A stretch of DNA of 41,789 nt. Origin: a virus. The stretch covers positions 1 to 41,789 of IMG/VR virus record IMGVR_UViG_3300037507_002918, one strand, 5' to 3'. Shown here one piece after another: positions 1-41,789 of this stretch. Both the position numbers and the translations under genes were made by a program. Below the pieces are notes generated by a model that saw nothing but the letters and a program-made list of their open reading frames with translations, ran no database searches and was not told where the DNA came from. Every line of letters starts with the position of its first letter. Position 1 is the first letter of the stretch.

Positions 1-131
1 TGGCGTGAAAATCATGGCGATGAAGTTATTGAGAAGCCGCCCCGAAATGCGTAGTTAACCGCTGGCAGGAAATCCACGCGGGGGCGAGTATCCCCCGAAA
101 TGACCAGCGCGCAATCCCCTCCAACGCGCGC
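1..131. repeat. Terminal direct repeat, left copy (circular contig overlap)
   Basis: Positions 1-131 match 41659-41789 base for base except position 127 (C here, A at 41785). The copy holds the first five codons of the integrase on the minus strand (ATG complement at 13-15) and the region upstream of that gene. A 126-base exact overlap at contig ends is what an assembler leaves on a circular or circularly permuted molecule. A true short terminal repeat is possible but less likely, because the repeat cuts through the integrase gene. Confidence 0.9.
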
Positions 132-146
132 CCCCCCCCCCCCCCC
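131..146. repeat. Poly-C homopolymer tract (16 C)
   Basis: An uninterrupted run of 16 C directly follows the terminal repeat. It explains why the assembly broke here, and its true length is uncertain. It lies between the integrase promoter region and attP in the circular genome. A reading frame starting at 100 crosses it, but nothing suggests that this stretch is translated. Confidence 0.85.
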
Positions 147-213
147 TAGTGGTGCTTTTCGAACTGATCGGAAAAGTTGGCCGCGAAGATTGCGTCATTG
201 GTATATTTTCTCT

Positions 214-234
214 ATCGCGGATCGTGTCCGCGAT
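214..234. promoter_or_regulatory. Inverted repeat next to attP (possible operator or integrase arm site)
   Basis: ATCGCGGA, a 5-nt spacer TCGTG, and TCCGCGAT form a perfect 8-bp inverted repeat ending 6 bp before the tRNA-like core. It sits beside an AT-rich patch (about 196-213). In tRNA-integrating phages such sites near the core can bind integrase, Xis or repressor. Which of these applies here cannot be told from sequence. Confidence 0.45.
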
Positions 235-240
235 GCCGCA

Positions 241-287
241 TCGGTCTACGGAACCGAAGGTTGCTGGTTCGAGCCCAGCGGGGTGTA
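241..287 (+). other. attP: attP core: 3' portion of a tRNA-Arg(ACG) gene
   Basis: The sequence folds as the 3' half of a tRNA: anticodon stem TCGGT/ACCGA (241-245, 253-257) closing loop CTACGGA with anticodon ACG; a 5-nt variable loop (258-262); a T-stem GCTGG/CCAGC (263-267, 275-279) around TTCGAGC; then the acceptor strand GGGGTGT (280-286) and discriminator A287. No CCA is encoded. No acceptor 5' strand or D-arm exists upstream, so this is not a working tRNA gene. Together with a tyrosine integrase gene lying next to it in the circular genome, it is best read as the phage attachment site that restores the host tRNA on integration. Confidence 0.85.
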
Positions 288-297
288 TTGCTTTCGG

Positions 298-324
298 CCC
301 CGTCCTAGAGAGTCTAGGGCGGGG
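298..324 (+). terminator. Hairpin just downstream of the tRNA-like attP core
   Basis: A 12-bp stem (298-309 with 313-324, one G-U pair) closes a GAG loop 11 nt after the tRNA discriminator. In a lysogen it would sit just 3' of the restored host tRNA and upstream of the repressor. It could terminate or process the tRNA transcript in place of the displaced host terminator. There is no U-run, so intrinsic termination is unproven. Confidence 0.5.
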
Positions 325-357
325 GCGCGGGGGCGTGCAAACCGCAGGGATCGCGCC

Positions 358-624
358 ATGAAAAAGGGAAGGAATCTAGGGGGCCGTCCGCGGACACTTG
401 CCCTATCTGACTTAGGGCAGCGAATCGAATCGGCCGCGAAGCGCCGGGGGATGACTCGCGGCAAGGTGGCGGCAGCCGCGGGGCTTTCAACCGTCACGCT
501 GCATATGATTTGCACGGGGAAGATACGCGACCCAAAAGCCTCGACGCTGGTAGCCATCGCGACGGCGCTAGGCATTCCAGTTACGCGGTTGCTCGCGCCG
601 TCCCCGGCTTCGCGTTCCGCATAG
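358..624 (+). CDS. XRE/Cro-CI family HTH regulator, candidate phage repressor
   Basis: This 88-residue protein has one XRE-type helix-turn-helix at about residues 31-56 (MTRGKVAAAAGLSTVTLHMI) followed by the usual third helix ending in LGIPVTRLL. It lacks the C-terminal oligomerisation/cleavage domain of large CI repressors, so it resembles small Cro-like or short repressors. The ATG at 358 is chosen because AGGGA (346-350) is spaced 7 nt upstream and because the frame before it runs through attP and the poly-C tract. The 3' end overlaps the convergent methyltransferase (581-624). In the integrated state it would be the first gene downstream of the host tRNA-Arg. Role as lysogeny repressor is inferred from family and position. 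Confidence 0.8.
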   Translation: MKKGRNLGGRPRTLALSDLGQRIESAAKRRGMTRGKVAAAAGLSTVTLHMICTGKIRDPKASTLVAIATALGIPVTRLLAPSPASRSA

Positions 625-1639
625 CGTCAGCGATTCGCGTTTCCGCTAGCGCGATATAGTCGCGGTTGAGTTCGCAACCAATGCCGTTGCGGCCGTTGGC
701 AATCGCGACGGCTAGCGTTGTTCCGCTGCCGGCGAATGGATCAAAGACGGTGCAAGGCACGCGCGAGGCGCCGCATTCGCAACCGGCTTTCCATCCGATC
801 GTTTCCGTTGTCGTGATATGCCGCAACGGATCGCGGTTGCCCTCTCGCGCCGCGTTGCCGGTGGTTTTCGTGTCGGCGCCCGGCCGCGTGGGCTTGCGCT
901 CGCGTTTGACGATCCTTTCGGCCGGGGCGCCGCATTCGCCGCAGCAACCCTCCGCGCTGGTTCCCGCGAGGATGCACGGCGCGACCAATGCCGGCGGCAT
1001 GACTGCGAAGTGAGCGCCGCGATATGGCCGCGTGGGGATCGTCCAGACTGATCGGCGGTTGCGGCCGGTTTTTTCTTCGTCAGCGTGGAACGTTCCATGC
1101 CCTTGCGTCCGCAATCGCGGATCGAAGGCAGATTTTTTATTCGTGCCCCCGAAACCCTTTTTTGAGTTCCACGCGCCCACGCTTTTTTCCTTGACCGCAT
1201 CCGCATCGTAAAAATACGAATCGCTTTTAGCGAAAAGAAAAACGGTTTCGTGCGCCTTCGTGCAACGGTTGCGGATGCTTTCCGGCATTGGGTTCGGCTT
1301 GTGCCAAATGATTTCCTGCCGCAGCCGCCAGCCGTCCGCGCGAAGCGCGAACGCGACTTGCCACGGGATGCCGGCCAACTGCCCGCGGTGGTAGGAGTCG
1401 CCAAGATTCAGCCATAGCGTTCCATCATTACGCAACACGCGGCGAACCTCCGCGAACACTTCCACCATTCGCGAAACGTAATCGGCCGCCGATTTTTCTA
1501 GGCCGATCTGCCCCGCGTGGCCGTAGTCGCGAAGCCCCCAGTAGGGCGGCGAAGTGATGACGCAATGAGCCGCGCCATCCGGCAGCGTTGCCATTCCTTC
1601 TACGCAATCGCCCGCAATCATCCGCGCGAAAGGCTGCAT
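581..1639 (-). CDS. Site-specific DNA methyltransferase (N4-cytosine/N6-adenine class) with zinc-knuckle insert
   Basis: The 352-residue protein carries the catalytic motif TSPPYWGLRDYG near residues 29-40 and the SAM-binding motif FDPFAGSGTT near 299-308. That order (catalytic first, SAM site last) is the beta class of amino-methyltransferases. SPPY rather than DPPY is common in N4-cytosine enzymes but does not prove specificity. A Cys-rich insert (CCGECG, later CECG) before the SAM motif is probably a zinc knuckle. Start 1639 is preferred over a longer frame to 2062, because the extra N-terminus is not conserved-looking and runs antisense to genes starting at 1840. No restriction partner is visible, so it is an orphan enzyme, perhaps protecting phage DNA from host restriction. 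Confidence 0.85.
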   Translation of the reverse strand: MQPFARMIAGDCVEGMATLPDGAAHCVITSPPYWGLRDYGHAGQIGLEKSAADYVSRMVEVFAEVRRVLRNDGTLWLNLGDSYHRGQLAGIPWQVAFALRADGWRLRQEIIWHKPNPMPESIRNRCTKAHETVFLFAKSDSYFYDADAVKEKSVGAWNSKKGFGGTNKKSAFDPRLRTQGHGTFHADEEKTGRNRRSVWTIPTRPYRGAHFAVMPPALVAPCILAGTSAEGCCGECGAPAERIVKRERKPTRPGADTKTTGNAAREGNRDPLRHITTTETIGWKAGCECGASRVPCTVFDPFAGSGTTLAVAIANGRNGIGCELNRDYIALAETRIADAMRNAKPGTARATA

Positions 1640-1693
1640 AAACCCAGCCGCTTTCCTACGTTGGTGGTTTGTAAGTTTCCCGAAAATCTGCCC

Positions 1694-1723
1694 TTGACGG
1701 GAGAAAATCGGTCGCCTTAATAT
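1694..1723 (+). promoter_or_regulatory. Sigma-70-like promoter for the early operon
   Basis: TTGACG (1694-1699) and TAATAT (1718-1723) are separated by 18 bp (17 bp if read as TTAATA). The predicted start near 1730 leaves a leader of about 110 nt before the first gene at 1840. It shares the CCCTTGACGG -35 context with the promoter at 11435 but lacks the ATTGCC-N4-GGCAAT operator. It lies between the methyltransferase (minus) and the early genes (plus). Confidence 0.6.
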
Positions 1724-1839
1724 CCCCCTACGACGAGCCACGGCGGCCCGTCTTGTGCGCGGCAAACCGCGTGAAACCAAAACAGGAACCCGGAGCATGG
1801 CAACGCAACTGCGGCTATGGCCGGGGTATGGGGAGTTCG

Positions 1840-2076
1840 ATGGAATCGTTTGCAATGCTGCGAAGGCGAATCCGCAAATGGCTAGCAGGCGGGGTAACGG
1901 CCGAACAGGTCGCGAGGCATCTAAGAATCCACGAACGCGAGGTACGGGAAATCGCAAAGTGGGGGCAGCGCGCAGAATGGAACCCCACGCCGGAACTGAT
2001 CGCGGAGGAATGCGCGAGGATTCGCGCGGGGTGGTCGGAAGCGGATTGGAGAGCAGCGGCAACGCTCATGCGGTGA
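1840..2076 (+). CDS. Small HTH-like phage protein (78 aa), unknown function
   Basis: A charged protein, first in the early operon. The segment LAGGVTAEQVARHLRI HEREV (about residues 10-30) looks like a helix-turn-helix. The C-terminus (ECARIRAGWSEADW) is amphipathic. The ATG at 1840 follows a purine-rich ribosome site (GGGGAG near 1830-1835). Another ATG at 1828 is in frame, but that site would not serve it well. The stop TGA (2074-2076) overlaps the GTG of the next gene in a GTGA junction, which indicates translational coupling. Function is not recognised; DNA binding is only suggested. Confidence 0.65.
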   Translation: MESFAMLRRRIRKWLAGGVTAEQVARHLRIHEREVREIAKWGQRAEWNPTPELIAEECARIRAGWSEADWRAAATLMR

Positions 2077-2471
2077 GGCGGCGAACGCGGCTTGCCGCTG
2101 GCCTGCCGCCTCGACTCTCGCGCTGGCTGCGCCGCGTCACCCGGGTACACGCGCACCTATGCAACGTCGTTCGCCTATACGGCGAGGCGCGGGCAAACGT
2201 GATCGCGGGCGATCAATGGCGGGCGCGGGCGCTGGCGGGCGATCGAACGATCCTGCTAGACGCGATCGGATTCGCGGCCGGCGAACTGGAAGCGGTTCGC
2301 CTGCAAATCGAAAACGATATGGACGATGCGGCGCCCGTGGCCGCGGCCCCCGGCAGCCCCGAAAAGGTTGCCGCGCTCGCGCTCCGCGTCGAGCGTTTTC
2401 AAAGTTTGTTCGTGGCGGGCGATACGGATATCGCGCCGCCGATGGATCGCCAACGGCAGCATGGACGCTAG
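2073..2471 (+). CDS. Hypothetical early phage protein (132 aa)
   Basis: An Arg/Ala-rich helical protein translated from a GTG that overlaps the previous stop. The same frame is open back to 1755, but the upstream part is low-complexity and antisense-like, so the coupled GTG is preferred. The middle (about residues 25-75) is predicted helical with the pattern VRLYGEARANVIAGDQWRARALAGDRTILLDAIG. No known catalytic motif is present. It is followed within 3 nt by the hairpin that leads csrA. Possibly a DNA-associated accessory protein, but the function is unknown. Confidence 0.6.
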   Translation: MRRRTRLAAGLPPRLSRWLRRVTRVHAHLCNVVRLYGEARANVIAGDQWRARALAGDRTILLDAIGFAAGELEAVRLQIENDMDDAAPVAAAPGSPEKVAALALRVERFQSLFVAGDTDIAPPMDRQRQHGR

Positions 2472-2473
2472 CC

Positions 2474-2501
2474 GGCGGGCGGCAACGGAATGCCGCCCGC
2501 C
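2474..2501 (+). promoter_or_regulatory. csrA leader hairpin presenting an ANGGAN hexaloop
   Basis: GGCGGGCGGCA (2474-2484) and TGCCGCCCGCC (2491-2501) form a perfect 11-bp stem whose six-base loop is ACGGAA. This matches the established CsrA/RsmE binding hexaloop ANGGAN. Two more GGA triplets follow before the csrA start: one in the ribosome site (2510-2512) and one at 2516-2518. The loop and ribosome-site GGAs are 23 nt apart, a distance that one CsrA dimer can bridge. Autoregulation of csrA is the natural inference. Confidence 0.65.
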
Positions 2502-2520
2502 TCACGAAAGGAATCGGAAA

Positions 2521-2742
2521 ATGTTGTGGCTGCGAAGGAAGGCGGGGGATTGCATCGTGATCCCCGGCATGGATATCGAAATCGTCGTGATGGATATCGA
2601 CGGCGACACGGTGCGAATCGGCGTTGATGCGCCGGCCAGCGTCCGCATCTATCGGCGCGAGGTCTATCGCGCAATGCAACGCGACGAACGGAATACGGCT
2701 CTAGATGGTTCGGTTGATTCCCCCAAAGGAAAGGATTCTTGA
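2521..2742 (+). CDS. csrA: Phage-encoded CsrA/RsmA translational regulator
   Basis: The 73-residue product starts MLWLRRKAGDCIVI and continues through VRIGVDAPASVRIYRREVY, the diagnostic CsrA core. The RNA-contacting arginine of the HREE-like segment is kept (YRREVY, about residue 43). CsrA dimers bind GGA motifs in mRNA leaders, often at the ribosome site, and repress or stabilise transcripts. The ATG at 2521 follows AAGGAA (2508-2513). A longer in-frame reading upstream is rejected because the CsrA fold begins exactly at this Met. It precedes the recombination ATPase by 1 nt. It could control phage leaders, host mRNAs, or both. Confidence 0.92.
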   Translation: MLWLRRKAGDCIVIPGMDIEIVVMDIDGDTVRIGVDAPASVRIYRREVYRAMQRDERNTALDGSVDSPKGKDS

Positions 2743-2743
2743 A

Positions 2744-3664
2744 ATGGCGCTACAGATAATCCGCGGAGTTCAAAAGGCGGCAGCGCGTATCGTTGCCTAT
2801 GGAACGGAAGGCGTTGGGAAAACAACACTGGCCGCGCAGTTTCCCGGCGCGTTGATCCTCGACACTGAGGGCGGCAGCAAGCGGCTAAACGTCGCGCGCA
2901 TTCATTGCCCCGATTTCATGGCGCTTGTCGCCGCCATGAATGATTTGGTTCGCGATGCCGAAGGATTCGAAACGATCGTTATCGATACGATCGACTCTGC
3001 GGAACGATCCTTGATCGATCGCGTTGCCGCCGATGCCGGAAAGAAATCGATTGAGGATTTTGGGTTTGGGAAAGGCTATGTCGCCGTTGCCGAACGAACC
3101 TCGCGGTTCCTCGCGCTTGCGGATCAGTTGATAGCCCGCGGGCTAAACGTTGCTTTCATCGCGCACGCGGCCGTAAAGCGAGTTTCGCCACCGGATCAAT
3201 CAGACGGGTTTGATCGGTACGAACTGAAACTAGTCAGGCAAACCGCGCCGCTATTCAAAGAGTGGGCAGACCTGTTGCTTTTCTGTACCTACAAAATGCG
3301 GCTGATTGAAGGCGGCGACGGCAAGAAAAAAGGTTTAGGTGGCCGCGAACGAATCATGTTCGCGGAACGCTCCGCGGCTTACGATGCGAAGAATCGATAC
3401 GGGCTGCCGGCTGAAATGCCGATGGCGGCCGAATCGCTCGCGCCCGTGTTTGAGGCTGCCGGCCAGCCGGTTGCCACGCCATCCGATTCTCTCGCGGCGA
3501 CTCTAGAGCGGATCGCCGTTGCGACCGAATCACAGTTGGATCGGCTCGCGCCGAAGGTTGCCGGCAAGCGCGATGCCGGCGAACTGACCGCGGCGGAAGC
3601 GGTGACTATCGAGGGCGCTATCGAAAGGCGGCGAAATGAAATCGCCGGAATGGTGACGGCATGA
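2744..3664 (+). CDS. Sak4-like phage recombination ATPase (RecA-fold nucleotide-binding protein)
   Basis: The 306-residue protein has Walker A GTEGVGKT (residues 20-27) and a Walker B-like ETIVIDTID (77-85). This is the arrangement of the phage nucleotide-binding family that contains Sak4 annealing proteins. Those are shortened RecA-like ATPases that work with a phage SSB in single-strand annealing. The neighbouring gene at 3873 encodes an SSB-like protein, which supports the assignment. The ATG at 2744 has AAAGGAAAGG upstream and sits right after the csrA stop; an earlier ATG at 2705 would lie inside csrA. The C-terminal third (about 230-306) is Ala/Glu-rich and probably a separate helical module. 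Confidence 0.82.
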   Translation: MALQIIRGVQKAAARIVAYGTEGVGKTTLAAQFPGALILDTEGGSKRLNVARIHCPDFMALVAAMNDLVRDAEGFETIVIDTIDSAERSLIDRVAADAGKKSIEDFGFGKGYVAVAERTSRFLALADQLIARGLNVAFIAHAAVKRVSPPDQSDGFDRYELKLVRQTAPLFKEWADLLLFCTYKMRLIEGGDGKKKGLGGRERIMFAERSAAYDAKNRYGLPAEMPMAAESLAPVFEAAGQPVATPSDSLAATLERIAVATESQLDRLAPKVAGKRDAGELTAAEAVTIEGAIERRRNEIAGMVTA

Positions 3665-3876
3665 CGGCAGCATATCTAGACGGCGACCACAAAGGGCCGC
3701 GGTCGATCGGGGAACTAACCCGCATGGTTGAGGAAAACGCGATTAGCGGGCTTACCGCGCTTGGCATGGCTTACGCGCTAGGCCATGCGGCAGGGCTGGA
3801 GGAAAAAGCGGATTTGGAATCGGCGCGAGTGGTTCGCGTTGGGAACGATGGACACTCACCAGAGGTACGAACATGA
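3661..3876 (+). CDS. Small hypothetical protein (71 aa) between Sak4 and SSB
   Basis: It begins at an ATGA overlap with the Sak4-like stop and ends overlapping the start of the SSB-like gene, so it is translationally coupled on both sides. The middle (AISGLTALGMAYALGHAAGLEEKADLE) is predicted helical. No known motif was recognised. Its place inside the annealing module suggests an accessory role there, without direct evidence. Confidence 0.6.
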   Translation: MTAAYLDGDHKGPRSIGELTRMVEENAISGLTALGMAYALGHAAGLEEKADLESARVVRVGNDGHSPEVRT

Positions 3877-4409
3877 ATATCGATTGGGATCAGTTTCCGG
3901 CGGATCAGATGAACGAAGCCGCGGCCCCGCCATCGCGGGAGCCGCTTTCGGAAGGAATCCACAAAGGCGTGATCGATCGCGTCACCGTTGAAAACGGTTG
4001 GCGCGTGGCGCCGGATAACCCTAGCGGCGATTGTCTTTCGATCTGGTTGGACTGCGAGGAAGGCGGCGAACGTAAGAGAGTTTTCGTCACCGTCCCCTGC
4101 AATCAAATCAATCGTATTTCGGTGATTGCCCGCGCTTGCGGCGTGGCGCCACCGGAACGCGGGCGGGCTGATTGGGATGAAACGACATTGATCGGCCGGG
4201 AATGCTCGGTCGAAACGTCGCAATACATCGTCCAAAACGGCCCGAAGTCTGGCGAGACTCGCGCGAGCGTTCGGCGTTGGATCGTCCCCGAAGCGGCGAA
4301 GCCAGCGGCGCCGGCCCCGGCGCCGAAGCCGGCCGCGAAGGTTCCCCCGATGAAGGTCAACAAAGCGGCGAAGGCCGCGCAAGGGGGCGCCGATGATATC
4401 CCCTTCTAA
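3873..4409 (+). CDS. Single-stranded-DNA-binding-like protein (SSB-type acidic tail)
   Basis: The 178-residue protein has a beta-rich N-terminal two-thirds (about residues 28-140). A flexible Ala/Pro/Lys linker follows (143-170), and the very end is GADDIPF. A terminal DDIPF preceded by a disordered linker is the hallmark of SSB proteins, where it recruits partner proteins. The N-terminal domain resembles DUF669-type phage proteins more than classical SSB, so the OB fold is inferred. Adjacent to a Sak4-like ATPase, it most likely coats single strands during recombination and replication. Confidence 0.7.
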   Translation: MNIDWDQFPADQMNEAAAPPSREPLSEGIHKGVIDRVTVENGWRVAPDNPSGDCLSIWLDCEEGGERKRVFVTVPCNQINRISVIARACGVAPPERGRADWDETTLIGRECSVETSQYIVQNGPKSGETRASVRRWIVPEAAKPAAPAPAPKPAAKVPPMKVNKAAKAAQGGADDIPF

Positions 4410-4632
4410 GCCATTGCCGCCGGCAACCTTTTGGGGCGGCCCCGCTTGCGGGGCCGCCTTCGAAGGCCACGCTATCGACAAGTTTCCGAAGCATATCCGC
4501 GTTCCGCATTACGGGCGGCTGTATGCGTACACGCTTCATTTCAAAAGGCGGAACGGTCAGACGATTTATGCCTATCGGTTCGGTGGAGTTGTGATTGAGG
4601 TTCAACAAACGGAAAGGAATGAAATCGAATGA
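4393..4632 (+). CDS. Small hypothetical protein (79 aa)
   Basis: The frame opens at an ATG inside the end of the SSB-like gene and closes overlapping the next start (ATGA at 4629). The part after residue 35 (GRLYAYTLHFKRRNGQTIYAYRFGG) looks like a real beta-rich domain. The first 25 residues are encoded by a perfect GC hairpin (4435-4458) and may be fortuitous. No later ATG exists, so the true start is uncertain. No known family was recognised. Confidence 0.5.
   Translation: MISPSKPLPPATFWGGPACGAAFEGHAIDKFPKHIRVPHYGRLYAYTLHFKRRNGQTIYAYRFGGVVIEVQQTERNEIE
4435..4458 (+). terminator. Perfect 10-bp GC hairpin after the SSB-like gene
   Basis: GGCGGCCCCG (4435-4444), loop CTTG, CGGGGCCGCC (4449-4458), then only TT. 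It lies 26 nt past the SSB stop, inside the reading frame that starts at 4393. It resembles the intergenic hairpins elsewhere in this genome. Without a U-run it is more likely an RNA-stability or attenuation element than a strong terminator. Confidence 0.45.
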
Positions 4633-5027
4633 GTTGCAAACAGACGGTAACAGGGAACGCCAGCACGATCCCCGATAACTTCGTGCCGCTGGCTTCGTTT
4701 GGTGCGCGGCAATCGGGGTCGCGCGGCAGCGATGAATACGAATGGCTTTTGGACGCATACCAGACCGGCAGCATCGATGCCGTAAAGGTAATGAGAACAC
4801 CGCGCGACAAGTGCGGCCCGGTTTACGTTAACGCCGCGCAGGCGGCTTTAGTGATCGACGAGCGGCGCCGGTGGTCTGCGGGATCGCAGCCCGCGCCGGA
4901 TTACACGCATCCTAGGCCGCAGGCGGATGCCGCAACGGTTGCGAAGTTGCTGGAGCGTATCGCCTACGCGCTTGAGTGCATCCGCGAGGCAATGCCGCAG
5001 CGGGAATCGTCATGGAACGGTGGTTGA
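4629..5027 (+). CDS. Hypothetical early protein (132 aa)
   Basis: Coupled to the previous gene by an ATGA overlap. The protein has an extended N-terminus, a central block (KVMRTPRDKCGPVYVNAAQAALVIDERRR, residues about 56-84) and a C-terminal amphipathic helix (VAKLLERIAYALECIREAM). No catalytic motif is recognised. The 3' end overlaps the next gene by 16 nt in another frame. Expected to be an accessory early protein. Confidence 0.6.
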   Translation: MSCKQTVTGNASTIPDNFVPLASFGARQSGSRGSDEYEWLLDAYQTGSIDAVKVMRTPRDKCGPVYVNAAQAALVIDERRRWSAGSQPAPDYTHPRPQADAATVAKLLERIAYALECIREAMPQRESSWNGG

Positions 5028-5200
5028 CGGCTGCGGAGTATTGGCGCCGGCGGGAGCGTGAAGCGCTCGCCGCCCGGCGCCAATCGCAGGAAAAGAATAG
5101 CGACCCGCTAGTAGAGCAAGCGCTGATTGCGTGGATGGCGGCCGGGGCTACGGTTCCTTGGGAACAGTTTAAACGGGAATGGATTCAGCAACGGGGGTAA
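5012..5200 (+). CDS. Small charged hypothetical protein (62 aa)
   Basis: It starts at the ATG (5012) for MERWLTAAEYWRRREREA, which overlaps the end of the upstream gene. A longer frame from 4976 would lie wholly inside that gene. Predicted as two helices rich in Arg, Glu and Trp. It resembles generic small phage proteins that bind nucleic acid or partner proteins, but nothing specific is recognised. The next gene starts 4 nt after its stop. Confidence 0.55.
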   Translation: MERWLTAAEYWRRREREALAARRQSQEKNSDPLVEQALIAWMAAGATVPWEQFKREWIQQRG

Positions 5201-5204
5201 TGGC

Positions 5205-5693
5205 ATGGAAGCCAGACCGCGAAACGAAAACAAAGACGCATGGTGCAAACTCGGGGAGCGCGCGGAGGTTGCGTTTCTCGGCCCCGTGTTTGCTTCCGGG
5301 TGCTCGGTGTTTTCGAACCCCGCGAAGAATGAGTCGAAGTATCTATTCGACGCATACTTCGTAGCCCCGTGCGATCTGAAAACCCGGCGCACTCGGTTCC
5401 ACGCTTCGGATGCGCTTTACGGCATCCCCTCGCGGAGCGCGTTCACGATCAATGCGAAAGACGTTGACCGCTACGCGGAGCGCTGGCCGCTCATCGTGTT
5501 GGTGATCGATATCGATTACGGCGACTACCAAACTATCCGCGTGGCGCCGCTGGCAGATATCCAACGCGCGATCCGCCACGGGGTTGCCAAGCGGCATACC
5601 TACGAACAGCGATCCAATGACGGCAGCGGCAACGCGGTTGATTCGTGGGTGATGGATGCGGAATGGTTTCTTGAACTGACGCGAAAGGAGTAG
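5205..5693 (+). CDS. Possible PD-(D/E)XK-fold nuclease-like protein (162 aa)
   Basis: An early helix with a glutamate (KLGERAEVAFL, about residues 16-26) is followed by LFDAYFVAPCDLKTRR. The pattern Asp, nine residues, Asp-x-Lys on two predicted strands matches the active-site geometry of the PD-(D/E)XK nuclease superfamily. The second half (about 100-160) is beta-rich and unrecognised. The ATG at 5205 follows GGGGGTAA. Upstream Met codons at 5127 lie inside the previous gene. If the fold call is right, this would complete a nuclease, Sak4 and SSB recombination set. A substrate cannot be named. Confidence 0.5.
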   Translation: MEARPRNENKDAWCKLGERAEVAFLGPVFASGCSVFSNPAKNESKYLFDAYFVAPCDLKTRRTRFHASDALYGIPSRSAFTINAKDVDRYAERWPLIVLVIDIDYGDYQTIRVAPLADIQRAIRHGVAKRHTYEQRSNDGSGNAVDSWVMDAEWFLELTRKE

Positions 5694-5698
5694 GAAGC

Positions 5699-5929
5699 AT
5701 GGCCGGCGAATGGATTTCCGTTGATGACTATTTGCCAGAAATCGGCAAATGCGTCATCGCGTTCGATCCCGAACTGTGGCGGGAGAGTGCAAAAGGTTTC
5801 TTTTATGGCGCAGACCACAACGTAGGTGAGTTTTGGGGCGGGCAATGGAGAGTTGCCGGCGGCCCCGCAAACGTGACGCACTGGATGCCGTTCCCGCAGA
5901 GTCCGAAAGGGGGCGCCAATGGCCGGTGA
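5699..5929 (+). CDS. DUF551 domain protein (76 aa)
   Basis: The opening GEWISVDDYLPEIGKCVIAFD and the ending THWMPFPQSP are the two conserved blocks of DUF551, a short domain very common in phage early regions (W-I-S-V near the start and T-H-W-M-P near the end). Its function is unknown in all known members. The ribosome site AAGGAGTAGGAAG lies just upstream. The stop overlaps the start of the replication gene. Confidence 0.8.
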   Translation: MAGEWISVDDYLPEIGKCVIAFDPELWRESAKGFFYGADHNVGEFWGGQWRVAGGPANVTHWMPFPQSPKGGANGR

Positions 5930-6851
5930 ATGGGTGGCGATCGACCTATCGCTTGAGTCGAAACCGGAAGTGTTGCGTCTAGTGACGCGAACAGGCGTTT
6001 CAATGGAAACGGCTGTTTACCGGCTCTGGAAACTGTGGGGGTGGTTCTCGCTCAATAGCGAGGATGGAAGCGCGAGCATTACCCCCGAACTTCTATCGAT
6101 GGTCTGCGGTGGCGATGCCGCTTGGTGGCGCGCCGTCGAGGCCGTTGGCTGGATTACGTTCGAAGATGAAACCGAACAGGCTAGGCTACCGGGGTGGGAT
6201 GAGAGGTTTAGTAAAGCAGCGAAGGCTAGGCTATTAAATGCCCGCCGGCAGGCTGCCTACAGAAACAAAAACGAAGAAATCCCCGAAGATTCCTGTAGTA
6301 ACGCTACCGTAACGCATGACCGTTACGCGACCGTTACGCACCGTAACGGTGTTGCGACACTAGATAGAGGAGATAGAGGAGAGGAGACGAGTGGTTCCAC
6401 CACCACCGCGCGTGAGGCTCCGCGGGAACCCAAGCCAGAGCCAGAGCCAGAGCCACCAGCGGCAGCCGATGCCCGCTGGGCGGCCTTGCGTGAGGCGTGG
6501 CGGGCTGGCGCTGGGGAACCGTGGCGAAGCAACCGGGCGCCGAAACAAGCCGCCACGCGGCTTGTGGGGGCCGCTGGCGCGGAATGGCTACGGACGGCGC
6601 TAGAGGCAATCCCGCGGCTGGCCGCCTGCAAATACTTTCGAACCCCCGTAGGGCTGCCGCAGTTCTGCGCCGATGGATTCGCGGATTCTGTGCTGGCGGG
6701 CGCCTATGACCGCGTTTCGCCCCCGCCGCAGCGCGGCGCCGCCATAGGGCGGCCGGATGACAAGCCGCCGCCGCGAGAATGGGAGGGCGCAGACCGTCAA
6801 GCGTTCGAAGCCACGAAAAGGAAACTCGCGGAGCAAATCCGAAGCGCATGA
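5919..6851 (+). CDS. Replication initiator / replisome organiser (lambda O-like layout)
   Basis: The 310-residue protein has an N-terminal winged-helix-like domain (about 1-125), a low-complexity linker with a Pro-Glu tandem encoded by CCAGAG repeats (about 168-182), and a C-terminal domain (about 185-300). Such two-domain proteins load helicase at the origin in many temperate phages. The linker region is encoded by phased 8-9 bp repeats (6298-6349) that look like initiator-binding iterons, as in lambda O, whose origin also lies inside the gene. No helicase or helicase loader gene is recognised nearby, so the host helicase would have to be recruited. Start at the ATG coupled to the DUF551 stop. 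Confidence 0.68.
   Translation: MAGEWVAIDLSLESKPEVLRLVTRTGVSMETAVYRLWKLWGWFSLNSEDGSASITPELLSMVCGGDAAWWRAVEAVGWITFEDETEQARLPGWDERFSKAAKARLLNARRQAAYRNKNEEIPEDSCSNATVTHDRYATVTHRNGVATLDRGDRGEETSGSTTTAREAPREPKPEPEPEPPAAADARWAALREAWRAGAGEPWRSNRAPKQAATRLVGAAGAEWLRTALEAIPRLAACKYFRTPVGLPQFCADGFADSVLAGAYDRVSPPPQRGAAIGRPDDKPPPREWEGADRQAFEATKRKLAEQIRSA
6298..6349 (+). other. ori: Putative replication origin: five phased iterons inside the initiator gene
   Basis: Five copies of a GTAACGC/GTTACGC-type unit occur at 6298-6304, 6307-6315, 6320-6328, 6331-6339 and 6341-6349. Starts are 10-13 bp apart, close to one helical turn. The last two units form an inverted pair (CCGTTACG, 3-bp spacer, CGTAACGG). A purine-rich tract with a doubled AGATAGAGG-type repeat follows (6361-6390) and could be the unwinding region. 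In protein terms the repeats give ATVTH twice, which selection on protein alone would not require. Confidence 0.6.
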
Positions 6852-7072
6852 CAACGCCAGACGAACGAACCCGCGCGGTGATTCGCGCCCGGCGCTTGCT
6901 CTGCCGGCTGATCGCGCCCGGCGGGCTTCGCAGCCCGCGCGAGGTGCGCGAGGTAGCCCGATCAGTGCTACGGCACTACCCCGGCGTGGTTGAGGTCAGC
7001 GCGGCGGGCGATGCCGCGCCGGATTTGTTCGATTCGCGCGAAGCGTGGAGGGCCGCAGCCGATGAGCGATGA
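6848..7072 (+). CDS. BPSL0761-like phage protein (74 aa)
   Basis: The start MTTPDERTRAVIRARRLL and the later VREVARSVLRHYPG match the short BPSL0761-type family found in many phages and islands. In that family MTxPDERTRAV and RRxLRHYP are the conserved blocks. Function is unknown. It begins at an ATGA overlap with the initiator stop, so it is co-translated. A longer in-frame ORF from 6779 would lie inside the initiator gene and is rejected. Confidence 0.72.
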   Translation: MTTPDERTRAVIRARRLLCRLIAPGGLRSPREVREVARSVLRHYPGVVEVSAAGDAAPDLFDSREAWRAAADER

Positions 7073-7247
7073 AACCAAGCCGGGCGCCGATATCGTGGCC
7101 GATGCCCGCAAGAGGTTAGCCAATCGTGCCGGCCGCGAATCAACCCATTCGAAGTATTGCCATGAATGGCACGATGCTTGTTTGATCGCGCGGCTTGTCG
7201 CGGAGTGCGAACGGCTACGCGAGTTGGTGGAACGGCTTGGGCAGTAG
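7062..7247 (+). CDS. Small hypothetical protein (61 aa) with C-terminal coiled coil
   Basis: Starts at ATG 7062 (MSDETKPGADIVAD) overlapping the end of the previous gene. It contains HSKYCHEWHDAC (His/Cys-rich, possibly metal binding) and ends with a heptad-like helix AECERLRELVERLG. Such short Cys/His plus coil proteins are frequent in phage early operons with no assigned role. Confidence 0.6.
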   Translation: MSDETKPGADIVADARKRLANRAGRESTHSKYCHEWHDACLIARLVAECERLRELVERLGQ

Positions 7248-7345
7248 TTGCGAAAAATACAACACGTTGCCGCCAGCGACATAAGCCGCGAACGTATCCC
7301 AAAACCGACGAAAAACGAACATTTTCCAATATGAAAGGCCAGCCG
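7248..7345 (+). other. AT-richer intergenic stretch before the DUF3310 gene
   Basis: About 98 bp with noticeably lower GC than the flanking genes. TTGCGA at 7249 and TTGCCG near 7268 could be -35 elements, but no matching -10 is convincing. It may carry an internal promoter or simply be spacer. Confidence 0.3.
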
Positions 7346-7963
7346 ATGGCAAATGAAACCGATATCGTTTCGCGGCTTCGCCGTTGGACGCATACCGCGC
7401 ACGCGGAACCGGCATCGGATTTGATGGATACCGCCGCGGCGGAAATCGAATCGCTTCGGTCAGTGCTGGCCGCGTCCATGCGCGAGATTACGCGGCTCAC
7501 TTCGCAAAACGACACGCTACACAAAATGGCGCTGGCGCTCCGCGACGTTAACGCGAGCCTAGACGCTGCGGCCGTAGCCGCCGAAACGAAAACAGATTCC
7601 TCCGCGGGCGAGTTGCCACAACCGCCGCTATCCGACGCGAAGGATGACGGGCGCCTAAACGTTTCGCGCGCGGATACAAACGCGAAGGCGGCGAGTGGGC
7701 GGGCGCCGAAATCAAGCGATCCCGTCAACCATCCGCCTCACTACGCGGCGCTGCCCGCGCGTTGCCTATGTGGCCGCGCGATTGAGGCTATCCAAGTTGT
7801 CGAATGGCTGCCGGCGAACCTCGCGAACGTGGTGAAATATTGCTGGCGGCAAGGGCATAAGGTCAGCGACGGGCAGGCCGCGCGGGATGCCGCCATCCTC
7901 GACATTCGAAAGGCCGCGTGGTACGCGGCCCGCGAGGTTACGCGGCTGGAATCGATGCGGTGA
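7346..7963 (+). CDS. DUF3310 domain protein with N-terminal coiled-coil (205 aa)
   Basis: The C-terminal part reads DPVNHPPHYAAL, then IEAIQVVEWLP, then NVVKYCWRQGHK and RKAAWYAAREV. These are the conserved blocks of DUF3310 (SaV-like), a phage family sometimes described as a nucleotide kinase but without a proven activity. The N-terminal 90 residues contain a predicted coiled coil (LRSVLAASMREITRLTSQ) and a low-complexity linker. ATG 7346 is chosen because AAAGG sits 7 nt before it; ATG 7331 is also possible. The stop overlaps a GTG in another frame that is probably not used. Confidence 0.78.
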   Translation: MANETDIVSRLRRWTHTAHAEPASDLMDTAAAEIESLRSVLAASMREITRLTSQNDTLHKMALALRDVNASLDAAAVAAETKTDSSAGELPQPPLSDAKDDGRLNVSRADTNAKAASGRAPKSSDPVNHPPHYAALPARCLCGRAIEAIQVVEWLPANLANVVKYCWRQGHKVSDGQAARDAAILDIRKAAWYAAREVTRLESMR

Positions 7964-8020
7964 GCGATGCCGCGGCGCTGGTGATTTTCTGCGGCTTGGT
8001 TTTTCTGATTGGTGCAATCC

Positions 8021-8242
8021 ATGCGAGGCGCAAACTTATGCGACGAACTACAGGCGGCAGCGGAAGCGTCGAAAATGTACGAACCGCAACACGCCACGTT
8101 GTTGACGATGGCGAAGCGCGAAATCGAAACGCTACGGCGAACCGTGGAGGAGCAACGTACAAAACTTGCGGAGGCTGCCCGCGTTGCGATGGAAGCGCAA
8201 GCCAAGGCGCGGAAGCCTTACGGGCATTGGCAACGCCGGTAA
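8021..8242 (+). CDS. Small coiled-coil protein (73 aa)
   Basis: Predominantly helical with heptad character (TLLTMAKREIETLRRTVEEQ, then KLAEAARVAMEAQ) and a basic C-terminus. This pattern is typical of small phage scaffolding, terminase-small-like or DNA-accessory proteins, but no family is recognised. The codons look ordinary for this genome, whereas the alternative frame through the same DNA (from 7960) gives low-complexity Arg/Gly/Thr sequence. It lies upstream of the packaging genes, so a packaging role is conceivable. Confidence 0.58.
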   Translation: MRGANLCDELQAAAEASKMYEPQHATLLTMAKREIETLRRTVEEQRTKLAEAARVAMEAQAKARKPYGHWQRR

Positions 8243-8268
8243 GGCCGCGCGGCCTAGAGCCGTTGGAT

Positions 8269-8406
8269 ATGGCTGCCGCCATCATCGTGCCGGCAATCGT
8301 GTTTCTTTGCTGGCTAATGCTGACGCTATTGGTGATAGCGCACGAAAAGGCAGACGATCAGCGCCGCGAGCGCAAGGCGGAAGCGGAATCGTTCACGCAA
8401 ACCTAG
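8269..8406 (+). CDS. Small single-span membrane protein (45 aa)
   Basis: MAAAIIVPAIVFLCWLMLTL is one strong transmembrane helix followed by a charged tail (EKADDQRRERKAEAE). It lies between the coiled-coil gene and the nuclease gene. The ribosome site is weak (CCTAGAGCC). It could be a small phage membrane protein such as a superinfection-exclusion or holin-like factor. The same frame is open upstream to 7960 with another hydrophobic segment, but that part conflicts with the gene at 8021. Confidence 0.45.
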   Translation: MAAAIIVPAIVFLCWLMLTLLVIAHEKADDQRRERKAEAESFTQT

Positions 8407-8414
8407 GGGATGCT

Positions 8415-8762
8415 ATGGGCAGGATGCAGCGCGAAAAAGGGAAGCGCGGCGAACGCGAATGCGCGGCCGCGATAGATGCGGCGCTAGGCGGCGATACGGG
8501 CGCTAGGCGTGGCGTCCAGTATGCCGGCGGCAACGAATCGCCAGACGTTCGCATAGACCTACCGTTACACGTCGAGGTCAAACGGTGCGAGGCGCTAAAC
8601 CTATACGCGGCTCTAGATCAGGCGCGTAAGGATGCCCCGGAAGGGGTTCCCGCGATCGTCTGCCACCGTCGCAATGGGCGCAAATGGGTAGCAATCCTAG
8701 AGATTGATTCGTTAGCAGACGTTGCCCAAATCGTGAGCACGCATATTGCCACTAGGAAATAA
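8415..8762 (+). CDS. PD-(D/E)XK endonuclease, Holliday-junction-resolvase-like (115 aa)
   Basis: GKRGERECAAAI supplies the conserved N-terminal glutamate. ESPDVRIDLPLHVEVKR then gives PD, nine residues, E-x-K, the active site of the superfamily. Length and layout match archaeal Hjc-like phage nucleases, which resolve branched DNA before packaging. The ATG at 8415 follows AGGGG (8405-8409). It is the last gene before a 422-bp gap and the terminase, a usual place for a resolvase or packaging nuclease. Confidence 0.78.
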   Translation: MGRMQREKGKRGERECAAAIDAALGGDTGARRGVQYAGGNESPDVRIDLPLHVEVKRCEALNLYAALDQARKDAPEGVPAIVCHRRNGRKWVAILEIDSLADVAQIVSTHIATRK

Positions 8763-9184
8763 GGGGTATTCGCGCGTGCCATGCGTTTCGTACTGTAAAA
8801 CAAGGGACTATTACCATATGACAATATGGCATGGTCAGAGCGTGCCGAATCGGCATGACGCGGAAACACCTTGTTTTATGGCACTTTCGCACTGTCGCGA
8901 TCAAAAAGCCCTATATTTCCGCAGCGAAACGCACTGTAGCATTTTGCTACACCCCCCTAGGGGGGGTGGGGGTGGTCAAGGTACTACCGGCCGGAACGAC
9001 GCGGGGCGGGGCCACGCGAGCCTACGCAAAAACAAAAAAACTTTGTTTGCCAGCCCGCTTTACAAAAGCCGCAGCCGCTTCCGCGTTTTCAGTTCGCGAA
9101 CTGCGAACGCGCGCCCCTCGACGCGCGGCCCGCGCTCGGCCGGCTGACCAAATGAACGCGCGCGGCGTTGCCCGCTGATTGAGC
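8763..9184. other. 422-bp non-coding gap before the terminase: possible cos/pac and control region
   Basis: No convincing gene is present in any frame. The left half (8763-8950) is clearly AT-richer than its neighbours. It holds short hairpins (CCATAT/ATATGG at 8814-8829; TGCCG/CGGCA near 8842-8854) and three CG(T/C)ACTGT repeats near 8789, 8889 and 8929. A 14-bp palindrome CCCCCCTAGGGGGG lies at 8952-8965. An A/T-rich hairpin (AAACAAA/TTTGTTT) spans about 9030-9048. Position just before the large terminase suits a packaging start site, but no family-specific site is recognisable. Confidence 0.4.
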
Positions 9185-11371
9185 ATGGCGAAAAAACCCA
9201 AACCTCCCAAGCCGCCGGCGCAGACTTCCGCAAAGCCGCCGCGTAAGATGCCGGCGAAGCCGGCAGCCAAGGCCGCCCCGGCCGCGGTGGCGGATGCCGC
9301 CGCGGCATCGCGGGCCGCAGCCTACGAACGCCATAAGGCCGCCGCAGCCGCCCGCATTCAATCCCTATCGGCCGCCGGCCGCGAGATTGGCGAACTGCCC
9401 GCCGTGGCTGACCCCGCGAGGAAAGCCCGCGCCGCGGCATCCTTCCGCGCGTTTTGCGATGAGTATTTCCCGCAGACGTTTTCCCTAGAGTGGTCTGCGG
9501 ATCATTTGGAAGTGATCGCGGCGATTGAATCCAGTGTGCTGCGCGGCGACCTATTCGCGTATGCCATGCCGCGCGGCTCGGGGAAAACGTCGCTTGCCGA
9601 AACGGCCGCGCTATGGGCGCTTCTCTACGGCCACCGCGATTTCGTTTGCATCGTGGGCGCCGATGAGGAACACGCGCGAACGATGCTGGATAGCGTCAAG
9701 ATCGAATGCGAAACCAACGAATCTTTGCTAGAGGATTTCCCCGAAGCCATCTACCCCATTGCCAAGTTAGAGAAAATCCACCAGCGGGCTAGCGGGCAAC
9801 TCTATCAAGGCAAATCAACGTCTATCGTTTGGACTAGCAACGAAGTGCAGTTTCCCGCCATCGAAGGATCAAAGGCATCCGGCGGCATCATCAAGGTCGC
9901 CGGCATCACCGGCCGTATCCGCGGCATGAGCGCGAAGCGGGCTTGCGACGGCCGCAAGGCGAGGCCGTCGCTTGTGCTAATCGATGACCCGCAGACAGAC
10001 GAAAGCGCCGCCAGCCCGTCGCAAGTTGCCACGCGCGAAGCCGTCCTAAAAGGCGCAATCCTTGGCCTAGCCGGCCCCGGAACGAAGATAGCCGGATTGT
10101 GTACGGTGACGGTGGTGAAAACGGATGATCTAGCCGATAGGCTCCTCGACCGCCAGAAACACCCGGCATGGCAGGGCAAGCGCCTCAAACTCGTCTACCG
10201 CTGGCCGGAGCGCGATGAGTTGTGGGCGCAGTATGCCGAACTGCGGCGCGACGGCCAGCGCACGGGCGAGGGTACGGCCGCGGCCGATCAGTTCTATCGC
10301 GAGCGTCAGGCGGAAATGGACGCGGGCGCTGAGGTTGCTTGGCCGGCACGGAAAAACGCGGACGAACTAACGGCACTCCAACACGCCTACAACCTCCGCA
10401 TCGATCGCGGTGATTCGGCTTTCGCGTCAGAGTTCCAAAACGAACCGATCGTATCGCAGACCGATTCCGCCCGCCTCAACAAACGGGAACTAGCCACGCG
10501 CGTCAGCAACGTTCCCCGCGGCGTGATACCGCTCGGCCACGAAACGCTCACCGCGTTTGTTGACGTTCAAGAGCGGCTTTTGTTTTGGCTTGTGGCTTCG
10601 TGGTCGCGTTCCTTCGGCGGCGCCGTGGTTGATTACGGCACGTTCCCCGATCAGTCGGTGAGTTTCTTCGAAGCCAGCCACGCGAAGCGCACGCTTACCG
10701 CGGCGACGGGCGCGGCAGGGCTGGAGGGTTCGCTATCGGCGGGGCTGGATGCCGTCGCTATCAATCTTCTAGGTCGCGAGTGGTCGCGGGAGGATGGCGT
10801 GGCGATGCGCGTCGATCAAATGCTGGTGGATGCAAACTGGGGGCAATCAACCTCTACGGTTCGCACGTTCGCGCGGCGCTCCGCGTTCGCGTCTACGATC
10901 CTGCCTAGCCACGGCCGCGGCATCGGCGCGAGCGCGAAACCTATCATCGATCAAGGCCGGGCGCGGGGCGACCGCGTGGGCTTGAACTGGCGCATCGGGC
11001 AAGTGAGCGCCGGCCAGCGCTCCGCGCTGTTCGATACCAACTATTGGAAATCGTTCGTCGCTGCGCGGCTGCGGCTGACGCTAGGCGACCCGGAAGCAAT
11101 CGCGTTTTGCGAGGGCAACCATGATTTGCTTTTTGAACACTTGGCCGCGGAGTATCCCGTACACACTGCCGCGCGAGGCCGCACGGTTGACGAGTGGAAA
11201 ACACTTGGCCGCGATAACCATTGGTGGGATTGCCTAGTAGGCTGCGCGGTGGCGGCATCCATAACCGGCATTAGCCCCACGGCGACCGAAACGGTAGGCC
11301 GCCGCCGGCGCCGCGTGGAACTGCCGAAGGGGGCCGGCGGGCGGATTGTGGTTTCCCGGCGACCGGCCTAG
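9185..11371 (+). CDS. terL: Large terminase subunit with extended N-terminus (728 aa)
   Basis: The packaging motor protein. Walker A is PRGSGKTS (residues 129-136) and Walker B is LVLIDDPQ (263-270). The C-terminal half starts a nuclease-like domain at about residue 455 (TAFVDVQERLLFWLV). The first 85 residues are Lys/Pro/Ala-rich (AKKPKPPKPPAQ), an extension not seen in most TerL proteins that may contact DNA or replace part of a small subunit. ATG 9185 is chosen over a TTG at 9179. No separate small terminase is recognised upstream. The gene is followed by a promoter for the accessory cassettes. Confidence 0.85.
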   Translation: MAKKPKPPKPPAQTSAKPPRKMPAKPAAKAAPAAVADAAAASRAAAYERHKAAAAARIQSLSAAGREIGELPAVADPARKARAAASFRAFCDEYFPQTFSLEWSADHLEVIAAIESSVLRGDLFAYAMPRGSGKTSLAETAALWALLYGHRDFVCIVGADEEHARTMLDSVKIECETNESLLEDFPEAIYPIAKLEKIHQRASGQLYQGKSTSIVWTSNEVQFPAIEGSKASGGIIKVAGITGRIRGMSAKRACDGRKARPSLVLIDDPQTDESAASPSQVATREAVLKGAILGLAGPGTKIAGLCTVTVVKTDDLADRLLDRQKHPAWQGKRLKLVYRWPERDELWAQYAELRRDGQRTGEGTAAADQFYRERQAEMDAGAEVAWPARKNADELTALQHAYNLRIDRGDSAFASEFQNEPIVSQTDSARLNKRELATRVSNVPRGVIPLGHETLTAFVDVQERLLFWLVASWSRSFGGAVVDYGTFPDQSVSFFEASHAKRTLTAATGAAGLEGSLSAGLDAVAINLLGREWSREDGVAMRVDQMLVDANWGQSTSTVRTFARRSAFASTILPSHGRGIGASAKPIIDQGRARGDRVGLNWRIGQVSAGQRSALFDTNYWKSFVAARLRLTLGDPEAIAFCEGNHDLLFEHLAAEYPVHTAARGRTVDEWKTLGRDNHWWDCLVGCAVAASITGISPTATETVGRRRRRVELPKGAGGRIVVSRRPA

Positions 11372-11413
11372 CCCCGCGGAAACCGCGGCAATCCCGCGGG
11401 AAACCGCGATTCC

Positions 11414-11463
11414 GAAAAAAATCTTTTCAAGCCCTTGACGGCTTATTGCCGAATGGCAATACT
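11414..11463 (+). promoter_or_regulatory. Cassette promoter A with operator ATTGCC-N4-GGCAAT
   Basis: An A-tract (GAAAAAAAT, 11414-11422), -35 TTGACG (11435-11440), 17-bp spacer and -10 AATACT (11458-11463). The perfect inverted repeat ATTGCC-GAAT-GGCAAT (11445-11460) overlaps the spacer and -10, so a bound protein would block RNA polymerase. The predicted start near 11470 leaves a 46-nt leader. Closely related copies drive minus-strand genes at 39461-39514 and 40349-40400, with a partial copy at 40770-40798. Confidence 0.78.
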
Positions 11464-11515
11464 ACACCCACGCAAGCAAATGAGACTTGCGGCCACGAAC
11501 TGAGGAGCCACAACG

Positions 11516-11845
11516 ATGACCACAGAAAAAGATTCCACCGCGACCAATCGGGCAGCCTTCGGCAACGGAAACGGCCGCGATGCTTGCGAATGCTGCGGCA
11601 AGAAAGTCAACCTTGCCCGCGGCGTATGGCTGGAACACGATCAGCGGATCGACGCTTTCCACGATTATGAGTTTGGAGTTCCGGCCGATCGGTCGCAAGG
11701 ATGGTTTCTATTCGGCCCCGATTGCGCGGCCCGGTTGCTGCGCGATGCAAAGGAACGGGCGAAAGCCAGCGGCATCTTCTTAGGCCGGAAGCGAATCGGC
11801 AAGGCAGGGCAGGCGGCGCTCTATGTTGAGTTCCGAAAGCGGTAG
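11516..11845 (+). CDS. Accessory cassette protein with Cys motif (109 aa)
   Basis: First gene behind promoter A. ACECCGKKVNLARG near residue 22 and FGPDCAARLL near residue 66 give a CxCC...C arrangement that may bind zinc. The rest is charged and Gly-rich. The ATG follows a GAGGAGCC ribosome site. Function is not recognised. A perfect 11-bp hairpin (11855-11879) separates it from the next gene. Confidence 0.65.
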   Translation: MTTEKDSTATNRAAFGNGNGRDACECCGKKVNLARGVWLEHDQRIDAFHDYEFGVPADRSQGWFLFGPDCAARLLRDAKERAKASGIFLGRKRIGKAGQAALYVEFRKR

Positions 11846-11854
11846 TAGACAAAA

Positions 11855-11879
11855 GCCCGCCGGCACAGTGCCGGCGGGC
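11855..11879 (+). terminator. Perfect 11-bp intergenic hairpin
   Basis: GCCCGCCGGCA (11855-11865), loop CAG, TGCCGGCGGGC (11869-11879), starting 9 nt after the stop of the first cassette gene. There is no U-run. It matches the style of the hairpins between the minus-strand cassette genes and probably protects or attenuates transcripts. Confidence 0.55.
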
Positions 11880-11914
11880 AGGGACGATCGACACGAACAC
11901 AAGGAACCATGACA

Positions 11915-12259
11915 ATGACCACCGCAACGAAAATCGACCACAATACTTGGCACTACCGCGGCTTCACGATCCAACGCAACTACATGAGCAGCCACGGCAC
12001 TCGCCGCGTCTGTTCGTCGCAACAGGGCTACCGCACAACCCCGCAGACGCACTACACCGGGGGCATCGCAGGCGATTGGACATCGACGCTCACAAAAGCC
12101 GTCGAGCGGATTGACGGTCTGTATCGACGGCACGCGGCTGGTGAGTTGCAATACACCAGCCGCGCCGCTGTCGAGGAGGCCGTTCGCATCGCCTGCGATC
12201 GCGGCGAAACCACCGCCTGCCCCGATGCTCACACTTGCCGCCACGGCATCGACAACTGA
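11915..12259 (+). CDS. Accessory cassette protein (114 aa)
   Basis: Reads HYRGFTIQRNYMSSHGTRRV early and ends in a Cys/His-rich tail (CDRGETTACPDAHTCRHG). Of two in-frame ATGs, 11915 is preferred because AAGGAACC then sits at the 8-nt spacing seen in the related minus-strand cassettes; ATG 11909 is too close to it. The early WHYRGFTI block resembles short host-interaction proteins of mobile elements, but no family is recognised. A hairpin with a T-run follows. Confidence 0.62.
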   Translation: MTTATKIDHNTWHYRGFTIQRNYMSSHGTRRVCSSQQGYRTTPQTHYTGGIAGDWTSTLTKAVERIDGLYRRHAAGELQYTSRAAVEEAVRIACDRGETTACPDAHTCRHGIDN

Positions 12260-12274
12260 AACCCAACAGGCGGG

Positions 12275-12317
12275 GCCACCCGGCCAGCCGAAAGCCGCGA
12301 ACAGGGTGGCGCTTTTT
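12275..12317 (+). terminator. Terminator-like hairpin with T-run
   Basis: GCCACCC (12275-12281) pairs with GGGTGGC (12304-12310), and is followed by GCTTTTTCTTT. A smaller stem can form within the loop. It has the best U-tract of any hairpin in the window and is likely a partial intrinsic terminator within the cassette. Confidence 0.6.
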
Positions 12318-12340
12318 CTTTCGACATAGGAGCCGAAGCA

Positions 12341-12613
12341 ATGGCAACAATCAAAAGGCCGAAAACGTTGTGCGGCCTATACGGCAACCGTGCCAAGGTT
12401 GTTTCCATCGATGGCAACCGGCTTACATATCGCTGGCCTTGCGGGCATGAGCGAACCGAAGTGCTAATGCAAGGCCCGCGGGGTCTGCGAAAGCCGGCCA
12501 GCGACGAAACCGCGGCATTCTTTGCCAAGTATTGGGCGCAGGGGGTTACCTACGAATGCCCGCGATGCCGGCGCAAGGCGCTTGCCGCGGCAAAGAAGCC
12601 AAACAAGCCATAG
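12341..12613 (+). CDS. Accessory cassette protein, probable zinc-binding (90 aa)
   Basis: A basic protein with CGHE in the middle (YRWPCGHERTEV) and CPRCRRK near the end, forming CxH...CxxC, a likely zinc site. The N-terminal part (CGLYGNRAKVVSIDGNRLTYR) suggests a small beta barrel. The ATG follows TAGGAGCC with standard spacing. It ends the cassette group begun at promoter A. Function is unknown. Confidence 0.62.
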   Translation: MATIKRPKTLCGLYGNRAKVVSIDGNRLTYRWPCGHERTEVLMQGPRGLRKPASDETAAFFAKYWAQGVTYECPRCRRKALAAAKKPNKP

Positions 12614-12653
12614 CCCCGCCCGCCCGCGGGCGCCGCCGCCTAGACTCCGCGGC

Positions 12654-13076
12654 ATGGAAACCATTTCACTAGTGGCCGCCGATGGTCTGGCGGAATCTGA
12701 CGCAATCGCCATCGTTCGCCGGCTATCAAGGCAGGGCAGCGAATGGCAGATTGAGGTAGCCGGCATCCTCGCGGGGGAAGCCTCCAGCGCCACCCCGGTG
12801 GCGCTCTGGCATTCGGACGGCTGCCTAGCCGCGTGGGCTTGTTCGCATTTCTGGCGCGAGCAGCAAACCCTAGAGCAGTTCACAGACCCGCGCTACCGCA
12901 ACCTCGGCATAGCCACGACGCTTTCCGCGTTCCTGCGCTCGGCTGGCGTGATCGCGCCAGCCTCGCGGCTTGCCGTGTTCTCGCCGCATACCTACCGCAT
13001 TGCTACGCGGCTCGGGTTTAGCGACGTTTGGCGTTATGAGCGTAGCGGCGGCGAATGGCTGCCGGTAGAGCCATAG
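12654..13076 (+). CDS. GNAT-like acetyltransferase-fold protein (140 aa)
   Basis: The segment DPRYRNLGIATTLSAFLRSAG corresponds to the acetyl-CoA loop and following helix of GNAT enzymes (R-x-x-G-I/A-type turn). TYRIATRLGFSDVWRYE matches the conserved C-terminal A-x-x-LGF strand. The N-terminal half is short but consistent. The ribosome site is weak. It is inserted between terminase and portal without an obvious morphogenetic role, so it may be an accessory gene acting on host proteins or small molecules. The substrate is unknown. Confidence 0.62.
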   Translation: METISLVAADGLAESDAIAIVRRLSRQGSEWQIEVAGILAGEASSATPVALWHSDGCLAAWACSHFWREQQTLEQFTDPRYRNLGIATTLSAFLRSAGVIAPASRLAVFSPHTYRIATRLGFSDVWRYERSGGEWLPVEP

Positions 13077-13114
13077 ACCCCTACGCGCGAAGCCATCGCG
13101 GCTAGCGTAGAGGT

Positions 13115-13312
13115 ATGAGCGAAGAACTGCGGCAAGCGATCCAACAAACGGCGACCGGCCCCAAGAGGGTTCGCACGGATGCCGGCGAGGTTGAGTCGCA
13201 AGATATCTCCAAGCAAATCGAAGCCGACAAGTATCTGAGCGCGAAGGCTGGCGCCTCGACGAACCACCGCGGGCTGCGGTTTAACACGATCGTCCCTCCG
13301 GGGTCTGTCTAG
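13115..13312 (+). CDS. Small head-module protein (65 aa) upstream of portal
   Basis: A short polar protein (MSEELRQAIQQTATGPKRV ... RGLRFNTIVPPGSV) whose stop overlaps the portal GTG. Similar 60-70 residue proteins with this start and a VPPG-like ending occur between terminase and portal in many siphoviruses. It may join head components, but no role has been assigned. An inverted repeat CTACGC/GCGTAG (about 13081-13111) precedes it. Confidence 0.65.
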   Translation: MSEELRQAIQQTATGPKRVRTDAGEVESQDISKQIEADKYLSAKAGASTNHRGLRFNTIVPPGSV

Positions 13313-14745
13313 TGGGTTTTTTCGGAAACCTTTTCGGATCAGCGCCGCGCGGCAAGGCCCAATCGCCGCAGCGTGTTCGCGCGCGATTCGATGCCGCCGA
13401 ATCAACTGACGATCGCCGGCATTGGGCGAACGCTGACTATCTTTCGATGGATGGCGCGCTCACTTCGACGGTTCGCGCAAAAATCCGAAACCGCGCCCGG
13501 TATGAACGAAACTCAAACTCCTATCTCGCCGGCATTTCGGAAACGATCGCCGTTGACCTAGTGGGAACGGGGCCGCGGCTGCAACTCGACACGGGCAACC
13601 CGGAAGCCGATCGCGAAATCGAGCGCCGCTTTTTTGATGATATGTGGAGGATTGACCTTCCCGGCAAACTCCGCACGATGCGGCAGGCCAAACTAATCGA
13701 CGGCGAGGCTTTCGCGCTGTTCTATACGAACCCGCGACTAGACGGGGTGCAACTAGATATCCGGCTGATTGAGGCCGATATGGTGGCGACCCCCGCCGGG
13801 GTCTATCAGACCGCGGTTACCGCGGAGGGTTCGGTGGTTGACGGGATGGAGTTTGATGCGGTTGGCAACGTGGCCGCGTATCTGGTTCTAAAAAACCATC
13901 CCGGCTCCAACTGGTATTCGTCCGCGTTTGAGTTTACGCGCATCGACGCGGCGCGGATCGTGCATTGGTTCACGGCGCAGCGACCGCAGCAACATCGCGG
14001 CATTTCCGAAGTTGCCCCGGCGCTGCGGCTGTTCGCGAACATGCGCCGCTATACCGAAGCCACGATTGCCGCCGCGGAAATCGCGGCCGATATGGCCGCG
14101 TTTATTCATAGCAACTCACCGGCCGCAGAGGTCGATGAGGTTGACGCATTTCAGGCCGTAGAGATTGAGAAGCGCACGCTAACTACCCTGCCGGAAGGCT
14201 GGAGCGTTTCGCAACTGAAAGCGGAACAGCCCACTAGCACCTACGCGCAGTTCAAGCGCGAAATCGTTTCGGAAATCGGGAGGGCGCTGAATCTGCCGTA
14301 CAACATTTCGGCGCTTGATTCCAGTTCCTACAACTACGCTTCCGGCCGCATGGATGCCGGCATCTATCACGCAACGCAGCGCGTGGCGCGCGACGAGATA
14401 GAGCGCGTAATGTTGGATCGGCTGTTTTACGAATGGGCAGACGAAGCCGCATTGCTCACCGGCTATATCCCGGCAGGGCTTCCGCCCGTGGCCGAATGGC
14501 GTTGGTCATGGGTTTGGGATGGTCGCGAACACGTTGACCCCGCGAAGGAAGCCAACGCAATCGAAACGCGGCTCCGAACCCACACGACAACGCTTTCCGC
14601 GGAATACGCGAAGGCCGGCAAAAACTGGGAAACGGAACTGCGGCAGCGGGCCGCGGAAGTGACGTTAGCGCGCGAACTGGGGTTGCCGGAAGTCATCCAG
14701 CAGCCGCAGCAACCGCAGCAATCCCCGGAGGATGCCGCGCCGTGA
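13312..14745 (+). CDS. Portal protein, lambda gpB family (477 aa)
   Basis: Forms the dodecameric ring through which DNA enters and leaves the capsid. Typical family blocks are visible: RNRARYERNSNSYLAGI, then DLVGTGPRLQ, the central DIRLIEADMVATPAG, IVHWFTAQRPQQHRG, and the late NLPYNISALDSSSYNYASGR. The length fits the lambda-type family. It begins with GTG, overlapping the previous stop. The C-terminal Gln/Pro-rich tail (QQPQQPQQS) is probably disordered. Followed by a 24-codon ORF and the capsid gene. Confidence 0.92.
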   Translation: MGFFGNLFGSAPRGKAQSPQRVRARFDAAESTDDRRHWANADYLSMDGALTSTVRAKIRNRARYERNSNSYLAGISETIAVDLVGTGPRLQLDTGNPEADREIERRFFDDMWRIDLPGKLRTMRQAKLIDGEAFALFYTNPRLDGVQLDIRLIEADMVATPAGVYQTAVTAEGSVVDGMEFDAVGNVAAYLVLKNHPGSNWYSSAFEFTRIDAARIVHWFTAQRPQQHRGISEVAPALRLFANMRRYTEATIAAAEIAADMAAFIHSNSPAAEVDEVDAFQAVEIEKRTLTTLPEGWSVSQLKAEQPTSTYAQFKREIVSEIGRALNLPYNISALDSSSYNYASGRMDAGIYHATQRVARDEIERVMLDRLFYEWADEAALLTGYIPAGLPPVAEWRWSWVWDGREHVDPAKEANAIETRLRTHTTTLSAEYAKAGKNWETELRQRAAEVTLARELGLPEVIQQPQQPQQSPEDAAP

Positions 14746-14816
14746 TTTATGTCGATTTCGATTTCTACGATGAGGCCGAAACCGACACAGTTCCCACGCT
14801 AGGCAAAGCACTATGA
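14742..14816 (+). CDS. Micro-ORF (24 aa) coupled to portal and capsid genes
   Basis: GTG at 14742 overlaps the portal stop (GTGA) and its own TGA overlaps the capsid ATG (ATGA at 14813). A strong GGAGG site lies about 11 nt upstream. The acidic, aromatic product begins VIYVDFDFYDEAET. The double overlap suggests that ribosomes pass through it, either as a translated peptide or as a coupling device setting capsid gene output. No family is known at this size. Confidence 0.5.
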   Translation: MIYVDFDFYDEAETDTVPTLGKAL

Positions 14817-16657
14817 AAACCAAAATCATTTTCGAACAGCCGGTAGATTTCGTGGCCGCCGCCCCTGACGCGGGCGAGGCCGCGGCGCCGGGGCCGCGGA
14901 AGTTTTCGATTCGCGCCTACACGGGCGCCGCCATCCGGCAAGGATGGTCGCGCGAGCCGATCGTTATCGATCTGGCCGGAATGAAACTGCGGCAGAAAAT
15001 CCCGATCGTCATGGGCCACGATTACGGGCTTGGTTCCATCTTGGGGCAGACCACCAGCGTCCGCGTCGAGGCCGGCGAGTTGATCGTGGATGCCGAAATC
15101 CTTGCCAGCAATGACGGCGCTTCGCGCGTTGTGGAACTGGCCGATAGGGGTTTCCAGTGGCAGGCCAGCGTGGGCGCTGACGTTGGCCGGCATGAACGCA
15201 TTCCCGCGGATCAAACCGTTATGGTCAACGGCCAGCCATTCAACGGCCCTATCAGAATCGTCAGAGCCTCGACGTTGCGCGAGGTTTCATTTGTGACCCT
15301 TGGGGCGGATGACGCAACCACCGTCCAAATCGCGGCAGATGCCGCGGAGGAAACCACTATGGCGCACGACGCCAACGAACAGCCCGCGGAAGCCATCACG
15401 GCCGCCGTGGAAGCCCCGGCGACCGTCGCCGTGGAAGCCCCCGCCAGCGCTCCCGCGGTTGTCGCGGAATCGCAGTCGCCGGAACTTCTTGCGACCATCG
15501 AAACCCTTAACAAGAAACTCGACACGATGGAAAAGTTGATTGCAACGCGAGATTCTCGCGCGCCCGCCATTCACGTTGCAGAGCCGGCGACCGGCGGCAG
15601 GGTGATTGAAGCCGCGCTGTGTATGCAGGGCGGTTTGTCGAAGCCGGAAAAGTATTACGACGAGCGCACGGTCGAGGCTGCCGCGAAGCAGCAGCGCAGC
15701 GTTTCGCTCGGTGAGGTTTTCGTGGAGGCGGCCCGCGCCAACGGCTATAACGGTTCGTCGCGGATTTCCGCCACGAATCTGCCAATGGTGATTCGCGCCG
15801 CGTTCGCCACTCACGCGATTAGCGATATCCTTTCGAACGTCGCGAATAAGTTCCTTCTTTCGGGCTTTAACGCGGTGGAACGCACTTGGGATCAGATTTC
15901 CGCTATCCGTAGCGTCAATGACTTCAAGAGCGTGAGCCTCTACAGGCTGAATGGTTCGTTTAAGTTTGCCAAGGTCGGCAATGGCGGGCAGATGCAATCG
16001 GCTGACGCTAGCGATTCGAAGCGAAGCGTCAACGCTGATACCTACGGCATCACTTCCAACGTGACCCGGCAGGATATGGTTAACGACGATTTGAACGCGC
16101 TCACCGCGCTGCCGCAGCGCATTGGCCGCGGGGCTGCCCTTAGTCTCGCGGAGCAGATTTGGACGGAGTTTCAGAACAGCAACGCTACCTATTATTCGAA
16201 GGCTACCGCCGCTGCCGGTAACGCGCTTACTCTGGCTTCGCTCAAAACCGCCGCTACGGCCTATCGGAAACTGAGCGATCCCGATGGTAACCCGCTTGGG
16301 ATTTCGCCTAGCGTGTTGCTGGTTCCGCCAGAGTTGGAACTGACCGCCGCCGAACTTATGGGATCGTCGCTTCTTATCAGCGGCAACACGACGGCGCAGG
16401 GGAATGCAAATGTTCTCGCCGGCCGGTATCGCGTGGTTTCGTCCGCGTATCTGTCGAGTGCGTCAACGTGGTGGCTGTGTGCCGATGCTGCCGATCTGGC
16501 CGCTATGGATGTTGTATTCCTTAACGGTCAGCAGACCCCCACGATCGAACAGGTCGAACCCGCGCCGGATACGCTTGGCGTTACCCTCCGCGGCTACATG
16601 GATTTCGGTTGTGCCAAGGGCGAATCGCTCGCGGCCTACCGCATGGCGACCGCTTGA
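14813..16657 (+). CDS. Prohead protease / scaffold / major capsid fusion protein (614 aa)
   Basis: Residues 1-180 form a prohead protease: PIVMGHDYGLGS supplies catalytic His (69) and FQWQASVGAD the Ser (119), as in HK97-type serine proteases. Residues 183-255 are an Ala/Glu linker with a coiled coil (ELLATIETLNKKLDTMEKL) resembling a scaffold domain. Residues about 260-614 resemble the Mu gpT-type major head subunit (RQDMVNDDLNALTALPQRIG and ARGAALS-like helix). Such fused protease-capsid proteins are known. A strong internal start at 15359 probably yields separate scaffold-capsid. A 13-bp hairpin follows the gene. Confidence 0.88.
   Translation: MKTKIIFEQPVDFVAAAPDAGEAAAPGPRKFSIRAYTGAAIRQGWSREPIVIDLAGMKLRQKIPIVMGHDYGLGSILGQTTSVRVEAGELIVDAEILASNDGASRVVELADRGFQWQASVGADVGRHERIPADQTVMVNGQPFNGPIRIVRASTLREVSFVTLGADDATTVQIAADAAEETTMAHDANEQPAEAITAAVEAPATVAVEAPASAPAVVAESQSPELLATIETLNKKLDTMEKLIATRDSRAPAIHVAEPATGGRVIEAALCMQGGLSKPEKYYDERTVEAAAKQQRSVSLGEVFVEAARANGYNGSSRISATNLPMVIRAAFATHAISDILSNVANKFLLSGFNAVERTWDQISAIRSVNDFKSVSLYRLNGSFKFAKVGNGGQMQSADASDSKRSVNADTYGITSNVTRQDMVNDDLNALTALPQRIGRGAALSLAEQIWTEFQNSNATYYSKATAAAGNALTLASLKTAATAYRKLSDPDGNPLGISPSVLLVPPELELTAAELMGSSLLISGNTTAQGNANVLAGRYRVVSSAYLSSASTWWLCADAADLAAMDVVFLNGQQTPTIEQVEPAPDTLGVTLRGYMDFGCAKGESLAAYRMATA
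15359..16657 (+). CDS. Nested in-frame start giving scaffold + major capsid (432 aa)
   Basis: Within the fusion gene an ATG (Met 183) is preceded by GGAGGAAA with 8-nt spacing to the GGAGG end, stronger than the site before the full-length start. It sits exactly at the boundary between the protease domain and the scaffold-like coil. Internal initiation here would produce abundant scaffold-capsid without protease, as lambda C/Nu3 does for its scaffold. This is inferred from the ribosome site and domain boundary only. Confidence 0.6.
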   Translation: MAHDANEQPAEAITAAVEAPATVAVEAPASAPAVVAESQSPELLATIETLNKKLDTMEKLIATRDSRAPAIHVAEPATGGRVIEAALCMQGGLSKPEKYYDERTVEAAAKQQRSVSLGEVFVEAARANGYNGSSRISATNLPMVIRAAFATHAISDILSNVANKFLLSGFNAVERTWDQISAIRSVNDFKSVSLYRLNGSFKFAKVGNGGQMQSADASDSKRSVNADTYGITSNVTRQDMVNDDLNALTALPQRIGRGAALSLAEQIWTEFQNSNATYYSKATAAAGNALTLASLKTAATAYRKLSDPDGNPLGISPSVLLVPPELELTAAELMGSSLLISGNTTAQGNANVLAGRYRVVSSAYLSSASTWWLCADAADLAAMDVVFLNGQQTPTIEQVEPAPDTLGVTLRGYMDFGCAKGESLAAYRMATA

Positions 16658-16677
16658 CCCTAGCCGCGTAAACCGTA

Positions 16678-16710
16678 GCCGGTCGGCGGCAGACGATGCC
16701 GCCGGCCGGC
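16678..16710 (+). terminator. 13-bp hairpin after the capsid gene
   Basis: GCCGGTCGGCGGC (16678-16690) pairs with GCCGCCGGCCGGC (16698-16710), including one G-U pair, around AGACGAT. It lies 21 nt after the capsid stop and before the decoration gene. No U-run is present. A stem here could stabilise the very abundant capsid mRNA or partly terminate it. Confidence 0.55.
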
Positions 16711-16750
16711 ATGACGATCCACAAACCCCCAGTTTTTCGAAAGGCTCAAA

Positions 16751-17074
16751 ATGGCTTCTTTCAAGCAGGAACCCGGCACTTGGCCGTACACCCCCAGTTC
16801 CGCCGTTGCCGCTGGCGACGTTGTGGTTTTGACTGACGGCATCGCCGTGGCTTCGCGGCCGATCGCCGCCAACACGCTCGGCGCCGTCAACGTTGAAGGC
16901 GTGTTTACGTTCCCGAAGGCCGCCGAAGCGCTCGCGCTCGGCGCCGTCGTTTATTGGAACACGACTAACAGCAACATTACGGCAACCAGCGCCGGCGGCA
17001 AGCGCGCTGGCAAGGTCGCCACCGCTGCCGTTTCGGGTGACGCAACGTGCTGGGTCGATCTGAATCGCGGTTGA
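16751..17074 (+). CDS. DUF2190 family capsid decoration protein (107 aa)
   Basis: A small beta-rich protein with the family pattern: ASFKQEPGTWPYTPSSAVAAGDVVVL, AVNVEGVFTFPKA, LGAVVYWNTTN and a C-terminal AGKVATAAVSGD. DUF2190 members sit directly after the major capsid gene and are thought to decorate or stabilise heads. The ATG is preceded by CGAAAGG. A long GC hairpin follows. Confidence 0.85.
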   Translation: MASFKQEPGTWPYTPSSAVAAGDVVVLTDGIAVASRPIAANTLGAVNVEGVFTFPKAAEALALGAVVYWNTTNSNITATSAGGKRAGKVATAAVSGDATCWVDLNRG

Positions 17075-17092
17075 CGATCCCCGGCCGCTAGC

Positions 17093-17133
17093 CCCCGCCG
17101 CCCGCGCGCAAACCGCAGCGCGCGGCGGCGGGG
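17093..17133 (+). terminator. Long GC hairpin after the decoration gene
   Basis: Left arm 17093-17109 and right arm 17118-17133 pair over 16 bp with one bulged C; the 8-nt loop is AAACCGCA. It is followed by CATTTCATTT, a modest U-rich tail. This is a plausible partial terminator separating abundant capsid/decoration transcripts from downstream genes. Confidence 0.6.
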
Positions 17134-17159
17134 CATTTCATTTGTGGAGCGTGGCCGCG

Positions 17160-17540
17160 ATGGATGCACTACGAACAGGGGCCGCGTGGTTAGCCGGCCA
17201 GTTGCGCGCGAGCGCGTCTAGTCGCGTCATCTACCGCCGCGGCGCGGCATCGGCCACGGTGCTAGCGACCGCGGGGCAATCCATGTTCGAAAGCGCAGAT
17301 TCGAATGGGGTGCTAGAGCAGTGGCAGAGTCGCGATTTCATTTTTTCCGCTGGTGATTTCCCCCACGCGGAGCCGCTTCGCGGTGACAAAATCCTAGAAA
17401 TGATTGGCGGGGTCGCAAACGTTTTCGAGGTATCAAGCCCGCGCGGGGTTCCGCTGTACCGATACGGCGATGCTTTCCGCTCCACGATCCGCGTACACGC
17501 TACGCGAGTGGGCATAGACGCAACTGTAACCGCAATCTAG
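17160..17540 (+). CDS. Head-tail connector/stopper-like protein (126 aa)
   Basis: Reads MDALRTGAAWLAGQLRASAS, RVIYRRGAASATVLATAG and then WQSRDFIFSAGDFP, with EPLRGDKILE. This is the pattern of a conserved phage family found after DUF2190 genes, probably a head-closure protein. ATG 17160 follows GGAG (17145-17148); TTG 17142 and GTG 17151 are weaker alternatives. Role is inferred from position and size. Confidence 0.65.
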   Translation: MDALRTGAAWLAGQLRASASSRVIYRRGAASATVLATAGQSMFESADSNGVLEQWQSRDFIFSAGDFPHAEPLRGDKILEMIGGVANVFEVSSPRGVPLYRYGDAFRSTIRVHATRVGIDATVTAI

Positions 17541-17552
17541 CCGGGGGAGCCG

Positions 17553-18464
17553 ATGCCGTTTTACTCGCTTTCATCGTCTGGCGGGCTTGTCGAGGCCGCC
17601 ACGTTCGCCGCGCTGCCGGCCACCGGCGCGACGGGGACGCTCTACGTTGTGACGGGGACAAACACGCTCTACCGCTGGAGCGGTTCGGCGTATGTTGAGG
17701 TTTCCGCCAGCCCCGCGGAGATTGTCGAGGGGGCAAACCTCGCCGCGCTCCCGGCCACCGGGGCCGCCGGGAAAATCTACGTTGCTCTGGATACCGGGAA
17801 GGCTTACCGCTGGGGCGGTTCGTCCTATGTTGAGGTGAGCGGCAGCGATTGGGCCACGATCAGCAACAAGCCTTCCACGTTCGCGCCTAGCGCCCACGCG
17901 GCTAGCCACGCCAGCGGCGGCAGCGATGCCGTATCGCTCAATACATCGCAAGTGCAGACGGGAGGGCAACTGGGGACTCTTGCTGCCCTAAACAACCTCG
18001 TCGATAGCCTCAACGAAACGAATGCTTGGGATGATGCTAGGGCAAACGTAATAGAGTGCGCTGATAGGTCGCACACCCACGCGGCCGGCGACATCGCAAC
18101 CGGCACGATTAACGCGGCGAGGTTGCCGGCGACCGTTGTGCAACGCAATGCCGGAACGGGTGCGGTGGAACTAACCGCGCCAGCGGTGGCGGCGGGAAGT
18201 AACGCGGGCGATCTGAATATCCTAAGCATTTCCTACGATGCCGGTTCGGTGTTTGGCGTGTTTGGTGACGGCAGCGTGAGCGTGTCGGGAACGCTGACGG
18301 CTGCGGCGTTGTCTGGAAGCCTCGCGATAGATTGCGGCACAACTGAACTATTCAACGACGATGACGATGTGACGTCTGGTTTTCAAAGTGTTGAATCGGC
18401 CATTTTGCAAAACCGCACAAACACAATCGGAAGCCTGATTTATCTCTGGGAAAACTTCCGCTAA
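17553..18464 (+). CDS. Fibre-like structural protein with tandem repeats (303 aa)
   Basis: Two tandem modules of about 37 residues open the protein (AALPATGATGTLYVVTG... and AALPATGAAGKIYVALD..., each ending YRW-G-S-YVEVS). Then come SHTHAAGDIATGTINAARLP, a motif common in phage fibres, and a Gly/Ser-rich beta region. It lies between head-closure and tail-completion genes, so it may be a capsid-attached or neck fibre rather than a tail-tip one. The GGGGGAG ribosome site is good. Confidence 0.68.
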   Translation: MPFYSLSSSGGLVEAATFAALPATGATGTLYVVTGTNTLYRWSGSAYVEVSASPAEIVEGANLAALPATGAAGKIYVALDTGKAYRWGGSSYVEVSGSDWATISNKPSTFAPSAHAASHASGGSDAVSLNTSQVQTGGQLGTLAALNNLVDSLNETNAWDDARANVIECADRSHTHAAGDIATGTINAARLPATVVQRNAGTGAVELTAPAVAAGSNAGDLNILSISYDAGSVFGVFGDGSVSVSGTLTAAALSGSLAIDCGTTELFNDDDDVTSGFQSVESAILQNRTNTIGSLIYLWENFR

Positions 18465-18481
18465 CCAGTAGGACTTTTTAC

Positions 18482-18862
18482 ATGGCTACAAATCCAGCAT
18501 TTGCCGTAACGCCCCGCATTGGCATGGGCCAAGTGTCGACCGCAAACACAAACCGCGATGGCACGGGAACCATTGCTACAATCCTTACCGGCGCCACGGG
18601 GACGCGCGTTAACGAAATCGTGGTAGAGGCTACCGCGACCACAACCTCCGGCATGGTTCGTCTGTTTTTGCATGACGGCACAAACGCAAGGCTGTTCGAT
18701 GAGTTTGTTGTGGTTCCCATTACGCCAAGCGGGTCTATCGCCGCATACCGTGCTTCGAAAACTTACGACAACCTTGTGCTGCCAAGTTCGTCGTGGAGCG
18801 TTCGCGCGTCCACGAATAACGCGGAGACTTTTAACGTAATCGCTCTGGGGGCCGATCTGTGA
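18482..18862 (+). CDS. Fibre-associated structural protein (126 aa)
   Basis: TPRIGMGQVSTANTNRDGTG, GTRVNEIVVEATATTTSGMVRLFLHDG and the VRAST-like end belong to a small, widespread phage structural family found beside fibre genes. Predicted all-beta. It ends in a GTGA overlap with the leucine-rich repeat gene. Likely a fibre accessory or capsid decoration. Confidence 0.62.
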   Translation: MATNPAFAVTPRIGMGQVSTANTNRDGTGTIATILTGATGTRVNEIVVEATATTTSGMVRLFLHDGTNARLFDEFVVVPITPSGSIAAYRASKTYDNLVLPSSSWSVRASTNNAETFNVIALGADL

Positions 18863-20229
18863 ATAAGGGCATCATCGGAAACTCTAGGCCAGCGGCCAGC
18901 GTTTCGGCCGTTTCGTCAAGCGGTCTTAGAATCACGAAATCGGGCGACTGGTTCGCCGGCTCGCCCGATCAGGTTTTCCCTCTTGTTGCTCCGATTGCGA
19001 TTCAGTTTTTGTCTGCCGCCAATAATGAAACCTTTGCGGCATATTCCGGAAAATGGACATCAAGCAACTTCGCGTACTCTGAAACCCCTTGGTTTGCTAC
19101 GGGTGGCGACCGAATATTGTCTTTAGTATTTGATGACCTAGAGGGGAGCACCGGGCAGTTTCAGCCAAGCAGCATGGGCGGAATCACAACCCTGTCTTGC
19201 CCGATGCTGAAAGTTGTGATTGGCATTGCTGCCCCAAATACTATGTCGTCGCTAACGACGTGTCATTTTCCGCAGTTGGAATATGTCGGCAACAACTGTT
19301 CTTTTTCCGCCTTTGATGTGCTGACGGCTTTGCGGTTCCCTTCATTGAGGTTTGTAGGTGGGCAGTTTAGCCCAACTACATGCCCCCTAGTAACGCAAGT
19401 CGATGTTTCTAAGTTGCGTTATGTCGGCGGTAACTTCAACATGGCTACGTTCGGGTCACTCACGACATTGGAACTGCCGTCGCTGGTTGCTGTTGGAGGC
19501 ACATTTAGCCCCAACACTATGGGGTCGCTTACTACGCTTTCCTGCCCAGCGCTGGCCTATTCAACCAACGGCGTAAACCTCTCAGGACTCACGGCGCTGA
19601 CAACCGTTTCGTTCCCCTCGCTGCGGTTTGTGCCTTTGGGCAGCATTAACTTAACGGCAATGGTGGCGATGACCACGCTTTCATTGCCCGATCTGCGGTA
19701 TCTCTCCAACAACATTAGTATCAGTGCGTGCCCTTCGCTGGCTAATGTCACTCTGCCCAGTGACGGCAGGTTAAAGACTATAAACGGCGGCATTACGCTC
19801 AGTTCGGCCGCGCTGACGCTCGCGAGCGTGGATCATATTCTGCAAGTTATGGCGTCCCTAGACGGCACGAACGGAACTACAAGTTATGGCACGGGAAAAA
19901 CTATCAACCTAAGCGGCGGAACGTCCGCGGCCCCGTCTAACCTTGGTTCAACAACCACGGCGGGATCAAGTTTCGTGTGCGCCGGAACAACTTGCACGGT
20001 TAACTGGACGGCGCACGGGTATGCGACCGGCGACGTGCTGCGCGTAAGCGGCATCACGACGGCGACAAATGCAAACCGCTATGCGGTCATCACCGTCGTT
20101 AACGCGAATCAGTTTACCTACGCAATCACTTCGCAAACGGCTACCGGGGCTGGCACGGCAACAGTTGTGAAAGCAGCCGCAAGCGCGAAGGCGCTGGTTA
20201 CTCGCGGCGTAACTCTAACCACCAACTAA
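18859..20229 (+). CDS. Leucine-rich-repeat-like fibre/receptor-binding protein (456 aa)
   Basis: About eight 23-25 residue repeats (pattern LTTLxFPxLxxVGGxFxxxxM) span residues ~95-320. They resemble BspA-type leucine-rich repeats, which mediate surface binding. A C-terminal beta domain (TAHGYATGDVLRVSGIT ... NANQFTYAITS) is typical of phage fibres. Base composition is visibly lower in GC than the neighbours and codon use is less biased, which suggests horizontal acquisition of a receptor-binding module. GTG start overlaps the preceding stop. Its position in the head-tail junction block rather than the tail tip is unusual. Confidence 0.68.
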   Translation: MNKGIIGNSRPAASVSAVSSSGLRITKSGDWFAGSPDQVFPLVAPIAIQFLSAANNETFAAYSGKWTSSNFAYSETPWFATGGDRILSLVFDDLEGSTGQFQPSSMGGITTLSCPMLKVVIGIAAPNTMSSLTTCHFPQLEYVGNNCSFSAFDVLTALRFPSLRFVGGQFSPTTCPLVTQVDVSKLRYVGGNFNMATFGSLTTLELPSLVAVGGTFSPNTMGSLTTLSCPALAYSTNGVNLSGLTALTTVSFPSLRFVPLGSINLTAMVAMTTLSLPDLRYLSNNISISACPSLANVTLPSDGRLKTINGGITLSSAALTLASVDHILQVMASLDGTNGTTSYGTGKTINLSGGTSAAPSNLGSTTTAGSSFVCAGTTCTVNWTAHGYATGDVLRVSGITTATNANRYAVITVVNANQFTYAITSQTATGAGTATVVKAAASAKALVTRGVTLTTN

Positions 20230-20230
20230 T

Positions 20231-20674
20231 ATGTATCGGCTAATCTACGATAGCGATAGCAAAACTATTCTCGCGGCTATCGAAAACTGCGAAAACACTT
20301 CAACGGGAACACCTTACGATATGGTTGAGGGCGACGAATCCGCGCTCGCTAGACATATCGCCGCAAACGCGCTTACTTGGTCGCCAGTGATATCAAAATC
20401 CACGCGCGAGGTGTTTGACGCATGTGCCGCGCCGGCGATCGTGTCCGCGCGGCAGATTCGCCTCTGGCTTGTGCGGAATGGAATCTCGCTGGCTTCCGTC
20501 GAGGCCGCCATCGACGCAATCACCGATCAGCCCACGCGCGATAGCGTGCGCGTCGAGTGGGAGTACGCGCCCTATGTTGAACGATCCCACCCGTGGCTAG
20601 TGCCACTCGCGCAATCGCTCGGGCTTGACGATGCCGGCGTCGATGCAGCATTTCGCGAGGCCGCCACGCTCTAG
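20231..20674 (+). CDS. Phage structural-region protein (147 aa)
   Basis: The second half, SARQIRLWLVRNGISLASVEAAID ... VRVEWEYAPYVERSHPWLVPLAQSLGL, is a conserved phage module found next to fibre genes (similar to XkdW-type proteins), probably linked to fibre assembly. The first half (MYRLIYDSDSKTILAA) is a small beta unit. The start follows the LRR gene by 1 nt, so coupling is likely. Confidence 0.6.
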   Translation: MYRLIYDSDSKTILAAIENCENTSTGTPYDMVEGDESALARHIAANALTWSPVISKSTREVFDACAAPAIVSARQIRLWLVRNGISLASVEAAIDAITDQPTRDSVRVEWEYAPYVERSHPWLVPLAQSLGLDDAGVDAAFREAATL

Positions 20675-20676
20675 CC

Positions 20677-21120
20677 ATGCCAGCCAAACTAACCACAATC
20701 TGCGAAGCGCTCGCCGGGTCGCTGGCTGCCGTGGCGTGGGAAATCGGCACGGTAACCGTATCCCGCCGCAACCTAGTTGCCGTCGATCCTGACGATATGG
20801 CCGCGCCCGTCATGTTCGTCACTCCCGGCAGCGTGGATATTCAGCGGATCGGCCGCAACTCCCATCAATACGATTACACCGCGAACGTTTTCATAGGCCG
20901 GCAGGCGGCAACCGAAACCGCCGCCGATGATATGTTGACGCTCACCGAAGCGGTGGCCGCGAAGATTCGCGCGCACGCATGGGCGCAACCGTGGGCGGGC
21001 GGGGTTACTTCGCCCGTGGCGCTCACTGTCGAGATAAATCCAGACGACGCCCTAGCAGAGCGCAACGTATGGCGCGCGGTCATTAGCGCGACCTACCGCG
21101 TCAACGTGGTCGATGCCTAG
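20677..21120 (+). CDS. Tail terminator/completion-like protein (147 aa)
   Basis: A beta-alpha protein with VDIQRIGRNSHQYDYTANVFIG, LTEAVAAKIRAHAW, and an ending ERNVWRAVISATYRVNV. The pattern of a long N-terminal helix, an edge strand near IQRIGR and a final strand fits tail-terminator (gpU-like) proteins of siphoviruses. Its position between head-tail connector and tail genes agrees. Confidence 0.55.
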   Translation: MPAKLTTICEALAGSLAAVAWEIGTVTVSRRNLVAVDPDDMAAPVMFVTPGSVDIQRIGRNSHQYDYTANVFIGRQAATETAADDMLTLTEAVAAKIRAHAWAQPWAGGVTSPVALTVEINPDDALAERNVWRAVISATYRVNVVDA

Positions 21121-21137
21121 ACGGCCGGGGGTGCTGA

Positions 21138-21857
21138 ATGGGGAAACGGCCGGTATCCGCCGAAACCGTCGCGCGGTTCCGATTCCAGTTCAACGTGCGG
21201 AAAGGTTTTTTCGACGTTCCCAAGGTTCGGAAAACGCTAGGCGAGGCCCGCTTTCGTGCGCTGGATAAAGCCGGTTTCCAAATCCATTCCGCCGCGAAAC
21301 GCGGCATCGGCCAGCGGGCGCCGAAGAAAACCAAAAAATGGATCAAGACTTCGCGCGAGGGGCGGCCGGTTGAGTTCGTGGGCGGGCTTTACCGCGATAT
21401 CACGCCATACGGTAGCGGTAAGCCGCGGGCGCCGGGGCAGCCGGTCAAATCGTGGCAGCCGAAACGGTTTCTCTACCGCGACATTCGTTTCTATTACGAT
21501 TTTTCCCGCGGCTCCGTTGTGATCGGCCCGGAGAAAGCCGCGTGGCTAAATCAGTTGCATGAGTTCGGCGGGGTGTTGAGGCTGACCGCGTACCGGCTCA
21601 ACGTAGGGGCCGCCCGCATCGCGTACCAGCGGCGGGCGAAAGGTCGCGGCATAGCCCGCGGGGCTAACGGCCGGCAGGCGTTGGGGGCGCTCCTGTGGAC
21701 GCATAAGGGGTTCCGCGGCTCCCGCAACTGGGAACGCACTTCGATGACCAAATCGGCCCGCTACCCTGCCCGCCCGTTTATGGGTTCGGCTTCGGTGGCA
21801 ACCGCGCTCCGCAAGATTCCCGAAGCATTCCGCGACACGATCCGCGGCCCCGGCTAG
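21138..21857 (+). CDS. HK97 gp10-like / virion-morphogenesis tail protein (239 aa)
   Basis: Basic N-terminal half with FQIHSAAKRGIGQRAPKK, then GKPRAPGQPVKSW and GSVVIGPEKAAWLNQLHEFGG, and an ending YPARPFMGSAS. The GPxKAAxLxxLHEFGG and PARPFMxxA blocks are characteristic of tail-completion proteins of the gp10/virion morphogenesis group. It joins tail and head or controls tail assembly. Confidence 0.72.
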   Translation: MGKRPVSAETVARFRFQFNVRKGFFDVPKVRKTLGEARFRALDKAGFQIHSAAKRGIGQRAPKKTKKWIKTSREGRPVEFVGGLYRDITPYGSGKPRAPGQPVKSWQPKRFLYRDIRFYYDFSRGSVVIGPEKAAWLNQLHEFGGVLRLTAYRLNVGAARIAYQRRAKGRGIARGANGRQALGALLWTHKGFRGSRNWERTSMTKSARYPARPFMGSASVATALRKIPEAFRDTIRGPG

Positions 21858-21923
21858 CCATAGACGGGTATAGGTTTCGCGCCGGGTGATACGGTAAACG
21901 TAGGCACTGGAGAAACCTACATA

Positions 21924-22244
21924 ATGCCAACTTTTACCGTTTCGTTGGGCAAGGATGCAACCCTTACCGGGCTTGCTAACGCGCGATCCGCAACCGTTTC
22001 CAACTCGGCTAGCGAAGTAGACGTTACCAAGTTTGGCGACACTTCGCGCAAGTATCGCAAGGCGCTTATCGAGCAGACGATTGAGGTGGAATGCGTTGAT
22101 TCCCCCGGCGCGACCATCGGCGGAACTTTTACCGTCACTGGAACGCAAACAGGAAACGCGACCTACGTTGTTACCAACATTTCGCGGAGCGATCCGATTG
22201 ACGGCATTTCGACGTTTACCGTATCCGGCTCCCGCAGCGCTTAA
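21924..22244 (+). CDS. Tail-tube-like protein, paralogue 1 (106 aa)
   Basis: A small all-beta protein (FTVSLGKDATLTGLANARS ... ISRSDPIDGISTFTVSG) with the length and pattern of compact tail-tube subunits. It shares the LGKD start and DPIDG-x-TFT ending with the third copy. The ribosome site is ordinary. Start of a three-gene series before the tail chaperone. Confidence 0.65.
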   Translation: MPTFTVSLGKDATLTGLANARSATVSNSASEVDVTKFGDTSRKYRKALIEQTIEVECVDSPGATIGGTFTVTGTQTGNATYVVTNISRSDPIDGISTFTVSGSRSA

Positions 22245-22265
22245 CTAAAACCACAAGGCAACCAA

Positions 22266-22592
22266 ATGGCTATCACACTTGGCAAGGATCAGAGCGACGC
22301 GCCACCGTTTGGCGGCTCTGGCATTATCAGCGCTTCATTCACGCAGGAATGCGACACGATCGACATTTCGAATCGTGGGAATGTCGGAGGCGCCTCCGGC
22401 GCTCCGGGGCGAAAAGCGTTTAAGGCCGGTTTCAATAAGAAGACTTGGGAGATTGAAACCCACGACGTTGCCGGGCTTCTTACTTCGTTGGAAGCGGCCG
22501 GAACGGCGGGCAGTTTCAGCGTGATGAGCATCACCGAAAATATCTCCATCGATAACGCGATCACGTTTACCGTCACCGCGATGGAGTTCTAA
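22266..22592 (+). CDS. Tail-tube-like protein, paralogue 2 (108 aa)
   Basis: Begins MAITLGKD, then a Gly-rich loop (NVGGASGAPGRKAFK) and an ITENISIDNAITFTVTAMEF end in the same place as DPIDG...TFT of the other two. Most diverged of the three. All-beta prediction. Probably a tube or inner-tail component in a mixed tube, or a specialised tube protein. Confidence 0.62.
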   Translation: MAITLGKDQSDAPPFGGSGIISASFTQECDTIDISNRGNVGGASGAPGRKAFKAGFNKKTWEIETHDVAGLLTSLEAAGTAGSFSVMSITENISIDNAITFTVTAMEF

Positions 22593-22595
22593 TCG

Positions 22596-22952
22596 TTGGC
22601 TATCACGCTGGGGAAAGATTGTTCCGTTAGCGTTGGTGGCACTGTCGCCGGCGCACGAAACGTATCCTTTACCAGCACCGCAAAAACGATCGACATAGAC
22701 CCCTATGGGGCAAGGGATTTTCCGGTTTACTCCGTAGGCTATGACACTACCGTAGTGGTGGAGTTCAACGACAACGCTTCCGCTAGCAGCGTTTGGGCAA
22801 ACCTACAAAACGGCGCGCTAATCAGCGTTAGCGGCGGGGCTGGCGGTTGGTCATTTAATGCGGTGGTAACTGGCATTTCCGAAACCGATCCGATCGATGG
22901 CGTGGCAACATTCACCCTAGAGGCGAAGTTGACGCGGCAAGGGCTGCGGTAA
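22596..22952 (+). CDS. Tail-tube-like protein, paralogue 3 (118 aa)
   Basis: Starts with TTG (read as MAITLGKDCSVSVGG) and ends ISETDPIDGVATFTLEA. It keeps both shared blocks. Only 3 nt separate it from paralogue 2, so it probably depends on coupled translation and is made in lesser amount. The tail chaperone gene starts 20 nt after its stop. Confidence 0.62.
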   Translation: MAITLGKDCSVSVGGTVAGARNVSFTSTAKTIDIDPYGARDFPVYSVGYDTTVVVEFNDNASASSVWANLQNGALISVSGGAGGWSFNAVVTGISETDPIDGVATFTLEAKLTRQGLR

Positions 22953-22971
22953 ACACCCGGAGGTTTTTTGC

Positions 22972-23553
22972 GTGATTGAGTTCCGCGACGATGAGGGCCG
23001 CCCGTGGCGGCTGGCGTTGACTGTGGCCGCGGCGATGCGCGTTCGCGATATGGTGCGCGTCGAGGTTGCGACGGCAGACGGCGACGATGATGGCAAGCCG
23101 GCAACGGCTCGCAAATCTGTTCCGTTTGATATCGCAGACGTTACGGCGATCGGGCAGACGTTTCAGATTCTCCGCAGTCAGTTCGTTACCGTGGGGGAAG
23201 TGCTTTACGCAATCCTTTGTGCGCAGGTTGACGAAAAGGGGCTGACAAAGGAACAGTTTTTGGAAGGGCTTCGCGGCGACTCGCTGGATGCGGCACGCGC
23301 CGGGATTGAATCGGAGTTGGCGGATTTTTTCCCGCAGCGCCTCCGAAGGATGGTTCGGCTTCTCAGCGCGAAAATGGAAACGGTAAGCGCCGAAATGCTG
23401 GATCGCGCGGAGGCGCAGATGGCGGGCGCCACGGCGGAAAGCCTGACGGGCGCACCGTCTGGGATGCAATCTGGGAAGCCGCAGGAATCATCGGCGTTCA
23501 CCCCGGCGAATGGACTTTCCGACAACTCGCCGCAGCCCGCGATGCTCGTCTAG
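22972..23553 (+). CDS. Tail assembly chaperone, gpG-like (193 aa)
   Basis: GTG start after CCGGAGG. Residues 1-40 give the usual opening (IEFRDDEGRPWRLALTVAAAMR) and 80-150 give helices (GEVLYAILCAQVDEKGLTKEQFLEGL, MVRLLSAKMETVSAEMLDRA). The chaperone binds the tape measure and recruits tube subunits. The position just before a long tape-measure gene is diagnostic. The -1 frame is open across the end of this gene into a second conserved block, implying a frameshifted longer form. Confidence 0.75.
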   Translation: MIEFRDDEGRPWRLALTVAAAMRVRDMVRVEVATADGDDDGKPATARKSVPFDIADVTAIGQTFQILRSQFVTVGEVLYAILCAQVDEKGLTKEQFLEGLRGDSLDAARAGIESELADFFPQRLRRMVRLLSAKMETVSAEMLDRAEAQMAGATAESLTGAPSGMQSGKPQESSAFTPANGLSDNSPQPAMLV

Positions 23554-23735
23554 ATGCTGATTGGTGGCATACCGCCAATCTGCTATCGATGCTCTACAAC
23601 GCGAATCGACCAAGCAACAAACCAAGCGCGGAGCCAAGTAAGTTTCACCCGTTCGCTAAAAAGGCGCCACCAAAACAAGCCACCCCGGAAGATTTGAAAC
23701 GGCTGTTCGGCCCCAACTGGCAAAAGTTCGTCTAG
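23331..23735 (+). CDS. -1 frame extension of the tail chaperone (gpGT-like)
   Basis: In the -1 frame relative to the gpG-like gene, DNA is open to 23735. It encodes WDAIWEAAGIIGVHPGEWTF, RQLAAARDARL, then WWHTANLLSMLYN, resembling the T portion of phage G-T chaperones; no proper start codon exists, so access by frameshift is likely. A canonical slippery heptamer T_TTT_TTC occurs in the right frame at 23325-23331 (DFFP). However, the -1 product stays low-complexity until about 23455, so slippage nearer GCGGAAAGC (23434-23442) is an alternative. It ends 11 nt before the tape measure. Confidence 0.6.
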   Translation, partial: PAAPPKDGSASQRENGNGKRRNAGSRGGADGGRHGGKPDGRTVWDAIWEAAGIIGVHPGEWTFRQLAAARDARLDADWWHTANLLSMLYNANRPSNKPSAEPSKFHPFAKKAPPKQATPEDLKRLFGPNWQKFV

Positions 23736-23745
23736 AGGGATTGCA

Positions 23746-26700
23746 ATGGGCGCCGGTCGCGTTAGGCAAGGGCAAGTCTATGTCGAGATTGGCGCAGACC
23801 CGGCGAAGTTCTTCGCCGCGCTCAATCGCGTAAATAAGCGCATCGCCGGCCTAGGCCGCGAACTGTCGAACGTTGGCGCCGGTATCACGGGCGCCGGGCT
23901 GGCGCTCGCCGCCCCATTCGTGGCCGGCGTGGCTGCCGCGGCGAGGTTCCAAGATACGCTGTTAGCGGTGCAAGCCTCGACGGGGGCAACCGCCGGCCAG
24001 TTGGATGCCGTGCGCTCCGCGTCCATGCAAATGAGCGCGGCCCTATCGGTCGGCCCCGCGGAAGCCGCGCAAGGAATGTTGGAACTGCTTAAGGCCGGCA
24101 TGAGCCTTGACGCGGTTCTAGGCGGCGCCGGGGAGGCGGCGATTCAGTTTGCCAAGGTCGGGCAAATGGACGTTGCCAAGGCGGCCGTCGTTATGTCGGA
24201 CGCGATGAACGTTTTCGGCGTGTCGGCTGCCGTCGCCGCAAACACGATCAGCGCCGCGGCTGACGCTAGCAGCACGTCGATTGAGCAAATGGCCGAATCG
24301 TTTTCGATGAGTGCGGCCGTGGCCGCGCTCGCGAATCAGTCGATCGGTGACCTATCCACCGCGCTCGCGATCCTCGCCAACAATGGCGTAAAGGGCAGCG
24401 ATGCGGGAACCAGCATCAAAACCATGTTGATGCGGTTGATGGCGCCGGCCGATGAGGCTATTGGCGCGCTGGGGCAACTTGGCCTAACGGTTCGCAGTTT
24501 CCGAAACGATGATGGTTCAATGCGGCCGATGGTGGAAATCATCGGCGTTTTGACGCGCGCGATGGAGGGCATGGATCAGGCGGCGAAGGATGACATTTTC
24601 CGCCGCGTGTTCGGGCAGGATGCAATCCGCGCCGCCGCGATCCTTACCAGCGTTGGGGTCGATGGATTTAACGCCATGCAGGAAGGCATGGAAGGCGCGT
24701 TGACGGTAAGCGAGAAATACAAAACCGTTATGAGCGGATTGAGCGGCGCCGCGGCCGCGCTGTCTGCCGGTATGCAACGGCTCGGCATCGTATTGGGCGA
24801 GACTGTGGGCGGGGCGATGCTGTCGCTTATGCCGCCAATCATGGGCGTGGTGAATGGGCTAACGGATTTCGTTCGCCAGAATGCCCAAATGGTCGGCAGC
24901 GTAGGCAGGGCTGCGGCTATCGCCGTGGTATTCGGCGGCGCGCTAACCGGCTTGGGGCTAGGGCTTCGCGTGGTATCCGCCGGCATCGGCGGGCTACTCG
25001 GGGCGCTATCCGCCGTCGTTTCGCCGTTTGTGATGGTTGCCAGACTCGCCGCCGGTATCGCCGTGGGGGCCGCCACCGGGGCCGTGGGGGCTCATCGGCT
25101 GGCGGCGGCATTGGGAACCCCGATCGTAGCGTCGGCCGCCGCGGCCGGCGTGGCGCTGTCTCGCGCGACCCTCGCCGCTATCGCGTTCGGCGCCACCGGG
25201 GCCGCCGCCGTGTCGAGGTTCGCGACGATTGCCGCGGCATCCGCCGCGCGTGCGCTCGGCCCGTTTATCGTCTGGTTTTCGAATGCCCGCGCCGCCGGCC
25301 GTGGGTTTTTCGACGCAATCGCCATCGGCATCCGGGCGCAGATTGCATCCTTTGGCCTACTCCGTAGGGCCGTAACCGGCATCGGCGGGTTTGGCGCCGC
25401 GCTGGCCGGCGATATCGGGGCGCTGTCGGCCCCCCTTCGCCGCGTCACTGGTGACGCAATCGCTATGGGTTCGGCGTTCGCGCGGCAGGCGGCGGCCGGC
25501 GTGGCAGACTTCGCCACGCAAGCCACGGCGCCGCTGCGGGCTTACGTTGCGTCATTGGCTGCCGCGGTAACCTCGACGGTATCCGCAGGCGCGAAGATGG
25601 TTGCGGCCTACGCGACCGCAGCCGCGGCCGGCGTTTCGGCGTTCGTGTCGAAGGCCGCCCTAGAGTTGAAAATCTACGCGGTTCGCGTGGGCCACGCGCT
25701 CGCGTCCACCGTCACCGCTACGGCCGGCATGGCTGCGGCCTATATCTCGCAACTCCTCCCGGCGACAAGCGCTTTCGTCGCGTCTGCCGCCGCGAACCTA
25801 GGGAAATACATTGCACAAGTGGCCGCCGCCGCGGCGGCTACGGTAGCGAATGCCGTCCGCATTGGCGTGGCGTGGGTTGCCAACGGGATGCCGGGGCTTG
25901 TGGCGTTCCTCGCCGGGGCCGTTAGCGTGTTCGGCGCGTACATCGCTGCCGCGGCTGGCGTGGTTGCGGCATCGGTCGCCAGCGCCGCCGCGGCTGCCGC
26001 CGCATGGCTAGCCCCCGCGGCCCCCGTTGTCGCGGTGGTTGCCGCCATCGGGCTTGCCGCCGCCGGCGCAGTGGCGTTCGGGGATTCGATTAAGTCTGCG
26101 CTTTCCGGCGTTGGTGAGTTGGTGGGAACTGTGGCCGGCTATATCGGCTCCGGGTTTAACCAAGCGGTGAGCGATGGCGCCGTCGTTTTTGGCGACCTAT
26201 ACCGCACGGCGACCACAACTTTCGGCGGCATCTATGATGCCCTTTCGGCCGGCGACCTAGCCGGCGCGATGGATATTCTGTGGGGCGGGCTTGTCGCGGG
26301 ATGGCTTCGCGGGCAAGAGGCAATCATGGGTTATATCGACCCGTGGGCTGCCGCGCTTCAAAACGTTTTTACTGACCTAGGAACCAATATCGCCATCCTT
26401 TGGGATCAGGTTTGGACTTCTCTGGCGACCAACACGCTAGGCGCCACGATCCTAGGAACGTTCGACAATATCGTTGTCGGGGTTATGAATATCTGGGATA
26501 CGCTGGTCGCTGAAATAAAAAAAGCGTGGGTTAGGGTGCAGGGTTTTATCAAGGGCGCGAAAGACACGAAAGAGCGTGTCGATAAAATCGACAACGAAAA
26601 GAAGGCGACCGCGGAGCAACGCCGGCAGAGTATGCCGGGAGTGAACGAGCGCGTTCGCCGCGCGAATGAGGACGCCGATAAGATTCGCGCGGATGCCGCG

Positions 26701-27252
26701 GGCCGGCAGGGCGCGATGGTCGATAATGCCGAAGGTATCAAGGCGGGCCGCGAGGCGGAAAACGCCAGCCGCGCAGCCGGCCGCCGTGCGGCGACCGTTG
26801 CGGCGGAACAGGCGGTAGCGGGCAAGCGCGAAACGGCGGGCGCGAAAAAGAAGGCCCGCGAGGAAGCCGGGGCGCTGGAGCAGGAAATCGCGCAGGTTTC
26901 CGATATGGACGCGCTCCACGAACTGGCCGCGCAGTTCCACGCGCTGGCCGCTAGTGGGCATCTAACCCAAGAGCAAATCGACAAGATGCGCGAGTCGCTG
27001 GGGCAGGCCCAAGAGCGCATCGAAGGGCAGGCCAGCGACCAAGCCACGGCCTCGCGGGATGCCGCGAAGGCGGGCGCCGATGCCGCCGGAAAAGACGTTC
27101 AACAGAGCAAAGCCGAAGCGGTCGGAACGTTTTCCGCAATGGCCGCTAACCGAATGGGTTTCGGAACGTCGCTTCAAGAGCGAATCGCAAAGGCCGCGGA
27201 AGAAACCGCGGGCAACACTCGGGGGATGCAGCCGGCCGTGGTCGGCGCTTAA
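23746..27252 (+). CDS. Tail tape measure protein, TP901 family (1168 aa)
   Basis: The scaffold that sets tail length and is ejected with DNA. The TP901 core is near residues 40-330: AARFQDTLLAVQASTGATAG, QMSAALSVGPAEAAQGMLELLKAGM and QSIGDLSTALAILANNGVKGSDAGTSIK. Then come long Ala/Gly-rich hydrophobic stretches (about 400-830). The end is a charged coiled coil (about 970-1130). At roughly 0.15 nm per residue the length suggests a tail of about 175 nm, that is, a siphovirus. The ATG is preceded by AGAGGGA. Confidence 0.92.
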   Translation: MGAGRVRQGQVYVEIGADPAKFFAALNRVNKRIAGLGRELSNVGAGITGAGLALAAPFVAGVAAAARFQDTLLAVQASTGATAGQLDAVRSASMQMSAALSVGPAEAAQGMLELLKAGMSLDAVLGGAGEAAIQFAKVGQMDVAKAAVVMSDAMNVFGVSAAVAANTISAAADASSTSIEQMAESFSMSAAVAALANQSIGDLSTALAILANNGVKGSDAGTSIKTMLMRLMAPADEAIGALGQLGLTVRSFRNDDGSMRPMVEIIGVLTRAMEGMDQAAKDDIFRRVFGQDAIRAAAILTSVGVDGFNAMQEGMEGALTVSEKYKTVMSGLSGAAAALSAGMQRLGIVLGETVGGAMLSLMPPIMGVVNGLTDFVRQNAQMVGSVGRAAAIAVVFGGALTGLGLGLRVVSAGIGGLLGALSAVVSPFVMVARLAAGIAVGAATGAVGAHRLAAALGTPIVASAAAAGVALSRATLAAIAFGATGAAAVSRFATIAAASAARALGPFIVWFSNARAAGRGFFDAIAIGIRAQIASFGLLRRAVTGIGGFGAALAGDIGALSAPLRRVTGDAIAMGSAFARQAAAGVADFATQATAPLRAYVASLAAAVTSTVSAGAKMVAAYATAAAAGVSAFVSKAALELKIYAVRVGHALASTVTATAGMAAAYISQLLPATSAFVASAAANLGKYIAQVAAAAAATVANAVRIGVAWVANGMPGLVAFLAGAVSVFGAYIAAAAGVVAASVASAAAAAAAWLAPAAPVVAVVAAIGLAAAGAVAFGDSIKSALSGVGELVGTVAGYIGSGFNQAVSDGAVVFGDLYRTATTTFGGIYDALSAGDLAGAMDILWGGLVAGWLRGQEAIMGYIDPWAAALQNVFTDLGTNIAILWDQVWTSLATNTLGATILGTFDNIVVGVMNIWDTLVAEIKKAWVRVQGFIKGAKDTKERVDKIDNEKKATAEQRRQSMPGVNERVRRANEDADKIRADAAGRQGAMVDNAEGIKAGREAENASRAAGRRAATVAAEQAVAGKRETAGAKKKAREEAGALEQEIAQVSDMDALHELAAQFHALAASGHLTQEQIDKMRESLGQAQERIEGQASDQATASRDAAKAGADAAGKDVQQSKAEAVGTFSAMAANRMGFGTSLQERIAKAAEETAGNTRGMQPAVVGA

Positions 27253-27255
27253 GCA

Positions 27256-28161
27256 ATGGCGCTAACGTGGGTAGAAGATAAGGCGAGCCGCGCGGCTACC
27301 ATCGTGCGCCTAGGCAGCCGCGGCACGGCGACCTACACTAAATCGTTTAAGGTTTTTGGAACCGATGACGATTTAGCGCTTCATAACGAGATTAGATCGT
27401 ATATCGCCAACTGGGGTTTCTACTGGCAATACCCCGGCGGTGGCGATGAAAAACTAGCGATCGACAGTTATAGCGTTTCCTACCTTGGGGATAAGGCGTG
27501 GCAAGTAACGCTAAACTATCAAAAGGCCGGCGCGGATAACGACGAAAGGCCAGACCCCTTTAAGCGTTCGCGGAGTTTCGACACGACAGGCGGAACTCAA
27601 CATATCACGCAAGGTCTGGTAACGGCTGATTTCGCGCAAGGGGAACAACGGTATTGGAACGGAACGCCAGCGGCGCCGAATCAATACGGGGCGATCGCGG
27701 TTGACGATGACCGCGTAGCCGGCGTCGATATCGTAGTTCCCGCGCTCCAGTGGACGGAAACGTATGACGTTCCCCATTCCTACGTCACGGCCGCCTATAT
27801 CAAATCTGTTGCTGGGTTAACCGGCACGACAAACAGCGCCGCCTTCCGCACGTTCGCGAAGGGTGAAGTGTTGTTCATCGGTTGCACCGGGCAACAGGAG
27901 TGGGATAGCGACCGCGGGGATGGGCCGTGGTCGCTCAGTTACCGATTCATCGCTTCACCGAATGCCGGCAGCGGCGCCACGGCCCCCGCTATCACGGTTG
28001 GCGATATCACCGGGATAGAGAAAAAGGGGCATGAGTATATGTGGGTGCGATACGAAAACTCCGTTGACTCATCGGCAGTGGTGAAAAAGCCCAAAGCGGT
28101 CTACGTTAACCGCGTCTATCCAGAGGGAAACTTCGCCGGCCTAGGCATCGGGGTGGCGTGA
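27256..28161 (+). CDS. Tail protein (301 aa), unassigned
   Basis: A beta-rich protein starting 3 nt after the tape measure. LALHNEIRSYIANWGFYWQYPGG and WQVTLNYQKAG are followed by a long ordered beta region and a C-terminal YVNRVYPEGNFAGLGIGVA. The position is that of distal tail or tail-associated proteins. No catalytic motif was seen. Its stop overlaps the next gene's start. Confidence 0.6.
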   Translation: MALTWVEDKASRAATIVRLGSRGTATYTKSFKVFGTDDDLALHNEIRSYIANWGFYWQYPGGGDEKLAIDSYSVSYLGDKAWQVTLNYQKAGADNDERPDPFKRSRSFDTTGGTQHITQGLVTADFAQGEQRYWNGTPAAPNQYGAIAVDDDRVAGVDIVVPALQWTETYDVPHSYVTAAYIKSVAGLTGTTNSAAFRTFAKGEVLFIGCTGQQEWDSDRGDGPWSLSYRFIASPNAGSGATAPAITVGDITGIEKKGHEYMWVRYENSVDSSAVVKKPKAVYVNRVYPEGNFAGLGIGVA

Positions 28162-28703
28162 TGGCATCCGGCAGGATCGAAAAAGGGCAGCCGATCGCGA
28201 AAGCGATTTCGGCCGCCGCGTGGAACCGCGCGCAGGATGCGGCAGACGTTGTTCTAGGCGTAACGCCGGAGCGCGTTGGGGATGCTGCGAACCATTGGGC
28301 TGGCGCGTCGAATATCGCGTTGATTCGAAACGATTCCGGCCTAGACGTTAAAGCGGCCGGCATCCTTGGAATCAGCGGGCTAGCCGTCCAGCCGGTTGCA
28401 AACGTCGAAATGCCGTCGATCGTGACGCGGCCGATACTCACCGGCACGACGGCTACAGAGTCGGGCTACCTAAATAACTTTGCGATAACGCTGGAGCCAA
28501 TCAAGTCTGGCAAGATTGGACGCGCCGCGGTTTGCGGGGTGGTCGCGTTCCGGCTTATTCGCCGCGACTCATCGCACCAGTTCGCTGTGGTGAAAAACGG
28601 AATGAATGACCGTCTGCAATCTGCGGCCTGCGGAACGCTGCGGATTATCGCTTCTACCGGCGTTGGGCAGGATAGTTGGGTTTGGGTTATGGGGGCATTC
28701 TGA
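28161..28703 (+). CDS. Tail-associated structural protein (180 aa)
   Basis: Begins MASGRIEKGQPIAKAISAAAWNRAQ, with a helical N-terminus then beta-rich sections (IVTRPILTGT, FRLIRRDSSHQFAVV). GTG 28158 and ATG 28161 are both possible, coupled to the previous stop. Similar mid-size proteins sit between tail genes and large tip proteins in many phages. The role is not specified. Confidence 0.55.
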   Translation: MASGRIEKGQPIAKAISAAAWNRAQDAADVVLGVTPERVGDAANHWAGASNIALIRNDSGLDVKAAGILGISGLAVQPVANVEMPSIVTRPILTGTTATESGYLNNFAITLEPIKSGKIGRAAVCGVVAFRLIRRDSSHQFAVVKNGMNDRLQSAACGTLRIIASTGVGQDSWVWVMGAF

Positions 28704-28706
28704 CGC

Positions 28707-31700
28707 ATGGGCCGCAAATACACAGAGGAATGTTGTTGTGTCAAGGAATCGCTCTATGGGTACGAAGTAAACCCGGAGCCGATAAACGCGGCGTTTGACT
28801 TAAAAGCCAGTTACGTTTCGATCGACCGTCCAAAATACGGTCAGGGCGAGGCTATCTATTACGCCGCGGCATCGCCGCCAACTGGCTACCATCTTGAATC
28901 GGTAGCCCGCGTAAAGATTTGGGATCAAGTAGAGGCTACGCTAACGGCCAAACTTGTTCCGCGACCTATGCCGGCGGCGTGGTTTCCGGTAGCCCATTGG
29001 AACTACGACGCAAGCATCCACAACGTAGGTCAGAATACGGGCGCGCATCCTCTGTATGAACTAAACGTAAACTCATGCTCTGTACCAACCACGATTATTC
29101 CTGCATATTATTACGGGGATAATGATGATGTCGTTGAAGGTTTTAGTGACTTTGCGGAGCCGGCGCAGGGTTCTTTTCCAGCGAACCCCGGAACAAGCCT
29201 TTCGCAACTAACTGCCGCGGCCCGCGAGGGGCTTGGCGATATTGTGTTGTATTGCCTGAGTATGGGGATCAATACGGCAAGCCGATTTAATCAAGTGGAT
29301 GGCGGATGGGTAACCTCGCCTTTCCCAAACAACTGGCCCAACTACAACTATTCGTTCCCGATGCAGACATTCGGGTATGACAGTTCTTTTTTCTTGGCGA
29401 TGGATGGGCAATCGCGTTGGGTTCTTGGCACTTCAAACGACTCCCCCGGAAACCAATACAACTACTACGCAGGGGACGAGCCTCTAGAACACGGAAGGCG
29501 AAGACGCGCGTGGTTCAAACTTGAAGTAGGCACATACTTGCCCGGTAATCCTCCCGGCGACATTAGCGAGCAGGCCGTAATAACTGCACACACTTTTTGC
29601 CCGCGGCTTCCTTCATTCCCGCTGTACACCGGGCGAACCCGGGAAACCTCCGCATATCCGGTGAAGTATTTCGAGGTAACGCACGAAGCGGATCGAAACG
29701 CATACGCCTCGTTTTATTTTTTCACAAATAAAACAATCAAGCAGTTCAACGGGAACGAAGTAACTGTTTATAGAAACGGTGTGCAAGTTCTTTCCGCGAC
29801 TTACCCAACAATCGAGCAAAGCCGCGCGGCCACGCAAGAAGAGGGAACATACCTGATTGTGAATGAGGTAACTGGCGCGACCGACGACCCATCCACGCCT
29901 TTGTGGTATTCAAGGGATATGCGGTTTCACAAGGCTTTCGATTGTATCGTTATTGACAAGACTCCACCAGTGGTTTCGTTTGAAGCGATTGATGATTTTT
30001 TTGGCACAACCACTGCGCCATACGGAATCGGCTCGGCCATTATTCCTACGGAGCCGATTGGGTCATACGGTGGCACTTATGAAATGTTAGATGATGCTGG
30101 TATTCTGATTGGTCAATCTTATGGAGGATCAGGTTTTTCCGGCGGTGGAGCGGGGCCAAGGCAGCGAACTATCACTCTTAATGCAGGTGGCTTGTGGGAT
30201 TACGCGGGGAACTTGCCGGAGCGCGTAATGAGCCACCCGCTAACGATCCACGATTACCCGGTGAGTTATTATTTCCCCGGCGCAAAGCCAAAACTATCAA
30301 GGTTTGAGAAACGCACAAGAACGCAAGCGGAGAAAGTGCAGACGGTAACGCTAGAGTTTGACCGCAAGATAAATCCGGCCGGCGTTACCGCTTCGCAGTT
30401 TACATTAGACAAAGATAACCAGCGCGTTTCCGGGTTGACGGCGGAACCGATCGGGGATGGCAGCCTAGCGTGGAAAATCACGATCCCGCTAGACATACAA
30501 ACCCCGCGATCGTTTTTCGTCGTGACCTACAACCCCGGCGGCAACGTCTACACTGACGATATCCTGACCGTGCGAGGCTCATCGCGGGCATCATTTCCGA
30601 CCACCGGCAAATACAAAACAAAATACGTCTACGCTGACGATGACGGGGTTGATCGCTGGTTCTCGTGGTCGCTTTCCGGCTACGTTTCCATCGCGCAAGG
30701 CGAGGCGCCGCTGTTCCCGTATGGCGGGCATTATGACCCGGAGCCTACAGTGCTGGCCGCCCGCACTTCGTGGATTATGGCCGATATGAACGGGCATCCG
30801 CGTTGTATTGATCCTCAGTCATGGATGTGGAACCCATTTATAGGCAGGGTTGCATCGATCACTACCACAAAAACAATCGACACAACAAAGACGGCATCCG
30901 AAGCGCAAACGATTGAGCCGGGGAACCCTAGTGGTTTCATGCTCCCAAACGGTGAAACGAAATACGGCCGGTATGATGAAGTAAACTTTAAGCAATACGA
31001 AAACCGCAGGGGTTTTATTCCGGCAGTGCCTTCGCCAACGTCACCGCGTGAAGGCTGTTCCTATTTCGGGCTGACAACCACAATAGACCCGTCGCCGCCG
31101 GCTGCGGTGCATGAATGCGCGGCGCCGAGTGAAAACCAGAAACATAGTTCCGCGATTATCTCGGATGGCGAAATAACAAGTTTTATCGTTTCGATGGAAA
31201 TGCGGGACACAAGCGGGAATCTCATAACAGATTTTTCTAATGACTCGTATTTAGGTTATGGTGTCGATGGGTTCGACATAGGAACGCCATTTGATGCTGC
31301 CGAAAAAATAATGGCTTTCGGAGGATTCGAGTATACTTTTATCTCAACGCTTCAAGGGCGGCCGCTCGCTCAAAATGTCTGGAGTTGCATAGACGGCGTT
31401 AGGGGGAATGGCTATCCGTCGAGGGTTATGCGCACCGGGTCGCCTACCCTATGCGATGAAAATAATCAGAAATACTATCGCTTCACTATGACTGAGCCAG
31501 GAGGAACGACGTTTAGCAGGGGGCAGCGCGGCGGAAAGACGCGAACCGCGCAGGCGGTTTTTACACAGGATTCGATGCAGGCAACGCTATCGTTATTTCG
31601 GGACACTAAGACATATCCAAACCTTTACACTACAGTTCTTGGAAACCTATCCATTTCACTTTCGTTTCGAATGGCCGTAAAGAGAACCACGACCTATACG

Positions 31701-32012
31701 GAGTATGGAATAAGCGGCAGCCCGATTGGGTATATCAAGACATACTATTACGGAAATCCCGGGGTATGCCCTTCCACGTTGGTTGCTGCTAGTGATGATC
31801 GCGCTACCGGCGAGGCTGTGTATGCTGAATCGCAAATGCAACAGATAGGCCAGCCGAAAGAAGTGGTAGGCAGGTTTTTTGATTATGTAGGCGGAACTTT
31901 CCAGTTGTCGAAACTTGAAGAAATAGCACTCGGACAGGGGCAGACGATCACGAAAGAACTATTTCAGCAAGGCCCTACAAGAATATGGACGGTAAAAATC
32001 CGCAAGGGCTAG
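28707..32012 (+). CDS. Large tail-tip / host-recognition protein (1101 aa)
   Basis: An N-terminal Cys-containing start (ECCCVKESLYGYEVNPEP) is followed by long beta-rich, Tyr/Asn/Gly-rich regions. An Ig-like or CopC-like module lies near residues 535-610 (VTLEFDRKINPAGVTASQFTL). No chaperone or peptidase motif was recognised. Size, last position in the tail cluster, and looser codon use fit a host-contact protein. Part of the gene (29000-31900) is clearly lower in GC than the head genes, suggesting exchange of host-specificity domains. Confidence 0.65.
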   Translation: MGRKYTEECCCVKESLYGYEVNPEPINAAFDLKASYVSIDRPKYGQGEAIYYAAASPPTGYHLESVARVKIWDQVEATLTAKLVPRPMPAAWFPVAHWNYDASIHNVGQNTGAHPLYELNVNSCSVPTTIIPAYYYGDNDDVVEGFSDFAEPAQGSFPANPGTSLSQLTAAAREGLGDIVLYCLSMGINTASRFNQVDGGWVTSPFPNNWPNYNYSFPMQTFGYDSSFFLAMDGQSRWVLGTSNDSPGNQYNYYAGDEPLEHGRRRRAWFKLEVGTYLPGNPPGDISEQAVITAHTFCPRLPSFPLYTGRTRETSAYPVKYFEVTHEADRNAYASFYFFTNKTIKQFNGNEVTVYRNGVQVLSATYPTIEQSRAATQEEGTYLIVNEVTGATDDPSTPLWYSRDMRFHKAFDCIVIDKTPPVVSFEAIDDFFGTTTAPYGIGSAIIPTEPIGSYGGTYEMLDDAGILIGQSYGGSGFSGGGAGPRQRTITLNAGGLWDYAGNLPERVMSHPLTIHDYPVSYYFPGAKPKLSRFEKRTRTQAEKVQTVTLEFDRKINPAGVTASQFTLDKDNQRVSGLTAEPIGDGSLAWKITIPLDIQTPRSFFVVTYNPGGNVYTDDILTVRGSSRASFPTTGKYKTKYVYADDDGVDRWFSWSLSGYVSIAQGEAPLFPYGGHYDPEPTVLAARTSWIMADMNGHPRCIDPQSWMWNPFIGRVASITTTKTIDTTKTASEAQTIEPGNPSGFMLPNGETKYGRYDEVNFKQYENRRGFIPAVPSPTSPREGCSYFGLTTTIDPSPPAAVHECAAPSENQKHSSAIISDGEITSFIVSMEMRDTSGNLITDFSNDSYLGYGVDGFDIGTPFDAAEKIMAFGGFEYTFISTLQGRPLAQNVWSCIDGVRGNGYPSRVMRTGSPTLCDENNQKYYRFTMTEPGGTTFSRGQRGGKTRTAQAVFTQDSMQATLSLFRDTKTYPNLYTTVLGNLSISLSFRMAVKRTTTYTEYGISGSPIGYIKTYYYGNPGVCPSTLVAASDDRATGEAVYAESQMQQIGQPKEVVGRFFDYVGGTFQLSKLEEIALGQGQTITKELFQQGPTRIWTVKIRKG

Positions 32013-32218
32013 GCGACGTTGTGGCGGTTGCCTTTGCTAGCATCGGCATCACGGTCGATCGTGCGCAGCGGCTAGCCAATGCCGTAGGCGTGGCCGATTG
32101 CGGGTGCGGTCGCCGCCGCGAGGCGCTCAATCGGGCTTTCCCCTTCGGCCCCCGGCCCCCGGAAAATCCCCCGCCCGCGACCATAGACCAATCGGGCGAG
32201 GCTGCCGGCCCGCGATAA
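31985..32218 (+). CDS. Small Cys-motif protein (77 aa)
   Basis: NPQGLGDVVAVAFASIGITVDRA and VADCGCGRRREALNRAFPFG form the pattern of a short phage family with GLGDVV and CxC-x-RR-x-ALN motifs. The Cys/Arg block may bind metal or nucleic acid. The gene starts inside the end of the tail-tip gene in another frame, so expression is coupled. The rest is a Pro-rich tail. Confidence 0.6.
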   Translation: MDGKNPQGLGDVVAVAFASIGITVDRAQRLANAVGVADCGCGRRREALNRAFPFGPRPPENPPPATIDQSGEAAGPR

Positions 32219-32241
32219 TCACGCGGCGAGGAGTCGCCAGC

Positions 32242-32523
32242 GTGAAACGTACCGCGCGGATCGAAGTCAACGGGCAACGTTGGAGCGTGAAGCGCTGCCG
32301 CGTTCCGCCGTCCATTCACGGGGATTGCGATTACGAAACGCGAACCATTCGCGTTTCCTCAAAACTCCACGGCGAGGATTTCCTAAATACGCTCATTCAT
32401 GAATACCTACACGCAAGGTTTCCCGATCTGTCCGAAGAATGCGTTAGTGAAAACGGCGACACGCTAGCCGCGCTGATTACGTTCGCAGAGTTTTTCCACG
32501 TTGACGATCAACCGGAGGACTAA
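32242..32523 (+). CDS. HExxH putative zinc metalloprotein, SprT/M48-like core (93 aa)
   Basis: LIHEYLHARFPDLSEECVSE gives HExxH (residues 53-57) and a glutamate about ten residues later (E65/E66), the ligand set of gluzincin peptidases. The domain is short but this HExxH-plus-DLSEE form occurs in small phage proteins. GTG 32242 follows GGCGAGGAG. Substrate is unknown, and it could be a peptidase or a catalytically retired zinc protein. The stop overlaps the next start. Confidence 0.65.
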   Translation: MKRTARIEVNGQRWSVKRCRVPPSIHGDCDYETRTIRVSSKLHGEDFLNTLIHEYLHARFPDLSEECVSENGDTLAALITFAEFFHVDDQPED

Positions 32524-33524
32524 TGCCCGCCGCCTGCCCGCTGACCAAAACCGCCACCGATTTAGTTCGCAAGCATCCGCGCCAGCCGGCGCGTTCGCTG
32601 GCGCGAATGCTAGTCAAGCGATCCCGCGGGGCGCTGACCGTCGAGGCCGCGCGATGCCGCATCCGGCGCATTATCGGGCAGTCTGGCAAGGCTGCCCGCA
32701 AGAAGGCCGCGCATCCGCGCCCGGCTCGCGCGCCCGGCGAGGGCTTGCCCATGCCCAAAACAAAAGCGAAGCCACGAACCCCCTACCGGATGCCGGTTGT
32801 CGGGCGTATCGGAATCCTTTCGGATATCCACGTTCCCTATCATTCAAACCGGGCGCTAGCCGCGGCCGTTTCATATCTGCAAGGCCGCGGCATCGACGGG
32901 CTATTGCTCAATGGGGATTTCGCGGATTTCTATTCGATCAGCCGCTGGGAGAAAAACCCCGCGGAGCGCGACCTAGCCGGCGAGTTGCAACAAGTTCGCG
33001 CGGTGCTCGGGTGGCTGCGGCAATCCTTCCCCACGATTCCGATTGTCGCGAAAACCGGAAACCATGAGGAGCGTTGGGAGGCGTGGTTGTTTCAACACGC
33101 GCCAGAGATTAGCGCCGAAACCGCTATGGGGCTTCGCGCGTGGTTGCATCTCGACAAACACAATATCGAACTAGTCGAAAACCGCCGCATCGTGATGGCC
33201 GGCAAGTTGCCAATCCTCCACGGCCACGAACTGCCGCGGGGGCAATCCTCGCCCGTCAATCAAGCCCGCGGCGCCTACGTTCGAACCAATCACTCCGTAA
33301 TGGTCGGCCACGGCCACCGCACTAGTAGCCACGCGCAATCAAACCTATGGCACGATGAGGCGTGCGCGTGGTCTACGGGCTGCCTATGCGACCTATCGCC
33401 CGATTACGCTTCGGTTGCGAATCAATGGAACTGGGGGTTTGCGATCGTAGACGTTGCGAAGGGCGGAACCTATTCCGTTGAAAACTTCCGCATCGCGAAG
33501 GATGGAGCGATTCGAACGTCGTGA
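32523..33524 (+). CDS. Calcineurin-like metallophosphoesterase with N-terminal helical domain (333 aa)
   Basis: All five family motifs are present: DIH (101-103), GDFAD (131-135), GNHE (179-182), HGH (233-235) and GHGH (262-265). The first 80 residues are basic and HTH-like (SLARMLVKRSRGALTVEAARCRIRR) and could bind DNA. Such proteins act on nucleic acid ends, nucleotides or phosphorylated proteins. The overlap with the zinc-protein gene suggests they are made together. Substrate is not predictable. Confidence 0.78.
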   Translation: MPAACPLTKTATDLVRKHPRQPARSLARMLVKRSRGALTVEAARCRIRRIIGQSGKAARKKAAHPRPARAPGEGLPMPKTKAKPRTPYRMPVVGRIGILSDIHVPYHSNRALAAAVSYLQGRGIDGLLLNGDFADFYSISRWEKNPAERDLAGELQQVRAVLGWLRQSFPTIPIVAKTGNHEERWEAWLFQHAPEISAETAMGLRAWLHLDKHNIELVENRRIVMAGKLPILHGHELPRGQSSPVNQARGAYVRTNHSVMVGHGHRTSSHAQSNLWHDEACAWSTGCLCDLSPDYASVANQWNWGFAIVDVAKGGTYSVENFRIAKDGAIRTS

Positions 33525-34096
33525 AACTCTCGCCCGAATACTTCGCGCAAGCCAAGCAGCGGGCGCTACGTTTCAGCGGCTGCCTAGATGCCGGAACTTC
33601 CGGCGCACTAGCCGGCGACGTTATGCGGTTGCTGGCTTACATTGACGAACACACCCCCGGAGGAAAGACGATGAAAACGGAAACGGAAACGGAAACGATT
33701 TCGGCTGATTGGATTCTGCAAGGTGAGCGCGAAATGAAAGGCCGCGGAGGGCCGCAGCCGTCAGTTGAGGAAGCCGCGCCCCGCCTTGTTGGCGACGGTT
33801 TGTTATCGCCAGAGCGCGAGCCATCGGCCGCGGAGCGTTTGCTATCCGATGCAATCGAAACCACCGCGGCGCGCCGCGCAAAGTATGCGCCGCCGCTGGA
33901 GCATTTCGCGCGAACGATCGGCGCGATCAATGCGATTTTCGCGCACAAACTCCGCGAGCCTTTCACGCCGGGAGATTGGGCGATTTTCATGCAGTTGGAT
34001 AAGTTCGCGCGGCATCAAGGGCAGCCGCAGCGCGATAACCAACTAGATGCCGCCGGCTACGCGGCGTGTTGGGCGGAAGCCGATCCGCAGCCATAG
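33521..34096 (+). CDS. DUF6378-like phage protein (191 aa, or 141 aa from internal start)
   Basis: AARRAKYAPPLEHFARTIGAI, then FTPGDWAIFMQLDKFARHQ, then RDNQLDAAGYAACW match a phage family (DUF6378-like) distantly related to nucleotide pyrophosphohydrolase-type helices. GTG 33521 overlaps the previous gene. A second, stronger start is ATG 33671 behind GGAGGAAAG (33659-33667), which begins with the MKTETETETI tandem. The N-terminal 50 residues may be a separate coupled domain. Three ACGGA triplets follow this ATG. Confidence 0.62.
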   Translation: MKLSPEYFAQAKQRALRFSGCLDAGTSGALAGDVMRLLAYIDEHTPGGKTMKTETETETISADWILQGEREMKGRGGPQPSVEEAAPRLVGDGLLSPEREPSAAERLLSDAIETTAARRAKYAPPLEHFARTIGAINAIFAHKLREPFTPGDWAIFMQLDKFARHQGQPQRDNQLDAAGYAACWAEADPQP

Positions 34097-34147
34097 ACGG
34101 GGCTGATTAGAGGCTGCCGCTATAGGCTGAAAACGGAGGCCGTAGCG

Positions 34148-34378
34148 GTGATATCTAGGGTGAGTTCGTGGCGCAAGGGAGGGCCGGAAGGCCGCGAGGC
34201 TCTGCCGCCCGCCGGCTCCGTTGACCATACCGCCACGGTCGGCACTCAATCCCAAACCTTTTGGGGCAAGGTAACAAGCCGGCCGGCGCCAACGCGGGCG
34301 GATATTGAATACGCGGCGTGGCGGCTTGGCTGTAACTATGCGGCAGCGAAACGCGCAATAGAGGAAGGGCTAATCTAG
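34148..34378 (+). CDS. Small protein (76 aa)
   Basis: GTG 34148 sits 8 nt after GGAGG (34135-34139), one of the best ribosome sites in the window. The last 35 residues (TRADIEYAAWRLGCNYAAAKRAIEEG) form a helical unit similar to small DNA-binding heads. Function is not known. Its stop overlaps the GTG of the next gene. Confidence 0.55.
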   Translation: MISRVSSWRKGGPEGREALPPAGSVDHTATVGTQSQTFWGKVTSRPAPTRADIEYAAWRLGCNYAAAKRAIEEGLI

Positions 34379-34890
34379 TGGCGGAAAGCCTGACCGATAT
34401 TTTTAGCGGAACGTTTTCGACGCGCCTGCAATGGACGCGCGTGGATTCGCAGGAAGTGGGCGCGGTAACCGATAGGCAGACCGTGGCCGGCTCCTACGCA
34501 ATCGCGGACGGCTCGGGGGCCGCTGCCGCCGATGTCGTCTGGTGCGACACGCGAACGATTCCCGCAAACTCTTTCGACGCGCTGGATTTGCTGGCGCTCA
34601 CTCAATCGGTGGTCGGCGTTTCTGTTCCTTGCACGATTCGGCAGTTGCGGGTTTTGCGCGTGGCGAATAACAACGCCACCGCCGGAAACGAAATCCTAGT
34701 TGGCAGCAACGAAGCCGGCACGATTTACGCATTCAAGGTCGGCCCCGGCAGCGAGGTTGCCGCCGTTAATCAACTCGACGGCTGGCCGGTAACGTCAGAA
34801 AACGCAACGCTGCGGATCGCGAATCCGAACGCTACCGCCGTCGCCTATTCGATTTATTTGGTCGGCACTTCCGTAGCGGCGGGGGCGTGA
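34378..34890 (+). CDS. Beta-rich structural-like protein (170 aa)
   Basis: GTG start coupled to the previous stop. DIFSGTFSTRLQWTRVDSQ and IPANSFDALDLLALTQSVVG, then TIRQLRVLRVANNN and IANPNATAVAYSIYLVGTS, give a jelly-roll-like pattern. It shares order and phrasing with the next protein, suggesting a pair of related capsid or tail decoration proteins located outside the main structural block. Confidence 0.55.
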   Translation: MAESLTDIFSGTFSTRLQWTRVDSQEVGAVTDRQTVAGSYAIADGSGAAAADVVWCDTRTIPANSFDALDLLALTQSVVGVSVPCTIRQLRVLRVANNNATAGNEILVGSNEAGTIYAFKVGPGSEVAAVNQLDGWPVTSENATLRIANPNATAVAYSIYLVGTSVAAGA

Positions 34891-35594
34891 TGGCAACGGC
34901 TTTTTCTCTCACCGGCTCTATCCGCTTCGTGCCTAGGCTCATCGACACGCTAGCCGCCACCGAAGTAACCGACACGGCAACCGCGTCGATCGCGCTGGGG
35001 CTGGCCGATGGCACGGCAGCCGGGGCCGCTAATGGCTACTGGCGCGACGTTGTGACGGTGGCGCCGGGCGCGTCAACGTCTATCGATCTGCGGGCGCTGC
35101 CGCTCATCGCGTTCGGTGGCACGGGAACGCTATCGCTGGCGACCGTCAAGGCTCTATTGATCGTCAACGGTTCGGAATCCGAGGGCGTAACGATCAACGC
35201 CAGCGGTTCGAATCTTTGGGCGGGCTACATTGCCGGCAGCGCAGCCATTGGCGCGCAGGCCGTTTGGCTGGCGTCGAATCCCGGCGCTGGCTGGCCTACC
35301 AGCGCAACCTCGCGAACGGTGACGATCGCCAACGCGGCGCAATCCGTTTCGCTTACCGGCAACCTCGCCAGCGCTTCGGCCACGGTGGCCGCGCTATCCT
35401 CGACGGCCGCGCTTCGCGTGGGGCTTGCGGTTACCGGAACGGGCATCCCGGCCGGGGCGACGGTGGCCGCGATCAATAGCGCCACCAGCATCACGCTATC
35501 GGCCGCCGCCACGGCGAACGCTACCGGCGGGGCGCTCACTTTCACAAATCCGCCCGCCGTTTTGCAACTTTATATCGTGGGGGTCAAGGTATGA
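34887..35594 (+). CDS. Beta-rich structural-like protein with Ala/Thr repeats (235 aa)
   Basis: Begins with GTGATG, coupled to the previous gene. The first 150 residues align in layout with the protein encoded at 34378 (SIDLRALPLIAF versus DALDLLALTQS; TVTIANAAQSVSL versus TLRIANPNATAV). The C-terminal part (ATVAALSSTAALRVGLAVTG) is a bacterial Ig-like or repeat beta domain. It may be a virion surface protein. Confidence 0.55.
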   Translation: MMATAFSLTGSIRFVPRLIDTLAATEVTDTATASIALGLADGTAAGAANGYWRDVVTVAPGASTSIDLRALPLIAFGGTGTLSLATVKALLIVNGSESEGVTINASGSNLWAGYIAGSAAIGAQAVWLASNPGAGWPTSATSRTVTIANAAQSVSLTGNLASASATVAALSSTAALRVGLAVTGTGIPAGATVAAINSATSITLSAAATANATGGALTFTNPPAVLQLYIVGVKV

Positions 35595-36145
35595 TTGTAA
35601 GCGTGGTTTTAGCCGTCGCTGGCTGCGCCGTGTTTGGCTGGCCGTATATCCAGCGGTTCTATGCGGCGCTGGATTGGTCGCATATCGACAAGCGCCATAT
35701 CGCTGCCGCGTTCCTCATCGCCGCGGCGCTCGCGTTTGCCCTTGCCCCGTCTGGCGAATCCGACTCGCCATCACCAACGCCGGCGCCCGGCGGGCCGCTA
35801 AACCTTCGCGGCTTATGGGTCGGCGGCTCTGCTAGCGCGGACGCTTCCACCGTTGGCGCGCTCTGTTTGGAGTTGGCAGACGAAATCGAATGGGATTCGA
35901 TGACGGGCAAACCGCCGCGATGGTCTACCGGGGTGGCGATCGATGAACTTCGGCAGAGCGCCCGCGAGTTGCGTTGCCGCGGCGAATCAATCGGGGATAG
36001 GCAGCCAAAAGCGGCTGACGCGATCGCCGCATATCTGGACGCGGAGGTAGGAACTTCCGGCGGGCCGGTAACCCCGGAGCAGCGAGCCGCGTGGATTTCT
36101 GCGCTGCGAACCATAGGGGAGGCCGCCAGTGACGCAGCGCGCTAA
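35591..36145 (+). CDS. Membrane protein of the putative lysis cassette (184 aa)
   Basis: Two hydrophobic segments (SVVLAVAGCAVFGWPY, residues 3-18; HIAAAFLIAAALAFALA, 36-52) precede a Ser/Pro linker and a soluble helical domain of about 110 residues. It overlaps the start of the peptidase gene by 17 nt. The layout suits a holin or anchoring partner, with the helical part outside or inside the membrane. No known holin family is recognised. Confidence 0.6.
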   Translation: MIVSVVLAVAGCAVFGWPYIQRFYAALDWSHIDKRHIAAAFLIAAALAFALAPSGESDSPSPTPAPGGPLNLRGLWVGGSASADASTVGALCLELADEIEWDSMTGKPPRWSTGVAIDELRQSARELRCRGESIGDRQPKAADAIAAYLDAEVGTSGGPVTPEQRAAWISALRTIGEAASDAAR

Positions 36146-37241
36146 AGCGTTTTCGATTTCGGCCATTCTGTTTGTAGTCGTTACTTCCGCGCTAGGCGTG
36201 GTTGTGGCGCGCTACACAAACACGATCCTCGACCGCGTGGAGCGGCGCGCGTTTGGCTACACGCCAGACCCGGAAGGAACGCAAGCGTTCCTAGCAACGC
36301 TCGGGGACGAAAGATTTTTCGCGCAGGCCGGCGCCGATGCGATGCAAAACGCAAAGGGCATCGATACGTTTCTATATCGCCAAATGGATAAGGCGCATCA
36401 GGCTAGATATGGAAAGCCTTTCGTAGTCGGCCGGCAGTTGATCGGGGATTGTGTCGCATGGGGTGCGATGCACGCGATTTTTTGCCAAGATTCTGTGTCG
36501 TGGTCGCTTGGCAAACTGCCAGAGCCGCCGCGAATGCCAAGCACAGAGGCCATCTACGGCGGCGCGAGGGTCGAGGCGAGAGGAAAGCCGGGGGACGGGG
36601 CGCAGCCTTACGGCGGCTGGAATGACGGCGCGACGGGATTTGGCGCGGCAAAGTTTTTGCGCGAGTTCGGCGTGGTCTACCGCGAGCCGGTAAATGGAAT
36701 CGACCTAACCACCTATAGCGGCGACCGCGCGAAACAGTGGGGCGCGTATGGTTGCGGTGGCAAGGGTGATAAGGGGGTGATGGATGGCATCGCTAAACAG
36801 CATCCATGCAAACACGTTGTAAGCGTTCGAACATGGGACGAACTAGCCGCGGCGATCGAGAGCGGCTATCCGTGTACGCTGGCATCTTCGCAGGGGTTCC
36901 AATCTGTTCGCAACCGCGACGGCATCGCGGAGGCAAGCGGAACATGGATGCACCAGATGGCGGCCCTAGCGGTGCGCCACAAAAAAAACGGATCGCCGGA
37001 TGATTGCGTTCTCCTTCTTAATAGTTGGTCGCCTAACTGGATATCCGGGCCGAAATGGCCGGCGGATCAGCCGGATGGTTCGTTTTGGGCTAGGCGCTCC
37101 GTAGTGGAGCGAATGCTGGAAGATGCTTGGGCGATCGGCGACACGAACGGATTTAAGTATCGCGATTTAAACCATCGCGATTGGTTGCAACCTAACGTCG
37201 AATCTTCGAACATTCTGGATACATCGCATGACCGAAACTAG
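36129..37241 (+). CDS. Membrane-anchored papain-like cysteine peptidase, candidate endolysin (370 aa)
   Basis: An uncleaved signal-anchor-like helix (residues 8-28, SISAILFVVVTSALGVVV) precedes a papain-fold domain. The catalytic order Gln-Cys-His-Asn is visible: Q103 and C108 in RQLIGDCVAWG, H275 in WMHQMAALAVRH, N298 in LLNSWS. Such C1-type peptidases are rare in phages. Here it lies amid small membrane proteins at the end of the late region, where an endolysin is expected, and no muramidase, amidase or transglycosylase is found anywhere in the window. Degradation of a protein-rich envelope is the inferred role. A virion or host-control protease is an alternative. Confidence 0.75.
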   Translation: MTQRAKAFSISAILFVVVTSALGVVVARYTNTILDRVERRAFGYTPDPEGTQAFLATLGDERFFAQAGADAMQNAKGIDTFLYRQMDKAHQARYGKPFVVGRQLIGDCVAWGAMHAIFCQDSVSWSLGKLPEPPRMPSTEAIYGGARVEARGKPGDGAQPYGGWNDGATGFGAAKFLREFGVVYREPVNGIDLTTYSGDRAKQWGAYGCGGKGDKGVMDGIAKQHPCKHVVSVRTWDELAAAIESGYPCTLASSQGFQSVRNRDGIAEASGTWMHQMAALAVRHKKNGSPDDCVLLLNSWSPNWISGPKWPADQPDGSFWARRSVVERMLEDAWAIGDTNGFKYRDLNHRDWLQPNVESSNILDTSHDRN

Positions 37242-37536
37242 CGCCGCGATCGTAGCCCCGGCCGGCGAATCGCGAGAGTTCCCAAAGTTTGACCGCAAAA
37301 CAATCACGCTAGCCGTCGCCATTTTCGCGGGCGGCTGGATGATAGGGCAACAGGCTGGCGATTCGTTTTTGCCGTGGCAGCCCAACGGCAAAAGCCGTCC
37401 CGTAGCGAAGTTTTTCGCGCGGCTTGCGAAAACAGGGTTATGGCTAATGCTCGCCGCAGAGCAACCGCAGACGGCTAGCCATTACACGAATCACGCTTAT
37501 CGGCACGGCGAACTAAATCACCGGGAGGGTTGGTAA
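37228..37536 (+). CDS. Small membrane protein of the lysis region (102 aa)
   Basis: One clear hydrophobic segment (ITLAVAIFAGGWMIG, about residues 26-41) and a weaker one (KTGLWLMLAAE). It starts within the last codons of the peptidase gene and ends overlapping the next gene. The size and one-to-two-span topology suit a holin or spanin-like factor, but no family is recognised. Confidence 0.6.
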   Translation: MTETSAAIVAPAGESREFPKFDRKTITLAVAIFAGGWMIGQQAGDSFLPWQPNGKSRPVAKFFARLAKTGLWLMLAAEQPQTASHYTNHAYRHGELNHREGW

Positions 37537-37787
37537 TGTTTTCGCTTATCGGGTGGATTGTCTGCGGGCTTATCGCGGGGTCGATCGCGGAATGGTTCGT
37601 TCCGCTTGATAAGCCGTCGCCGGGGTGGCAGACGATCGCTATCGGCGTGGCCGGTAGCATCGTTGGCGGCATGGTAAACGGGTTGCTTACTGGCGATGCC
37701 TACTCGCCGGCTGGCCTAGTGTGGTCTGTCATTGGCGCGGTGCTATGTCTGTTTGTGTACCGATCGTTCGCGGCTCGGGGGGTCTGA
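37536..37787 (+). CDS. GlsB/YeaQ/YmgE-like membrane protein, holin candidate (83 aa)
   Basis: MFSLIGWIVCGLIAGSIAEW, then GVAGSIVGGMVNGLL and a final GLVWSVIGAVLCLFVYR. Three membrane spans with the GLIAGxxAE motif are the pattern of the transglycosylase-associated/YeaQ family. Small members of this type are often found in phage lysis cassettes and proposed as holins. ATG 37536 overlaps the previous stop and follows GGGAGGG. Confidence 0.72.
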   Translation: MFSLIGWIVCGLIAGSIAEWFVPLDKPSPGWQTIAIGVAGSIVGGMVNGLLTGDAYSPAGLVWSVIGAVLCLFVYRSFAARGV

Positions 37788-37790
37788 CAA

Positions 37791-38123
37791 ATGGCGATCC
37801 TATGGCGGTGGGTTGTGGCGTGGCTGGTATGGCTTTCGTCCGATCCCGCGCAGATTGATAACGAGCGGCCCCGCGCCGCCGCTGCCGTCGCTCTGGCGGC
37901 CGCATCGCTTGCCCGCGACGGTTCCCCGGCCCCAGTTCCACCGGCCCCGCCGGGGCCAACGGATTGCGTCTGCGGCAGCAGTTGCGTCCGCGGCGTCTGG
38001 AAGCCCGATGGCAAGATTGAGCAGCGTTGCGCGTGCGGCTGCCCGCGTTGCGTCAGCGAGCGCGCCAAGGGTGGCGCGGCCCCCTGCCCCGGCGGCAAAT
38101 GCCCGCCGGCAGCCGGCCGCTAG
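37791..38123 (+). CDS. Cys-rich exported small protein (110 aa)
   Basis: An N-terminal hydrophobic start (MAILWRWVVAWLVWLS) looks like a signal or anchor. The middle is Ala/Pro-rich. The C-terminal half holds CVCGSSCVRGVWKPDG, CACGCPRC and CPGGKC, so ten cysteines in pairs. A zinc- or disulfide-stabilised envelope protein is plausible. It sits at the end of the lysis region and might act as a spanin-like or surface factor. Confidence 0.55.
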   Translation: MAILWRWVVAWLVWLSSDPAQIDNERPRAAAAVALAAASLARDGSPAPVPPAPPGPTDCVCGSSCVRGVWKPDGKIEQRCACGCPRCVSERAKGGAAPCPGGKCPPAAGR

Positions 38124-38140
38124 CGGCGAGGGGGTAGCCC

Positions 38141-38527
38141 GTGGGTGATTCCTCAACGGCGCTACTGGCCGAACTTCAGCGCACGATCCGCGATCGGCTC
38201 GGGGAGCCGGCGCGGACGATCCCGAACACTTGCGACGTTATGACGCAAGAAGCCGCGCGCCAGTGGCCGCTACGGGCAATGCTGCGGCTGGCAAAAAACC
38301 AAGCGGCCAAAACGGCCGGGCGCGAAACGATCGCCGCCGTCAACGTCTGCGCGGCGAAATGCCGCGAGGAGTTGGAATACCGCTGGGGCTGTAGCCCCTC
38401 AACCGATCGGGCTATCGGCTTGCTAATGCGGGCCGTTGTAGTCGAGTTCGCAAACTTATGGTTTCGGGATCAGGATACGCGGCTTAACCTTTGCCGAATC
38501 ATCGCGGTGATACGGAAATCAGAATAG
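38141..38527 (+). CDS. Hypothetical helical protein (128 aa)
   Basis: GTG start with GCGAGGGGG 7-15 nt upstream. Mostly helical (SSTALLAELQRTIRDRLGEPAR; RAIGLLMRAVVVEFANLWF). It has several Cys residues (NVCAAKCREEL). No family was recognised. The 3' end converges with and overlaps the minus-strand gene at 38499 by 29 bp, the boundary between the late plus-strand and accessory minus-strand blocks. Confidence 0.55.
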   Translation: MGDSSTALLAELQRTIRDRLGEPARTIPNTCDVMTQEAARQWPLRAMLRLAKNQAAKTAGRETIAAVNVCAAKCREELEYRWGCSPSTDRAIGLLMRAVVVEFANLWFRDQDTRLNLCRIIAVIRKSE

Positions 38528-38642
38528 CCAGCGCATCGAGGGTTTCCGCCACGGCCCGCGCTAGCCGCGAGTCGCTTCCAAGTTCCTGCCCGATTCGCAA
38601 GAGCAGCAGCGCCCGCAACATGGAATCCCAACGCGGTTTCAT
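38499..38642 (-). CDS. Small accessory protein (47 aa)
   Basis: ATG at 38642 overlaps the stop of the upstream gene (ATGA), so it is translationally coupled. The product is one amphipathic helix pair (RWDSMLRALLLLRIGQELG ... RLARAVAETLDALAILI). It is shorter than common annotation cut-offs. Last gene of the transcript from promoter C. Its 3' end overlaps the convergent gene at 38141. Confidence 0.5.
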   Translation of the reverse strand: MKPRWDSMLRALLLLRIGQELGSDSRLARAVAETLDALAILISVSPR

Positions 38643-38854
38643 AGTTCGGCCCCGCTGCGCTCTAGATACCGTTCCGCCTCGCGTATCGCCGCGTGGCATT
38701 CATCGGCCGCCCGCTTGCATTCCTTCGCGCCGCGGCTTGTCGCGTCCAAAAACTCGCGGCGGCGGCTGACGATTTCCCGAAGTATGCCTAGCGTTTCGTT
38801 GTGCATTTTCACAAGCGACACAATCGCGGCGGCGGTGGTTTTGGTGGGTTCCAT
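38639..38854 (-). CDS. Helical accessory protein (71 aa)
   Basis: Predicted almost entirely coiled-coil (SLVKMHNETLGILREIVSRRR, then KECKRAADECHAAIREAERYLE). The leader has TAGGAACC 8 nt before ATG, the ribosome-site form shared by the cassette genes. A perfect hairpin (38873-38897) lies just upstream. Function unknown; possible regulator partner or anti-host protein. Confidence 0.6.
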   Translation of the reverse strand: MEPTKTTAAAIVSLVKMHNETLGILREIVSRRREFLDATSRGAKECKRAADECHAAIREAERYLERSGAEL

Positions 38855-38872
38855 GTTTAGGTTCCTAGGCAG

Positions 38873-38897
38873 CCCGCCGGCCCCCGTGGCCGGCGGG
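38873..38897 (-). terminator. Perfect 10-bp intergenic hairpin
   Basis: CCCGCCGGCC (38873-38882) and GGCCGGCGGG (38888-38897) around a 5-nt loop, 8 nt after the stop of the 55-aa gene and 18 nt before the next ATG in transcript order. No U-run. One of several near-identical-style hairpins between cassette genes. Confidence 0.55.
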
Positions 38898-38905
38898 GCC
38901 GCGGC

Positions 38906-39073
38906 TCACCCCGCGGCAGCCTCGCCGCCCCGGAACGATTCCCAAAGCGAGGCGGCTAGGCTGGCATGGCTGCCGGCCCCGCATACCGCGTCGAGGGCTT
39001 CGGCTACCGTGGCGCCGGCCGCGAGGCGGGCGAGGATGAGGGCGGAAACGTGGGCGGCTTTTTCGGGGGTCAT
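38906..39073 (-). CDS. Small accessory protein (55 aa), below usual ORF cut-offs
   Basis: ATG at 39073 preceded by TAGGAACCC with 8-nt spacing, identical in form to the neighbouring cassette genes; stop TGA at 38906-38908. The product reads MTPEKAAHVSALILARLAAG, then SLAASLWESFRGG: two amphipathic helices. It lies between two hairpins (38873-38897 and 39106-39133), exactly like its neighbours, which supports it as a real gene. Confidence 0.6.
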   Translation of the reverse strand: MTPEKAAHVSALILARLAAGATVAEALDAVCGAGSHASLAASLWESFRGGEAAAG

Positions 39074-39105
39074 GGCTTGGGTTCCTATGGCTTGTGGGGT
39101 TGCTG

Positions 39106-39133
39106 GCCGCCCCGGCGGGATTGCCGGGGCGGC
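39106..39133 (-). terminator. Perfect 11-bp intergenic hairpin
   Basis: GCCGCCCCGGC (39106-39116) pairs with GCCGGGGCGGC (39123-39133) around 6 nt. It starts 9 nt past the stop of the 87-aa gene on the minus strand and ends 32 nt before the next ATG. It probably delimits cassette genes at RNA level. Confidence 0.55.
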
Positions 39134-39142
39134 GGGGGCGGC

Positions 39143-39406
39143 TTAGTAGCGGGCGGCTTCGATATCGATCTGGTTTCCGGCGGGGCCGTACATCACAACC
39201 GAAACTCCGTTAAACCGAAGGTCTTTCGCAAGCCCCAGCGCGTCATACCGGCCGCCGTCCCAATACTTCCGCTGGCCGTTGCTGGCTACAAACTCAACGC
39301 GGTAGGCAGCCCCTTCGGCAATCAGTTCGCGGCGAACGCGGGCGACGGCCGAAGCCTTGGCAACGTTCGAAAGATTCTTGGCGTGATCGTAAAAAGTGGC
39401 GTTCAT
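39143..39406 (-). CDS. Accessory cassette protein (87 aa), first gene of promoter C
   Basis: ATG 39406 follows AAAAGGAACC with 8-nt spacing. The product has a helical N-terminus (MNATFYDHAKNLSNVAKASA) and a beta-rich C-terminus (YRVEFVASNGQRKYWDGGRYDALGL ... VSVVMYGPAGNQ). The second half resembles short domains common in mobile elements. A longer in-frame reading upstream (to 39724) runs through the promoter and hairpin and is rejected. Confidence 0.65.
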   Translation of the reverse strand: MNATFYDHAKNLSNVAKASAVARVRRELIAEGAAYRVEFVASNGQRKYWDGGRYDALGLAKDLRFNGVSVVMYGPAGNQIDIEAARY

Positions 39407-39460
39407 TGTCGAGGTTCCTTTTGAAGTTTCCCGCGGCTCAATCGTCCGCGTGATGGGTGT

Positions 39461-39514
39461 AGTATAGCCAATCGGCAATACTCCGCAAGCCCCTCCACCA
39501 AAAATATTTTTTGG
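39461..39514 (-). promoter_or_regulatory. Cassette promoter C with operator half-sites
   Basis: On the minus strand: an A/T tract (39499-39514), -35 TTGCGG (39488-39483), 16-bp spacer, -10 TATACT (39466-39461). ATTGCC-GATT-GGCTAT (39479-39464) overlaps the spacer and -10 with one mismatch to the perfect repeat. The transcribed start shares ACTACACCCA with promoter A. The leader is about 48 nt. Confidence 0.72.
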
Positions 39515-39582
39515 GGCCGTTTTCCCGTGGGATTGTGGGTTTTTCCCACGATCCCGCGGGGGCCGGCAGCCGGCCAGACCTA

Positions 39583-39609
39583 CCCCCGGCGGCAGGATGC
39601 CGCCGGGGG
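39583..39609 (-). terminator. Perfect 11-bp hairpin after the 98-aa gene
   Basis: CCCCCGGCGGC (39583-39593) and GCCGCCGGGGG (39599-39609) around a 5-nt loop, 8 nt after the 98-aa gene's stop. It is followed on the minus strand by GTAGGTCTGG, without a U-run. It ends the promoter B transcript ahead of promoter C. Confidence 0.6.
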
Positions 39610-39617
39610 CGGGCTGG

Positions 39618-39914
39618 CTATTTCTTTTTTTGCATCGACTCCCAAACGATCGGAATCGGGTTTGGATCGTCCGATTCCTTGCCGATGCTCTTAAACGCGA
39701 CGTTCCTTGCGTTTTGGATTTCACGCGCCGCGTAGTCGAGGCATTCGATGAAATCGTCGGCGCCGCGAGAAGCGAGGATTGCCGACACGATCAGCATCGA
39801 AACGGCTTCGTCGGTTCGCAAAACGTCATCCTCCATCATGCCGCGGCAAAACTTCCGCAGCGGCTTTCCATCTTGGCTATCGTCGATCGCGTCAAAAAGT
39901 TTTTCCGTAATCAT
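39618..39914 (-). CDS. Accessory cassette protein (98 aa)
   Basis: ATG 39914 follows AAAAGGAAC at 8 nt. An acidic helical protein (DGKPLRKFCRGMMEDDVLRT; AVSMLIVSAILASRGADDFI) with a C-terminal Lys run. No family was recognised. Second gene of the promoter B transcript, with a perfect hairpin (39945-39970) on its upstream side. Confidence 0.62.
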   Translation of the reverse strand: MITEKLFDAIDDSQDGKPLRKFCRGMMEDDVLRTDEAVSMLIVSAILASRGADDFIECLDYAAREIQNARNVAFKSIGKESDDPNPIPIVWESMQKKK

Positions 39915-39944
39915 CGCTTAAGTTCCTTTTCCAAGAGTCTGAAA

Positions 39945-39970
39945 CCCCGGCGGCGAAGTTGCCGCCGGGG
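39945..39970 (-). terminator. Perfect 10-bp hairpin with short T-run
   Basis: CCCCGGCGGC (39945-39954) pairs with GCCGCCGGGG (39961-39970) around 6 nt. On the minus strand it is followed by TTTCAG, giving a weak intrinsic-terminator look. It separates the two genes of the promoter B unit. Confidence 0.6.
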
Positions 39971-39979
39971 CGAATCGTC

Positions 39980-40294
39980 CTAGAGGGTGCAGTCGAGGCC
40001 CGTGGCTTGCGTGAAGGCCGCCCGCAGCGTGTCGGCATAGATGCCGGTTTGCGTGGCGATCATGCGGTAGTTGATTCCCCAAACCTTGCCAAACTCGACG
40101 GTGTAATCGTCCGCAGCGGTCAGCGTGATTTTCACGAAGTTGATACCGGCGGTGGCGAACCGCGACGGCAGGCGGAATCGGAGGGAGCCGGCATCGTGGG
40201 CGAACATTTTGGCGCCCGTCATCGCGACGAATCGGCTGCCGCCCAACTGGTTGAGGATTTCGTTTGCGATCGTCTGGCTTTCGTTCGTGGTCAT
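39980..40294 (-). CDS. Accessory protein of a mobile-element-associated family (104 aa)
   Basis: SQTIANEILNQLGGSRFVAMTG, AGINFVKITLTAADDYTVEF, IATQTGIYADTLRAAFTQATG. This layout (LGGxRFxAMTGAK, ITL...YTV, GxYADxLxxxFTxxTGL) is common to a hypothetical family carried by plasmids and phages. Function is unknown. ATG 40294 follows AAAAGGAACCC at 8 nt. First gene of promoter B. Confidence 0.75.
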   Translation of the reverse strand: MTTNESQTIANEILNQLGGSRFVAMTGAKMFAHDAGSLRFRLPSRFATAGINFVKITLTAADDYTVEFGKVWGINYRMIATQTGIYADTLRAAFTQATGLDCTL

Positions 40295-40348
40295 GGCTTG
40301 GGTTCCTTTTGGTTTCTGGCCGCGACTCACTCGGTCGCGTCATGCCTA

Positions 40349-40400
40349 CATATTACCATTCGGCAATACCCCGTCAAGCCCATGAGAAATGATTTTTTTC
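40349..40400 (-). promoter_or_regulatory. Cassette promoter B with operator
   Basis: Minus strand: A-tract GAAAAAAAT (40400-40392), -35 TTGACG (40377-40372), 17-bp spacer, -10 AATATG (40354-40349). ATTGCC-GAAT-GGTAAT (40367-40352) differs from the promoter A operator by one base. The leader to ATG 40294 is about 48 nt. The flanking CCCGAAAAAAATC also matches promoter A. Confidence 0.75.
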
Positions 40401-40424
40401 GGGCTGCGATTTTCCCCGCGAAAC

Positions 40425-40763
40425 CTAGGTTTTCCAGCCCCGGCGGGCGGGCTTGCCGGCCGCGTCACCTTCCAGCCGTTCCGCTTCCGCGATCAGGCGG
40501 GCGGCCCGCTTCCGCAGGCTAGAGGCGGCTGCCGCCGCGGCTTGCGGTAGCGTCCGCTCAATCCGGGGGCGGCCGGTATCGGTTCGCTGGTAGGCCGCCA
40601 CGGCCGCGGCTTCCGCAAACCATCGGCCATCGATCTGTATTCCGGCAACCTTGCCCGCCTTAATCAGTTCCCGCATCCATAGCCGCGAGACTCCCGCGGA
40701 GTCGGCGGCGCTGCCAACGGAAACGTATTTGGTTAGGTCGATCTGGTTTTTGGGTTTTGCCAT
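40425..40763 (-). CDS. Excisionase/AlpA-type HTH regulator with leaderless-looking start (112 aa)
   Basis: VSVGSAADSAGVSRLWMREL ... GIQIDGRWF (residues 15-50) is the winged HTH of MerR/excisionase-type proteins; the rest is an Arg/Ala-rich helical tail (QAAAAAASSLRKRAARLIAEAERLEG). Its -10 (40775-40770) lies six bases before the ATG, so transcription would start at the ATG itself. It is divided from the integrase by 31 bp and both read on the minus strand. It could be Xis, or the regulator of the ATTGCC-N4-GGCAAT promoters, since one overlaps its own start. Confidence 0.68.
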   Translation of the reverse strand: MAKPKNQIDLTKYVSVGSAADSAGVSRLWMRELIKAGKVAGIQIDGRWFAEAAAVAAYQRTDTGRPRIERTLPQAAAAAASSLRKRAARLIAEAERLEGDAAGKPARRGWKT

Positions 40764-40769
40764 GCTGGC

Positions 40770-40798
40770 AGTATTGCCGATTGGATGCCGGCAGTCAA
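40770..40798 (-). promoter_or_regulatory. Cassette promoter D (partial operator) for the HTH regulator
   Basis: Minus strand: -35 TTGACT (40798-40793), 17-bp spacer, -10 AATACT (40775-40770). GGCAAT of the operator overlaps the -10 as in promoter A, but the other half-site is GCATCC. No A-tract is present, because the upstream DNA encodes the integrase C-terminus. Spacing to the ATG implies a leaderless mRNA. Confidence 0.65.
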
Positions 40799-41673
40799 GC
40801 AAGTTCCCGCGGGCGAGGGTTGGAGCGATGCGCCGCCACAATCGCCGGATCGACATATGAGGTATACGCGAGGTTCGAACCGGGCGCGTGGCCTAGATGC
40901 CGCGCCGCGGCTCCCGGCTCTTGAATCTCGCATTCGGTAGCCCCTGCCCTTCGAATCCATTTCCACGTTCCCGCGCGAATGCCCGCCTTCCGCGCGAGCG
41001 TCCGCACTTGATCCGAAAACGTTTCGTGGCTGCCCTCCCACGGGGTTACCAGTTTCCGCGGGCATCGCTCCAGCGAGGCCGCAAGGGCTTCCATTGTTTT
41101 GGGCGCCAGCCGCGACACGACAACGCGCCCGGTTTTGTGTTGCGACCATGCTATGTAGCCATCGGGTGAAATGTGGTCGGTGGTCAGCCGCGACATTTGA
41201 TCTTCCCAACGAAGGCCAGAATCGTAGGCCACGCGGATAGCCAGCGCCCACCACTCGGAACGCCGCAGCCCGCATCGATGCCACCGCGGGATAAAGGCGC
41301 ACGCGGCGATCAGCCGATTGATTTCGTCCAGCGTCCAAGCAACGGGCGGAACGTGGGGGCATCGCACGGGGCGAACGCGGCGCATCAGCGCCACGGGATC
41401 GGCGTAACCATCATCGACGGCCGCCCGCCAGAGCGCGAGTATTTGCCGGCGCTTGCTCCGCGCGGTTTGCGGCTTAACCGTCTGCGAATATTGAGCCAGC
41501 CACGCGGAAACCTTTTGCGCGTCAAGTTCATCTAGCCGAACATGATGCCCCGCCCAACGGTCTAGCATCGCCACGGCGATGCCGTATTGCCGCAGCGCCT
41601 GCGCGGATAGCGGATGCGTCAGCGCATAGGCCGGAAGATAGTCGCGGAGCGTTTCCGGTGGCGTGAAAATCAT
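40795..41673 (-). CDS. int: Tyrosine-family integrase (292 aa)
   Basis: Catalyses site-specific recombination between attP and the host tRNA gene. Catalytic signatures: R155 in SGLRWEDQ, K180 in SQHKTGR, R241 in WKWIRRAGAT (the usual first His of H-x-x-R is Lys here), H262 in HLGHAPG, and Tyr 270 or 273 in NLAYTSYVD. An N-terminal core-binding SAM-like domain covers residues 1-95. Its 5' end lies in the terminal repeat, so in the circle it is about 225 bp from the tRNA-like attP core. No strong ribosome site precedes ATG 41673. Confidence 0.88.
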   Translation of the reverse strand: MIFTPPETLRDYLPAYALTHPLSAQALRQYGIAVAMLDRWAGHHVRLDELDAQKVSAWLAQYSQTVKPQTARSKRRQILALWRAAVDDGYADPVALMRRVRPVRCPHVPPVAWTLDEINRLIAACAFIPRWHRCGLRRSEWWALAIRVAYDSGLRWEDQMSRLTTDHISPDGYIAWSQHKTGRVVVSRLAPKTMEALAASLERCPRKLVTPWEGSHETFSDQVRTLARKAGIRAGTWKWIRRAGATECEIQEPGAAARHLGHAPGSNLAYTSYVDPAIVAAHRSNPRPRELA

Positions 41674-41789
41674 GGCGATGAAGTTATTGAGAAGCCGCCC
41701 CGAAATGCGTAGTTAACCGCTGGCAGGAAATCCACGCGGGGGCGAGTATCCCCCGAAATGACCAGCGCGCAATCCCCTCCAACGAGCGC
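41659..41789. repeat. Terminal direct repeat, right copy
   Basis: Matches 1-131 with one mismatch at 41785. It contains the integrase start and upstream region and stops exactly where the poly-C tract begins in the left copy. It marks the circular join. Confidence 0.9.

Follow-up and report, generated by a model that had tools for sequence, protein, structure and literature searches.

The window, by which we mean the whole stretch of DNA analysed here (41,789 nt; IMG/VR record IMGVR_UViG_3300037507_002918), comes from a virus whose host is probably a planctomycete bacterium. The record is circular, with a 131-bp terminal repeat at its ends; this circularity and the covarying leader hairpin described below were overlooked by the first-pass annotation. 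A scan of the window for Rfam families and tRNAs returned none. Four promoters (A to D) and the genes around them concern us, together with a regulator gene near the start of the record:

358..624, + strand: XRE (Cro/CI-type) regulator gene (HTH_3/HTH_31 matches), considered as cassette regulator and not favoured
11415..11427, + strand: UP-like A/T tract of A (AAAAAAATCTTTT), 5′ of the −35, from sequence
11435..11463, + strand: promoter A (−35 TTGACG, 11435-11440; 17-bp spacer; −10 AATACT, 11458-11463)
11445..11460, + strand: operator A, perfect ATTGCCGAATGGCAAT
11471..11491, + strand: leader hairpin A, CGCAAG, loop, CTTGCG (fold and covariation across cassettes)
11516..12613, + strand: unit A, three short genes (11516-11845, 11909-12259, 12341-12613) inserted after the terminase gene and ahead of the conserved gene that follows
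38499..39406, − strand: unit B, short genes 39406-39143, 39073-38906, 38854-38639 and 38638-38499
39432..39450, − strand: leader hairpin B, CGCGG, loop, CCGCG (fold and covariation)
39461..39512, − strand: promoter B (UP-like tract 39512-39500; −35 TTGCGG, 39488-39483; 16-bp spacer; −10 TATACT, 39466-39461)
39464..39479, − strand: operator B, ATTGCCGATTGGCTAT, one mismatch
39618..40294, − strand: unit C, genes 40294-39980 and 39914-39618
40321..40339, − strand: leader hairpin C, CGCGAC, loop, GTCGCG (fold and covariation)
40349..40377, − strand: promoter C (−35 TTGACG, 40377-40372; 17-bp spacer; −10 AATATG, 40354-40349)
40352..40367, − strand: operator C, ATTGCCGAATGGTAAT, one mismatch
about 40399-40387, − strand: A-rich tract 5′ of promoter C
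40425..40763, − strand: HTH gene, Xis/MerR-like winged helix-turn-helix, proposed regulator (phrog_1840/phrog_66; HTH_17 below cut-off)
40770..40798, − strand: promoter D of the HTH gene (−35 TTGACT; 17-bp spacer; −10 AATACT)
40773..40788, − strand: operator D, conserved half inverted, GGCAAT half only (GCATCCAATCGGCAAT)
40795..41673, − strand: tyrosine integrase gene (phrog_1, E 7.8e-21), directly upstream of D

Promoters A, B and C share one cassette, which consists of an UP-like A/T tract, a −35 hexamer, a spacer of 16–17 bp, a dyad of the form ATTGCCGA-NN-GG-N-[TA]AT overlapping the −10, and a leader hairpin. The first-pass annotation had called four promoter/operator sites, with a perfect operator in A, one mismatch in B and C and a half-site in D; all four are there, the sequence bears out the grades, and the gene layout agrees that A–C drive short genes and D the HTH regulator. 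Two details had to be corrected: the start sequence ACTACACCCA, ascribed to A and C, is actually common to A and B, and the ribosome site of A, thought to be of the AGGAACC type, is in fact GAGGAGCC. Promoter D is leaderless, the ATG lying 6 nt past the −10 without space for a leader or a Shine-Dalgarno sequence. A D-like architecture precedes the HTH gene in G044, G047, G048, G050, G032, G011, L229, L146, L245 and L251; the inverted site is thus present in the HTH gene’s own promoter in about ten relatives, with varying quality, and is fuller in some of them (GCAGCCGATCGGCAAT in G047 and G048; G047 carries the site ATTGCCGATCGGATAT).

The palindrome on its own would not convince: with up to three mismatches it occurs 29 times in the window, against 24.9 expected. 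Significance comes only from the full cassette and from the relatives. With a matrix built from other phages only, the window’s own clade being excluded, the three best sites in the window are B, A and C (scores of 31.7, 26.7 and 18.7, respectively), while the best site in 200 dinucleotide shuffles averaged 12.0, with a single maximum of 24.3. When the clade of the window is included in the matrix, the training sites score 25.8–33.3, and 3.8 Mb of reversed control sequence yield five matches of at least 12. An exact scan for ATTGCCGAATGGNAATA hit 14 viral loci, mostly by chance, and only three of these (L090, L091 and L095) have the cassette. The observed likeness of A–D is therefore confirmed as real, and it extends past the window.

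In all, we gathered 58 cassette sites from related viral contigs. An UP-like tract lies about 11–23 bp 5′ of the −35 in 47 of them, as judged by the distal UP consensus AAAWWTWTTTT with at most two mismatches, which is found in 1.5% of shuffled upstream segments. The hexamers are TTGACN- and TATANT-like, and among 73 listed entries the spacer measures 17 bp in 56, 16 bp in seven and 18 bp in six. Together, these traits suggest intrinsically strong promoters, and a strong promoter whose core is covered by an operator is what a repressor would require. An alternative would be that the HTH protein activates the cassettes in the style of the MerR family, by way of the palindrome in the promoter spacer; the dyad is indeed located there, the protein has a MerR/BldC/Xis-like fold and the −35 is poor at some sites (TTGCGG, TAGGCA, TTGTAT). 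MerR promoters, however, have spacers of 19–20 bp (PMC1526738), longer than the mostly 17 bp of the cassette, the HTH protein lacks an effector domain, the UP-like tracts speak for intrinsic strength, and activation would require positive autoregulation at D, so that we hold this reading to be unlikely.

Within the dyad, ATTGCCGA is almost invariant among lineages in which the −35, the leader and the genes have diverged. The right half of the dyad is in many cases a poor match (positions 3/14 are complementary in 16 of the 58 sites and 4/13 in 28), partly because it overlaps the −10. We likewise give little credence to the view that the HTH protein is an excision factor only and that the promoters are alike by recent duplication, as copies of a cassette that has no dedicated regulator. 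The HTH gene adjoins the integrase gene and matches excisionase families, and the flanking A-tracts and leaders are alike too, but copying does not explain why ATTGCCGA alone is so well kept, why promoter D, which is unrelated, carries the site in inverted form, or why site and HTH gene are present together and missing together.

The genes under the cassette are diverse. The 56 cassette-driven first genes sort into 36 families that are unrelated to one another; their products have a median length of 91 aa, and the start codon is mostly 48–54 nt from the −10. A search of related phages, as had been proposed, places the 58 sites ahead of mostly short proteins. Unit A is an autonomous unit between conserved genes, as morons are: homologues downstream of it align from about 12621, and the insert is missing at the equivalent place in G049, G015, G011 and G017 and differs in G041, G047 and G048. 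Ahead of the neighbouring terminase gene, ATTGCC-like matches at 8745, 8760 and 8825 occur close to the end of a coding frame, without promoter context; they recur in relatives and are provisionally taken as coding conservation. In unit C, gene 40294-39980 corresponds to phrog_9437 (function unknown), with relatives in 53 named phage records. The genes of the window’s own units could not be assigned a function, and among 21 unit or representative first proteins neither Pfam, PHROGs nor PADLOC recognised an acr gene, PADLOC giving no match at all. Anti-restriction genes do stand under the cassette in more distant relatives, though none in the window: ArdA in L256 (PF07275, E 1.9e-34) and ArdC in L258 (PF08401, E 3.6e-43). 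A primase-polymerase is cassette-driven in L250.

The leader hairpin is supported by covariation, with 16 double-change cells against 5.9 in shuffled data and a pairing of 91.7% against 24–49% after sliding. It is common, not universal: no clear hairpin was seen at G042 1135, L231 and L261. It has no T-run. Intergenic hairpins, which had been noted in the units, are present, but terminator-like signals in the B/C region (38.3–41.8 kb) do not exceed the shuffled expectation (5 versus 5.5); a second count gave 5 versus 2.7 expected, none of them within the leader. This bears on the idea that the HTH protein is a Q- or AlpA-like antiterminator, loaded between −35 and −10 and allowing read-through of the post-gene hairpins. 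Phage lambda Q and Pseudomonas aeruginosa AlpA use elements between −35 and −10 (PMC7969949), where the cassette element is also found, and the units do contain GC-rich intergenic hairpins. Such a role nevertheless seems improbable: no promoter-proximal terminator is apparent, given the missing T-run and the signal count of the B/C region, the HTH gene itself is driven by the leaderless D, and the nearest folds are those of Xis and BldC.

The HTH protein is small (about 64–112 aa), without an effector domain. Its single-protein Pfam scores for HTH_17 stay under the curated cut-off, and an AlphaFold model of a homologue has Pukovnik Xis and BldC as nearest folds (Foldseek against Pukovnik Xis, PDB 4J2N: probability 1.00, target TM 0.74, E 0.088). 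The protein follows the cassette closely. An exact scan of 2.9 million viral contigs with the motif only gave 13 stretches in 12 contigs, all 12 of which encode the HTH protein; some of these contigs are near-identical viruses, and seven of the 12 played no part in deriving the pattern. In the converse search, with the HTH protein as the query, 27 loci came up, and in 25 of them the promoter that immediately follows the HTH gene carries a recognisable site. Homologues adjoining terminase genes (L266, L267 and G030) come without a cassette, implying that not every member of the HTH family has such a regulon. Residue 27 in the predicted recognition helix (Arg or Leu) tracks operator bases 11–12, which are GG in 31 of 34 sites with Arg27 and in none of 12 with Leu27 (Fisher p=1e-8, kinship being ignored); the link comes from few lineages, and in the close pair L246/L260 it is true at the HTH-proximal site only.

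The first-pass annotation had left the choice of regulator between the XRE protein at 358 and the HTH protein at 40425. The former is a plausible prophage repressor, and the moron-like insertion site of unit A, between the terminase and portal genes, might speak for cassettes as lysogeny-controlled morons under XRE or a host protein. We regard this as highly improbable on distribution: G049 has an integrase, XRE and the same head genes with neither the HTH gene nor the site, while L231, L232, L235 and L237 have HTH and cassette with no XRE match in the stretch examined. As to a host protein, 392 Planctomycetota genomes contain a single exact match to the motif, inside a long open reading frame and judged to be chance, and hence show no sign of a host regulon. 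The cassette does not occur in 80 loci with a terminase gene taken from bacterial genomes, most of which bear the label Planctomycetota, and the HTH profile gave only weak matches, without the motif, in 18 bacterial genomes of that set. The HTH protein was not found in named phages nor in 72,556 plasmid records. Comparative evidence gives good support to a regulon that spans the phage and has its accessory genes under a single DNA-binding protein; the likely regulator is the Xis/MerR-like winged-HTH protein, not XRE.

We propose, with a probability of roughly 0.6, that the cassettes are strong sigma-70-type promoters with an operator for an autorepressing phage HTH protein, which allow a burst upon entry and are then shut off. 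The HTH protein would bind the dyad in the spacer and over the −10, keeping RNA polymerase off, and would repress its own leaderless gene (site D) as well as A, B and C, the accessory units at other places in the genome. Upon arrival of phage DNA in a cell without HTH protein, all of these promoters would fire together. The short, exchangeable proteins made in this burst would probably serve host takeover or counter host defences, and the leader hairpin is likely to protect or insulate their short mRNAs. The rising level of HTH protein would then turn the promoters off, and a lysogen would remain repressed. Of the two roles suggested earlier for the genes, the promoter architecture and ArdA/ArdC in relatives favour early anti-host or anti-defence action over expression in lysogeny. 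Being Xis-like and adjacent to the integrase, the protein could still act chiefly in excision; should it serve both as regulator and as excision factor, the integration decision would be tied to the shut-off of the entry programme.

Little is known about Planctomycetota phages, and no domain is recognised in the majority of the small cassette-driven genes. Since the cassette marks exchangeable units, candidate anti-defence genes can be listed by regulation, not homology, and the ArdA and ArdC genes in relatives make it usable as a signpost for unknown ones. We would go further at slightly less than even odds: temperate phages of Planctomycetota may have a multi-operon “establishment regulon”, in which an integrase-adjacent, Xis/MerR-type protein doubles as immediate-early autorepressor of plug-in anti-defence units that bear the standard cassette of promoter, operator and hairpin, and the cassette sequence alone may predict new anti-defence genes.

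Parts of this arrangement are known from other systems. In fold, size and position after the integrase, the HTH protein, a small MerR-like winged HTH adjoining a tyrosine integrase, resembles the HTH_17/MerR-like excisionases such as Pukovnik Xis, although genome-wide operator cassettes at promoters fall outside the definition of an Xis. The stoperators of mycobacteriophage L5 are found in small gaps between genes, where they halt transcription under the immunity repressor. Like the cassette operators, they consist of a single asymmetric site that occurs in numerous scattered copies and is bound by a regulator of the phage (putatively so here), whereas each of our sites is within a promoter. 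Aca proteins are small phage HTH proteins with inverted repeats situated within core promoters (PMC9410906), those of short anti-defence genes, and by association the HTH protein and its putatively controlled core promoters have the same layout. Unlike aca, which shares one operon with acr, the HTH gene has a promoter to itself (D), and the operators are spread over several units, one about 12 kb off on the circular genome. In SIRV2, the early genes share a promoter and the wHTH protein Aca8 (PMC11065993): a single conserved regulatory sequence is found ahead of many early genes that are short and dissimilar, and ahead of a wHTH regulator gene as well, and it served as bait for the discovery of anti-defence genes; its promoters are archaeal (TATA/BRE), whereas those here are of the bacterial sigma-70 type and include an operator dyad and a hairpin in the leader. 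A further parallel is p576, a conjugative Bacillus plasmid of clade II of the pLS20 family, whose repressor acts on the promoter of its own gene and on several promoters of the establishment genes (PMC8708921). That repressor is a ribbon-helix-helix protein, different from the winged HTH encoded beside an integrase in a phage that has genes for terminase and portal, the regulator mRNA of which appears leaderless. In both, one regulatory sequence stands before the gene of the autoregulated (here putative) repressor and before several strong promoters of variable-gene operons, anti-restriction genes included (ArdA in L256 and ArdC in L258), and the transient burst of p576 in a repressor-free cell is what we would expect of the cassettes.

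The four promoter/operator sites of the window, A on the plus strand and B, C and D on the minus strand, exist as the first-pass annotation described them, apart from small corrections: the sequence ACTACACCCA, given there as common to A and C, is common to A and B, and the ribosome site of A is GAGGAGCC, not one of the AGGAACC type. The palindrome alone does not occur above chance in the window. With a matrix trained solely on other phages, the window's clade left out, the top three window sites were B (31.7), A (26.7) and C (18.7), while the best site of shuffled windows (n = 200) scored 12.0 on average and 24.3 at most. A, B and C head units of short genes, and D is the promoter of an HTH gene adjoining the integrase gene; either the HTH or the XRE protein had been proposed as the regulator.

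40763-40425, minus strand, HTH gene
41673-40795, minus strand, tyrosine integrase (phrog_1)
~238-291, tRNA-like 3′ half (CGGTCTACGGAACCGAAGGTTG..GGTTCGAGCCC), between integrase and XRE
358-624, plus strand, XRE gene (Cro/CI-type)

Records of relatives (related contigs or loci, numbered G or L), located through their terminase, integrase or HTH protein or through the motif, yielded 58 curated promoter sites in all. In complete or long relatives the cassette is present in several copies, ~5 to 6 each in G047, G048 and G041. The A/T tract matches the UP-element consensus, AAAWWTWTTTT, with at most two mismatches at 47 of the 58 sites, against 1.5% in shuffles. The -35 is of the TTGACN/TGGACA kind, and the spacer is 17 bp in 56 of the 73 listed entries, 16 bp in seven and 18 bp in six. 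That the HTH protein activates the cassettes in a MerR-like manner is, therefore, less likely, as MerR activators require spacers of 19-20 bp (PMC1526738). The dyad, ATTGCCGA-NN-GG-N-[TA]AT, sits in the spacer and overlaps the -10; the conservation of its left half is partly by construction, because that half served to select sites, and operator bases 11-12, which played no part in selecting the final list, are GG in at least 41 of the 58. The Q/AlpA antitermination element occupies this same promoter place (PMC7969949), and the HTH protein might be an antiterminator of that kind; this reading is also less likely, since a promoter-proximal terminator was looked for and none was found. Leader, Shine-Dalgarno and start codon follow in that order, the last mostly 48-54 nt past the -10.

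Most cassette leaders open with a short hairpin in which both stem sides vary in step (CGCAAG/CTTGCG, CGCGAC/GTCGCG, CGCGAG/CTCGCG, CGCGGC/GCCGCG and others); it is absent in some lineages (L231, L261). Amongst 20 distinct hairpins, 91.7% of cells are paired, against 24-49% once the partner is shifted; the 91.7% is biased because these leaders were picked for looking like hairpins. The informative part is the double changes, 16 versus 5.9 in shuffles. No T-run lies 3′ of the hairpin, which is thus not a classical terminator; the simplest reading would be a 5′ stabiliser or insulator.

The HTH protein matches the phage excisionase families phrog_1840 (E 1.6e-5) and phrog_66; its match to HTH_17 is below the cut-off. 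For the G047 homologue, AlphaFold predicts a winged HTH (mean pLDDT 75.5), with Pukovnik Xis and BldC as the nearest structures. Four lines of sequence comparison tie this protein to the cassette. A motif-only scan hit 13 stretches spread over 12 contigs, and every one of these contigs encodes the HTH protein (seven were new to pattern derivation, and some of the 12 are near-identical viruses). Conversely, a protein-only scan returned 27 loci, 25 of them with a site in the promoter that immediately follows the HTH gene, counting L257 with its diverged site; in the two siteless loci (L266, L267), the HTH gene adjoins a terminase gene. G049, which has neither HTH nor cassette, does carry integrase and XRE along with the same head genes. 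D-type promoters carry the site with its conserved half inverted, 6-7 nt before the leaderless start codon of the HTH gene (G000, G044, G047, G048, G050, G032, L229, L146 and L251; weaker in G011 and L245). Furthermore, Arg at residue 27, in the recognition helix, goes with GG at operator bases 11-12 in 31 of 34 cases and Leu in none of 12, counts that ignore relatedness, the closest pair (L246/L260) fitting at one site only.

The operators of the Leu lineage (L256, L257, L258), where Leu replaces Arg in the recognition helix, have other centres, and some are perfect or near-perfect palindromes (ATTGACGATCGACAAT, ATTGTCGATCGACTAT, ATTGGCGATCGCCAAT). Cassette-free HTH homologues lie directly upstream of terminase in G030 (from ~26564, minus strand), L266 (from 5001) and L267 (from 705), where this fold apparently serves another purpose.

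The window is an entire IMG/VR virus record, and a 131-bp direct terminal repeat (99%; 1-131 and 41659-41789) makes the record circular (41,658 bp); the assembly break adjoins a C homopolymer at ~131-146. It has genes for terminase, portal and capsid, assigned by homology and conserved gene order. Integrase and XRE are divergently oriented, and the tRNA-like 3′ half, read by hand as the end of tRNA-Arg(ACG) and also found near integrase and XRE in G047, G049, G050, G032 and G011, is likely the phage attachment site. From the nearest bacterial-genome matches of the terminase, Planctomycetota prophages (mostly Phycisphaerae, ~58% identity), we infer a Planctomycetota host. A DNA methylase gene (581-1726, minus strand; PF01555, E 4.6e-44) possibly serves self-protection against restriction.

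The 56 first genes under the cassette fall into 36 families (median length 91 aa), most without a known domain. In relatives, the cassette drives the anti-restriction proteins ArdA (L256) and ArdC (L258) and a primase-polymerase (L250); the family scan gave only numbers of members, and inspection of the sequences placed ArdA in L256 and the primase-polymerase in L250. The cassette also drives a second HTH-bearing protein of ~195-200 aa, with the same HTH at its C-terminus as the proposed regulator.

L246, from ~2692, second HTH-bearing protein
L260, from ~2531, second HTH-bearing protein
L146, from ~9123, minus strand, second HTH-bearing protein

A variant operator (e.g., ATTGCCGATTGATAATATT) precedes its gene, and the protein may be a regulatory paralogue that has a site of its own. 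In the window, 40294-39980 encodes a phrog_9437 protein of unknown function with relatives in 53 named phage records from many hosts (Vibrio, Rhizobium and Pseudomonas phages included), a candidate for a broadly useful early protein. Unit A is an insert of moron-like anatomy: where it is missing (G049, G015, G011, G017), terminase directly abuts the next conserved gene, and G041, G047 and G048 hold different inserts after terminase.

Strong promoters with a core operator, a small, putatively autoregulated HTH gene and anti-restriction targets together have the make-up of a transient entry programme. From this, and by analogy with the Aca, p576 and SIRV2 systems, we favour repression with a burst on entry, at a probability of roughly 0.6: the HTH protein would repress the cassette promoters through the operator across the core, and on phage entry these strong promoters would give a transient burst.

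The HTH protein was not matched by any of 50,697 named phage records or 72,556 plasmid records, and phage-wide dispersed cassettes combined with an Xis/MerR-type regulator adjacent to the integrase and encoded by a leaderless gene were not found in the literature searched. The component parts are of known kinds. In Aca systems, the core promoter contains inverted repeats, and an HTH protein represses that promoter (PMC9410906). Plasmid p576 has several strong establishment promoters under one autoregulated repressor, a repressor-free cell giving a burst of expression (PMC8708921). In the archaeal virus SIRV2, dissimilar early genes lie behind a shared promoter, a feature through which new anti-defence genes have been discovered (PMC11065993).
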